The notes under the pieces are model-generated. The model had not been told where the DNA came from, ran no database searches, and was given only the letters and a program-made list of their open reading frames with translations. The position numbers were made by a program, and so were the translations under genes. From Hericium rajendrae (Eukaryota; Basidiomycota; Agaricomycetes; Russulales; Hericiaceae), in the NCBI GenBank assembly GCA_033439255.1, contig CM065879.1, forward strand, positions 476,501 to 540,500: a DNA stretch of 64,000 bases, written 5' to 3'. Shown here piece by piece: positions 1 to 64,000 of this stretch. Within the stretch, counting starts at the first letter, position 1. Each line of letters starts with the position of its first letter.

Positions 1-397
1 GATGGAAGGGGTGAATTAGTCCGAGCTCGCGCCTGGGCAGGAGGACATTGACAGGCGCGAAGGCTTTCCGACGGATGTTCCGTCAGGCCACCTTCGTGGA
101 ACATGAGATTCATCTTCTGCAAGACGAATTGCTCTAGAAAAAAGATGGCGCATTTGGAAACGTACCGTATAAGCTCACGAAGCGGAAGTATTCGATACTC
201 CATATAACTGTCTCTGGAAAATCACCTTTACAGTATCAAAAATCTGCAAACTTACGGTGGCATAGGTGAGCGAATATTCCATCGTCTTGACAGCTTAGGG
301 CCTTCCTGGGCAATATACGAAATTCATGGTACATGCTGTGTTGTCGACGTCATTGTCATCTTACCACCGATTTCATTCAATGATCCATGAGATGGTA
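1..397. other. Left-edge intergenic sequence, no gene recognised
   Basis: No reading frame of recognisable character lies here. It follows the 3' end of the minus-strand dehydrogenase gene. It may hold that gene's 3' untranslated region and the edge of a gene outside the window. Confidence 0.4.
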
Positions 398-1571
398 TCA
401 AACATGGGTATCCTCTTCCAGTTGCGCCCACAGCCGCCGGCCGATCTCGGGGTCGTTGGTCTCCCTGCGACACTCGGCAACCCGTGTCCAGGGGACAATA
501 AACTGTAAGCCATCAGCACAAGTAATACAAGCAACATTGAGTTCCACACACCTTGCCGTTGAAATCTGCTGTCTCGGGCGACGTGCCTGCCCACAGCTGG
601 TTGAGAGCGCCGTACGGCGTCGGATATATGAACCTGTGCTGTGAAGAGATAGTTTGTCAGCTCGCGCGAGCGAAGGGACAATTCAGCGGCCGCGATGCCG
701 CGACACGTACTGCGATCCAGCGCAGCACGGGATTCATGTACCGCTGCAGCTCCGAGACGATGTTCCCTGGATTGACGGACGTCGACACAATGCCTTTATC
801 GCCGTATCTGCGCCCCAGCTCACGCGCGAAGACGACATTCGCCTGATACATGGCCATGAACAGAAACAGCGCGCGAAATGCATGGAAAGACAAACATGCT
901 TGCTCTGCTCGTACAGTGCATATTTGGTGAGCTTGTCGCGTCCCGGACCCGCGCGGAAGGTGTCCCAGTGGATCGTATTCAGGTATGCAGCCATCGAAGA
1001 GGTCGTCACGACGCGCGTTTTGCCGTCCGGTGAGGCCTGTGCGGCGGCGAGAAGCGCGGGGAGAAGGCGCTTCGTGAGCGCGTAGTGCCCAACGACATTC
1101 GTACCCCACTGCAGATCGAAGCCGTCTTTTGTGAGCTGATTGTGTGGGGGAGACATCACGCCGCTGCCAAGCGTCGAAATATCAGTACGGACAATCCCGA
1201 GATATGGAACTGCACACGCACGCATTATTGAACAGAACATGCAACTCCTTTTCCTTCTCCAGAAACTCTTCCGCTGCCCGCTTCACGCTCGCTAGGTCAG
1301 CCAAGTCCAGCTCTAAGAAGATCGCATCCCGTCCCGTGCGCTCCTTCAATTCGCGAATGGCCGCATGCACTTTCGCTGGGGATCGCGCGGCGAGGTAGAC
1401 TGTAGCGTTGTGCGCGAGCAGCGCCGCGACAGTCTCCTTTCCAATGCCTGCTGATCCGCCCGTCACCAAAACAACTTTGCCCGTGAGATCGGGGATGTCA
1501 TTCACGGTGAAGTGAGAAGCGTGGAGAGGGTATAGTTGGCTGAGGAGAGACAGGGAGAGGGCTTGACCCAT
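398..1571 (-). CDS. Short-chain dehydrogenase/reductase (retinol/WW-oxidoreductase-like)
   Basis: NAD(P)-dependent short-chain dehydrogenase; the substrate cannot be read from the sequence. Five exons join in frame to 313 residues: 1222-1571, 896-1163, 711-842, 552-638 and 398-502, with GT-AG introns of 49-72 bp. The Rossmann motif [11 protein letters not shown] is near residue 40, followed by NNAG (NNA ends exon 1 and the intron splits the next codon), a serine-rich SS motif, and the catalytic YxxxK as YEQSK at the end of exon 2. The C-terminal half has VNPGNI and a [14 protein letters not shown] block, typical of the fungal retinol-dehydrogenase-like subfamily. The start is the first ATG, ahead of a hydrophobic N-terminus that may anchor it to a membrane. 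The family is certain; the specific reaction is unknown. Confidence 0.9.
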
Positions 1572-2066
1572 GGCAGCTTGGACGAGTTTGAAGACACAAG
1601 ATTGCCTGTGGGAGGATCGTGGTCGTTACTGGACAGAGTGAGAAAGTGCATGTCGACGTCGGTGTCTGTCGGTGTCAGAGAAGTAAGAATCGCATCAAGG
1701 TACGAGCGACGAAGATAAAATCCCACGTACACATTTCTATCCACGAGTGCACCCTCCGACATGTTTCATTCTATACTAAGGAATCGTAAATGGATCTACC
1801 ACTGATGTTAAGTTGGCCGAAGAGGTTCGGAACCACAATGACGTCGACTTGAAGTTCAAGTTGGCGCTCAGACTCACGCGATGAGCTCGAGGGACGCGTC
1901 GGGCCGCCATCATGCATCGAAGTCCGACTAACTGGCAATTTCGTCCTCTTGTGAACTGGACAAACCAAGGAGATATATGTACATCGAGAAAGGTGTGGAT
2001 AACAACAGGATTCGATTTAGTACAGTACTGTGACTATGTATTCATCTGCCTAGACCAAACAGCAAC
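1572..2066. other. Intergenic, presumed promoter of the dehydrogenase
   Basis: About 500 bp lies between the 5' end of the dehydrogenase and the 3' end of the first F-box gene, both on the minus strand. No coding sequence or clear TATA box is seen. Confidence 0.4.
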
Positions 2067-3923
2067 CTACTCTTCGTAGTGAAGTTCTTTGACGTGAGGA
2101 CGCAAACGCGCCAACAGAAGCTCGGCACCTTCGCAGTGTGAGACTGATAGCGTATGAAGGGGTATGTTCAGTGCAGCCTGCTTCTGAATAACCACGAGCA
2201 GCAGATCACCGAGCGCCGTTTCGTTGTCTTCGTGGTCCAACGTGATATCCCCGAATTTTGCCTTTGAGACCGTCAATGAGTTCGGAAAGCAGAGAGAGAT
2301 AGGCTCTGCGTCCGATCCAAGGTCTGCCTCTGAAATAGTCGACTCGAGGAACATAACGTCTTCCTGCAGAAGGCAAAGGACAGGCCCTATGCAATGTCCT
2401 CCCAGCGTGATTGTCCTCACCGCGGGCATTTCAGTAAACGCGTGCTTGACTGCACCATATACATCTTCATCGAAGCTTTCCGAGTCGAACACAACACGCG
2501 TGACTGCTTGTAAGTCGAAGGAGCTGAACAGGAGTTGAGTTACAGGACCGCGAGGCGACAGCAGACTAGTGGTCCAATGCATGCCGAAACGGTGTCTAGA
2601 CGGGGGATCATCTGCAGCCCATGCCCTCACGGAAAATAGCCGGGAGTTAGGACCATCGGAATCGCAACAAGAAAAGTCTATCGCACAAGGCGAAAGGCAG
2701 GTGGATGGGTTATCTGTATCGCCAAACATGGTAGCAATAGGAATGACTTGGGAAAGGTACTTGTCCACGACGCCGGATAGCTTGATTTCCCTACATGCAG
2801 TGGGCGCAATGTCCAGGTGACTCAGGAATTCGACGATATCGTTCCTGTGCTGGTATGACTCGCAGCGCGTTTCAAGATAGAGTGACTTCAGAGAATGCAA
2901 GGGAGCTCGTCCGATGACGAACAGAGGCACAGTCCATTGGTGGCGTTCATCCTTGATCACCAAGGTCTCCAGCATCGGCAATTTGCCGAGGAGTACTGAC
3001 AACTCGGCCAGACTGGGGGTGACCGTGGTAGAACGGGTATTTAGACAAATCTCGAGGTCCACAATGTTTTGAAGGTGGGGCATACCAATAGAAGGAAGTT
3101 CGGGTAGGTGATGGTAGGCGATATGTCGGATAGCGCGCCAGTTGGATCCAAAAACGGTCTCCAGAACGTTATTGGGTATGTTCTCACCGCTGAACGCCAA
3201 GGATTCCAGAAAAGGTGTACGGAATGAGAGCGCCGACTGCACATCGTCCATGCGCCGTTCGAATTCTTGTCGATAATCCACGCCACGACGGGGTTCGTAT
3301 GCAATGTGTAGACCCTTCATCCGCCGTACATAGTCGCGACCGAGAGCCCTGATAATGATATCATGTACTCCACCGTCGTTGTGTTCGACACACGCAGAAA
3401 GAGTGAACGGGAGTTGCTTGGATCGAATGAGCATCTCGTCCATCCAAAATGCTGTATGCGGAGCTCCGACTTTGCTCCAGAGCTGAGGCATGGAAAGGGC
3501 CACTTGTCTCCATCGTCGGCAAACGTGTGTCGTGATTATCCAACCAAGGTACATTTTTTGGGGCTTCTTGAAGCGTTTGTCGCCCAACAGTGGTCTCGAG
3601 GAGGGCGGATCGCATTCGGAAAGGCAGCTGAACACATATGACAATACCTCCGGGGGCAATCGCGCTGTTATTGATATGTCATTGTTACGTGCAATTGCCA
3701 GAGAGAGGGCGCGTCGGATAGCCTTGAGTTCAATGTAAAGCTTGTCATGAGCGGTGGTCGTCGCTTCATAAGGGCTAAACGCAGATACGCCGTCTGTCTC
3801 TACGAGCCTTGTCCGCAAACAGGACAACCAAAAATCCCTGCATAAGGAGCAGTTTGGTGACAATGACGATTCTGTGAAAGGCAATGGGACTTACTCTGCT
3901 TCTGTCTCCGGGGCGAAGGCCAT
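2067..3923 (-). CDS. F-box protein, paralogue A
   Basis: Likely substrate receptor of an SCF ubiquitin ligase, by analogy with the large mushroom F-box families; the target is unknown. A 29-bp first exon (3895-3923, start MAFAPETEAE) is joined through a GTAAGT intron to one long exon (2067-3837), giving 599 residues. The F-box-like segment starts near residue 68 (LPPEVLSYVFSCL) and ends with the CRRWRQVAL and PQLW signatures. The rest is degenerate leucine-rich sequence. It is a tandem paralogue of the next gene, with the same first-intron position and phase. It ends HYEE followed by TAG, a stop that is missing in paralogue B. Confidence 0.85.
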
Positions 3924-4216
3924 TGAAATACAGGGATCAGGTGCAGATCCTGCTTATACTGTGCTGCTCCGAGTCGAGACGGTCTATATCGGACGATGTC
4001 TCTGAGCTCAGAAGATCACAAGATATAGCTTAACTGATGCTCACATTCGCGCACTTTCCGTCTGGCACCGTAAGTCTATAACTCTTAGTTGTAGTGATGT
4101 TATAAAAGCGGCCTGGAAAAGTCTGTGGATGTCTGTTCGTGGCTTGAAGGTCGCAGTAGCCTGTGGTGTCCAGCGCGCTGGGAGATTGCAGGTATCTTCT
4201 TGATGGCGAGTCGACT

Positions 4217-6447
4217 TCACTCGAGACGTTCCGCCGACGAAGTCAGTCTGTGCAATGACTTGACCTCACAATGCAGATTGGAGGAGGTATAGTACTGTGG
4301 TGAGAGTCCGACCTGAGCGTCGACAAATGGAGGAACGCGAGGAAAAAAAGGATTGGCGCGTCTGGACGCGACGCTGTGACTCCGACCGGGTGGCGCACCT
4401 CCCATGCAAAGGACAACTTGATAAGTACTAGTACATACGTACAAGATACGAGCATAACTTAAACTATTTGGAATGCCCATAGTACATAGACTTATCAGCA
4501 GAATCTTCAGACCAAGAGAACGTGCTACCCAAAGCATATCTGCCGCGCAATCATCGGACACCAGAGAATAGTACTCTTCATAGTGAAAGTCTGCGACATG
4601 CGAGCGCAAATGGACCAACAGACTCGGATTGACACGTTTGCAGTGTATGATTGACAGCGTACGAAGACGCTCTCCCAGTGCGGCGCGGCCCTGGATAATC
4701 CCGAGCAACAAATCACCGAACTCCCTCTCCGACATGCCTTCGCCATCCAACGTCACGGCATCCTGGAAGTTCACCTCCGAAATCCTTAGGGACGTTAACC
4801 TCGGAAAGAGACACCAGACCTGCTCCATTGCCGCTCTAGGATTGCTTTCCATATTTTGTGCCTCAGGGGTTGCAACGTTTACTTGCAGAAGGAGGAGCAG
4901 AGCTCCAGTTGAAGCTCCCCGCAATGCGATCTCTCTCACGGCAGGAAGACGGGAAAATGAGTTTCGAAGTATGTTGCACAGATGTTCATCGCCATCTGCT
5001 AAGTTGAATGCGAGGTATGTGACCGAATGTAAGTCAAATGAGCGGAACAAGAGCTGGGTAGCAGGCCCACGATTCGGCCCCGGAGTGGCCAAGTGCACGG
5101 CGAAACGAGGTTTTGATGACAGAGTATCATCACCAGCCCAGGTCCGGAATGAAATGAGTGGATAACCATCGCTGTGGACTTTACAGCCAAATTCGATTGC
5201 AGAGGGTGACAAATTTGCAGACGGCGACAGAGAAGTGATAGCATGGTCTCCAAAGGCTGCATCTATCACAACGGGAACGATCCCGTATAATTCCCAACCC
5301 GAGATGCACCATAGCTTGATTTCTCTGTGTGCAGTTTGCGCGATACTCAAGTTGTGGAGAAAACGGGTGATGTGGTGACTCGCGTGGCTATCTAGATAGA
5401 GAGTTTTCAGAGAATGCAAACGAACTCGTTCGATGGGAGCTTCTTCGACGGATGGTTCATAAACGGAAGAATATTCGTGCTTGATGATCAAGTTCTCCAG
5501 CCGGGGCAATTTCTTGAGCAATAATGGTACCGATGACAGCGCCGTGCGAGACTGTTCCAGGCAAATCTCGAGGTCGACGACGTTGTGCAGATAGGGAGCA
5601 TTCACGAGAGAAAGGTTGATGCAATAATGGTAGGAAAGACGTCGGAGACGAGGCAATGTGAATCCGAAGATGTTCTGCAACAAATGACTGGATAGGTCCA
5701 GATGTTCTAAAGTCAAAGACTCCAGGATATCTGCCGGGTGTGTGAGCGCCGCTTGTAACTGAGACATGCGCAAATCAAAATTCTGTAAAAGGTCTACACG
5801 TTGGACCGGGCGCTCTTCAACCGCAAGATGCAGGCTCGTCATCCGCGATACGTGATCAGGACTGACTGCCCTCAGAATTGTATTGAATACACCGCTGCCT
5901 TCTGCTTCAACGCATACAGAAAGGGTGAACGGGACTTGCTTGGATCGAATGAGCATCTCGTCCATCCAAAATGCTGTATGCGGGGACCCAACGTCGGTCC
6001 AAAGATGGGGCGCGGAAAGGGCTACATGTCTCCAGCGTCGGCAAATGTGAGTCGCAACAATCCAGCCAAGATGTGGTTTATGGTATTTCTCGACGCGCTT
6101 GTCACCTGGCAAGGGCATCGAAGATGGTGGATCGTATTCAGAGAGGGAGGTGAACACATGGACTAGCACTTCTGGAGGCAGACGTGCTGTGATGGACACG
6201 TCATTGACGCGAGCAGCTACCAGCGCGACGACGTGCTGTATGGCCGTGAGCTCGACGAGAAGCTGTTGACGGGTGGTGATGGTTGCCTCATGAGGACTAG
6301 ATGCGGATATGCCATCTACGTCGACGAGTCTTGTCCGCAAACAGGACTGCCAAAAGTTCCTGCACAGCGCATCGTATAAACCTGTGATATTGATCCTCTG
6401 AAAAGCGATGGGACTCACTGCGCTTCTGATACTGTAGGGACAGCCAT
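4217..6447 (-). CDS. F-box protein, paralogue B, with extended C-terminus
   Basis: Tandem paralogue of the gene at 2067-3923 with the same architecture: a 29-bp first exon (6419-6447, start MAVPTVSEA), a short intron, then one long exon (4217-6359), giving 723 residues. The F-box (ITARLPPEVLVHVFTSL, then CRRWRHVAL and PHLW) lies at about residues 65-135. The similarity to paralogue A runs to the shared HYEE end. There paralogue A has TAG and this copy has TAC, so the frame runs on for about 120 more residues of unrelated character. Either the stop was lost or part of this tail is removed by an unseen intron. The function is presumably SCF substrate recognition. Confidence 0.8.
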
Positions 6448-6931
6448 CGAGACACGGCGATCAGGTGCAGAACTTGCTTACACTGGACTCCTCGAAGCTG
6501 AATGACGTCAAGACGATCTTTCTGATGTCTGAAGGAGGAGAAAGCAGTAAGTAGATCCCGAGCCTGATGGCGAGCAGTCGGAAAGAAGCTGTTATGAAGT
6601 AGAATATCTGACTGGAGCTGAATTGTTGTCGTAGTGCGGGCTAGACTCTGAATTCAATTACCTTCACAGCGACTGGATATAGTTGACAGGGAATGCTTGC
6701 GAGAAGACGAAAGGCAAGAGCGTCCAATAGTCAAAATAGAGCAAAATGGGCGTATCAGTATCATCGGTTTCGGCAGATTCCGAGTACAGGGCGAGTAGGT
6801 AAATCTTTCCGAATAATGCCTCACGACCTTTCACTCAAACATATCAATGAATCCTTGTATTGAATGAGGCTATATCATAGTTATTCGTGACAAGAATAAA
6901 AAAAACAAATAAAGAACAAGACAAGAAGTCG
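6448..6931. other. Intergenic between paralogue B and the Rsc7-like gene
   Basis: This stretch lies 5' of F-box paralogue B and 3' of the Rsc7-like gene. It is A/T-richer just before 6932. No further gene is visible. Confidence 0.4.
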
Positions 6932-8751
6932 TCACGTCGCTACTTGCGCCAACAGCTGCTCGTGCTCATGCGCAACTTTCGACTCCAGGTCCTCGTCCGG
7001 AGGCTCCATCACAGTATCGATCCATGCCAACGCCCACGCGCCATTACCTGCCTTCGTCCCTCCTAGCACTTGCCTCCTCTCGCCATCATCACGCAGACCT
7101 TCCCATCGACTCCGTGTTGGCTGCGTATCTTCACGATCTGCATTGAGACCAACAATTAGGCAATCGTAGCCGTAAAAAAAACAGAGAAAAGGGACTCACA
7201 AAGTACCACACCCGAATGTGGCTCGTACACGCCAAGGGGCATGCCCCCATCGTCCATCCGCACTTTGCGCCTCTTCCTCCTTCCCTCTCCCTCCGGCCCT
7301 TCAGTCCCCTCTCTCTTCTCCCCCGCCTCCACCTCTTGAGTCGCCTCCCTCGCACCCGGCGGGTTATCTCCGAAAATCCCTCCACACGGCTTCAAAATCT
7401 CGCCTCTCTGCTTCGTCAACTCCGCGTTCAGCTCCGCAGTCCTCTGCGCTGCGGCCCACATCCAATTCGCTTCGTCCAAACCCTCGTGGTACAGATAACT
7501 CTTCTTCACAGCATTCAGTGGGCCATCGCTGTACGGACCCAAGCCGGACCCGCCGAATAACGTTGTTGGCCCGCCGGCGCGGTACATCCCTAGCCCCGCG
7601 CCGCGCTCTGCTTTCTGGGCAGGCTCCTGCAAAGCGGCGGCAGCAGCAGCAGCGGCAGCGGCGGTCAGCGGCTCTTGCAACTCGCCAACCGGATCGCCTG
7701 GCTTGAGACCTTTGGCGGTGATCTCTTCCAGCGCTTTGTCCTCATAATAGTCATCAGTGACCCATTTGCCATCTAAGGCATGTCAGCGCGGCGTTCAAAA
7801 TAGATGAACAATAGAGCTTACCAATGATCGTTTTTGCGCCATGGAGCTTGTACGCGCTTCGTGCGGTGACGAGAGTGACACTGCGTGTGCGGAGATGCGA
7901 GCCGAGTTTGCCAATTTCGATGAGGTACTCCTTCTCGGGCTGTGTCGCGCTGAGCTTGAGCGCAAGTGGGTTGCGACGGAAGTAGTACAGCGAGTCACGA
8001 AAGCCTGACGTCCGTGCAGCGTCAATGGCGAGGATGTAGCGTCGTTCTGGGTGACGCCTTGGGAGTACGAATGTTCCGGCTTTGAATTGTCGACCTATAT
8101 CACCCATCAGCATGGCATAAGGCTCATAACGACAAGAAGAGACTCACCGCCTTGCAGAACCCCGTTCGCGTCGATCTTCGTATCGCCCTTCGGGTCATTC
8201 TCCGTCACAAACTCATCACCTTCGATAATATACGCCTTTCCCTGGATCATCCTGAACGGCTTCCCGCCGCCCAGCACCTCACCCTCCGCGCCCTCCGCAC
8301 CGGGCGTGCCAGCCTCCTCTCCCTCCGCCCCCTCCTCCCCAGCCCGCCCCGGCAGCCGAATCGTTATGCCGCCCCGCGAGCCCCTCCCGCGCCCACGGCC
8401 GCGCCCCCTCCCACGTCCTCTTGCCCGCGTGCTCCCCACCAGCGCACCGCGCCCACGCCCGCGCGGCCGCCCTCGCGGACGCGGCATAGGCACAGGCTCT
8501 ACACTCGCCTCAGATCCCTCCTCCGCAACCTCCTCCGCAACGCCCTCTTCGTCAACATCCACTTCGCCCGCCTCGGGCTCTGGCTCAGCTTCTTCAATCT
8601 CCATCGGCGTCGCAGGGCCCGCGGAGCTGCCTGGTGTAGGCTGGCTCTCGACATCGACGTCGACGTCCACGGAGCCCCGCGAGGGGCCTGCTGCCGCTCC
8701 CCGCCCGCGTCCCCGCCCGCGACGCGGTTTGATGATGATTTTGCCGCTCAT
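6932..8751 (-). CDS. rsc7: Chromatin-remodelling subunit, Rsc7/Swp82 (Npl6) family
   Basis: Predicted accessory subunit of a RSC or SWI/SNF remodeler, acting in the nucleus. Four exons join in frame to 551 residues: 8148-8751, 7822-8094, 7200-7772 and 6932-7137, with all donors GTGAG or GTAAG. Residues 1-155 are basic and acidic low-complexity sequence with long RG/GR runs, resembling RGG or AT-hook tracts. The conserved CRC-subunit domain follows (about 158-310): FRMIQGKAYIIEGDEF, then RRYILAIDAARTSGFRDSLY and YYFRRNP, the hallmark of the Rsc7/Swp82 family. A poly-alanine run and an EGLDEANWMWAAA helix follow. It is divergent from the F-box gene at 9210 and one gene away from the SNF5 homologue, another remodeler subunit. 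Confidence 0.88.
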
Positions 8752-9209
8752 GAGATGTCACTGGCGAGTGTTTCGAGTCAGCATTTCACAGGTCTTTGCA
8801 GATGCGACTCACCTGGTATGCAAATGCTTGCACTAGCGTACAGAGGGAAACTTGGACTGGCTGCAGTAAATGGAAAACGACGTCGCGTTGTGCACGTGAT
8901 CTTCGAGTATCCGGCTGATTCAGTGATCCATCGATATATCCATTCTCCGCCTTCGGTGGAACGAGTCCTGTCACCTTTGGGCAATCCATCGATATCGTTG
9001 ATACTTACTCTCATCTGGTCTGTCAAGCGCTCTTGCTTTGCATCGTCTCGCAAGTGCCCCAGCAGCATCCAGTCGCTACCAAAGTGCTAGCTTTCGATTA
9101 CGCAGCTCGTTCTCGATCTCTCGCGAATCTCTGTCTTATAGCAGAAAGTGCTTCGTCCACGAGGTAAGCATGCACGCATGCAAGACCACCTTGTTCTCAA
9201 TGTCTGCAG
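8752..9209. promoter_or_regulatory. Bidirectional promoter region
   Basis: The 458-bp gap between the divergent Rsc7-like and F-box starts must hold both promoters. A GTAAGC donor at about 9162 and a TCTGCAG acceptor just before 9210 suggest a 5'-UTR intron for the plus-strand gene. Confidence 0.45.
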
Positions 9210-11187
9210 ATGGGCCCCAAGGGCCCCACAGAGGGCACATGTTCAGCATCGACTACTTCTGCTGCTGGGGCCTCTGATGTCAACATGGTGGACGGCACAA
9301 AGCACATCGAGGTAAGCTGATGTGTATGCAATGCGTGTCAGTTCAGGTGACTCTGTTCTTTCGATGACAGCTACAAAGCAATTCCTATCGGGAAATGAGT
9401 CCGTCCAGCCAGACTGCACCTATCATGTTGCTACCTCCAGAAATCACTATATGTGCATTCCGGATGCTTGACCTGCGATCTTTGTTACGTTGCCAGAATG
9501 TGCGTGTTCTAATACTGCCGGGGTCCGGTTGTATTCATCTGTCTTGGCTTTGCAGATATGCCGAGATTGGTACAAACTCATCAGGAACACCGTGCAGCTG
9601 CAGTATGATATCGAGCTCGAGCTGCATGGTCTGGAAGATTCTATCTCAAGCACCGCGAGCATTAACGATCGACTGGATTTGCTCAGGAGTTCGCAGGCGG
9701 TATGGCGAAAGTCTGCCTTCGGGCGACCGGTCGCTGTCATTTCGCCGAGATCGAGCCTAGCGCACACGTCTTTTGACAAAGGGGCAATATTAGTTGGGGA
9801 ATATGACCAAACCGAAATAAGGATTAATCGAGTTCATTTGGAGGCACCATACGTTCAAGATATCATCTGCTCAGTTCCTCTGGATCCGAATCGCCGTCTG
9901 AAGGCGTTCACATTAGACCCGAGCCAGGACGCCATAGCTATTCTGACAGTTGATCGATCGTAAGTATTAAATCATGGGAATGATGGTAACTATTGACAGC
10001 TTCAACTTCTGCAGAAATGTCGAACTTTCGACAGAAGTCTGTTTACAGATACGATCACTGAAAACCGGTCAAGTCCATCCACTGGCAGGCCCGGATACAC
10101 TTCATTTGTTTTATGCTGGCCGCAGCACGGCCAATGTAGTGTGGAATTATCCAGACGAAATTCAATTTGCAGGCAATCTCATGCGGGTGTCCTTCTTGAA
10201 GCCTTACAACGATGGCCCCATTACCCTCTTGAGCATCTTTTGGGATTGGAAGACAGGGATCCAGTATACGGTAATGTCCATCCATCCAATCCTGACGTCC
10301 TTGAGCTCTATATTCACGATGCCGTTCAGCCTATCAAACACGTGCCAGGCCAGACTTACAGTACGCTCATAGACGAAGAATATGCCATACTCGGAAAGCC
10401 CAATATGTATACGGGACAAGGCCACTATTTTGGGGCACTGCTCGTCTTCAATCCGGCCAAGCAGACACCAGATGCACGCACACAGGAGGATGTGGTCTTC
10501 GAATGCGCATTTCTACTCCCACCATGTCCGATCGCGAATGGAAGTGCTGGGAACGTCGAAATTCATTTGCGAGCGCCAAGCCCCGGTTGTCAGACCATGC
10601 CTGCTTTTCGTGCGCGCGATGATGCAGACCGCCTCATTACAGCCAATATAGCCTCATCCTATTTGTCCGGTAGCCCTGTGAGACTGCTGATTTCGTACGC
10701 TCGAATTGTAGCGATGGTGCGTAAGAAGGCCAAACGATCCATGGTTCCCTGGAGCGAATGGAGGGACTGCGTTGTCTGGATCGGGACTAGGCCACCGCCG
10801 TACGCACGAAATCTCCAAGGGTTCGTGCCACCCCAACATACAGCGGGCATGCGCATCGTCACGGCTGAGGATTCCGACCACGTTTGGGTTGACCGTCGCA
10901 TGCAGTGGTCGCTCTGCGCTATGGATTTCAACTCCTGGCGCGTTGCTCGAGCTTTGACTGAAGGCCTTGATGCAGGCGAAATTGTAGAGCACTCCTCATC
11001 CATCAGCGCGAGCGAAGGATTGTTCGAGGACGATATTGTCATCGAGTATCCGTATCTGAAGAAGACGGCAGAGATTACACCGCTGGCGCATGCGGGGCAG
11101 TTTTACAGAATGGTCGCCATGATCGCTGAAGACGGGGTGTTCATCGCCGAGGCAAGCCGCGCAACTATGCACTGCTGCATCTACTGA
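9210..11187 (+). CDS. F-box protein of the mushroom LQYxIELE class
   Basis: Likely SCF adaptor; the target is unknown. Five exons join in frame to 574 residues: 9210-9311, 9371-9499, 9556-9959, 10015-10270 and 10354-11187. The F-box begins LLPPEITICAFRMLDLRSLL in exon 2. It is split by an intron exactly at CQN/ICRDW, an arrangement typical of the Agaricomycete class, and is followed by LQYDIELELHGLED. The remainder resembles the degenerate propeller-like C-terminal part of that class (FWDWKTG, EEYAIL, GALLVFN). The start chosen is the ATG directly behind a probable 5'-UTR intron acceptor. A later in-frame ATG at 9395 would drop 44 residues. It is unrelated in sequence to the two tandem F-box genes at 2-6.4 kb. 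Confidence 0.82.
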
Positions 11188-11750
11188 TCTAGCTCCATGA
11201 AGGATGATGCTGCTGGGAAAACAACCATCAGCAGGGTACCTTTCGGCGGAAAGCACGGGAGCGACACCAACGAAAAGCGGCTCGGGACGGTGTCCTTATC
11301 CAGAACTTCGGTGATTTTGGAGGATTGGAGGCTACGATATAGTATGGCAATGTGCAAATCAAAATCATGCCTATGTTGTCATGTTATTCCGTACAGTTTG
11401 CCTTTTTACGATCGCGACTGGTCTATGGGATGCATATCATCATGTAAGACACAGACCCCTGCACAAAATGGTGCCAAGTGCCCACAAACACGGATCCAGC
11501 ACTGGCTCGTCGATCTTACTGATTGAGACACGCATGCACCGACAACGTCGACGGCAGACACCAGCAGCACCAGCGGAATCAAAACAATTAATAATCAAGT
11601 TCGCGCGCGATACAAAACGAAACCACAAGTACACGACAACAGCCATACGTTACGAGCCAAGACAGCAGTGCAGCAAGGTATGCACAGATAGCACGGATAG
11701 ATACGCCCACGGGCGGACAGAAAGTCAGCACAAAAGAAAAGGACAACACT
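11188..11750. other. Convergent intergenic region
   Basis: 3' flanks of the plus-strand F-box gene and the minus-strand SNF5 gene. No coding signal is seen; a shared terminator zone is expected here. Confidence 0.4.
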
Positions 11751-14700
11751 CTACGAGTCCGCCGCCTCCGCCGCCTCGCGCGCCACGCGCTCGTTCACCT
11801 TCGAGCGGTGCTGCCGATTGCGCAGGTGCACATCGAAATTATTAAACGTCTCCCCCGGCCCCGGCATATACAGCTGCCCAACACGCCTCCATCAGCCCAG
11901 CCTGCAGCAGCACAAGAGCAGACAGACGCACCTTCCCCGGGCAGTCCAGACACCGAATGCGCCAGTTCGGCGGGTTCCCCGTCGTCGTGTACCGGAACTC
12001 GACCTTGTCGTCCGGATACTTCGTCAGGCAGTCCTCCCACGCAGCCGTCAGCCACGGCGGCGGCGTCCGCTGCTGCACACACCATCAGCACGATCCCGTC
12101 CGACACGCGCACGACATGTACCTACCTGGGCGGCCTGGACCGGCGACATGGACCCCTCGGGCCCAGGCGGCGCACTCGCGCTCATGTTCTGCATGGGCGA
12201 CGACGGCGCAGGCAGCGGCGACCCCTGCGCGGCAGGCGGCGCCGAGTCCGCCTTGCCCGCGCCGTTAGCCTTCATCGACATCCGCTGCGCAAGCGGAGGC
12301 TCGGACGCGCTCGAGCTGCCACCATCCGAGCCCGGCGAGCGGCGCGGCGCGTCCGCCCACGCGCGCACGGGCGTCTCGGGCTCCGGCGGCGGCGGGTCCT
12401 CCGCCTCCGCCTCCGCCTCCGCAGCGGGCGTCTGCCCCGCGCGCGCGGCGGCCGCACCGCCCTTCTTCTTCGACGCCGACTTGGCCTTCTCCGCCTCGTT
12501 GCGCTGGTTCAGGTGGAAATCGTGATCCGAGTTATACACCACCGGCCGCGGGCGGCGGTGCCGGTGCCAGAACTTGCCTGCACACACTTGTCAGCACCCT
12601 CCGAACCCTATACGCGGAGATAGAGACCACGCACCGCACGTCCCGCACTGCGACTTATCGCCCAGCGGGCCCTTGCGCCTTCCAATCGCAATATCCTCCG
12701 GACACCCGCAATTCGAGCAGTGCCACACCCCATCGATCATATTCGCATGCTGCCCGTCCGCAAACCCCTTCTCCTTCGCCTCGCGCTCGAGCTCCTTCGC
12801 GCGCTTCGCCGAGATCACGCGCGTCGCGCGGCTGTCCGGCGGCGCAACCGTCGGCATCGGCGCGGGCGGGTCGTTCTCGAGCGGCGGCGGCAGCAGCGCC
12901 GCGTCGACCGCCGTCGACGGCGTCGGCGCCTGCACGCCCGCGCGCGCGCGCAGCACCGCGGGCGGCACCGGCGGCGCCCGGAACAGGCCCTTGGGCTTCT
13001 TCTCCTTCGTGGCCTGCGGCGCGGGCGTCGGCGTCGCCATCGGCTGCGGCGTCACCACGGCCGTCCCGTTCTCCGACGCGACCATGTTCGCGATCGTCAG
13101 CGAGGCGGCGGCGGCGGCGGCCCGGCGCGAGGTGGGCGCGGCGGCGGCCTGCTGCAGCGCGAGCACGGCGGGGTCGACGTCGGGGAAGCCGATGGCGGGC
13201 GTGCGGTATGTCTTGGCGGGCTCGCGGTCGGGCAGCGCGACGCCGCGCCGCCCGCGCGTGTTGCGCTTGCGGCGGCGCGTGAGCTCCTTCTCGCGCTCCT
13301 TCTCGTTGCGCTCGATTTCGCTGTCGGAGAGGTAGCCGAGCTGCGGCGTGAACGCGAGGACCTGGTCGAGCGCGCGCGCGCCGGTGTGCACGGGCGAGAG
13401 GAACGCCATGCGCAGGTCGTCGTCCTGCACGGCTGTCCCGTCGGACGGGTGGCCCACGAGGAAGAGCGACTTTTGATACGTCTGTACCTGCTCGCGGATC
13501 GCGTGCGCGATCGCGGTCTTGAACTCACCGCCGAGGCCAAGATCGCGCGTGTACACCTCCGCGAACTGCTCCGGCGACGCGTCCGCGTTCTCGATGTCCC
13601 ATTCGAACTGGTCCTCGAGCTTCAGCGATCCGACGATGATGTCCAACTGCGATCCGAATCAGCAACCAGCCCACATGAACCGCGTCCCACGCACCTTGAT
13701 CACAATGCGCATCTCTTCCGGGAACTCCTTATCGTCCCAGTCCATGCTCGCATCCAGCGCCTCCGGCACGATCGCCGCCCCAGGCCCAAACACGTCCTCC
13801 TCCTTCAACTCCACCTTCCGCCTCTTCCGCCCGGCCCCCACGCCCCGCCGGCGCTTGCGCCCATCCTCCACGCGCCGGCGCCACCCCTCCCACCACGCCG
13901 CCTCCTCCGCGCCCTCCTCGAGCCGCCCAGCCCCCACGTCTACGCGCTCGTCATCCGCCTCCGCGCCGTCCCCGTCCGCAAGCATGTGCGCGCGGAAGTC
14001 CGACAGCTGCTCCTGTATCGCCTTGACGATCGTCCCGTGGTAGCCCGGCGCGAGCTGATAATCGTCCACCACGCTCTGCGCAAACACCTCCGGCGTGATC
14101 ACCGGGTCTGCGCCCCTCATCATCAGCACACATTCCATCTCGAACAAAGCGCAACACGCACCATTCAAATTCCACACGAACGTATCCCGCATCTTCTGGT
14201 GCTCGACGTCAAGCTCGAGCCGGATCGGCACGAGCGTCTCCGCCCTTGCCGCCTCCTCCGGATCCACACTCCTCGGCCTGCCCAACCCCAATCATCAGCC
14301 CCCACCTTCACACGCACGAACAAAAAAGCACTCACAGCCGAAACCCCTCCCGCCGCCCGCGCCGCCGCCCCATCTCGCGCAGCCGCTGCCCAGGATACGT
14401 AACCCCGAACTTCGCGCGCCCATGCCCCTGCACGCGCCGCGCCTCCCCAGGCACCTCCCACCACGCGCCCGCGCCCATGCCCACGCGCCGCGCCTCCTCG
14501 CCCACCCGCGCGCGCATCGCCTTGTACAGCCCCTCGTACGCGCGGTCGCGCCCCGCCCACGCCGCCACGCGCGCCGCGTCCTCCGCGCCCAGCGGCGGCA
14601 GCGGCTTCTCCTCCGGCCCCATCTCCACCTCCTTCCCCCCGTCCCTCTCCTTCCCCCCCTCTTTATCCTTGCTCCCCTCCCTGTCCTTGTTCTTGTCCTT

Positions 14701-15837
14701 CGCGTCCTTCTCGTCCCGCGCGGGCACGACATGCGGCGGGCCCATGAGCCCGCCGCCCGCGCCGCCGAGCAGCCCCGGCGCGGGCGTGCGCTTGCGCGCC
14801 TCGGGCGTCGGCGTGCGCACGGAGCGGTGCGAGTGGCCCGTGCCCGGGCGCGCGGACGGCGGGCGCGGCGGCGGCGGCGGGCGCATCTGCGCGTGCGCGG
14901 GCGTCGCGCTCGGCGGGCGCTCGCGGTCGAAGAGCGGCGGCTGCGCGAAGGCGGGGGGCTGCGGGGTGTGCTGTTGTTGTTGTTGGTGGTGCAGTTGCGG
15001 GGTGTGGTGGAGTGGTTGCTGGTGGTTCATGAAGGGGGTTTGGGGGTGCGAGGGGGTTTGGGGGGAGGTGTGTTGGGTTGGACCTTGGGAGACGGGGGAG
15101 TGATCGGGGTGGAACTGGGCGCGGGACTGGTTTTGGTTGCGCTGGGAGGACGGGGGTCAGTATATGCGCTTCAGAGTGGGAGATGCATGAAGACAGATAC
15201 TCACCGCTGCCATAGCTTGTGCGACGAGACGCGCCTGCATCGCTTGCACCTGCTGCGGCGTCGCGCCCTGCGCCTGCAGCTGTGCGATCTGCGCCGGCGT
15301 CAGCGCGAGCCCACCGCCACCACCACCGCTGCCCCCCATCCCGCCCATATTTCCGCCCATCCCCCCGCCCCCCATATTTCCTCCACCACCCAAGTTCCCG
15401 CCCATCCCACCTCCGCCCATATTCCCCATACCCATATTCATCCCCCCACCCCCACCAAGCCCCATCCCGCCCATGCCAAGACCCTGCCCCATATTCATGC
15501 TCCCAAAGTCGAAATTCATCCCCCCTCCTCCTCCACCGCCGCCACCCATCCCCATCGTGCCCCCACCAATCCCCAACCCCATGTTTCCCATCCCGCCCAT
15601 ATTCATCCCGCTGCCGCCCCCGCCCATCCCCATCCCCATGTTCATCCCCATCCCGCCGAGCCCGCCCATGTCGAACTGGCCCGGCCCGCGCGACCCCGGC
15701 CGCTGCTGCTGCTGCTGTTGTTGTTGTTGTAGAAACTTCTGCTGCTGTTGCTGCTGCTGGAGGAGCGCGGGGTTCATGTGCGCGGGGAATTGTTGTTGTT
15801 GTGGCTGTTGTTGCTGGTGGTGCTGGAAGCCGTCCAT
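11751..15837 (-). CDS. snf5: SNF5/SMARCB1-family remodeler subunit with GATA-type finger
   Basis: Core subunit of SWI/SNF- or RSC-type nucleosome remodelers. Seven exons join in frame to 1249 residues: 15205-15837, 14336-15141, 13695-14277, 12635-13646, 12126-12577, 11932-12072 and 11751-11873. Residues 1-210 are poly-Q and Gly/Met/Asn-rich, and residues 211-470 are Pro/Gln-rich and charged, as expected of a disordered activation-type N-terminus. The SNF5 domain follows in two repeats (ELDVEHQKMRDTF from about 500; DIIVGSLKLEDQFEWDIEN from about 675). A GATA-like zinc finger (CSNC...CGTCG) lies near 985-1015 and is split by an intron. The C-terminal block contains RIRCLDCPGK and a basic end. 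The GC-rich coding sequence leaves long false frames on the other strand. The assignment is firm; membership of SWI/SNF rather than RSC is open. Confidence 0.9.
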
Positions 15838-17084
15838 GGTCGCGCGTTAGGTGTGTTGAGCGCGGCGCGCTCGAGTTTTGATAAGTTAGAGTTGTTATGG
15901 CAGATTCGTCTGCGGAGGTGAGCAGGTTAGGTACTGTATGATGCGGCCCGGCATTGCAGAAGAAGAAACACCAGCGCAGTATGTGCGCTATTCAGAGCAA
16001 TCGCGCACGGGCCGCTCTGCAGGCGTTGCGCATCCGCTGCGAACGAAAACGTGCATGCACATGTACTCTGGGAACAAGAAGAGATTGCAGGCGACGCGGG
16101 CGCGCTTTACCTCGCACGTCCGCGCGGCAGACTAGCTAGTGCACAGGACGCGCCGCGAGACATTGCTCGTCCGCGCGAAACAGACAGACTAGAGGCAACA
16201 GCAGACGAAAGACCACTGAACGCACCTGGACGTCAAATGTTCAATTTCGTAGACTTTCGTATCTATAGTGTTCAAGGTATGCGTCTGCGATGCAAGAAGT
16301 GACCTCGCGTGAGTGGACGCAAAGTAAAGCACAGGCGTCCGAACACACCTCAAAGTTCGCACCCGCTTTCGTCGGATTCCTGGACGCGAGGGTCTATGTC
16401 GGTACGTGACCCAAAGAGAAAGTCGGGTAGACGCACGTGGACAAAGCGTAAGCCGGCGGCCTCAAGAGCCGCTGGTCGTGCTTGCGCGTATCAGGCGCTC
16501 TAGAGGGAGGGAGGGGACACAAGTTAGCGCCGGACGGGACAGAGAGGACGGGAAGGGCGCACGGGTGGACGGGCCGGTGTTCTGTCGGGAGGGGAGGGAG
16601 GGCGGGATTGATGGCGGGCTGGAGGGGCCAAGTCAGCACGGGAACGACAGCCTGCGTCATCGGGACATGCGGGAAGGGATCGGGGAAGGGAAGACCAGAC
16701 TCACCTCCGCTGGTCTCTCGCTGTCTGCGGCGGGCAAGCCTGCGCTCCAAAACGTGACAAGACGCGAAATAAAGGGGCGAGACAGAAATCGTGATCTGCA
16801 GAGGCTGCACTCACGCTGCGGCTGCTGGGTAGAGGGCGTCCTTCACAGCAGATCGATTCCACCTCAACACACAAGTCACACAGTGACTCAGCACGTCACG
16901 TCACCCCTCGCTCGCGCACGGACGCGTCGTCGCTCATGCACAAGGAGGGACGGTGCACACCTGCATTTCCTGCGAACGGCTCGCTCGTACGGACGGACGC
17001 AGAGGAGGGCGTCGGGAAGGGGATGCATGACGGAATAAGGAGGGCCTCCCGGCGGCCAGATCTCTCCCCAGATCTCAGATCGGT
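15838..17084. other. Gene-poor interval upstream of SNF5
   Basis: No supported gene. The first part is presumably the SNF5 promoter. Around 16500-16700 it is G/A-rich on the plus strand. Open frames here have no recognisable domain and unnatural composition. Confidence 0.4.
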
Positions 17085-17520
17085 GACTTCACGGCTGCTG
17101 TCGCCGCACCATCTCTTCATCTCCCGCCGTCTTCCCCCCATATTGCCCCCTCCCACGTCTCCCACCAGGTGTGCCGTCTCCCGTTCTGAGATGCTGACGT
17201 GCCTGCAAACTTAGATGCCTCTCCTTCGGAGACTTCCGCGCCCCCGAGATGCCCGAGGCTGCGCGAATACCACTCGACGGCGGATATATATTGCGACCAC
17301 GGACATCGCCCTTTGCCGTCCCTCTCTGTCTTCTCTGGTAACTGCGATGGACAACCGGAACCGCGGACGTGTCCTTAGTCGAACACAGGAGCTTCACGCG
17401 GGCGCTCCGCGTCATTTCTGCCGCGCATCCCGGCCATCCGGGACATCGACCGAGAAATATACTACAGCGCACATTCGCGCACTCTCCAGCAGCAGCACCG
17501 CGGATTGCTGATAGAAGCTG
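17085..17520. repeat. Degenerate direct repeat, copy 1
   Basis: It begins GTGACTTCACGGCTGCTGTC, the same 20 bases that begin copy 3 at 19612. Shared blocks continue for about 400 bp, including TCCCGTTCTGAGATG, AGATGCCCGA, the CGGGCGCTC region and CTCTCCAG. The copies differ by many substitutions and indels. The origin is not identified. Confidence 0.6.
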
Positions 17521-17639
17521 CATTGGATATGTCGATGCAATTGAGTCCATGCCTCTAGGCTTCGACGTCTTGTCGACGCCATTCGGGGGATCGCCCCTGC
17601 CGCGTCCTAGCCCTGTGCAACGACCCGACCCTGTCCGGA

Positions 17640-17925
17640 ACGCTCATGCCCACCATCGCCTTCCCATTGAGTGGGTCCACGAGCCATCCGCGCCCCCAAG
17701 ATGGCCGACGGCGCGAAATACCATTGACGGTTGGTATATGTATAGTGCGACCGGGGACGGTGCCCTTTGCCGTCCCTCCCTGTCTCCTTTGTTCAAACTG
17801 TTGCTACCATACACAACAGGAACCCTGTCCGCGTCCACAATCGAACACAGGCGTTCCATGCGGATGCTCGCGTCACTTACGGTCCTCGGGACATCAACCC
17901 AGAAGCTTTCTGCAGCGCACATACG
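17640..17925. repeat. Degenerate direct repeat, copy 2 (partial)
   Basis: It shares the central part of copies 1 and 3: CATCCGCGCCCCCAAGATG, CGGCGCGAAATACCA, TTTGCCGTCCCTCCCTGTC and the CTCGGGACAT block. It lacks the start of the repeat. Confidence 0.5.
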
Positions 17926-18199
17926 CCGCTAGGACGCGTATCAGACCCGTGGATCTAATGCAGCGAGTCTGCTTCATTTCATCGAGACCATCCGGTGGAG
18001 CGAGGGATTGCCCGCCTGCGCGTTCTCCCTTGTGCAATTAATGACCAGGAGCGCTCTCTACCGTCTCGTCGGCAGAGTCCACGAACCGCAGCGCCACCTC
18101 ACTCCCCACCCTTCCCGCACCTCCAACGCAAGACACCTGTCAAGGTCCACGCAATCCGGCGCACCTATCTGCAGTCATGGTCCCCGCGGAGACTCGACT

Positions 18200-19010
18200 G
18201 ACACCAGGCGCTCGTACATAGACCATTCTTCTCGTCACACGATGGCTGACCCCATGCTTTGGAAGTCCGTTCTTGTTGGTATTGATTGCTGAGAAGGGCG
18301 TACGGACGCGAAGACGCATGTGTTGGGAATGGCTCGCAGATGCGAAGTCTGTCCGTTTGTCAGTCGTCTGCGTTAAACGTGGGTCGTGGTCATGTTGGGG
18401 AACGTGATTCGCGATGTACGCGAATGTCACGACTCCCCTATTCCTATGAAATGCCTCACGCTTTTGCGTTCCATGTCCGTGGAAGACACATGGGCCGACA
18501 CCGATACACCGCAGCGAAATCCCATCAGCGGCCAGATCATCGAACGGCGCGGGGCGTCTTCAGCATGAAACGATGTTTCTGGCAAACGGAAGAGCACCCC
18601 TCACTCCAGTATTCAGCGAGGTAAAGGCACATCGGTACTGCTTACCTGTTCTTACACCGCAACGTCTGGACGCCTCTCAATACCCGGGAGGACGCCGAAC
18701 TCCGCAGCCTAGATTACGATAGAAATCGAGAATGCGGCGCACGGTTCGAGCGCTGCTTTTCGTGCGTCTAGAGACTGGATCGCGGGTCGGACTCCGGATG
18801 CCCAGCGACGTTTATGAACTTGGTAGTCTGCGATCGGAGACACCCGTCGACAGGCGTACATCCTGCGGTCGTCCGCGCCCCTTCCATCGTGTCGCTGGCG
18901 TGCATAGGCGATCAAATGCAATGGAAGACACGAACTACACCCGCTCCGGGTCGTTTCTCCACGCCAACCCGTGCTTCGAGCATGGGCCCACGGGCAGGCG
19001 CACTCCATTT
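18200..19010 (-). pseudogene. Decayed fragment of the methyltransferase-like gene
   Basis: By eye this stretch aligns in the same order and orientation with about 21240-21990 of the methyltransferase-like gene at 20259-23346. Matching blocks include GATGGCTG/AATTCCATGCTTT, TTGCTGAGAAG, the ACACATATGG/GCCGACACCGA region, AGCGGCCAGATC, GTCTTCAGCATGAA, GCGGGTCGGACTCCGGATG and CGACAGGCGTACATC. Stops and indels break every frame. It is a non-functional duplicate of the BAH-like and catalytic-core part of the gene. Confidence 0.7.
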
Positions 19011-19608
19011 GCGATATGGCAACCGGTCAGGACTTTCTACCACGATCTTCGCCTCTGAATATCGTTTGCTAGACATGGGACGTGAACGTTTCGGTGCGCC
19101 GTCTCTATCGACCGGTTTTGATATCTTCCAATTCGAAACCGCAGACTTCACTCATATCTAAGAACAAATTCCGGTGGCACGTAATACTGTATCGTCACCG
19201 TGGCAAGGCTGTTCAACATGGTATGTTTTCTATATCCGAGTATAAGATATTACACAACCATAAAAGACAAATCTGCACGCTGTCCTGTATTCCAGAAAAG
19301 TCCACGACCATCAAATACATCACGCACTCGTCATACTCATCAACGTGCTTAAAAAGCTCTGAGATCAGAGGCGCACCGCAAGCCTACATGGGTCCTTCTT
19401 CGACTCGGTCTTCCAACTACCTTTCGACACCCGATATAACCTCTCCAGGACGATCTCGCTGAGATCCGCCACATTCGCGGCAGGCCACCTGGGCTTTTCC
19501 TGTGCGACAAGTAACATCAAAAAATACGGCTCCTTATCCTGTGAATTCGTTGACACTTCGGAACACCTCAAGGACCTCCAAATTCTGGGCGGCTAGGTCA
19601 GCAACCGT

Positions 19609-20020
19609 GACCAGTGACTTCACGGCTGCTGTCGCCGCACCATCCATTCATGCCATTCCTTTCCATTTTCCTCCTAGCATGCCTCTTGCTGTTTCCCGTT
19701 CTGAGATGCGGACGTACCGTGCAAACTTAAGTTCTCTCGTTTGGAGACATCCGCGTCCCCTAGATGCCCGAAACGGCGCGAATTACTACGATGGTGGATG
19801 GATATTGCGACTGGCCGAGAACACCTTTTTCCGTCTCTCCCTCTTTCTCCTCTCTTGTTGGCATGGACCAGGAGAGGCAAATCGGTGTCCGTGTCCGCGT
19901 TCACAATCGGACATCGCAGTTCCACGCGGGCGCTCTGCGTCATTCTACTATGCACCGATCCTCGGGACATTGATTAAAGACATGTTATGAAGCGTCTCTT
20001 CACGCGCTCTCCAGAATCAA
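19609..20020. repeat. Degenerate direct repeat, copy 3
   Basis: Third copy of the repeat starting at 17085, opening with the same 20 bases at 19612. It shares TTTCCCGTTCTGAGATG, GCAAACTTA, CCGCGTCCCC, CACGCGGGCGCTC and CGCTCTCCAGA. It is separated from copies 1 and 2 by the methyltransferase-like fragment. No coding capacity is recognised. Confidence 0.6.
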
Positions 20021-20258
20021 CATCCCGACTGCGCGTAGGACTTGCATCTGTATGCGGATCTCGCTGAGCCAGGTATCTACCATCACGCCTATAGGAGTGA
20101 GACTCGACGTTTTTCCGACTCTCGTCAATGCAATTCAGTGGATCGATGGATTAGCTCATTGGGTCTACAGGTCACAACTAGTAGATCATCTCAGGATACA
20201 GGACCGCGAATGCCTAGGTCATGATACAAAGCTGGGATGCCCGTCCGAGGACAAGCGT

Positions 20259-23200
20259 CTACACCAGCTCCAGCCTGACTCGCTTCGACGGCCGTCCTTC
20301 GGCGACATCGGATACCGTCTCAGCATCGCCGTCCTCATCCTCAGGATACATTCTCTTTTCACCCGAGGTGCCCTCTCCCAGCCTAGGCTCGCGCTCCTCC
20401 GCCTTGATCCCTTCCTCCTTGACCTCCATCTTTTCCATCTCCGGGACCCCGAGCGCCAGGTGCGGATACTGCTCTAGCAGCACGTCGCGCACGCACAGCG
20501 CCACCGCGCGCACGAGCAGCGGCGGGACGGCGCTCGCTATCTGCCTGTATTGCTCGGCCTGCCACCCCGCAAACCGGTGCAGGTCCTGTCAACGCCTTCA
20601 ACAACCTTAAATCCGAAACGCAAGTACACATAAGACGCACGGGGAACGACGCGATGCGCGCGAGCTCGCGTGGTGTCAACAGTTCGTTCGGATACTCTGC
20701 ACGGCAGACGTCAATTATCCGAGCCATGGCGTGCCTGCGGAAAACGTACTAGGATGGCGTGATGGCCAGCGGCCGGTCGGTCCTGCCAGTAAAGCTGCGA
20801 GCCCGGATTAGCTACACGACCCCAAAACGAATTCATATACCCAGTCGAACACACCTCGACACGGCTTATCATAGTCCAACACTGGTCCCTCTTCTATGAA
20901 GTCCGTGGACCAGCCGGTGGTATGATGCGCCATATTCGGCCCGTCCTCTGCTCCGAGCTCGACAGCATACTCGCTCGGCGGCGGCAGCTCCAGCCCAGGC
21001 GCGGACGCCGGAACCGTGCAGAAGACACTGTGGCCCGCGCCCGACGCGCGCGGGTTGCGCCACTCTAGATCCTGGATCGCGTCGCGCACGGTGACGAAAG
21101 GCTGCAGCCCGGGGCCGGCATACTCGAGCGCGAGATCGCCGTGCGTCTGCGCGGGCCAGGCGGGAAGGCGCAGCCCGCTGCGTGCGGCGAGTATTATGAA
21201 GCGGCCGCAGTTCGTCGCGATGCCGTATTCGGCGGGGTTGAGGTACTTGTATGTGAGCGAGTACTGGCGCGACAGGATGGCTAATTCCATGCTTTGAAAG
21301 TCCTTTCGGTAGTGGTTGCTGAGAAGAGCCTAGGATGCAAGTGAGCATGCTGGGCGTAAACATGCTTAGGGAAGCTTACAGGCGCAAAGTCCATAAGCTT
21401 GTCATTCGTCTATATCAGGTCTGAACCGTCACAACAATGAAGAACGCGACTCACAACATACACGGGCTGCACGACGTCAATCGCCTGCCCGATTATTTTG
21501 AAATGCCCCACGCTCTTGACTTTCTGAACTTGGAGGTCGTCTGCTGAAGACACATATGGCGCCGACACCGACAGCATAGCGACGCGCCCCGGCGACGCAA
21601 TCTTACCAGCGGCCAGATCGTCCAACAATACGCGGACGTCCTCAGCATGAAGCGGAGCCTCCGGGAAATTAAGCTAGCCCAATTCTCACTCAGCATTCAT
21701 CCCAATAAAGGCACAGCGTTATCACTTACCTGCCAGCTCATCGCGGCGTCCGGATGGTTCTCCACGCCTGCGAGGACGCTGAACCCCGCCGCCTCAAAGC
21801 CGCGGGCAACCGCGCCGCACCCCGCATAGAAATCGACGAACGTGCCGTACGGCTCGAGCTCTGGCTTTGGCGCGTCGAGGACTTCAGGCGACGCGGACCG
21901 CGGGTCGAACTCCGGATGACCAGCGAAGCTCACAAATTTGACCGTCTTCCGAGCGGAGTCGCCCATCATCGCAAAGCGACAGGCGTACATCTTGGGATCA
22001 CCTGGCGCAAAGTGCAAGTCGTCTGTGGGCAGCGCGCCAAGGCGGATCTGGACCTCGGCATCAGGGCCGTCGGGATGAATCGAGTTGCAGAAGATTCGGG
22101 CACAGTCGACGCCCTGTACGACGACGCGACCGGATGGCGGCTCGATGAGCATGATCAGCTCGTCGTTGTCGTTCGGCTCTCGTGCTTGCGCAAATCGTGC
22201 AGAGGCCCAGATGTACCGCGCAGCGTGGATGTATGTGAGTGCCCCGGCCTGCGAGGTTAGGATCTGGTGGATCTTCAGGACTTGCTGCGTATTGTCCAAA
22301 GTAACTCTGTATGCGTGGCCGACGACAATTTTGAGTCCATCAAGAATACACTCCCCGCTGTCGTTGACATCGTTGTATTCAGCTTCCATGAGCTCTTCGT
22401 TCACTTCCATGTAAGGGCCGAAGAACGCCGAGAGTTCATCCTTCAACAAAGTCCCAGCGTCAGTAGATGCTATAGACGAAGCAGAAAAAGCGGAATACAT
22501 ACATGCAAGCGAGTCAGACCGCTCTGGGCAGTACCTTCATTTACGTCAATATCGCTGTTTGGAGGGTTCAGAAGGGCTCGGCCATCTTCGACATCAAAGT
22601 CGTCATGCGACTGAACATCCGGCCCATCATCGGAAAACGGGCTTGCAATATCGAGGTCCGGTTCGGGAGGAACATGAGGATTGGTAGAGGTGCTGTTGGA
22701 TGAGACTCGAGAACACTCGCTGCTGGTTGAGGCTCAGGAACACTCGCTGGTGGTTGAAGTTCAGGAAGACTCGCCACCGGTCGAGGCTCGGAAAGATCTG
22801 ATGTCGACTGAGGCTCGGGAAGACTTGCTACTGGTTGCGGCACGGGAAGACTTGCTGCTAGTCGAGATGGTACGGGAGGACTTGCTGTTGGTTGAAGCAC
22901 GGGAGGACTTGCTGCTGGTTGAGACACGGAAGGAGTCGCGGCGGATATACTCTCGACACGACGCCGCTGCGGCAACTCTTCAGTAATGCGCGATCTTCTA
23001 GCTGCTGTTGTTTGGCGTATGGTATCCCGGTTTACAGGAACCTCAGTTGTGTGAACACTTTTTACCCCATCTTCTGCGCAAGAATCGAGCCAAATGGCGG
23101 TGAGGGTTCTCAGGCTGTCCCCGCACCGCGCGTTGACCCTAAATTCCGGGACAGGAAATTTCCAGGTTATCAGGATGTCCTGGAGTGATGAGCGAATGTC

Positions 23201-23346
23201 CGCTCGCGGCGTTTGCACTCGGTGACCAGTGAATATTCTTAACAGGACACAGACTCACGTCGATTTTCTCTAAGTCGATGCGCTGGGGTTAAGTTCACTG
23301 GAGCTCGGACCCTTGACCCTACAGTAACTCTTTTCTTGACCACCAT
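20259..23346 (-). CDS. C5-DNA-methyltransferase-like protein, catalytic motif lost (possible pseudogene)
   Basis: Family: DNA (cytosine-5) methyltransferases. Exons traced: 23259-23346, 23217 to about 22503 (a frame change inside a Pro/Ser-repeat stretch is unresolved), 21730-22440, 21455-21673, 21380-21409, 21329 to about 20837, then 20600-20720 and a last exon ending 20259. A BAH-like segment (KIVVGHAYRVTLD ... MLIEPPSGR) precedes motif I, FVDFYAGCGAVARGFEAAG. The last motif, YRQIASAVPPLL, is intact. Where PPCQ should be, the frame reads SAPYVSS; ENV is absent; the QxRxR position reads ATNCGR. Joining 20830 to 20700 without an intron meets one TAG. A decayed duplicate lies at 18.2-19.0 kb. 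It is either a catalytically dead relative or a young pseudogene. Confidence 0.7.
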
Positions 23347-24349
23347 GCCCCCTGCCTCTGCCCCCCGCCGTCGTCTGGATCAGCCGCCCTCCTTCGTCCA
23401 TCATTGGCTTCACCACCACTTCCACCTTGTGCTTGTTTCCTTAGTCACAGTACTGGTGAGTGGCCTTTCGTGTGGCGCTTTGGCGGCGATTGGCGACGTG
23501 TGAACTGCCAGACCTGCAGGCTTCCTTTTGGCAACAGGACGTTTTGGTTCCGCTCAGGTGAGCTAAGTTATCTACCTGAGAAGGGAGTGCTCGGATTGAA
23601 TTTAACGAGGTAAGTATGACTTCGCTGTGTACAGACTTTGATGTCCGCATACAAGCGCATATATTTGTACTAACGGCCGAACCGCCACTCATGAGGGCAC
23701 TTAGAAGACAGTGGCAAGTGCAGGTGGGAACTATATGCCCAACAGATGTCCACTGTGAGTACGTCTCCACTCATAATGCTCCCGAATGGTGGTGAGTCCC
23801 CGGTATGCCGTAGTTCGGTACGTTCTTCCACATTTCTCTGCGATTATTTGCGCGCCGCATCGTAACGGGTACACAAGCGCTGCGCTGCGGACTTTCCGTG
23901 CCGTCCACGACAAGTTTAATGACCTATAGGTACGTGATTGTCCGTTATTCATGTTGTGATGTCACGGAGGCGACGGATCACCTGTATGCGCGCCGGGGTT
24001 CACATTAACCTTGCTTTCTCGTTAACCTTGCTTTCTCGACTTACTCGCTCGGGGTGTGTGCGTTTATATTCTGAATCTACTTTTAGTGGAATAAATATAT
24101 TTCTGTCTCATGTGTATGAGAGTTGTATAAGAGGAGCAGATAAATTCTATAATAAACAATCGATATAATCCAAGCAATATGAGCAAGGATGCGGATGCAT
24201 CGAGGACACTTCAAATGAACATTCGCCTGAAATCGACCGGGCATACAGACAGACGGGCGGGTTTCCTGCCAATGTTCTCCGAATGATTCAAAGTATCATT
24301 CGCCTGTCATTAGTGATTTCCCAGCAATGACCGGGCAGGAAATTAGGGC
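23347..24349. other. Intergenic, no gene recognised
   Basis: This stretch lies upstream of the methyltransferase-like gene and downstream of the minus-strand gene at 24350. It has a perfect tandem 17-mer (TTAACCTTGCTTTCTCG twice, 24006-24039) and an A/T-rich stretch from about 24080 to 24170. No open frame is convincing. Confidence 0.4.
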
Positions 24350-25267
24350 TCAACGCGCGGTGCCGAGGTTGCCTTGCCACTGGCTTTCTTTGAGGCCATC
24401 GTGAAGTTGTATTAGGCCAGCTTTGCCCATGAGATAAAGAACGTAGGAGGAGGCGCCAGCGGCTTCCTCCCATTGCAGGTGGATAACACCAGAAAGTGTA
24501 ATCTCGAAGCGTACGCCCACTGGTGGTGGAGGAGGAACCGTGAAAGACCGTGCAATACTCCATATCGCGACGTTGGAAGAAGTACGGATTTGAAAGCTGT
24601 ACCTGCTGCCAGGACCCAGTCCCAGACCACGCAACGGGAGGGAAAGATCCTTTGTCTTGACCGACAGTTGTCTGCTATCTGCATCGACTTCGAGGGCGTC
24701 AGTAAAGAGTAACTTACCAACCGAGGAACTATTAGGCCCACCGTCGATTCCAGCAGGTTCAGTAGCATCCTGTTTTGGCTGGTAAATACGCTCCACAGGA
24801 ACAATGGCATCGTGCTTGTGCTTGCTTAAAGCGACAACAAACCCGATAGCTGCAGGAACGCGGCCACGTGTGCTCCAGATGATGACTTGAGACGGATCGC
24901 CTAGCGCATCACCGTCATCGTTCTTAAACCGGACGTTATGAGGTGTCTGTTCAAGAAGGTTCCTGTGTTGGGCTCGGAGCTGGTCTTTGGTGTTTTGCGT
25001 GATCTTGAGCTCGTTAGTTATGTAGTCGGCTATGAGTAGACAGCAGCAGTCGCAGAGATCATTGGAACCCGCCTGTGTGACGAGACATGTAACATATCCT
25101 GGTTTCTTGTGTACGTAGTCAGGCCTGAGCAGGTTCGCACTAAGGTAAACTTGATCGTCCTTGACGGAGATCTCAACAGTGTCAAAGTGTCCAGACTTGA
25201 ACGATATCGAGTTGGAAAAGTGCTGCAGTTGAGACTCAAGTTGAAGCAACGCGCGCAGAGAATGCAT
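24350..25267 (-). CDS. Unknown protein with fibronectin-III-like C-terminus
   Basis: A single open exon of about 305 residues from the ATG at 25267; in-frame sequence continues upstream to 25318 without an ATG, so a 5' exon may be missing. The last 90 residues look like a fibronectin-type-III sandwich: a proline run (VPPPPPVGVRFE), a tryptophan-containing strand (IHLQWEEAAGASSYVLYL) and an earlier YSFQIRTSSN strand. The middle has a CDCCC cluster. I do not recognise the full protein and infer no function. It is divergent from the helicase at 25538, about 270 bp away, and could be part of that module. Confidence 0.55.
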   Translation of the reverse strand: MHSLRALLQLESQLQHFSNSISFKSGHFDTVEISVKDDQVYLSANLLRPDYVHKKPGYVTCLVTQAGSNDLCDCCCLLIADYITNELKITQNTKDQLRAQHRNLLEQTPHNVRFKNDDGDALGDPSQVIIWSTRGRVPAAIGFVVALSKHKHDAIVPVERIYQPKQDATEPAGIDGGPNSSSVGKLLFTDALEVDADSRQLSVKTKDLSLPLRGLGLGPGSRYSFQIRTSSNVAIWSIARSFTVPPPPPVGVRFEITLSGVIHLQWEEAAGASSYVLYLMGKAGLIQLHDGLKESQWQGNLGTAR

Positions 25268-25537
25268 GATATGTCGCGTGGCTGTAGTCTCCCTAAGGCA
25301 GAGTAGATGATGACTCAACCATCGTGCCTCAGGATCGTTTCATCTGACGTCTGCTCTCTATAGGCCGGGTCTTATCGAGGGGTCAGCTTCAGCCACATCG
25401 GCTTCTTCGGCATATCACATTACCGTAATTTAGAGTACTCTCGACGCGTCATGTCGACTTGTAAATATTCACTATTATCCGTGTCCCTCCCTCTCTAGCT
25501 CTCTATAATGCCTACATTCCTTTGAACAAGCTTAAAT

Positions 25538-28501
25538 ATGTCATCTATACCCGCCTTCGACTGGACACGAAGGCTCGATGATGACTGGACCTCACCAGAA
25601 GGTCTCAGTAATCTCAAGTCACTCGTTCAACCTCGCCTTTCCTTCGAACCTCACGACTGGCAGGCCTATGACTCCGCATGCATACTGAATGGGAGGGATG
25701 TCTTCTGCATATCAGCTACGGGTGATGGCAAATCAGCATTGATTTATATCCCAGCCCTAGTGCGCAAGGGGATGATCACCGTTGTGGTAGAGCCTACCAA
25801 TGCTCTCAAAAATAACATGGTCAGTCCCAATCATGCCGCAAAATAGCCTGCTTATCGTGAGCTTCTTCAGATTGTGAGTTTGCAGAGCAAAGGACTTGCA
25901 TCTATTGTTATCAATGCCGAAGAGATCGAGGATGCAAAGAAGAAAAACAAAGACCGTAATTTATGGGAGGAAGCGAAAGACTGCCGATACTGAGTAATCG
26001 TGCTGTCCCCCGAGATGCTCCAATCTGGTGAATTCTCAACACTGATTCAAGATGCAAGCTTCAGGAAAAGATGGGGAGTTCTCGCAGTTGATGAAGCTCA
26101 CCTTGTTGACGACTGGGGCACCGAGTTCCGCAAGGCATATGCGGCGATCTGGACTCTGCGTGCCCGCGGCCCAGACCACTTGATGCTGGTTGCAATGTCT
26201 GCGAGCATGGAGAAAGGCCCACAGATGACACACATCTTGCAGCACCTCGGTTACCGCGAAGATGCTTACCACCTGGACAAGCGAGATTGTCAGCGTCACA
26301 ATGTTGACTACGTCTTCTGCACCATGCAATTCTCACATACTGGTTTCGAATTCCATGACCTTGACTGGCTTATACCAACAGATCTTGCCCATGCATCTGA
26401 TGTCCCCAAGCACATCCTCTACAGTGATACGATAGAGATGGGACACCGCATTGCAGGATACCTTCGGGCATTACTTCCTATACACCTGCAAAAATTCGGA
26501 TACAGCCTGGTGCGCCACATGCACTCCATGAACTGTCCTGAATGCAAAAAGGAGGGGTTAGCAGCACTGGAGGCATCAGATGAGGATCGCACGATGGCAA
26601 TCTTTGTCGCAACGGCAGTCTGGGAGGTTGGACTCGATGTACCGGACATTGACAGTGTGATCCTGTATCCTGCCCCGGCAAGTGCCTCGTCAATCATCCA
26701 ATGAGCAGGGTGCCCGGCACGTAGCCCAGGAATGCGTGGAGAGGCCATCGTATACGTCAAGAAGGCGGACTCGCAGGCGGCGCTGGAGTACGCGAAGCGC
26801 GAGCCAGCCGATTCTTGCCTCTTGGACCCAGAGAATGTACTTCCTCGGGAACACATTCCGAGTGAATCCCATTCAGATGGGTGCTTGCTGGGAATGCCAT
26901 TAGTGTCAGCGGCTGATACAGATATCGAAATGTGTGAGCGTGATGGTGGTGAGGGGACCACACCGAACGCAGTGGTGGTTGGGAGGATGTCGCCACCTCA
27001 TGAAGATGAGAGCTCGCAACTAATGGGACCAGAAGGCGGGTCATTGCTCAGAAGTATCAGAACAAGATCGTAGACTAATTTATATCTAATAGATGCACCT
27101 GTACAGCAAGAACCCAGGCAAGTTCGTTCGCGAGTTGTGTCCTCGGCAGCGCGCACGCTGGACGACACAGGCTTGCTTGACGAAGGGCATGTTGAGGTCA
27201 ATAATACATGTCGGCAACCTGTCAAGGTCGTTAAGCAAAAGGCTGGACCCAGTAGAGATAAGGGAGACGGTACGTTGAAGAAGGTGGGAAGAAAGAAGAC
27301 AGCTGCCGACTTGCCACATTCAGAACAAAGCAAACAGCTTTGCTCCGCGCGCCTCCTCATAATAGCGGCGCATACGTGTGGTCTCTGTATAACACGCCAG
27401 ATCAATCTCGTCTACGACAACCCTGGGACTGACCATAACTGTGGGTGCTACAGCTCGTGTCTGCCTCGTCCCCTGCCCCTCCCGCGCCCTATGCCTTCGC
27501 CTATCATCGACACACCTGAGGCAACTATCCCTACACGCGACTCGGACACACAGCCAATGCCAACACTGCCGGCGTACATGAAACTCACAAGTGCTGAACT
27601 CGTCGACATTTCCCAAGAACTCTCAGTCATCGGACGCAGGCTCTGGCGGAAAGTCCTTCGGGGCCCGGAATGCCTCTTCATTGGGCCCACCAGCTTCCTT
27701 CGTCCCGACATCATGAAGCGCATTACCATGGACTTTCATTTGCTGTCATCAATGGAGGACCTCAAACAAGGGCTGGTACGGAGCTGTGGTCGGAAGTTGC
27801 AGGGCTCGCCGAACGCTTTCACAAGAAGGCAATTGCCTGCCATGAGCGGTCATTGGAGGCACGGCGTGAGGCGCGGGGAAGAAAGGAAGCTGATGCTGTC
27901 CGTGCTGACCTTGTCTCCAAGGGTTTGGACCACATCAAGAGAGTCAAATTGCGCGTTCCGACTCTTATTTCATCTCTCGACAGAGTAGCGGCATCCGAGA
28001 GCAGTGCAGGTGAGCGACTGCAAGCTATCTTTGATTTTCTCTCCTTATTCTTTTCAGGTATCATAGATACAACCACTCCAGCCTCCAATACTGCCCCTCC
28101 CTTATATTCTGCCATCAGCGCTCGTGCCAGCACACCTGAACCAGGTCCCGCGCGCTCGGCACCTATGATTTTGAGTCCGTCAAATAGAGCCGCGCAGTTG
28201 TCTAGTTCCTCTTCACCCACCGAGCGTGTGGCTGGAGCTTCGATCCCCGTGGAACGGTTCTACGGGCCAACCACAAATCCACGCAAACATGCTCGGTTGC
28301 AGGATTCAAGTGACATTCAAGACGAGCGACCAGCGAAGGCACAGAAAACAGTACAAGCTTGCAAGGTACGAACAAATCTCTACGTCCGTTCTTCTGATGC
28401 TGACCTTTGATATGCAGACACCTCGGGCTGCAGCGTCACAGAAAGAAAATTTAGCAGGGACCTCGGCACTTCGCCGATCGAAAAGGAACACCAAAGCGTA
28501 G
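25538..28501 (+). pseudogene. RecQ-like SF2 DNA helicase, broken
   Basis: 3'-5' DNA helicase of the RecQ-like type multiplied in many mushroom genomes. Exon 1 runs to 25819 and has the Walker A motif SATGDGKSAL. After a 51-bp intron come VIVLSPEML, DEAH (VDEAHLVDDW), MSASM and the C-terminal lobe (FVATAVWEVGLDVPDIDSVI). An in-frame TGA replaces CGA at 25991-25993 (CRY-stop-VIVLSPE). Another at 26702-26704 falls in motif VI, where QR is expected, and the next GR reads GC. Further exons start at 27093 and 28418. A Cys-rich RecQ-type zinc region (CGLC ... HNCGCYSSC) follows near 27380-27450. A one-base frame change lies near 27775. The tail ends SKRNTKA. It is 17 bp from the end of the convergent DUF6589 gene. 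Confidence 0.85.
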
Positions 28502-30820
28502 GATCATATATTGAATAACTAGAATTCTTCTTCGTCACCGATGTCCTCGAATCCTGTGCTACCATCCTCACAAATATAATCTACCAGGTCTCTTTCCTGC
28601 TCTGTTATGTTTTGATCATCGTACATTTCATCTCCTTGGACAAGCACCCCATCAATCAGCATGCTCGGCAACGGACGTGATTGCACAAGGTATGCCTCGT
28701 CTTCTTCTTGAGTCATTGATGCTTCTTCATGATCATGGATATCACCTGCATCGTGCACCGTTCTTGTAATAAAGTCCTTGATCCTCTTGCCGTCATTGAG
28801 ACGCATGTCTCCTGTCGTCCAGTCATCTTGGGCAACATGGCCTGATGTTCAGCTTTTTCGGAATGTATTGAGCTCTTCGTCCTCGATGTGGTGCCGTAGC
28901 TCTTTGTACGCCGCTTCCTTTTTTACTCGGCGGTGTGTCCCGCCTTTTTCTCCCAGCCCGAAAGCAGATGCGACTGTTGCAATTGTGTCTAGGTATGCAC
29001 GCACATTGATCGAGATGATCTGCCGATAGAATGAGCCTCCAAACGTAGCATCTTTACGTGTGGCCATTTTCTTGAGCTGACCGATATCCTTCTCCTCCAG
29101 GAGATCGTCAGGGAACCAGCATCCCTCGATTCCGGACAAGTTACATAACCAGTTGTTGAGGATAGCTTCCTGGAGCTCAGGAGAGTATTCAAACTCAAAA
29201 TTGCATACCAGCTCAAGGAGTTCGTTTGTGTACTTGTGGCGACCTGAGCCTGCGAATGTAAAGACCCAAACCTGGAGGGCAATTTAGTCCTGACTAAATT
29301 GAATATATGTAGCCATGCTCACCGCCATCACATTGATTGCTCGACCAATGTCCCCATCAGCAATTGCATAGTGAAATTCATAATGAATCAGGCTATCACG
29401 TCGATGCAGAATTGCGTTGGCCAGCACTTGATCACCTTCAAGCAGTGAATCTGTTCGCGATCCATCGCTTTCAGTCCGTCTCCATTGTTTGCCTTCAGAA
29501 AAATACTCTTGAAGAGATTCATCTGGATACAGAGCCTGCATATGGCCTGCCATGGAGCAGTATCGGTGAACGAGTTTATCTGCGTATAATAGCAGCTCCT
29601 CAATTGGGATTGTATTTGCCTCAAAATATGCCTCGAGATCCTTCTGGCCAAGTAATTTTCTGTAGCAAGCCATGAGTAAGCACATAGTAACTTTTGCAAG
29701 GCAGGCATACCTCCAACAATCCAGAATTTCCACCTTCAAAGAGTCGAATACAAGATGCTGTGCAGGATAATAATCGGGGTGCTTGCCGTTTTTGACTTTC
29801 TGACCCATGATGGTATTTGTCGAGCAGAATGAGGAGAGATCTCTTATCTGGCTTCCCCAGTGTGTATTGATGATGCGTTCGAGGTCCGACCAACCCATGT
29901 GCCAGAGCTGAATCACAGGTAAGACCCAGCTATAATTGCAATAGCCATGAGGGCATGACGCCGCAATCTTCTTCAGCATGCGCAACTTCTCAACGGTCGA
30001 TTGGTCACCACCAATCATAGTCAACAGCTTTGCAATCTCCTCCTCTGACAGTCCAAGCTGTGTAACAAGGAGATCATGTAGTACCTTCGCGTTCTCCACA
30101 GTGTTTCCCTCGTTGTAGTCGGATGTCGCCAAAGGGTGAAACTTGGTCCTGCGACCTTTTCGCATGCGGTGAATAGCTAGGCTTGTTCGAAATCGTAACT
30201 GAATGAATTGTCAATGCAGCTCCAGACTCGGCACCTCCTCAACCAAGAATGAAAGGCAGTGAAGAGCTAGCAACGACTGCAGCTTCTTCTGATCCAGGCG
30301 CTTGAGTAGCATGCTGTGAGTTAGCTGACTACGACACTGCTCCTGATGTGCACGATGTAAAGGCTCCGGATCGAAAGCCTTCTCCGGATTGCAGTCCTCA
30401 AGTTCGACAAAGGTGGCAGCAGTCCTGTTATGTATTGTATCCTTCTGACCGAGGTTGGGGTCCCAAGCGTGAAACATACAATTGATATTGTCGTATATGA
30501 GGAGAAATGTGCATAGCTTGGTGGTCTCGGTGAGTTTGGACTGTGCCAATTTTGACAGCGCACGTAGAAACTTGAGGACTGAAGTATACGATGAAGAAAA
30601 CCCGACACGGCTAAGTACAGCATAGACGCTGTGCGGTATGGTCTGCGCAAAGAGCCAAACACCCATCAACTTGCAGAAGGCAGAGAAGTGAAGGTTTCGC
30701 GCATGCATAAGCAGCATCAATGCAACGAGGAGTATCTGTAAGGTACGTGAACTCGTGTCATCCCCTGGCCTGACAGAAGACATGGATGCACTCACTGTGA
30801 ACGGGTCCCGTCGATTTTTG

Positions 30821-30824
30821 CCGC
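30821..30824. repeat. Target-site duplication (left copy), CCGC
   Basis: The last four bases before LTR TGTCAC are CCGC. The first four after the other LTR (48480-48483) are also CCGC. Collapsing them restores the host reading frame. Confidence 0.9.
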
Positions 30825-33051
30825 TGTCACGCGGAAAAGCGGTTTCCGACCTAGGGGTGTCTGGGTTTTCTGGTAACTTTTCCAAGAACTCCTAGTTGTT
30901 CGATGAGGGATGGATTTGTCTTCTACTTCCGGTGTGAATCCGACTTGCCAAGGATTATGGCTGTGGGAGACGGAGGTCGAGGGTATGCGAGGCGATGAAG
31001 AAGTTCGTAGAACACTGTCACTCGATGGACAATGATCAAAAGTACGATGACTCGTAGGACATGAATATTGATGATCGGACTGGACGTGCGTATACGTGGA
31101 ATGATAACTGCTTGGATTCGTATCTTCGTGGATTGGATGTCAACGTGAATTCGTAGAATAACGTGGATTGAAAGCGCTTGTGAAGCAACTTGACCAGGAT
31201 TTGATTGTAGATGAGAACCTTAGAGGATTCTGATGTACAAACTGGGGGCAAAGATACTTGAATTTGGTGTTACAGGAACAGCCTTTATATACCCTAAGAG
31301 CTCCTATGGCTGCGCGGGTAAGAAATGTATCAAAAAGGATAGATGAAACGAGTGAGTCATTCCTAGTCATGTATAGTAAGGGTGAGTCGAAGTAGGTGAC
31401 TAGGAGATGAGTCGGTCAGGATAGTGAGTCAGGAAGAGTCAAACGAAGGTAAGAGTCATAATGAGTCAACACTCAGACGTATGAGTCAGAGACCAAACAA
31501 ATCAAGAGGAAAATGAGAGAACATAGGTGATGTAGCATCATGACGAAGACAAAGTGCAGGAAACATACGACAAAGAACATGACCAGTCCAATTTAGGCGT
31601 AAGGGTCTCCTATGGTCGGATGAAACTCGGCCCGAGGAGGCTCGTTCCGAACCCACTCCTTTACATCGACATCCATCCTCGCGGTTCCAGCCTCGATGGC
31701 GATCTTCTTGATCTGGCAGGCCTTGCGCATGTGATCAAAGACTGCAGGCTCGCAGTGGCCGCTGTAGGAAGTCGCATATGTGGAGGCCTCGTATACGCAG
31801 TGGAAAAGATCCAGTGGATTGTAAGGCTTGAGCCGATCCTTTGCCTCTGCCCCATCTCTGGTAAGCCTCTGCCTCTCTCTTCCTTCTCCGATGCACCAAT
31901 GACGTGGCACGACCATGATGATGCACCCAGATCCATAAGTGGAATCGGGATCAGGGCTGGCCGGCTCCTCCCCCCAATCAGGCCCGAGATCGTCCACAAC
32001 CTTCATACGTCTTACTCTCCAAACGGCCCAGGTATCCGTCACCGAGAGGAGTTCCTTGATAGCGCCATAGGCGCAGGATCCTTCGATGTCCGAGATCAAC
32101 AAGATGAACTGGCCTTTGCGAATGGGCATCGTCGGCTTAACGACTGAGATCCAGGGGAAGTGCAGGTTTCCGGTGATGAGCCGGACGGTCATGAAGTTAA
32201 AAGGGAGATCAACAGAGGAGGGGGCCCAGACGTAGCCGGTGCACTGATGGAACTGTCGAGCATAGATGTGGCCGAAGGGCCCTTCGGGAATAACGGTGAT
32301 GATACCGGGGGCACGGAATGTCGGGTCAGCACTGATCTCAGGAAGTGTTGGCGTAGGCAGGGGTGGAACTAATGCGGGAGCGCTCGGAGCAGCCGGAATG
32401 GAAGGAGGGAATTGGGCAGCAGAGAGCGTGGCAGGGAATGCAGCGGCCATGATGCTGGGGATGTCGTCATTCTCGTGCCTTTCTACCTCCAGTCGGAGGT
32501 CCCCTACATCCGTATCAGTCAACGTTACAAAGGAACGGTCATCGAAGATGAGTTCGCTCTCGATCTCCTGCTCCTGACGACGTGCAGCGATGGATATCTG
32601 GTCGGCAATGTCCTGCATACCTTCAAGAATTCGTCGAGGGTCAGGTGGCTCTGGCCCGTCGAGAACCGTTAGACGGTATCTGGGGTTGGCAGTGATGAGA
32701 TTCCCTCCGAGGTAAAAATTGAGTCTCTCGGTAGTGACGCTTCGCAGGGAATCGTGATGGACTGCTAGGAAGAGAGGAGGGAGATTCTCGGTGGGAGCAG
32801 GCCGGCGAAGTTCGGGAGCAGGATTAAGAAGAGAATCAAACCAGGCCATGATGCGTTGGAGCATGAAGGGCGGAGTCAAGAGGGAGCGTGAATGGGGGCT
32901 TTTAGAGAGAGTGCAGCGTGTTTGTGGGATGCTTTTGATGCAGGTTGGCAAATTCTTATATGACGTTGCTTCTTCTCATCTTATAAGCGAAATGAGTGAT
33001 GTGCCGCCCTTTTCTTCATGTTAGCGCTCGAAACATGTTGCAAGCGCGACA
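30825..33051 (-). repeat. 3' LTR of the gypsy element
   Basis: 2227 bp, near-identical to 46253-48479. It contains an intact open frame (31593-32864) in the element's sense direction. A TATATAAAGG box in the same direction lies at 31282-31291, about 460 bp before the LTR end. Confidence 0.95.
31593..32864 (-). CDS. Open reading frame carried within the LTR, unknown protein
   Basis: 423 residues from the ATG at 32864, in the sense direction of the element, wholly inside the LTR. The middle is Pro/Ala-rich and the C-terminal 200 residues look globular (FILLISDIEGSCAYGAIKEL, TWAVWRVRRMKVVDD, MVVPRHWC). No known domain is recognised. TATA-like sequences (CTTATAAGATG near 32985, CATATAAGA near 32957) stand upstream. 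The copy in the other LTR is broken by one TGA. Coding inside an LTR is unusual. It may be an accessory protein or captured host coding sequence. Confidence 0.6.
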   Translation of the reverse strand: MLQRIMAWFDSLLNPAPELRRPAPTENLPPLFLAVHHDSLRSVTTERLNFYLGGNLITANPRYRLTVLDGPEPPDPRRILEGMQDIADQISIAARRQEQEIESELIFDDRSFVTLTDTDVGDLRLEVERHENDDIPSIMAAAFPATLSAAQFPPSIPAAPSAPALVPPLPTPTLPEISADPTFRAPGIITVIPEGPFGHIYARQFHQCTGYVWAPSSVDLPFNFMTVRLITGNLHFPWISVVKPTMPIRKGQFILLISDIEGSCAYGAIKELLSVTDTWAVWRVRRMKVVDDLGPDWGEEPASPDPDSTYGSGCIIMVVPRHWCIGEGRERQRLTRDGAEAKDRLKPYNPLDLFHCVYEASTYATSYSGHCEPAVFDHMRKACQIKKIAIEAGTARMDVDVKEWVRNEPPRAEFHPTIGDPYA

Positions 33052-33095
33052 TCCGCGGGGAACTTGAATGGCAACTGTCCCCAGTTGCGACCGTC

Positions 33096-36000
33096 CTAAT
33101 CGTCATGAGAAGATCCATTTTCGGAAGAAGATTCCTCAGAATCCAAACTTTCGGCCTCCACAAGTTTTCGACCTATCTTGGGAAGCTCTGATCCCGATCG
33201 AGCGATGTAAGGTAGGAGCCTAAAGGCTGCACTTGCATATTTAAGGTATGCTCCACTTGGTTCTCGTAGCACATATGAACCTCCCTTTGTCCTTCTTTCC
33301 ACGACATATGGACCAAGATAGCGAGGCTTTGCCTTTCGATCAGCACTAAGCTCTATGCCTGTGTTGCGCATCAGGACTAGGTCTCCGGGCTGATAGTATT
33401 CTGTTATCATTTTTCGTGCAAATCGTCATTCAAACTTCTCTTTTGACCCCAATCTATGCTGCTTGAGGGTCAAAGCTGCTTTGGCTACATCTGATGGCCG
33501 CTTCTCCAATTGGCGAATTCGAAGTGCTAGAAGATCGGCTTCCTCCATTCCTGATTTAAATCCTTCGACAAGGAACGTGGCTTCGGTGAGGTCAAATGGA
33601 AGTACTGGATGACATCCATGAAGGAGGTAGTAGGGGGAAAATCCTGTTGATTGACTAACGGTAATTCGGTCAGCAAAGAATGCCTGTGCGACTTTTTGAG
33701 GCCATTTATGAATCTTTCCTTCACAGGATTTGATAATGGCTTCTCGGATAATAAAGTGCCCGCGTTCTACAACTCCATTTGCTCGAGAATTATAAGGGGA
33801 GATGGTAACGTGCGGTGTTCCCATTTCTTCTGTCAGCTTGCGAAATGCACCCAGGAACTCCTTTCCATTGTCTGTGACCACCTGGCCAATTGCTCCGTAT
33901 CGGCAGTATATTTCTTCCCAGAGGAAGTTGGCAAGATTTTCAGATCTTTTGTTGCGAAGGGCTCGCCCTTCCGAGGCTCGGGAAAGGTCGTCTCGTGCTG
34001 CCACTATGTATTGAAACCCATTGTCTCCTCCTACCTGTGGTAAGTCCATTAGGTCAAGGTACACCTTCACCCATAAGTTTGAGGGTGTCGAGATCGTGGG
34101 TGGAATGACCTTTCTTTTTAGACTTCGAATTTGGCACTCGTGACAAGAGCGCACATGGTGTCGTACATCGTGCCTCATATGTGGCCAATAGAATCGGAGT
34201 CGAAGGGTCTCGAACACAGATTGCTCCCCTCGATGTCCAAGTCCTTCATGTGCTTCAGTAAGCAACTTTGTACGCTCATCATGACCAAAGATCACTTTGA
34301 AGGGGTGTTCATTCCCATTTCTCCGATACATGGAATCTCCTTTGATGAAAAACCGAGCTACCTTTTGTAGAAAGCGTCGATCATCCTGTACAGTTTTGAC
34401 TTTGGCAGGATACTGAAGAGTCTTTAGAAATCTAAAAATATCCTGCAGCTCCTGGTCAAGTCGAATGGTGGCTGAAAATATGAATGACGGCAATTTCCTA
34501 ACCGAATAGTGATGTGGAACAGATGGGGATGTTTTAGAGATCGTGGCATAGAGCGCAATGTTGTCCAGCCATGAATCATCATCCTTCTCTTCGCGTTCCC
34601 CTTCAGCGGGTTCTCGACGTGACAAAGCATCTGGCCCTTTAAATTTATCCGCCGGTACATGGACAAGGGTGAAGTCGAACATGAGGATTCCTTGGATCCA
34701 TCGATTGATAGCGGCATTCGGCTGAAGGTCTGGGGCATTTAACATTCCCTTGATGTACTTGGCATCGACCTCGACGTAAAGATCTGTGGCACCGATAAGA
34801 TGTATGCTGTAATGTTTGAGGGCTCGGTACAACCCGAATAATTCCAGCTTTGGCTGAGAGTAACGAGACTCTACTTCGCTCATGGGCAATGATCCATACC
34901 GAGCAGGTCTTCGTCGGCCTTCTTCATCTAACTGGGAGAGAATGAATCCGACGGCATGCTTACTTGAGTCAACTGATAATATGATAGGCTTGTCCGATGA
35001 GTAGTCGATAGCTCGTAAAGCAGGTGCCGTTGTGACAAGCTTCTTCAGCTGATCAAAGGCTTTTTGCCGCCGTTCATCCCAAATAAACTCAGCTTCCTTT
35101 CGAGTAAGTTCAGTGAGTGGTCGGATGATCTGGGAGTATCCAGGAATCCAGATGCGGACTGTGCCACATAGACCTAAAAATCCTCGCACGTCTTTTGGGG
35201 TCTTTAGTGGGGGCCAGTTGAGAATTTTGGAAACCTTTTTATCTTCTGGTATGCGTCCATCCTGTGTGCACGTCTGCCCCAGAATATCCACACTCGGGCG
35301 GCAAATCTGAACTTTGTTGGGTGCGAACGTCGCTCCGGCCTGCTTGATGCGGTGCATAATCCGATGAACATCCTGCGCATGTTCCCAGATGAATCGCCGA
35401 ATTCCTGGATTTTCCGATAACACCTCTGGTTCTCCTTTTTCATTGAGGTACTGAGTCTTTGGCCCTCTAACTGCCAAGTCATCAATGAAGATGTTGGCAT
35501 GTTCAGGGATTTCAGGCTGCAGGATGAACACCATGCAATTCTGAAATTCAGCTGGGGAGTTGGTAAAGCCCATGGGCATTGATGTGATGCGGAGAAGTCC
35601 AAGCGGCGTCAGAAATGCAGTGAGATCACGGCTTTCGGGATGAACTTTTCGTGCATCGAATCCCCAGAAGAGATCAAAGACGGTGTTACATGCCCGCCCT
35701 GCAAAAGGTTCAACAAAGTTATCCAAAATAGGTGGGACTCCTGAATCTCGGATGGTCACCTTGTTGAGTGGCTGAAGATCATGTACAATACGGAGCTTGC
35801 CATTTTTCTTCAATACGCAAAACCAGCGGGAACGATAAGCTGATTGAGATGGCTCATATACTCCGGCTGCAATTTTTTCTTTGATTAGTGTGATGACCTT
35901 GTCCTTTATTCCAGGTGGGATCGGTATGTTTCGGTACTCCCAGGGACTATGAGGTACAGTGGGAATAATGTATGGCGTAAAATAGGATTCTTTGAGGGTC

Positions 36001-36995
36001 CCGCGCTGAGTCTCTTCAAAGGCAAGGGCCTCCTCATTTAGCACCATGATGTGCGTGAAGAGTTTTTCCTCTTCTGGCCATAGGAACCCCTCCGTATTGA
36101 TTTTTAGGATGTTACGACGTTCTTCGGTGATACGTGCCGTCGGCTGGAAGTCAGGCGGTAGCTTTGGTAAATGTGGCAGGGTCAGAAGTGGATCTTCGGG
36201 AATTCGTCGATGGACTCGTGCAGACTCCGGGAATGTCCCAGGCACTGGTTTAACCTTCTTGTCAACGCGTTTGTACATGGTGAAGGATTGTGCATGATTT
36301 TCGACCAAATTCAGAAGCACCGAAGTTATTCCACCTGTTGCGCAAGTAGGATTATTATTGCCATGGAGCGAGGTCGATGCGAAGAGGCATGTTGCTGCAG
36401 GATGCAAATCAAATGATGCGCAATACGTGTCATTGGGGATCCCAGATATCCGATGGCAAGGGGCGCTACACAAAGAAATAAAACAAAGGTCCGAGGCCCG
36501 AGAGTCCAAGGTTAACACAAGGGGTTTCATAGTAGGAGAAGAAGAGGCATAGGGAAGGGGAAGAGGCACCAACAGGTTATCATACAGAGGATCTGAGGAA
36601 TGAAGACTGAAAGGAAGATGTTTTTGGATTTTTAAGTATAGATTATAGTGATGTTTTTGGGTTTTATGGATTATTCGAAAAGCAAGGGGCAAACGTAGAC
36701 GTACAAATTCAGACAGGTCCGAGATAGCGATCGACGCCAGCAGATGCGAAAAGTCATAGCGATAGGTGAGGATAGGGGAAAGTGGCAAGACAGGCCTGAC
36801 CGCGGGGAACTTGAATATTGAGTCCGGCTCGAAGAGATTTCGGGCGCGCACCTTAGTCGTCATTTGCTTCAAGGATAGTACGCTCGTCGATGAGGTATTC
36901 CTTGACGATGTCATACCATTCCTTGAATTCATGATCGTAAAGCTTGGCAAGCATGGGGAGTTGAAGTCCGTCGACCAGTCCGCTTTCGATGACAT
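33096..36995 (-). pseudogene. pol: Gypsy pol: reverse transcriptase, RNase H, integrase; one internal stop
   Basis: 1189 residues from the ATG at 36995 to a TGA at 33426-33428, then the same frame continues 105 codons plus five to 33096. Reverse transcriptase: KKNGKLRIVHDLQPLNK, MPMGFTNSPAEFQ and the active site FIDDL (near residue 503, where YxDD is usual). RNase H starts near ILSVDSSKHAVGFILSQ, with a later ALSRRE. Integrase: zinc HHCC (LGHRGEQS ... CHECQ) and DDE core (VVTDNGKEF near 1040). The C-terminal GPY-type module (RYLGPYVVERR) lies beyond the TGA. TGA stands where CGA fits (EKFE-stop-RFARK), so this copy is probably inactive. The frame is +1 relative to gag. Confidence 0.88.
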
Positions 36996-39900
36996 TGCGA
37001 ATAAGTGTATCGTCAGCGAAGTGAATCGATACGAGTTGCTCGAGTGCGTTGGCGTACTCGAGACGCCTCTGGGATCGAAAAAAGTCTGCGGTGATGAGTA
37101 GGAACCGAGCCTCAGAGTCGCGAAAGAGTGGGCTTAGCGGCGCATCCGGGGATCCCACGTACTCCCGTATGAACTTGAGGGCTGGATGGTTGAGAGCATC
37201 TTGAAGCTCGGGGTTTCCTCGGTCGAAGTGTCGACGGATCAGCGTGACGTTGTCGCGTACACAAAGGATGACCATCCTGCAAAGTCCGCGCCAATAGTAG
37301 TAAGTCCCGAGTGCCGAAGGATGGAATGGAGAGTCAGCGAGCGCGATGAGGTCGGGTACGAGAAAGCGGTCGCGAAGCTCGCCGGTGATGAAAGTTGTGG
37401 GCTTCAATCCCATGAAGGAGTGGGGGTAGGTGAGCGAATCTGCGCGCGCTGACCCGTCGGCTTGAGCACGAAATCCTGGGAGTGAGATCTGAGGGTTGAC
37501 GGGATAGACGTGGTCGCCGTCGAACCTGCTGGGGGTGTCGTCGGTTTGCTGATCGAGGGCTTCCGATAGTTCGACAGCACGTTCCTCGTCGGAATCGTCC
37601 TGCGCGTCGATCTCCATGGCCGTCCTGTATTCACGGCTCGAGGCAATGGACATAGTGGACTGCGTTTCGGATATGTCGGCGTCCGATCCGACGTGAGTCG
37701 CGATGTAGGCCTTGATTCGGGAGCGTGTGTCGGGAGAAGGCGGGGTGACAGGTATGACTACCTGGGGCAGAGAGTCGTTGCTTGCAGAGGACTCGGACAT
37801 GGTGTCAGAATCGGCGGTCGTGCGTCGAATCTCGTCGAGGATGGTAGGGGTGAGGAGAGCCAGCATCGACTCGACTTTGTAGGTGGTGTCGGGCGGGGGA
37901 ATAGCGATACCGGCGTCGCGGTATAGCTCAGTAATCTTCTCGAGCGTACCTTCGCGAAGATGCCCTAGACCGAATACTAATGCGTCGATCTCGTCGCTCG
38001 CGATGGACTCGAGAGACGGGCAGGACGATCCTGTGGAATCGGACCCACTGAGCCGTCCTCCCTTTTCCACCAAATCCTCTCCCTCAGCTCCAGCGCCTTC
38101 AACGTCCTCCTCTTGATCTTGCGCAGCTTGTGCCCAGGTGAGCGCGTGAGCGAGCTTTCCAGTCGGGGGTGGAACTTGCGTGCAGGTGCCGTCGAGCGAA
38201 GGGGATCCCACCGGAGGAAGGCCGAAAGAAAAATTCGCTGATGCGGGGTAATGATCGAGTGCGGCGTAGGCTTCGGGAGTTCTGAGGGGTTCGGGAGGGT
38301 AAGTGAGACCTCCCATGGGGCTGGAGTTAAGAGAGGGTGCGGGATCCGTCTCGGGAGGGGTGCTGGCGCTGACAACGCCCGATCTCTCACGAAAGGGCCG
38401 AAGGTCTTGAAAGGACCACTCGTGTCCACGGTCCGGAGCTTCGTCGTCGTCGTCCGATTCGAGCTCCCGCGTCCTTTCGGTGATGAGCTCGTCCAGGTAA
38501 TACCGCATTATGCCGTGGCCGATGTAATGGGCACAATTCCCCACTCCAGGTAAGTGGACTCGGAGCTCACTGTTGACGAGCGCCATGTCGATGTAGGGAA
38601 GGCCTGCGTGTCCTTCTGTGCCCATCCCTGCAACGATACCTTTGTCGGTGACTACGGTCGTGCCGTGGAGATCTCCCGCGTCACGAATTTCAGTAAATCG
38701 TGCTTTCGCACGCTGGAGGACGCCAAGGAGCTCGTGGTAGTCCGCTCCATTCACGTCTGATTCTAGGGTAAGTCCTCGAACGTTCTCTGACGCGACAGAG
38801 GGGAGAATACCTCGAAGCGGGCTGCTCATGATGGGGCATACGCGTAATTCGCTGCCCATCACGTATAGGGAGGATGGAGTTTCGAGGAGTAAGAGTGATG
38901 GTTGGCGCGGGAGCGATGAGGATGCTGGAACCTGAGGTGAGTACGTTTTTCTGTTTGATCGCGCCTTTATATACTGAGCGTCGTCTTCTAATTCCTTGCT
39001 CGTGCTTGAGGAGACCTCGAGCTTGTCAGCTCGGATTATCACGTTTTCTCGATTCTTCCCAGCCCCGGAGGTGTAACCCTCCTTACTACGCCCTTGCGGC
39101 CTGCCCACAATCCCCGCGACACAGCCTACTTCGCTCGTCGTACCACCAAAACGACGGATCTCCCTGTCCGCGGTGAGTATCCCGCGGCATTCTTTCCCGC
39201 GTCCTGAGAGACTAACTTCGCCGTTTCTGTCTCGCGAGCAGGTTTTTCCATGAGTGGCGCATTGTGCTGACTCGATTCCGACATTGCGCAGCATGCTCAT
39301 ATTCCCCGAAACATGCTTTCCTTTCACTGGGCTTTTGACCCTCTGCAAGGACTCCTTGGTAACGCAGGTTCGAGACCCGGGCGGGCTATCTGCGACTTTC
39401 CCCATTTCGGCGGACACGTTGTTCGCAAAGGTGAGTCCCTGCTTCTCCCATTCTTCGAAGTCTGACCTTCTGATGTTTCCCCAATCTCGCGCATGGCTCG
39501 CGTCGCTAGCGCTATAACGTGCCAAGTTATTCGCGTCAGTGAGCCTGTCAGGCTCATTTCCCAAGTTATATTCTGCCCGTGGTTCTCCTTCGCCATTTGG
39601 CGAGTGGATTCCGTCCTCGCAGGATCGCGCCATAGTCCTGCGATCATCGCTCTTTTGTTCTGGATGGGCGGCGCTTTCCTTATCACTCGAGGGCCGTGTT
39701 TTCCCCCCTAAGTCGTTGTAACACGTTTCCATTACCGTTTTCCGAGTGAACGCATTTCCGCGTTCATTGGTGGCATGGCGTGCCCCCTCGCTCCCCTTAG
39801 TATCTTCGATCTCTTTATCCTTCGAGGTGCGTTCGTCCCACGTCTTGCTTTCACTATTCGACACATTAATTCCTTGATTTTCGAGCTGTAGCCTCACGAC

Positions 39901-42900
39901 TTCACCGATCGCCAGAGGTGCTCGATGCTTCAAGCTGTCAAGTGCACTTTCGCGGACAGGGGCACCGATTTTGGATATTCCAAGGTACGCTCTTCCATGG
40001 TTTTTCGTCCTGCCGACTTCGCATCTGACTCGATCCACCGCATCCGCCGAGTCTTTGCCGGGATCAGGCAAATCAGCAGCAACTCCGTTTCTCGTGTCTG
40101 AGACGGTACCATCACTTTCAGTGACCATGACCTCTGCATTCAGAGCTTCGTCTTCATCGTTCCAAAGTCGAGTTTGAGTTGTTTCACCGACAACAGGGTA
40201 CGTTGATCCCCCGATGCTCGCAAAGTAGGTCCTAACGTCTGTGTTTTCTCGAGGGTCACTTGCCTCCACCAAAAATGGTCCAAAGTGCGCTGTTTCTTCT
40301 TCGACTAGCACCTCCCATAGGGCTCGGTCGGGCTGCTCGGGATCTTTCTGTACGAGGTAAGTCCCGTCTTCTCGTTCATCAATCGAGACTAAATTTCCTC
40401 TTTGCCATGGCCTTCCCAGCAGCATCTCGAATGGTACCTGTTCCCCAATATACAAGTCCGCTTTAGTTGTTACTTCGCCGAAAGACAGGGGCACTTTTCG
40501 GACTAAGCCAATGAGTTGACCCGTTCCCCCGTTTGCGTCGTGCATCTCTATCTTCTGGTTCAAGTCAATGGGTAAACGGACCTTTTTTCTCCAAGCTTCA
40601 AGACTTAGAATATTGAGCTGAGAGCCAGTGTCGATGATGCCTGTTATGTCCTTTTCCCGATATTGAAATTGTACCTTAATCAAAGGTCCTCGGGGTGGCC
40701 GAAAAAGCGAATGTACACCAGCTCCTTCTCCCATTATTGTAGTATTCATTGTTTGATTTCGCTTTTTCATGCTTTCGGACAAGACAGATTGGATTTCCGA
40801 TGAGGATCCTAACAAGTCACCAATGGAGAGCTGAATGGGCGTACGCAGCATTTGTTTAACTACTTGTGATGGATCCACCGATATAGTGGATTTGCGAGGT
40901 GCGGGCTTTCTCCTCTCATTTTCTCCTTTTGCACTAGCTGATGGCTTGACCCGTTTCAACTGTGCAGTGGCTGGAGTTACATCTTCCATGATCTGGTCAT
41001 CGTCTCCAGGATCAAACAGCCGATCCTGGGTATCGATGGGCTGCTGTCCGGAAGGATTACTAGGGCTTGGCTCGATGCGTGGGATGAGCGGCTTTCCTTT
41101 CATTTCTCTCCTCTTCTTGTCCAATGGGTCTTCTTCGTCAGAGTCCGAATCCACATTGGTTGCTCGCCAGTCCATTGGCACATCCTCACGTTCTGTGCGT
41201 GGCTCTGGTGCCTTTCCCTTTTCCTCATTCCTTGAACTTCGCGTAATAGGACCATTTCTTGGATGTCCTACTCGTTCGCCTGGAATTCGTGGGGCCTGAG
41301 AAGTACGAGGCACATTCTTGGGTGTAGGTGTACTTCCCGTAGCCTTTCCAGAGGGTTTCACTGTTACAGGTCTCTTTGGGGGATATACTCCATCAAAGGT
41401 GGTTCGCCGAGCTTGTGAGGTGCTCTTTGGGGATCGTTCCACTGGATAGGCCAAATAGTCCTCCTCATCGGTATCTCCTGCCATCAAAAACACTCCTCCA
41501 TCTTCATCGTCAGATTCTCGCTCATACTCGATCACTTGAATCAGGTTTGTTCGTGCGATCGGTGTGCTTTGCGCAGGTGCTTGTTGTTCAGCCCGCTCTC
41601 GTGCTGCTGCTGCGATGATTGTTTTGTCTTGGAATCGTCTAATAAAGGCTCCGTTCCCATGGGTGATCCTTCTCTGAGCATCACGGGCTAATGTTCCTTG
41701 GCTGATTAATTTCTCCAACCTTCTGCAGTTATTCAGTCCATGTCCTTGGTCTCCACATCCATAGCAAGTCATCTCATTTCTGCGGTTGGGTGGAAATGTG
41801 GTACTCCCAGATCCTCCTGAATTATTGTTTCCTATGTGTGGAGGTGGGTCTCTCGGCCACGGGGTTCTTGGAGGTGGAGTGGGTAACCGTCTGGGCTCAG
41901 CATTCAGAGTTGCCCCCTGGCCCTTTACTGCTGGAGGTGGCATAATTTCAGTTATGATCTTGTCCAACTGTAAGGCCCTGTAATAAACCATTGCATACTG
42001 AGGGTCATTAATGCTGAGCTGACTGAGTTGCTGGATCAGGTCTTCCATGGTGTCTTGATTATTTGGGGCTTGTCGGGGTGGAGGCAGCGTGTTCGACCGT
42101 GGAGCTTTGTATTCCACTTCTTCATCGTCTGCGTATCTGACTCTCTTCTTTTTAGGAGTCATCTTCTTGCGATTGTGCCTTGCTTTCTTGCCACGCCGGT
42201 GCTCATTGAGACGGTTATCTTCATCTGATGAGTCTTCATCTTCTGAGTCGTCGCTCCCACTCCAGTCTGTGGGGTCCTCATCACTACTTTCATCAAGGAT
42301 GTCATCAAAACGATTTCGGGTCAACATGGTTTCCGCGATAACTTCGACTGCCTGCATGTCATAGGGTTGGGAACGGTTGTGATTTGGATGAGAAGACAGA
42401 TATCGCGCCTCTATTATTTTGTGAAACTCCCGTCCGATCCCTCGCCAAAAGAATGCTGCATGCTCTGCTTGCGTGATTTTGTTTTTCTGGAGGAGCCATC
42501 CTGCAATCTTGACGAATCCCCGGGTGTACTTCTTCCAAGAGGCTAGGTTCCCCATCCTCTTACGTTTAGTTTGGCTGATGTACTTTGCTAGGTCCCTCTT
42601 CTTAAATCGCTGGTCGTATAGGTCTGCGTCATAATATTTGAGCAGATCAGACTTGAGATTGTTCCAATTGTTCGCTCGATAACTCTCCAGACCCTCGATG
42701 AACTCGGTGACTTCTCGTGAACAGTACTGAGTGATAGATACACATTTTTCAGCATCTAGGACAACATTGTTCTGATTGCACAGCCGCTCGAAGTGGTCTA
42801 CGAACTTCTCCACATAATTGTACTCTCCCTTGAATTTGATCGGGGCATTCTTCGTTCCTGGAAGGGGGAGAGTCAAGATTGACGGTACTGGGGCTACTGC

Positions 42901-43050
42901 TTGGGGTTGCATTCCCTGGCCAACCTGAGCTTGAGCACCTTGCCCAGCTTGTGGCTGGACTCCTTGTCCTGCTGGAGCTACAGGTGCACCTCCTATATTT
43001 GGATTCACTGCTGGACCGATACCCTGTCCTGCTGGGATGTTCACATTCAT
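36853..43050 (-). CDS. gag: Gypsy gag-protease polyprotein with a very long C-terminal extension
   Basis: 2065 residues, uninterrupted. The capsid-like retrotransposon gag domain is at about 65-235 (KFKGEYNYVEKFVDHFERL ... FFWRGIGREFHKIIEARY). A CCHC zinc knuckle (CYGCGDQGHGLNNC) is near 427. A retropepsin-type aspartic protease (IIDTGSQLN near 805; MLLGRPW near 876) follows. Past the protease the frame continues for about 1150 residues: first a charged low-complexity stretch, then acidic Ser/Pro-rich sequence, and a globular last 250 residues (FITGELRDRFLVPDLIAL ... ERTILEANDD) that I do not recognise. It overlaps pol by 143 bp in another frame. Typical gypsy gag products are several times shorter. 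Confidence 0.88.
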   Translation of the reverse strand: MNVNIPAGQGIGPAVNPNIGGAPVAPAGQGVQPQAGQGAQAQVGQGMQPQAVAPVPSILTLPLPGTKNAPIKFKGEYNYVEKFVDHFERLCNQNNVVLDAEKCVSITQYCSREVTEFIEGLESYRANNWNNLKSDLLKYYDADLYDQRFKKRDLAKYISQTKRKRMGNLASWKKYTRGFVKIAGWLLQKNKITQAEHAAFFWRGIGREFHKIIEARYLSSHPNHNRSQPYDMQAVEVIAETMLTRNRFDDILDESSDEDPTDWSGSDDSEDEDSSDEDNRLNEHRRGKKARHNRKKMTPKKKRVRYADDEEVEYKAPRSNTLPPPRQAPNNQDTMEDLIQQLSQLSINDPQYAMVYYRALQLDKIITEIMPPPAVKGQGATLNAEPRRLPTPPPRTPWPRDPPPHIGNNNSGGSGSTTFPPNRRNEMTCYGCGDQGHGLNNCRRLEKLISQGTLARDAQRRITHGNGAFIRRFQDKTIIAAAARERAEQQAPAQSTPIARTNLIQVIEYERESDDEDGGVFLMAGDTDEEDYLAYPVERSPKSTSQARRTTFDGVYPPKRPVTVKPSGKATGSTPTPKNVPRTSQAPRIPGERVGHPRNGPITRSSRNEEKGKAPEPRTEREDVPMDWRATNVDSDSDEEDPLDKKRREMKGKPLIPRIEPSPSNPSGQQPIDTQDRLFDPGDDDQIMEDVTPATAQLKRVKPSASAKGENERRKPAPRKSTISVDPSQVVKQMLRTPIQLSIGDLLGSSSEIQSVLSESMKKRNQTMNTTIMGEGAGVHSLFRPPRGPLIKVQFQYREKDITGIIDTGSQLNILSLEAWRKKVRLPIDLNQKIEMHDANGGTGQLIGLVRKVPLSFGEVTTKADLYIGEQVPFEMLLGRPWQRGNLVSIDEREDGTYLVQKDPEQPDRALWEVLVEEETAHFGPFLVEASDPRENTDVRTYFASIGGSTYPVVGETTQTRLWNDEDEALNAEVMVTESDGTVSDTRNGVAADLPDPGKDSADAVDRVRCEVGRTKNHGRAYLGISKIGAPVRESALDSLKHRAPLAIGEVVRLQLENQGINVSNSESKTWDERTSKDKEIEDTKGSEGARHATNERGNAFTRKTVMETCYNDLGGKTRPSSDKESAAHPEQKSDDRRTMARSCEDGIHSPNGEGEPRAEYNLGNEPDRLTDANNLARYSASDASHARDWGNIRRSDFEEWEKQGLTFANNVSAEMGKVADSPPGSRTCVTKESLQRVKSPVKGKHVSGNMSMLRNVGIESAQCATHGKTCSRDRNGEVSLSGRGKECRGILTADREIRRFGGTTSEVGCVAGIVGRPQGRSKEGYTSGAGKNRENVIIRADKLEVSSSTSKELEDDAQYIKARSNRKTYSPQVPASSSLPRQPSLLLLETPSSLYVMGSELRVCPIMSSPLRGILPSVASENVRGLTLESDVNGADYHELLGVLQRAKARFTEIRDAGDLHGTTVVTDKGIVAGMGTEGHAGLPYIDMALVNSELRVHLPGVGNCAHYIGHGIMRYYLDELITERTRELESDDDDEAPDRGHEWSFQDLRPFRERSGVVSASTPPETDPAPSLNSSPMGGLTYPPEPLRTPEAYAALDHYPASANFSFGLPPVGSPSLDGTCTQVPPPTGKLAHALTWAQAAQDQEEDVEGAGAEGEDLVEKGGRLSGSDSTGSSCPSLESIASDEIDALVFGLGHLREGTLEKITELYRDAGIAIPPPDTTYKVESMLALLTPTILDEIRRTTADSDTMSESSASNDSLPQVVIPVTPPSPDTRSRIKAYIATHVGSDADISETQSTMSIASSREYRTAMEIDAQDDSDEERAVELSEALDQQTDDTPSRFDGDHVYPVNPQISLPGFRAQADGSARADSLTYPHSFMGLKPTTFITGELRDRFLVPDLIALADSPFHPSALGTYYYWRGLCRMVILCVRDNVTLIRRHFDRGNPELQDALNHPALKFIREYVGSPDAPLSPLFRDSEARFLLITADFFRSQRRLEYANALEQLVSIHFADDTLIRNVIESGLVDGLQLPMLAKLYDHEFKEWYDIVKEYLIDERTILEANDD

Positions 43051-43141
43051 TGTGGCTAGGATTGGTGGTGTAGGCGGAGGTGATGGTGGTAATGGAGTGA
43101 CTAAGGATAAATCGGGTGGATTCTGGACTGGACTAGGATGA
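43051..43141 (-). other. Gypsy leader next to gag
   Basis: Proline-rich frame (SLVTPLPPSPPPTPP) directly upstream of the gag ATG. Deleting the nested element joins it in frame to a Ser/Pro-rich frame at 45911-46210. Gag-like coding may therefore extend upstream, although no ATG is seen in that part. Confidence 0.45.
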
Positions 43142-43659
43142 CATCTGAAAAATTTGCCAGTGGTACATAGCTCTATAAAGTCTACATAGATCTCCTAGCT
43201 TCATAGTATCGCCCTTTATTGTATAGCCCACATAGCCAAAGGGTGATGCTATGTAGTGCTATGAGGCTCAAAGGTGATGCTATGGAGTGCTATGGAGTGC
43301 TATCATAGCTATGAGAGCTGACTATGTAGCTATGATAGTATGACTAGCTATGAAAGCTATCAGTATCTATAAAAGCTATAAGGCTTATATGTCTTACATA
43401 TCCTATATTCAATATGTGTCTCACATAACCTATGTATAATATATGTCTCACATACCCTACATTCAATATGTTTCTCATATATCTTATATTTAATATGTAG
43501 ACCTGATATATATATTAAAGCAATAAAATTTATTAGAACTTTAAATCTATTTTACAATCATATCAAAATTAATAACATATGATCACACAGATATAAAGTA
43601 TTTCACTGCATCAAGATTATATTGATATCATAACAACTATTACTAACTAAAAAGTGAAG

Positions 43660-43780
43660 ATATAAGTAGGATAAAAAGATAAGATAAGATAAGGAGATAA
43701 GATATGATAAAAAGATAAGATAAGATAAGTAAAAGAAGATAAGATAAGAGAATATAAGAAACTAAGTAAGAAAAGATAAG
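43660..43780. repeat. GATAA-rich low-complexity tract
   Basis: Repeated AAGATAAGATAAG words inside copy 1, just downstream of the TATA-driven minus-strand unit. Confidence 0.6.
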
Positions 43781-44073
43781 AAAACATTAGTCTTAGAAGA
43801 AAAAGATAACACATAAGAACTTACCAAAGTAACAAAAAGCAAAGTCTAAAAGACAACTTAAAAGACATTAGTATTAGTATAAGCAATAAGAGACCAACGA
43901 CTAAAGGTTACCTTAAAGACAACAAGCAAGTAAGAGATGATGACGAGCAAGTAAAGAATGACAACGAGCAAGTAAAGAATGACGACGAGCAAGCAAAGGA
44001 GGTCGACGAAGGCGTCGACATGGCAAGAGACAGTGGGGGTTAAAGAGCAAGAGGCAATGCGCGTCGCGCGAGC

Positions 44074-44082
44074 CTTATATAC
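44074..44082 (-). promoter_or_regulatory. TATA box of the outward transcription unit, copy 1
   Basis: The minus strand reads GTATATAAGGCTCGCGCG, followed by ACGCGCATT. The equivalent of copy 2 (50783-50790) keeps TATATAA with a related CTCGCACGACGCG stretch at the same distance. Confidence 0.55.
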
Positions 44083-44435
44083 GAATCCTGGGCGGGGCCG
44101 GGATTCGTGGTTGCCGGGCGCTTGCCGAGCGTCGCGTCGAGACTGGGCGCCAGACTTCACTAAATGGACTTGGCTCCCTGTGAGCTTCACGTATAGTAGG
44201 TACTTATAATTTTCATTCATTCGAATCATATATACAACTTATAGCTATACTGTTTTTCTTTAAATTAATGTGATTTTTCTTGATTTGTAGTGGCTCGAGG
44301 AACGTACCTTCGCTCGTTCGGTGGCTGAAGCACCGAAACGCGCGTCGAACTTCGTCTCTCTCGCTGTCTCCACCACCTCCACACTCCACTCTCCTCCCTC
44401 TACCCTCCTCCTCTCCCTCTGACTCGTCGGACCGA

Positions 44436-44655
44436 ATGCCGGAGGGGTTCAGTAGGATGCAGAGGGACTTAGGTAAGTAAAAAAAGTAGCTCTATTTCGT
44501 ATATTCGTACTAATGCAGAGAGTATCGCTCATTCGAGCGATACTCTCGACTTTCTTCGCCCTCTCGCGCCCTCACTCCCCTTCCCGCCCGACTGCTGTTC
44601 CTCCCACATCACTCCACCCTCCTCCGACCTCGCCGCCTCGCCGCCACGTCACTAG
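44436..44655 (+). CDS. Small spliced open frame conserved in TIR family A (copy 1)
   Basis: Exon 1 (44436-44472, MPEGFSRMQRDL) ends at a GTAAGT donor. The intron (44473-44518) has a TACTAAT branch point and CAG acceptor. Exon 2 continues ESIAHSSDTLDF and ends SPPRH then TAG, 57 residues in all. Copy 2 has the same layout: exon 1 ends RDL, GAGGGACTTAG precedes a GTGAGT donor, TACTAAT is kept, and exon 2 starts ES with TL at the same spacing. Conservation of splice signals and phase argues for a real transcript. The function is unknown, and exon 1 alone is too short to judge homology. Confidence 0.5.
44518..44547. other. Perfect 13-bp hairpin, copy 1
   Basis: GAGAGTATCGCTC, loop ATTC, GAGCGATACTCTC, at the start of exon 2 of the small gene. 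Copy 2 has the same hairpin with one base pair swapped (A-T here, C-G there). Confidence 0.75.
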
Positions 44656-44817
44656 CGCCCGGCGCGCCGCCTCCAACGACCACGACCACCGGAGTGCCCC
44701 CGGTCGTCTGCGACCCGGGACGGGCACGCCAGCGCACGCGGATCGTGTGTCGCGCGTGGCCCTGTCCGCCGCGCGACCGCCCATGCCATCGTGCACCGCG
44801 CGCAGGCCTGCCGCATT

Positions 44818-45180
44818 GCGCACGGGCCCGCGGCAGCCCGGCGCTCGCGCACATCCCCCGTGCCTCACGCATGGACCCGTCGCCCGTCGCCCACCACCCG
44901 CCGCCCGCCGCGCCTCGCGCCTCGCACCCGCCGCCCAACGCCCCGCGCACGGGCCCGCCGCCGTGTCACCTGCACGCAGGCCTGACGCGTCGCGCACGGG
45001 CCCGCGGCAGCCCGGCGCTCGCGCACATCCCCCGTGCCTCACGCATGGACCCGTCGCCCGTCGCCCGTCGCCCGCCGCCCGCCGCCCGCCGCCTGCTGCG
45101 CCTCGCGCCTCGCACCCGCCGCCCAACGCCCCGCGCACGAGCCCGCCGCCGTGTCACCTGCACGCAGGCCTGACGCATCG
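44818..45180. repeat. Tandem repeat, about 176-186 bp period, GC-rich
   Basis: The block starting GCGCACGGGCCCGCGGCAGC occurs at 44818 and 44994, and with changes at 45179. It creates Arg/Pro/Ala-rich false frames in several phases. Confidence 0.75.
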
Positions 45181-46236
45181 CGCACGGGCCCGTGGCAGCC
45201 CGACTCCTCGCTCACGGGCCTGCCGCCCCGGACGCCTCATGCACGCCCTACGCGTCTCGCGCACGGACCCCGCGTCTCGCGTGCAGGCACGCCGCCTCGA
45301 GTACGGACCCCAATGCCCCGCGCCTCCTGCGCGCACGCCTGCCGCGCCTCGTGCGCGTCCGCGCCCTGTCGCGCATAGCGCCGGCCAGCACGGGCACTCC
45401 CAATGCATGGGTCCCGGGTCTCGTGCCGGCCTCCCGTGCCACGCATGCGTGCCCGCATTGGCTCCGCCTGTGTGCGTATGCCAGCGCGTGGCCTCGATTA
45501 TGCCTGAACATGCCTGCCTTCGACAATGTCTGAATGCCTCATTAGTTTTTAATTACCTGACTCCTAGTTTAGTAGAATTAATTATTGTATATCATCCTAG
45601 AGTCCACAATATAAATATTTTGAACTCAGACATCTGACCTTGGGATGCTTTAGCCCTAAGGTATCTTTGAGATCTAGATATGCCATGATAGGAGTCATAG
45701 CATTGATAGCAACCTTATGATGTTACATAGCTGCCATAGCTGCCACTAGTAACTACATAGCTCTATATATCCTCCATCAACAGCTATGAAAGCTATGGTA
45801 GATCTCATAGAGCTATATAGCTGTGCTGTCAAAGCACATAGGAATCATAGCACTACCATAAGAGTCATATTGTTGGCTCAGAGCTATGTAGAAAACAGAT
45901 TTTTCAGATGGAGAAGCAGGGCTCCCGACTGGCGAGATTGATGCTCCTGCAGATGGTGGAGAGTTTGAAAGGGTACTCAGAGGTACCGAACTCGGTGATG
46001 ATCCTGATGATGGAAGGGTACTGATTCCTGCTTCACTTGAGCCAGACGTTGGGTTTAGAGAGCTTGGAGAACTGATGAGATCTGATGCGAGTGTTGTCGG
46101 AGTCGATCTTCTGGACGGGACTTCGGTATCAGAAGATCCAGATGGTGATGGGGCACGGTATAAGCTGAACGATGATGAAGCCGTGTTCCTGGCTTTCGAA
46201 TTGTTTACCAGTCAGAAGAACAAACCGACTCCCTCG

Positions 46237-46252
46237 CGGTGGGCTCCAATGA
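46237..46252 (-). promoter_or_regulatory. Candidate primer-binding site of the gypsy element
   Basis: Directly inside the 5' LTR, four bases after its end, the minus strand reads TGGAGCCCACCGCG. This would pair with a tRNA ending GTGGGCTCCA. The position and TGG start fit a PBS; the tRNA is not identified. Confidence 0.5.
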
Positions 46253-46709
46253 TGTCACGCGGAAAAGCGGTTTCCGACCTAGGGGTGTCTGGGTTTTCTG
46301 GTAACTTTTCCGAGAACTCCTAGTTGTTCGATGAGGGATGGATTTGTCTTCTACTTCCAGTGTGAATCCGACTTGCCAAGGATTATGGCTGTGGGAGACG
46401 GAGGTCGAGGGTATGCGAGGCGATGAAGAAGTTCGTAGAACACTGTCACTCGATGGACAATGATCAAAAGTACAATGACTCGTAGGACGTGAATATTGAT
46501 GATCGGACTGGACGTGCGTATACGTGGAATGATAACTGCTTGGATTCGTATCTTCGTGGATTGGATGTCAACGTGAATTCGTAGAATAACGTGGATTGAA
46601 AGCGCTTGTGAAGCAACTTGACCAGGATTTGATTGTAGATGAGAACCTTAGAGGATTCTGATGTACAAACTGGGGGCAAAGATACTTGAATTTGGTGTTA
46701 CAGGAACAG

Positions 46710-46719
46710 CCTTTATATA
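46710..46719 (-). promoter_or_regulatory. LTR TATA box
   Basis: The minus strand reads GGGTATATAAAGG here, about 460 bp before the end of the 5' LTR and in the sense of gag-pol. This makes it the likely core promoter. The 3' LTR has it at 31282-31291. Confidence 0.6.
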
Positions 46720-47020
46720 CCCTAAGAGCTCCTATGGCTGCGTGGGTAAGAAATGTATCAAAAAGGATAGATGAAACGAGTGAGTCATTCCTAGTCATGT
46801 ATAGTAAGGGTGAGTCGAAGTAGGTGACTAGGAGATGAGTCGGTCAGGATAGTGAGTCAGGAAGAGTCAAACGAAGGTAAGAGTCATAATGAGTCAACAC
46901 TCAGACGTATGAGTCAGAGACCAAACAAATCAAGAGGAAAATGAGAGAACATAGGTGATGTAGCATCATGACGAAGACAAAGTGCAGGAAACATACGACA
47001 AAGAACATGACCAGTCCAAT

Positions 47021-48292
47021 TTAGGCGTAAGGGTCTCCTATGGTCGGATGAAACTCGGCCCGAGGAGGCTCGTTCCGAACCCACTCCTTTACATCGACAT
47101 CCATCCTCGCGGTTCCAGCCTCGATGGCGATCTTCTTGATCTGGCAGGCCTTGCGCATGTGATCAAAGACTGCAGGCTCGCAGTGGCCGCTGTAGGAAGT
47201 CGCATATGTGGAGGCCTCGTATACGCAGTGGAAAAGATCCAGTGGATTGTAAGGCTTGAGCCGATCCTTTGCCTCTGCCCCATCTCTGGTAAGCCTCTGC
47301 CTCTCTCTTCCTTCTCCGATGCACCAATGACGTGGCACGACCATGATGATGCACCCAGATCCATAAGTGGAATCGGGATCAGGGCTGGCCGGCTCCTCCC
47401 CCCAATCAGGCCCGAGATCGTCCACAACCTTCATACGTCTTACTCTCCAAACGGCCCAGGTATCCGTCACCGAGAGGAGTTCCTTGATAGCGCCATAGGC
47501 GCAGGATCCTTCGATGTCCGAGATCAACAAGATGAACTGGCCTTTGCGAATGGGCATCGTCGGCTTAACGACTGAGATCCAGGGGAAGTGCAGGTTTCCG
47601 GTGATGAGCCGGACGGTCATGAAGTTAAAAGGGAGATCAACAGAGGAGGGGGCCCAGACGTAGCCGGTGCACTGATGGAACTGTCAAGCATAGATGTGGC
47701 CGAAGGGCCCTTCGGGAATAACGGTGATGATACCGGGGGCACGGAATGTCGGGTCGGCACTGATCTCAGGAAGTGTTGGCGTAGGTGGGGGTGGAACTAA
47801 TGCGGGAGCGCTCGGAGCAGCCGGAATGGAAGGAGGGAATTGGGCAGCAGAGAGCGTGGCAGGGAATGCAGCGGCCATGATGCTGGGGATGTCGTCATTC
47901 TCGTGCCTTTCTACCTCCAGTCGGAGGTCCCCTACATCCGTATCAGTCAACGTTACAAAGGAACGGTCATCGAAGATGAGTTCGCTCTCGATCTCCTGCT
48001 CCTGACGACGTGCAGCGATGGATATCTGGTCGGCAATGTCCTGCATACCTTCAAGAATTCGTCGAGGGTCAGGTGGCTCTGGCCCGTCGAGAACCGTTAG
48101 ACGGTATCTGGGGTTGGCAGTGATGAGATTCCCTCTGAGGTAAAAATTGAGTCTCTCGGTAGTGACGCTTCGCAGGGAATCGTGATGGACTGCTAGGAAG
48201 AGAGGAGGGAGATTCTCGGTGGGAGCAGGCCGGCGAAGTTCGGGAGCAGGATTAAGAAGAGAATCAAACCAGGCCATGATGCGTTGGAGCAT
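47021..48292 (-). pseudogene. Broken copy of the LTR open reading frame
   Basis: Same frame as 31593-32864, but CGA is TGA at 47684-47686 (after HIYA), cutting it about halfway. Other coding differences include a Gly-to-Arg change (LGGNLI to LRGNLI). Confidence 0.7.
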
Positions 48293-48479
48293 GAAGGGCG
48301 GAGTCAAGAGGGAGTGTGAATGGGGGCTTTTAGAGAGAGTGCAGCGTGTTTGTGGGATGCTTTTGATGCAGGTTGGCAAATTCTTATATGACGTTGCTTC
48401 TTCTCATCTTATAAGCGAAATGAGTGATGCGCCGCCCTTTTCTTCATGTTAGCGCTCGAAACATGTTGCAAGCGCGACA

Positions 48480-48483
48480 CCGC
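48480..48483. repeat. Target-site duplication (right copy), CCGC
   Basis: Mate of 30821-30824, directly following the LTR end GCGACA. Confidence 0.9.
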
Positions 48484-50116
48484 TCCCCGCCGGAGGTGGT
48501 TTTGAGAAGTAGTTGGCATACGATCGTGGTGGCTCGGTGTTCGAGTTCTTCGATGCATTTGGTACGCCATCGCACTTGCACCCCCGCTGTTTCCTGTTGT
48601 GCTTGCGGCCCCGCTGTGCGCTATCCTGCACGCCATCGCCCTCATCTCCATCCTGCACGCTGTCGTGCTTGTCTCCGTCCTGCACGCCGTCGCGCTTGTC
48701 TCCGTCCTGCACGCCATTGTGCTTGTCTCCGTCCTGCACGTCGCCATGCCCGTCTCCATCCTCTGCGACGTCCTCATCTGAAAAATGTGAAATCTATATA
48801 GCCACCAGCCAAAGCTATACCCATTTCTATAGTGCTATGTGTCCTATGTAGTCAGGTGACACAACTATCTAGAGCTATGGACACTATCATAGCCTGCATA
48901 GCTACAAGTGGTAGCTATATCAAGCTATGTAGGTGTAAGGGAGGCCTATGTAGTCTATAAACTTTAATAAGTTTGCTATGGCTCCTATGGCTCCTATAAC
49001 AGCTCAAATAGAAGGGATACTTCAAGGTAAAAAGATGCTGATATTGTTCCATAGACAACTAATCTACTACAAAAATAATGTGCTATACTACTAGTGTCAT
49101 GGACCACACTTCGCGTGGGCATAGGCACACACAGTCGGGGGGCATGCAAGGGCAGATATGCTCTGGCAGGGACAGGCACAGTCGTGCACGCACAATACGT
49201 GGCATGCGCGAGTGTGCGCATGCAGTCCGGCACATGTGAAGGCGTGCGCGCGCTGGTACAGCCTGGAAGGGGGGGCGTGCACGTCCGAAGCGCGCGCCGG
49301 CGTGCGCCTGCTGTCCGGGATGGGGCGCGAGGGTGTGCAGACGCTGATATATGCCGGCGAGGTGTGCGCGCGTCATCTGTGGTGCGCGTGGCTATGCGCA
49401 TGCAGTTCAGCGCGTGCTAGGGCATGCGCGGGCAGGCGTGCGCTGGCGGGGACAGATGTGGGCAGTCGGGATCGTGCGCACGCCGCGATGCGCTGGCGGG
49501 GGCGTGCGTGGACGGTTGGAGCCATGCGCGGACAGACGTGCCCCATCCGTGCGTGCGCTGCCTGCGATCGATGGCACGCAGTGGTAACGCGCACGGAGGT
49601 GCTATCGGGGCCGTGCACGAGCCAGCGTGCACTGGCGCGGACAAAGGCGTCCGTGCGGGGGTTGAGGCTGTGCGAGGCCGTGCACGGCGATGTGCAGGCA
49701 GCTGCGTGGTGCTGGGAGGGAGTGGAAGGCGGGAGAGGCACCGCCGCGGCGATATTGAGGACATGCAGGGTGCGCGTGTGTTGGGAATGGCGCGTGTGGC
49801 CCCGCTCCGCGCGAGCGACGAATGGACTGGAGTCGAGCCTCGTTGCCGTGGCAACGAGACTCGACATTGGCCTGGCTAGCCATCCACGGATCTTAAGGCA
49901 TCGTGCGCGGGTGTTGGGAGTGTCTGTGCGCGGGTGTTGGGAGTGTCTGTGCGCGGGTGTTAGGATTGCCCGCGCGTGGTGTTGGCCGAGCGCGAGCCGG
50001 TGGGAGCACCCGCCGTTGTCGCAGACGTGTGCGCGGGATGAGGCCCGCTGATACCGCGCGTGGGTGACGTGCCGGGATGTCCAAGCACCCACGGGCTGCG
50101 GCAAACAGGTAGGGGG

Positions 50117-50412
50117 TCATGGGGACGTCGTGGAGTGACGTGTCGGCGGTGCGGGAGTGGGCTGTCGAGTGCGTGGCGTGCGCTGTCGAAGGCGCGGGCA
50201 CGGGGAGGGAGACAGGCGCGGGCGGTGCGCGAGAGACAGAGTGGGCTGTCGAAGGGCGCGCAGGGGGGCGGGGAGTGTTGAAGAGCATGTAAGAACGAGA
50301 GTCTCGCTCGTTATCGAGCGAGACTCTCAAGATTAGTACGATATAAAGAGAATACAAGTGTTTTTTACTCACCTAAGTCCCTCGACCTTTGCCCAATCCA
50401 TCCGGCCTTCAT
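50117..50412 (-). CDS. Small spliced open frame of TIR family A (copy 2)
   Basis: Exon 1 50373-50412 (MKAGWIGQRSRDL), a GTGAGT donor, an intron with TACTAAT, then exon 2 50117-50325 starting ESRSITSETL, 82 residues in all. The acceptor would be GAG rather than the usual CAG/TAG. It matches copy 1 in phase and in the exon 1 end. Near the copy 1 stop both copies read CCG..ACGTCAC. Confidence 0.4.
50297..50328. other. Perfect 14-bp hairpin, copy 2
   Basis: GAGAGTCTCGCTCG, loop TTAT, CGAGCGAGACTCTC. It is the counterpart of 44518-44547 with a compensatory base-pair change. Confidence 0.75.
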
Positions 50413-50782
50413 GTTGATGCGGGTGATGAGGCGATGAGGAACAACGATAGAGACGAGCTGAGAGGAAGGGGAATGATGACTTGGAGTTCGAGACGAAGTC
50501 AAACGACGCGCCGTTCGGTGGTTCAGCCACCGAACGTGCGCGAGTTCGAATGTCGTCGAACTTAGTAAAGCTAATAAAATCGCAACAATTCCGGGGAAAA
50601 GACAGTAGATAGCGTTCGATAATATTATATGATTGAATGAGGCACATCTCTAACTAAAATACTGCAAGCTACTGGGCAGCGAAGCAACACTTACTGAAAT
50701 CTGGCACTTAGCCTCTGACGTGGTACCCGGGCCGAGCTCCGGCAGCCACATTTAGGGCTCCGCCGGGCAAACCCGCGCTCAC

Positions 50783-50790
50783 CTATATAA
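50783..50790 (+). promoter_or_regulatory. TATA box of the outward transcription unit, copy 2
   Basis: CTATATAA is followed by a pyrimidine-rich start region (TCTCTCTCTCTCTTC) and a TTCGGTAAGT donor at about 50879. This is a plausible pol II promoter with a first intron. Confidence 0.5.
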
Positions 50791-52150
50791 CCCTCGCACG
50801 ACGCGCGTTCTCTCTCTCTCTTCAACCACTACATTCCCCCTTCGCTCCGACTTTCCTCGGGTCTTTCCTCTCTACCTTCGGTAAGTCTTTCTTCTTTAGG
50901 TTTGCTATCCTATGCTTATGTCATTCATATCTTAAGGTTATTCATTTTCGCTTTTTAACACTTTTGGTATGTCTTCAATCTTTTGTCACTGTTAGTTTAT
51001 TACTAACTAATCTTTTATTTTGTAGCTTATTTTCGCTTTTTGTAATCTTTGTAAGTCTAGTATACTTATCTTGTGTTTATCTTTTAGTAGTAAGTGTAGT
51101 GTTTTTTTATACTTTTGTGATTAGTAGTAGTATGTTTGTTTGTAGTAATATAATAATATGAATATAATTTTGATGCATTAAACAAAGCCTATATTTGTGT
51201 GATCATTTTATTTGGATCTTGCTATATAAATTTAATTAAAATTTATAGTTTCAATAGGTTTTATTGCTTCAATAGATATGTCAGGTCTACATATTGAATA
51301 TAGAATATGTAAGTGGCATAAGTCTCATAGCTTTGATAGACACTTATAGCTTTCATAGCTAGGCATGCTATGGTAGCTGCATAGTCAGCTATCATAGCTA
51401 TGATAGTGCTCCATAGCATCACCCTTGAGCTCCATAGCACTATATAGCATCCCCCTTTAGCTATGCTGGCTATAAAGAAAAGGGCAGTGCTATGGAACTA
51501 TGAAATCTATGTAGACTTCATAGAGCTATGTAGCACTGGCAGATTTTTCTGATGCTGCTCACGTCCATCCTGCACGCTGTTGCGTTCGTGGCATCTCGCC
51601 TGCATGCCATCGCGCCCGTGTCCCTCCTGCATGCTGCCATGCCCGTGTCCCTCCTGCGTGCCGCTGTGCTCAGGTCCCTCCTGCATGCTGTCGCACTCGG
51701 GTCCATTTTGCATGCCATCTCGTTGCCGTTCCTCCTGCGCGCCGTTGCGCTCGCGTCCCTGTTGCGTGCCATGGTCCGCATGTCCCTCCTGCATGCCATC
51801 GTACTCACGTCCCTCCTGTGCGCTGTTGCACTCGCATTCCTCCCGTACACCGTCGGTCCCGAATTCCTCCTGTGTGCCGTCTTGCTCGTGTGCCCCTTCC
51901 GCGATGTTGCGCTCAGATCCTTGCTGTGTACCATCGGCTTGGGAACTAACTGTTTCGGGCATTGCCAGGTTGCCTCGATGCTGCGAACGAGAGCTGGGAA
52001 TATCACCAGATGGAATAGATACAGTGTGGGTTGTGGTCGGGTCTTAGCAGGAAATGCAGCACAGAGTAGAAGGCGCAGAAGTATCGGCGCATGAGACTCA
52101 GCAGCTGCAAGGATGTCGGTAAGAGAGAAATTGAGAGGTGTCCCAGTCAC

Positions 52151-55100
52151 TGAAATACATTATATAGGGCAACTTGCCTAAAATGTATTACAAAAACCCC
52201 GGCAGTTGCTGCCCGGGGCCTTGCCATGCACATTATAATTCACACAGGTAAGGCAGCACCCAGGGTGCCGCAAAAACATATGATATTCATAGAAAAACAT
52301 ATCGGCCGAGATCATAAGGATCTCGGCCATCATCACTACTGCTACGGCGGGCTCGGCTATGCCATTGCCGATGCCCGCGCTCATTGCTCGCTTACCGCAG
52401 ATCCCGCCCCGCGCGCCTGCCGCTCCTTGCTGCGCGCTTACCCGTCCTCGCCGCGCGCTTACCGCTCCCCACCGCGCGCTTACCGCTCCCCGCTGCGCGC
52501 TTACCGCTCCCCGCCGCGCGCTTACCCTTCCAGCCGCTCCCCGCCGCGTACCGCTCGCTGGCACCCAGCGCCGTGCGCTCGCCCCCTCGCAGCGGCTACG
52601 CGCACTTGCTGAAGAGCGCGCCGCCGCTCCTGCTCTTGCTCCCGCCGCTAGCCCGCACCGCTCCTGCCGCACGCTTAGCGCGCCTCTCTGCTCCCGCTCC
52701 CGCCGTGCACCTGGCCCGTGTCCGTAGCTTCGGCCACACACGCACTGCATGCTACTGCGTGCGCTACTGGCCGTACGTTCGCTGTAGAGCGCGCCTGCCG
52801 TGCCACAGCACAGCATATCCACACGCTCGGGCCATGCGTTGGCCCGCACGCTACGTGCCCGCACGCCGCGCATGAGCACAGAATGCTCATATTGCAGCAC
52901 AGGGCGGGGTCGTGGGCTATGGGCACAGGGTGCGAGGAGCGGGTGCGCGTGGCGTGGGTCCATGCGCGAAACCGGCGGGCTGGCAGCTGTTGCGGGGAGG
53001 ACAGGCGGAGGGAACGGGCGGGATGCCGACATGCACGTGCCGGCGTTGTCGGTCTGTGCATGCTGGTACGTGCATGGAGATGGCTGCCAGCGCGCGGAAC
53101 GGGCTGCCATGCGCGCGGGCTCGTACGAGCGGGGGCCGATCAAGCGCGTACACACGGCGTCTAACCTGCGTGCCGCCGGCGCTGGTCGGTACATGCAGCG
53201 TGCTAGTACGCGCGCACGGGGGGGAGACAGCGCGTTGACACGCAAACGGTCGGGTGGGGGGTGGTGTGTGTGGCAATCACGCATCCGGAAGCTTGAACGG
53301 CGCGCATTTGCAAGCGCGGGACCCTGTGTGACGTGCGATCATCACGCAGGGGGCTGAAGGAGGTCGGACGCGCGTTTGCAAGCGCGAGGGAGATGGTGGA
53401 TCGAGGTAGGGGCCCTGGCGCGAACGCGTGGTCGCTAGGGCACATGGAAGTTGTCGAACGGGCGGCTTGTCGCCTTGTGCGAGTGCGCGAGTGCGCAGGT
53501 GGTGACGGACATGCATTTGCGAATGCGGGGGAGGGGAAATGGGAGGGGGACGCGCGGCGTCGTTGTGCGGCCTGTGGTGCCACGTCATCGCGCTCGGAGA
53601 CTAAAATAGGAAAGAAACAGTCAGTATATCATATAGATACAAAGCACAAATGAAAGACTTACAAACTTGAGGGCTATTGAGCCCTAGATCATCCCCGCTT
53701 GATGGGAGGAGGAGGAAGAGAGGACAGGCTCAGCCATTGGCCTTGTGGCACCGACCGGCAATTGCCGAACAGCGCACCGAACGACGCTGGCAAAATTCGA
53801 AGACGATTTTCAAAGACAATAAATTGTCTTAAACTCTACAAATAATATATCAGCTGTATATACAATGCAATAACGTATGTACCATGTTTGGTGCGAATAC
53901 AATGGACTGGAAGTGCTCTGCATGCGGAGCACTGATAAGCACATCTAAAATAGACGGCGCTTGTCAATAATGCCAAACGCGTCGAGCTCGAATCGACGTC
54001 TCGGGCACGCCGGACATCTGATTCGAGTCGCGATATCTTAGTACACCTCCCTTCTACCATCTATCGGTGTGGTATCACGTATTGGGGCGCACTATAACTA
54101 TGTAATAGTACTTTATTGTATTTTTCTATGTTCCAGATCTATAGGATCTGGATCAGATTGATGCTATTCGGTCGTTTCAGGCCAGATTCTACAAGTTTTT
54201 CGAGTCTTGAGGTCTCCAATCTTCATCAAAATATTTGTACTCTCGGAAATATATAATATATGACTTTTAAAGACGTTTCGCATAACTCGTTTGTCCAATT
54301 TTGAAGGGGTGAAGCCTGCACCATCTGAACTATGCATTAGGGTTACCTAAGGTTACTGTATTTTCGTCCTCCTGACTCTCATATTGCCATTGATGGCTTA
54401 TTTCTTCTATCATATGTTCTATGCTACTATAGGTACGTATATGCGCTTCAATCTCTGTCTTTTGCGGTACAGAAACCGCACAAGACTTGTCTCCTCCTCC
54501 ACCCTCGGTCTTCTCGGCCTTCAGCCACCGAGATTCGGCGATTGCCGAGCCGCGTCACAGTTGGTACGCGGCTCGTCCTCTCCCTACCTCCTCCCTGTCC
54601 TGCAGTCCTGCTCGCCACTCCTCCCTCTTCGCACTCACGCGCACCTCCGCGCTCTTTGCGCGCCGTGCCTCCCTTCTGCTGGCCTCTCTATCTCCCACGC
54701 CAACCGCGCATCCGCCGCGCTCCATGCCCCTCGACCACGCCCTCCACGGCCCATCACAGCCGTCCACCCACCTCCACCCTCCACCCACGTGCAGAGGTGC
54801 GTACAACACGCCCCGGACGCGTATGGACCCGCGTACGATAATGTGGACGCGCGTCCGACAGCCGCGCTTGCGCGGTGCCAGCACCCATGCCCACGACAAC
54901 ACCCGGCGTGCGTGGCCGCGGCCTCTACGCATCGCGCGTCGCACGTCCGCGGCTCTCAAGACCCTAAGCGTCGCTGGATGCTCGTGACGGATCCGCAACG
55001 CCCGCGCGCGACGTGCAGCACCGCGACACCGGCAAGCACAGCGCAGCAACGGCACGCTGCCCCCTTCCTGCCCCCATCCACCCGCGCTCAGGCTCCAGCA

Positions 55101-55759
55101 CCCGTGCCGAACGCTAGCACCCGCGCGCGATGCCCAGCGCCCACGTCAAATGCCCGACGACCGCGTGGGGTACGTAGCAACGGCGCACAAGTCCCGGCGG
55201 CCGTGTGCGGGCATAGCACCACGCCAGCAATGCAGCAACGACGATGGCAGCAGCACCTGTGGCACTGATGACGTGCGTCGCAGCAACGTTGCCGGGGAGC
55301 GAGCGGCGGCGGCGGCTGGGAGCGGCGGCGGTGGGAACTGAGCGGCGGCGGCGGGGAGCGAGCGGCGGCAGCAGCGGGGAGCGAGCGGCGGCAGCAGCGG
55401 TGGCAGCTGGGAGCGAGCGGCGGTGGCGGGGAGCGAGCGGTGGTGGCGGGAGGCGGGCACAGGCGCGTAGCTGAGGGCGGGAGGCGCGCGGGCGCATAGC
55501 CGAGGGCGGGAGGCGGTGAGCGCGTAGCCGAGGCGGGAAGCGCGCAGGGCGGTGGACGGTGCCGAGGCAAAGCGGGCACGGTGCCGAGTGAGTAGGCGCG
55601 CTAAGCGCATGGTAGTGCGTAGTGTACGGCCCGGTAAGCGGCCCCGATGTACATTATAATATGAGTGAATTATATTGTGCGTGGCAAGGTCCCGAGCAGC
55701 AACTGCCGGGTTTTTTGTAATACGATTTAGGCAAGTTGCTGGTACACAATATAATTTCA
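52151..55759. mobile_element. TIR element, family B (in the DUF6589 gene)
   Basis: 3609 bp. The ends are inverted copies: TGAAAT at the tips, then about 75 bp that match closely, starting GCAACTTGCCTAAA and including TATTACAAAAA, CCGGCAGTTGCTGC and CCTTGCCA. The flanks belong to one host frame (55760-56284 and 51555-52150), which rejoins in phase if the element is removed. No clear target duplication is seen. The interior has two GC-rich arms and a less GC-rich centre (53600-54480). No transposase is recognised. Confidence 0.8.
52430..52530. repeat. Short tandem repeat, 18 bp, GC-rich
   Basis: At least four units of CGCGCTTACCGCTCCCCG with small changes, in the left arm of the family B element. 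A related GGGAGCGAGCGGCGGC tract lies in the right arm at about 55298-55440. Confidence 0.7.
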
Positions 55760-56284
55760 TAGCTGGGACTGGTGGAAATTGAGTATTGACGCCCACGTTC
55801 CTTCGGTGTTGGGGAGGTGGAAGCCGCCTTCCGTCGATGACATCGTGTCGGCCTCTGAGCTCACCACACTTTCTACCTTTCGAATAGTCCAATCCTCTAG
55901 TAAACCTTGAGCCATTACTTTTCTTTTGCGCTGTCGCGTGCGAGCCTCGGCAGCCGTTCGGTTTTTCGAATTGCGGGGCACCTTGGGTTTACTGAGCTGA
56001 TGAGAGTACATCATCTCAGCAATGACATCAGGTTTTATGGTCGTCCGGCCACAAAGAAATTGGCCGAGCATGCCGGTGTGGGACTCAGATCGACACTCCT
56101 CTTCGCCCGACTTTGGAACAGCAAGAACGTCCTTGAGAAATGACCCAATGGTCCAGTTTCGGCATTGAATTTCCTTGAGCATAAGGGAGACTTCATCGGC
56201 TCGGTTTTGTCCTAGATAATAAATAGGCAGATCAGCTTCCTCCGAGCTGTCAGAGAGATTCACCTGTGAGCTCGGCGTCGGCAT

Positions 56285-56466
56285 GATAGCATAGGAAAGG
56301 AGGAAATCTCGAGAAACGCGGTCTCTTTCGTACGAAGTACAGTACGCGCGACGCGCCTTCTGCTCTCTACAAGGAATTCACACTCCGCCCCTGCTCTCTG
56401 CGCCCATGTGATTCAAGCGCCGCCCAGAAACCGACCCCTCACTAACAGGACGCGTCAGAAAGTAGA
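56285..56466 (-). promoter_or_regulatory. Presumed DUF6589 promoter
   Basis: The 182-bp gap between the GHKL-like gene and the DUF6589 start. No TATA box is evident. Confidence 0.35.
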
Positions 56467-58140
56467 CTACGTGGCTGTATCTCCGGTTTCGTCAGGATCG
56501 AAGGGATCCAGGGCGCGGAATGCCTGTTCTCGGGCCTCCTCCGGAGTGAGAATCGTATTGAAGCGTCGCAGAGCATCATAAAAAAGCCGCGTTAGCAAGA
56601 CAGGTGTCTTGGCTAGATGATCTTCAATGATGTGTCTTTGCTCCGTTGTCTCCTCCGCATAGAAGAAGAATGCCGTTCAGCCATGCTGTTCCTGAAGCTC
56701 TTTGAACAGTGCCTCTGCACATTCCCGACTGATAGAGTCTTCAATGCCTTTCACATCAAGTGACCTCTCGTGATGAAGGAGAAGGTTGATGTACCGTTTT
56801 CGGGCATCTATGGAGCTTAGAATCAGGGGCTCCCAAATATTATATATGGCCTTTGCAGCATCTTCTCTGTTGTCCAGTGCAGATCGATCACGGCTCATAG
56901 CAATATCATCAGCAATGTTGATCCCATAAATGAGGCCTGTGGTCTTGTCATCTTCTTGCCGAACAAAGACACCCTTCACCTAAAAAGAGTTGTGTCTGAT
57001 AGTAAGCACAATTTTGTCAAAACAAATGTCACAAGGAGACATACATAGATTTTAGAGTGATGCTTCTCATCTACTAAAACACAGCCATTTGACCATATGT
57101 CTTCATGTACAAAGACTTGTGCTGGTAGCCTAAGGAAAAGAAATCGATCTAAATCCAGAGATTGCCATGCTAAATTGTGAATCTGAACAAGAACACCATC
57201 TACATCTCTTTTTGATTTCTTGACATGAAAAGCAAGCTCAGTCTTCAAATATCCAAAAATCCAGGCTTCTTGTCCTGTATGATACTGGACTTGAGCATGT
57301 TCTCGCATAAGGGCATTGATACCTGAATATAATTTTTTTTTTAAGTAGGAGATATACAATTGTTGAGAAAAAAAAATGCACCTATCTTCAAACCATCACC
57401 ATATTGCCCAATTAGATTAGGATTATCTTGTTTTGTTGAACTGCCTAGAGTCCAGGCAGACTTGTTCATATGACCAACATTGAATAGCTCAACATCTCCA
57501 AACTCAGGCTTGCTTGCTGAAGGCCTCCATGCAATATATCCAACTGGAAGTGATTTGTCTGTAAGGAGTGAGGTTGTAACATCAGCCTTGTTGTATAAGA
57601 AAATTTCAAGAGATTTTGCTGGAGGATCAGAGGAAAAATCTGCTCCAATTTCAGCCAGCTTTCCATTGTGAAATTCTTCAGCTTGAATATCATGTGGCTC
57701 TAGGTCTTTGCACTGCATAATTGCATCAAACATATTTTGAACCAGCTCTCGAAGACCTGCTGCAGCACTCCAGCTATTGTCAGAGGAGCGAGGTGCTCCA
57801 TAACTTCTTGAGATATTGAGAGTCCACATGTATCTCCATGAGACACTCAACTTTCCATTAGCATCATACTTGAAAAATTTGGCATATTTGAAGTTTCCAC
57901 CAACTCTCCATGGCTTGAGACCATGGGATTTCTTGTATGAGTCCTTGCTCCGAATGGCGGGCTTCTGTGGGGGGGTGCCGGCCACGAGCTGATTATGAAA
58001 GATGACAAGACATAAATTTCGAGTGAGAAGAAAAAGAAAACAAGGTACACACGCTTATAGTCCTCATCTGCTGAAGAATCCTCAACATCCTGATCCTCCG
58101 AATCACTGTCTGAAGAGGTGAATATTGGGCTGGGAGTCAT
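56467..58140 (-). pseudogene. GHKL-type (HATPase) ATPase-like protein, one internal stop
   Basis: Four exons (58051-58140, 57382-57988, 57045-57322, 56467-56979) join in phase to 496 codons. The GHKL fold is suggested by the N-box-like LRELVQNMFDAIM and the glycine box IGQYGDGLKIG. ATP binding is therefore predicted; the client and reaction are unknown. The N-terminus is acidic and Ser-rich. In exon 4 a TGA at 56677-56679 interrupts the frame (ELQEQHG-stop-TAFFFYAEE), again where CGA fits; 69 more codons follow to a TAG. Its 3' end is 182 bp from the ATG of the DUF6589 gene on the same strand, which suggests one module with it and the helicase. Confidence 0.72.
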
Positions 58141-58647
58141 TGAAAAGCTGTGGTGCTGGTCAATGCAGCGTGCGCGGGTCGCGTCGCGTCGCATCTCCCG
58201 AAACTGTACAATAGCAAGCCACATCAGCGCCGAATGAGGAAGGTAACGCATTTTTGTAATGGCAAGCAAATGTTAAGCACAATCTCTCTCCAGGTTACAG
58301 ATCTCGTATTCTAGACTCCTGACGCTGGTTGAGAAAAGAAACAGGATGGCGGTATGCGAATCATGCTGGTGCAGCCGTATTAAAACGAGCTGCAGCACAA
58401 CTGCAGCGTGTCTCTCCGATGTCCCGACTCCCAGTGTCACAATGTCGAACTTTCATACACAAAAACAGTTGACATTCAAAGCGCTCAAAGAAAGCCACCG
58501 ATATATTACATTGGGGTTGGACCTGAATACGAAATGTTTCCCCGTTCTACCAATAACGTTATGATGACCGTAAGACTTGTTAGTTGAATACCTGGCTAGC
58601 CCTGTATCGAAGATTGAGGCGTGTTCTCGAGCGAGATAAGTGCACAC
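58141..58647. other. Intergenic, module edge to host genes
   Basis: Between the GHKL-like gene start and the 3' end of the S41-like peptidase. Nothing coding is recognised, and no terminal repeat marking the module edge could be found by eye. Confidence 0.35.
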
Positions 58648-61600
58648 TCACACGAACTCCCAAACATTCTGCGGGTTGTTGTACGTGTCGGGCGTATAGG
58701 GGAAGCGAACTGTAAAATAAATTTGTTAGAAGAAAGCGGCGCAAAGTCACGTCGAGAGCATACGTCGTGGAGGCTCTGACCGGTATTCTAGGATATCGAG
58801 TCACGGATCAATACAGCTCGACATATTGCAACTATGAACGTACCAATAGGCTGGCTTTCGTCTTCGAAACTATACGCTGTAGATGATAGACGACTTTAGC
58901 ATTATAGCGAAAGATAACTGATAACGCTTGGTCTCACCCGTTCTCCAGTTGTGTCTGCAAATAATGATATTAGCCAGAGGTTCGTTTAGCATACAAAGGC
59001 ACATACCGCATATTAGCTGAAACCAGTCTGTTCGAACCATGTTCTCGTCAGAGAAAGGTCCCATTTCGCCACGCAAAGGAATTACTTACAGATCTGGAGG
59101 TGCAGCAGGATCCTAGAAAAGAAAGATATTCGGGCGCCAGATCAGCCGGAAAAGCGCCAACAAGGAACCCCACTTACATCCTTCAGACCAGCCGTCTTGA
59201 TCTCGGAGTCAAGATCGGTCCATTCGAGTACCTGTTGGCCCGCCATGCCTGATGCGCACGCCGTTAGAGCCGACAAGCGAAAGTCAGAGACATCACTAAC
59301 CCTTGAACTCGATAGGCTGATCTGCCCTTCCTCCAAAGACGACCGTCGTCACGTTATGGCGCTCACTCATAAGAGTGCTGAAATGAGCACAGGTAGAGGC
59401 ACAGTTCCCGTTGCTGACTATTGATTGTGACCAGTTTGAGGACGTGAGTAGAATATGGGCAAACAGGATCACTCACCGATGACTATATTGCTGCAGAAGA
59501 AATGCATGAGCATTGAAATGAGCTGGCAGAAAGATGCTACATACTTAAAATCGAACGGAGGAGAGTTAGGAAAAGGCACGGAGAAGGTACAAGAATCCTA
59601 GAAGAGCCCCAGATTGTTCAATATAATGCAATCGAGCGTGGAATCTTGAGATCCTCACATGAAGCCGTTGAGACGTAGGATCGCTCACACCGTTGATGGT
59701 GAGAGGGACCGATGGATTTATGAAGTTGAAATTGGTCGATAGCGGCGTATCGTTCAAAAAGCCGTCTATATACTCATTAAGTTCGGCGCGGATGATGACT
59801 CCAATAAAGATCTTACAGTTGTCGGGCGCATAAAATGTTTGCTCGAATGTCAAACTTTGCTGGATATTGGCTTGGACGATTCGCTGCGCAAACGGAATGG
59901 CGCGGATGTCGCTTTGGAAGCCTCTGCAGACTTTGGATCAGAAAACGACATGTCAAGCGGAGCACATCTGGACGAACGGGTAGCCGAAGCTCGATCCTGC
60001 GAGGTATCCGTGGAGAAATATACCAAGGCATACAATACCACCTTCGGAGAGGTAAGTATCAGCGGGAGGAGATCGCGTCGAGGACTGGCCTTACCAATAT
60101 TGTCAGTGAGATCGATGATTAGTCGATTGACATTGGCAGCCTGGAAAGCTCTGACGGCAGCCCGCACGTCGTTCTGAAAATGTGTGAGGTCGTTATCATC
60201 GAAAGATCCCACGAACATCTGTGCGCATGGTCAGCCGATGCAGATCAACATGTTGATGGTAGGTTGGTTGCAACTCACGACGCCTGTCTGACTATCGTTC
60301 AGTATATATGATGTGATCACGTCCGCATTGCTGCTGATGGGCGGCAGGCTGGGCTGGAATGGCAGTGGCAGGCCGATGGCGCCCGCGGGCGGCCTTGCAG
60401 CTGCGCGGGCAGGGCCGCGTTTATGCGTATTCAAGAGCGCAGAGACAAGTCGACGGTCCACGCCATTGGTGCCCGAGTTGGCGGCGCAGTTGTTCTCCCA
60501 GCTGCAAGAATTGAGTAGAGGTCGCGATCAGATAGATGGCATCGTCACGGTAGAGATGGAAACGTACTATGAAGCCTGATCAGTGAATGAGTTGCCCATA
60601 AACGTCGCGACGTAAGGGACGGTGACGGTCTCTTGTTCCGTGGAGTTCGTCGGGAGGAGTGTAAAGGTGACGCTCTCCCGGGATGAAAACAACTTCACCA
60701 GTGTCAGTATACGCTTGGGAGGTGAGTGAACGTGCATTTCACCTGGCCAGCAATGTCTCCAAATTTCTGTGAGAAACTTGACCCAGATAATCTAGAAAAG
60801 GGTCAGAAGACACGCCGTAAAACGAAAGCCACCGAATCGAACCTATATCCCGTCCATACGCTATTGATCCTCACGTTGTGATCAAGATAGTTTCCGGTCA
60901 CCGTATCTGCAATGTGGTCGGCGTAATCGTATGGATCCATCCCTGTCGAAGGCATCAAAATCACTCCGCAGAGACACTTGCGGTGATCTCACCTTCAATC
61001 TGAAGTACCCGGGCTCCAGCAAGTCGCTGCCAATCAACATTGACCGACTGCAGAAATTCGCTGAAGCCTTCCGGAATGAGCTCAACGAACGCCACCATAT
61101 CCGGAGCGATGTAGACACTCTCGATGCCGTTGACGCTCAAAGAGACGGGCGCGGTCGGCAGTATATTCTCCCAAGAGACATAACAGTCAGGTTGCCAAAC
61201 TACAATATGTCGATATCAGTTCGGGCATATGCATGAAAGCCGGGGGCTACGTACGCGTGTGACCGTCGTTAAGCTGGTTTACGAAATTGTACAGATCTTG
61301 GTTGAAGTCGTAATCAGTCTGCAATCCAAGTAAGCACCAGTGGACACGCGTGATGTCGTATAGCATCGCAGCTCACAGCATACTGTGTTCTATTAATCCT
61401 GACCAGTTCCTGGCGAATATTGGCCGTGGAGGCTTGAAATGGTGCCGGGGAATCTAGATAATAGCTTTCGAAGGTGTAGAAGTTGAAAACTCCCGAAACG
61501 ACGCTCAAGACGTTTTGCCTGGACTTCGTCACTGCAATGCTGGGAGTGGACTGGGGATGTGGACCTACCTCAAAGTCTCGTTAAATGGGAATGACTTCTG

Positions 61601-61744
61601 ACATGCTACTGCTTCCGCGACGGAGACGAACATATTCCCAGCGATGGCGGCGCAAGGATCGGAAGACATAGGCGCTGCTTTCGAAGTCCACGCACTCGTC
61701 AAAGCAACGAGGGCGCTATACACGAAATGCGGTGTCATCCACAT
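58648..61744 (-). CDS. Secreted S41-family (C-terminal-processing-like) peptidase
   Basis: Predicted secreted serine-peptidase-like protein of a family common in basidiomycetes. The ATG at 61744 opens a signal peptide (MWMTPHFVYSALVALTSAW) followed by DPCAAIAGNMFVSVAEAVAC. About a dozen short introns split the rest. Recognised blocks in order: NVLSVVSGVFNFYTFESYYL, TDYDFNQDLYNFVNQLNDG, VMFVGSFDDNDLTHFQNDV and NVNRLIIDLTDN, then FGYPFVQMCSA, QSLTFEQTFYAPDNC, LTINGVSDPTSQR, GQQVLEWTDLDSEIKTAGLKD, and a C-terminus FPYTPDTYNNPQNVWEFV with TGA at 58648. The exon-by-exon model was not fully resolved. Catalytic residues could not be assigned. Enzyme activity is inferred from family only. Confidence 0.8.
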
Positions 61745-62740
61745 GGCGGAAGAAGGTTCGAGGTGTAAAGAGTGCTGGAGACCCTGGGGATATGCCTCCA
61801 CTAGAGCATTGCGTTTTTATACACGACGGAGGCGCGATGATATGCAAACCCAAATATGAGTATTCCCAAATGAATAACCCGTCGAGTCGGCACATCGACC
61901 CAAAATAAGTCTGTGCGGAAGGAATTGGTATCTGGTCAAAATTCTCGTCGGAGTGCGAGCATGTGTATTACCATATGCATCGTCCACCGATGCACGGACA
62001 GGACCCTGTTACAAGGGATCGGTGGCGTTCTGCCCGCCGGTGCCGCTATCGTGGAAGCTTGGAATCTATGGCTGTCAAATGCACGGCTCACGTCTAGTGA
62101 AGATAGAGTGAGTCGGCGAAGACAGTGGGAAATAATGCGACCCCCGAGCGCGTCGAAATCAAGATTGTGGAGCCGCGAAGCGCTCAAGGGCTGAGAACGG
62201 ACCGTGTCGCCTGACTCTGAGTCCATCCACGTACCCAGGGGAATCAGAAATAGGCACTTGCATTGACGGAAGGGAAGCCCTTTTACTGAACCATTGCGTC
62301 GTGTTCGGAGAAGCTCGGGTGCACGTGGATCACAGCTCCCTGAATTAGACAGAGGACTTACCGATACTGGCAGTAAAGCGCTCCGAACATGAAAAAACCT
62401 GCTATTCTGAAATTTTACCTCTACATTGACACTCGCGTGCCGTCATTCCTAATGCAGAACAAAGCAGATTGGAAGTCTAAAAAGATCTGCTTGCGCCATT
62501 CAGATTGACAAAACGAGAGCACCCATATAGGCCGGATACTCACCGATAATACGAAATACCAGACAGTCCTTCAACAGACGAGGTCGAGATGTGCGTCAAA
62601 GACGAAATCAGACGAATTCGAGATATCACATCTGCTATGAATTGGTATCCAATAGAACGGCGAGAAACAATACAGACAGGTGTATGACGCACACAGCGGG
62701 GATCATGAGAAGTCTGGAATTTCGCAGAACTCGTAGGAAT
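61745..62740. other. Intergenic, about 1 kb
   Basis: 5' flank of the S41-like peptidase and 3' flank of the carboxylesterase. No gene or repeat is recognised. Confidence 0.4.
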
Positions 62741-64000
62741 TCAATCTTCCTCTTCAGATACCTTGCTGGCGACGAACTGGCATCGCGCATGCTCCTTTGT
62801 AGGTTCCGCTTCAAGATAGCTTCCGCTCACTGTCGTAGAATTCCCTGGTCCTTGTTGTAGAACAATGCGAACCTTGCTACTCGAGATGTATGGGCTCCAG
62901 ATCGGCGAACGGGGCAGCTTGTGAGCGTTTGGGTTTCCTGAACGCACGAAAGACAACCAATAAGCAATGAGTTCTTCTGCGAAAGCCGTCTCCGTCGGGG
63001 TCATAGGCGAGAACGTCACTGTTCCGTTGAAGCTGATATTGTGTGACATGCTTAGTCTGGCATAAATTACAGGGACAGGCATTCCTTACCCCGTATTACT
63101 GCCCAGGAACATCATCCAGTTCTCCGCCGCATGCGAAACGACACTTGGAGTTGAGCTAGTTGGATTCGGCTGATTATACCGATATGTGAACGTTTGACTC
63201 TGTCTCGTTGAGGCCGCACCCATCAATGCGCGCTGCCATGATACCGGTGAACACTAATGCACAGGAACGACAACAGTAGATCTCTTACTGCGCATATAAG
63301 CTCCGACTCCCCAGTCGCAACTTGGAACCTCTGATCATCACTATTGAAGTCGCTGGCGGGATATACCTCCAGGTACTGAGAAAGAGAGGCGTTGCTCAAA
63401 GACGGGAAAAACTCCTTTAGCGCCGTCTCGATGTCACTTCCGCCGGACAGTGATTCATTCGATGTCGACCTGACACGGATTTATTGATTGCAAATTCAAT
63501 AGAGATTTCGGACTGCGCACCCGACAATCAAGGGGACGTGCTGGAATTGTCCATTTAGCAAGGCTTTTGTCGGATGCTGCGTGATCAATTTGCGATCTAG
63601 GACGGGGTGGAAGGATCTGTACAGCCCATCACTTTACCGCAGGGTCAGGCAACAGATCGGCGAATCGATTAGAAAGCGGGAGAAGTCTTACAATGAGCCA
63701 TAACTAGCATTATCTTGGGCGCGAGCAAGAGCGCTAACAGTTGCATTGCGCAAGCAGGACAGCTGCACAGTAGTTGGTCCTGTGCCGCATCCAGCTGCAG
63801 TGGCGAAGAAGTCGAAAAGGGGCTATGCGGATAACCGTGGAGATCAATCATTGTCACCAAATCATGAAACCTTCAAGCCCGATGAGGGACCAACCTTCTG
63901 CTCTTGAACAGTCGGAACCGGAGTTCTGTAGACACTCTGGGCAATAGCACGGGAGAAGAGTGTCCTGTCTTGATTCGCAGTCATGTGTAATTCGACGGAA
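62741..64000 (-). CDS. Carboxylesterase type B (COesterase/lipase family), 3' part
   Basis: Alpha/beta-hydrolase of the fungal carboxylesterase type B family, probably secreted, hydrolysing ester bonds; the substrate is unknown. Only the C-terminal half is in the window, with several short introns. Blocks: SLSQYLEVYPASDFNSDDQR, FQVATGESELIC, FTYRYNQPNPTSSTP, VVSHAAENWMMFLGSN (its His is a candidate catalytic residue), then AFAEELIAYWLSFVRSGNPN, LPRSPIWSPY and a C-terminus CQFVASKVSEEED with TGA at 62741. The nucleophile elbow lies beyond the right edge. Confidence 0.82.

Follow-up and report, generated by a model that had tools for sequence, protein, structure and literature searches.

A probable AcademH-like DNA transposon with DUF6589 and RecQ-like helicase genes in Hericium rajendrae

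Described helicase-bearing elements and the locus

AcademH transposons are reportedly the subject of an article by Kojima (2020, Mob DNA 11:15). Kolobok elements have TTAA as their target-site duplication, and duplications of 8 bp are typical of hAT and P elements; to our knowledge, hAT and P elements encode no helicase. In the excerpts of the sources available to us, AcademH elements are described with 9- or 10-bp target-site duplications (PMC10045372) and with a low copy number in Basidiomycota (PMC10799480). The excerpt on KolobokH reports a DDE transposase with a RecQ helicase, found in fungi only, the helicase being located downstream of the transposase domain (PMC9587614). DUF6589 proteins are present in many mushroom genomes, where they are labeled only as hypothetical or as DUF6589. 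The name DUF6589 was absent from the 5.39 million open-access papers searched, and PF20231 yielded only an optics paper there.

The window analyzed here is a 64,000-nucleotide stretch (C2:476501-540500) of the H. rajendrae genome, which comprises 46.8 Mb in 19 contigs. A DNA transposon with later insertions was delimited at 25285..56469 of the window, with its RecQ-side end on the left and its DUF6589-side end on the right. With a probability of about 0.88, this is an old and broken copy of an AcademH-like DNA transposon having a DUF6589 DDE transposase and a RecQ-like helicase, located in a GHKL-like host gene. This reading is carried by the gene pair, its termini, the target-site duplications, an empty site, the co-inheritance of both genes, and a transposase-like predicted fold, all of which were established here. 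Kinship with Academ is suggested by comparison with published descriptions, AcademH appearing to be the nearest described kind by helicase and duplication length. As in the AcademH excerpts, a transposase and a helicase are found within one element and the host group is one of low copy number, and five bounded copies of other subfamilies in this genome have 9-bp duplications. In contrast, the duplications of the window subfamily measure 8 bp, rather than 9 or 10 bp, in three of three bounded copies, and insertions of solo ends go unmentioned in those excerpts. Because of its 8-bp duplications, the window element is termed AcademH-like and not AcademH.

The RecQ-like SF2 helicase gene (25538..28501, plus strand, ATG at 25538) is decayed and contains in-frame stops. 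Its exon matched the Pfam Helicase_C profile with 28.0 bits (cut-off 23.5), and DEAD with 21.3 bits, below the cut-off of 26. The helicase of a C8 relative was assembled from pieces, and its best solved relatives were RecQ, BLM, and WRN. The DUF6589 gene, on the minus strand, runs from its start at 56284 to its stop at 28519-28521 and is interrupted by insertions. Its assignment is beyond doubt (PF20231; largest exon, E 1.1e-66; locus, E 3.4e-109); PF20231 was the sole Pfam match of the exon scanned, with no match to hAT or P profiles. As the initial annotation had stated, the two genes lie tail to tail, their stops (28499-28501 on the plus strand and 28519-28521 on the minus strand) being 17 bp apart.

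Four pieces of the DUF6589 gene were located on the minus strand: the 3' part with the predicted catalytic core (28519..30824), a middle part with a 27-bp tandem repeat region (48480..48774, right edge approximate), a second middle piece (51555..52187, edges approximate), and the 5' part with the start codon (55721..56284, left edge approximate). A splice search in the DUF6589 gene of the C8 relative yielded no gene model. One interruption in the window is an LTR retrotransposon (30825..48479, minus strand) with an ORF for reverse transcriptase, RNase H, and integrase, whose LTRs (30825-33051 and 46253-48479) are 99.4% alike. A TIR element is nested in it (43142..45910), another of the same kind lies in the DUF6589 gene (48775..51554), and a further TIR element there (52188..55720) has arms that are 90% complementary; the edges of all three are approximate. 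The transposon would have entered the GHKL-like gene first, to be followed by the LTR retrotransposon and the TIR elements.

A compact set of about 8.6 kb, decaying as one block, had been described before this analysis. The decay is consistent with the in-frame stops in the helicase and GHKL frames, and the size holds with the GHKL gene counted; the transposon alone, without insertions, measures about 7.2 kb, and its two bounded relatives 6.4 and 6.7 kb.

Recurrence, ends, and predicted transposase of the RecQ-DUF6589 pair

Genome-wide searches returned at least 68 DUF6589 exon matches and, with two helicase queries, at least 35 and at least 44 matches. Clustering of the matches listed gave 34 DUF6589 loci and 40 RecQ-type loci, part of the latter probably being ordinary helicases. 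A RecQ match was found within 10 kb at 24 of the 34 DUF6589 loci listed, convergent at 20 and divergent at 4. Five other loci had a RecQ match within 25 kb, and five had none within that distance. Under uniform random placement, a RecQ match within 10 kb was obtained for a mean of 0.59 loci and a maximum of 5 (5,000 draws). The vicinity of the two genes is not due to chance. The pairs in divergent arrangement, four in number, cluster together (two C16 copies, C10, and C11). Fourteen two-gene loci were compared by distance, 13 of them with long enough pieces of both genes and including two near-identical C16 copies; among these 13 copies, pairwise RecQ and DUF6589 distances were correlated with r 0.925, a value reached in 0 of 20,000 permutations.

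The window transposon starts with TAGTCTCCC and ends with AGACTA, giving TAGTCT ends. It is flanked by exact 8-bp copies of CGTGGCTG, at 25277..25284 on the left and at 56470..56477 on the right. The window subfamily has inverted termini that are short and incompletely matched; in the window copy itself, 12 of 20 bases agree. Inverted termini common to the copies, together with the duplication and an empty site, are the features of a TIR DNA transposon. The first end scan, with two requirements only (inverted ends agreeing at 9 or more of 14 positions, and an exact flanking repeat of 8-11 bp), delimited the window element, C8:743104-749706, and C11:1226626-1234295; C10:1777035-1800658 and C2:1757309-1769294 were added later. 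The C8 element (6,603 bp) has inverted repeats of 151 bp and the 9-bp duplication CTTATGCGC.

From these five elements the terminal motif YAGNCT was taken, and all YAGNCT ... AGNCTR pairs 5-35 kb apart were collected in 15 stretches including the window. Among 6,927 pairs, exact flanking repeats of at least 8 bp were found for 8, against 0.11 expected at equal base frequencies, and all 8 elements bracketed in this way contain the RecQ-DUF6589 pair. Five of the 8 had helped to define the motif; those at C9:151975-158390, C16:58086-64742, and C6:3040763-3047421 are independent of it. Duplications of 9 bp were found in all five bracketed elements outside the window subfamily (C8, C10, C11, C2, and C6), and of 8 bp in all three bounded copies of that subfamily (the window, C9, and C16). 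The three 8-bp elements are mutually nearest relatives, with DUF6589 57-73% identical, and the C9 and C16 copies have both kinds of terminus seen in the window. For the window copy, the repeat could also be read as 9 bp long by including the left terminal T, a reading that the C9 and C16 copies do not allow.

The copy at C2:4690946-4714511 has identical 17-bp ends and a 9-bp repeat, but lies within a tandem stretch; a mini-copy on C1 measures 96 bp and has a 9-bp repeat. The copy at C9:1261844-1268314 has perfect 333-bp inverted repeats, yet no duplication was found there. No bounded element was found at the loci on C4, C8:1873k, C8:1858k, and C9:181k or for the two C14 copies. The C16 pair did not fit an ungapped palindrome, with 6,974 mismatches in 13,910.

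Modeling of the DUF6589 core for an RNase-H-like or other nuclease fold had been suggested with the initial annotation. The model of the relative P0001 resembles DDE transposases, with an RNase-H-like fold and three acidic residues, and D258, D428, and E628 (P0001 numbering) are the putative catalytic residues. Its best solved folds are the transposases of Hermes (hAT) and the P element, at 5-11% identity. A comparison of the DUF6589 alignment with viral contigs gave 9 pattern matches, 0 of them confirmed, and Foldseek returned none at E <= 0.001 among predicted viral structures. DUF6589 would recognize ends starting with YAGNCT, cut there, and join them to the target by a staggered cut, by which 8 or 9 bp would be duplicated. 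The RecQ-like helicase, as a second protein, would probably unwind either the ends of the element or the product of joining, so that a strand could be moved or copied. For the DUF6589 family, these results supply a predicted fold, a partner gene, the ends of an element, and duplications, and with them a likely function. Annotations in which the family and its RecQ neighbors count as host genes can be amended accordingly. Why a DDE transposase carries its own helicase is a further question raised by this class of element, and one accessible to bench experiments.

The interrupted GHKL-like gene and alternative readings

The N-terminal part of the target gene, a GHKL-like ATPase, occupies 56467..58140 on the minus strand. 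It is called GHKL-like from motifs read by eye (57341-58054, minus strand); searches of Pfam and PDB with this exon gave no credible match. As noted previously, the distance from its stop codon to the DUF6589 start (56284) downstream is 182 bp; this stop, a TAG, is made up of the outermost three bases of the transposon. The gene continues beyond the transposon at 24350..25284, also on the minus strand. Rejoining the flanks, with a single 8-bp repeat left between them, gave an open frame. The protein from this frame aligns with a paralogue at C2:552-557k; identity is 55% over 285 columns, and the 11 gaps all lie away from the join, which is itself aligned without a gap. The joined flanks represent the empty site in the GHKL gene. 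Downstream of the target gene, C5 DNA-methyltransferase-like ORFs (20808..22536, minus strand) match Pfam below the cut-off (E 0.0057 and 0.081). In the ORFs that come after the paralogue, a C5 DNA-methylase domain scores above the cut-off of 22 (PF00145, 24.1 bits).

The GHKL-like gene is a host gene hit by the transposon insertion. A module of RecQ, DUF6589, and GHKL genes, acting as a mobile element or conflict system, had been proposed on the grounds that the three genes are neighbors in this single window. It is now scarcely credible: genome-wide, the GHKL exon has two matches, its own locus and the paralogue, the DUF6589 match closest to the latter being some 50 kb away; the transposon end and duplication separate DUF6589 from GHKL; and the GHKL gene resumes past the other end. 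The absence of DUF6589 beside the paralogue, the stop within the transposon end, and the remainder beyond the far end place the gene outside the unit, and the two-match count with the empty-site alignment rules it out as a module partner in this genome. The earlier reading is right on the mobile half, which the recurrence, common termini, target-site duplications, and correlated distances of the RecQ-DUF6589 pair uphold, and wrong on the third gene; for a role in genome conflict, no support emerged.

That the pair is a TIR transposon of another superfamily, a KolobokH or a hAT-, P-, or MULE-like lineage that acquired RecQ independently, is rather unlikely. Hermes and the P element provide the nearest solved folds, and 8-bp duplications are usual for hAT and P; however, the scanned exon matches PF20231 alone in Pfam, and differences from both are the low identity and the helicase, of which we know no case in hAT or P. 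Kolobok makes TTAA duplications, none of which was seen among the duplications here, and KolobokH was set aside for this reason. The likeness of a DDE transposase with a RecQ helicase is shared with the fungal KolobokH as excerpted (PMC9587614), whose helicase lies downstream of the transposase domain, whereas the two genes here are separate, on opposite strands, and accompanied by 8-9-bp duplications.

A subtelomeric repeat of telomere-linked helicases, rather than a transposon, can be given almost no weight. RecQ-only genes at fungal chromosome ends are described in the excerpt of PMC7473861, and they share with the present family a RecQ-type core and a multicopy state. Three RecQ copies had no DUF6589 match (67-68% like the window helicase), and two of them lie within 60 kb of contig ends. 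Against this, the window element lies in the interior of its contig, about 0.5 Mb into 4.87 Mb, most paired loci are likewise interstitial and have a transposase-like partner, and the target-site duplications indicate insertion as a unit.

Solo RecQ-side ends

The terminal 65 bp of the AcademH-like element on the RecQ side (25285..25349, plus strand) match a unit found alone elsewhere, with a short covarying inverted repeat. With at most one mismatch, the RecQ-side terminus of the window subfamily (TAGTCTCCCNNNGGCAGAGT) occurs 112 times in the genome (reversed control pattern, 0), and the DUF6589-side terminus TAGTCTNSTTTCTGAYGYG 10 times (control, 2). Among the places listed, a convergent DUF6589-side partner within 40 kb was found for 9 of 100 RecQ-side places, two of which share one partner. 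On C8, the RecQ-side ends at 1460438 and 1460784 point toward one another, perhaps delimiting a small element that has this kind of end on both sides.

With 200-nt end queries from the C9 element, the RecQ side gave at least 41 matches (40 of 96 candidates scored), against 3 for the other side. Among the 41 listed, 26 start at nt 1-15 and stop at nt 50-72, and 9 stop exactly at nt 65. A solo copy at C16:274032-274096 (65 bp) is identical to the C9 end and has the exact 8-bp flanking repeat ACGTCATC; another at C16:273485-273547 (63 bp) has CCTATAGT, also exact and 8 bp long. Both readable solo copies have TCTGAC as their right edge. As background, 45,565 stretches of 63-67 bp were sampled, of which 38 have an exact 8-9-bp flanking repeat. 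The short inverted repeat (columns 21-26 and 58-63) ends immediately before the right edge, and its pairing is kept by double changes at 3 of 6 pairs, in a sample of five rows of which two are identical, the C16 element end has two unpaired cells, and the second solo copy has a gap and a G-T pair. When folded as single-strand DNA, five 63-65-nt ends did not outperform shuffles (z -0.98 to 0.97), so that the case for the inverted repeat comes from covariation alone.

At a little better than even odds, the solo ends are a very small MITE family derived from one 65-bp deletion derivative, not the product of repeated one-ended events. The shared TCTGAC edge and the 9 of 41 listed BLAST matches ending exactly at nt 65 agree with this; however, the right edge is unlike the other terminus, and the terminus types match different full elements (GGG like C9, TAA like the window, AAA like C16). 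Only tentatively can it be proposed that a helicase-bearing DDE transposon inserts from one end: unwinding from the helicase-side end would halt about 65 nt in, past the covarying repeat, and the 65-bp piece would be inserted with an 8-bp duplication. If so, the roughly 100 solo ends dispersed in the genome would stem from one-ended insertion and would be a sign of copying, strand-displacing, RecQ-dependent transposition, and the 65-bp insertions may be the footprint of a helicase step. Among the titles and opening lines of abstracts retrieved for earlier one-ended DNA transposons, none was judged fitting. For Dada elements, cleavage at a single end is put forward in the excerpt of PMC3706591 to account for copies whose flanks are odd.

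As a control, 200-nt ends of the C11 family gave 17 and 19 matches, and this family is thus balanced in number. Six end copies of the C11 family, some of them near contig ends, have only one of the two termini.

Short and solo copies of the termini

Both termini of the subfamily to which the RecQ+DUF6589 element of the window belongs, the RecQ-side and DUF6589-side ends, were found paired at a spacing of 0.69-0.95 kb in five loci of the genome: C1:4639298-4640003, C3:3443152-3444096, C4:2609988-2610675, C6:3237247-3237952, and C7:2071986-2072691 (C, contig). These short pairs are likely non-autonomous copies of the subfamily. At the C4 pair, an extra RecQ-side end directly adjoins one terminus. 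Additionally, the RecQ-side end stands alone, with no recognizable second end, at about 100 places across the genome. Both readable solo ends, located in L013, a stretch extracted from C16, are flanked by exact 8-bp duplications (7485-7547 = C16:273485, 63 bp; 8032-8096 = C16:274032, 65 bp).

RecQ and DUF6589 loci elsewhere in the genome

Three RecQ copies, 67-68% alike to the window helicase, have no DUF6589 hit nearby (C1:642001-642707, C1:5260586-5261292, and C11:57691-58397). Two of the three lie less than 60 kb from a contig end. Because nucleotides 87-191 of the RecQ-side end of the subfamily member C9:151975-158390 have a match approximately 0.5-0.6 kb from each of these copies, all three look like truncated transposons. 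They may link the RecQ+DUF6589 transposon to subtelomeric RecQ genes.

Two RecQ+DUF6589 units at C16:254495-269686 are arranged in inverted order and share 99-100% identity over the protein pieces compared; this arrangement is either an inverted duplication or an assembly feature. An 8-kb stretch carrying a DUF6589 gene is present twice in C14 (399001-406982 and 1378317-1386300, 99.6% identical). Among the matches listed by genome-wide helicase searches with two queries, no RecQ match lies on this contig.

The target gene and other features of the window

The GHKL-like host gene split by the element is followed by C5 DNA-methyltransferase-like ORFs; gene and ORFs together occupy 20808-25284 and 56467-58140 (minus strand). 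ORFs of this kind also follow its paralogue, located approximately 12-17 kb past the right end of the window (paralogue with its ORFs, 226-5381 of the extracted stretch L034, minus strand). Possibly, the target gene and these ORFs form one GHKL-methyltransferase fusion gene. The window DUF6589 gene contains a 27-bp tandem repeat split in two by a TIR element (48600-48788 and 51574-51951). Two adjacent F-box-like genes were found at 2067-6460 (minus strand).
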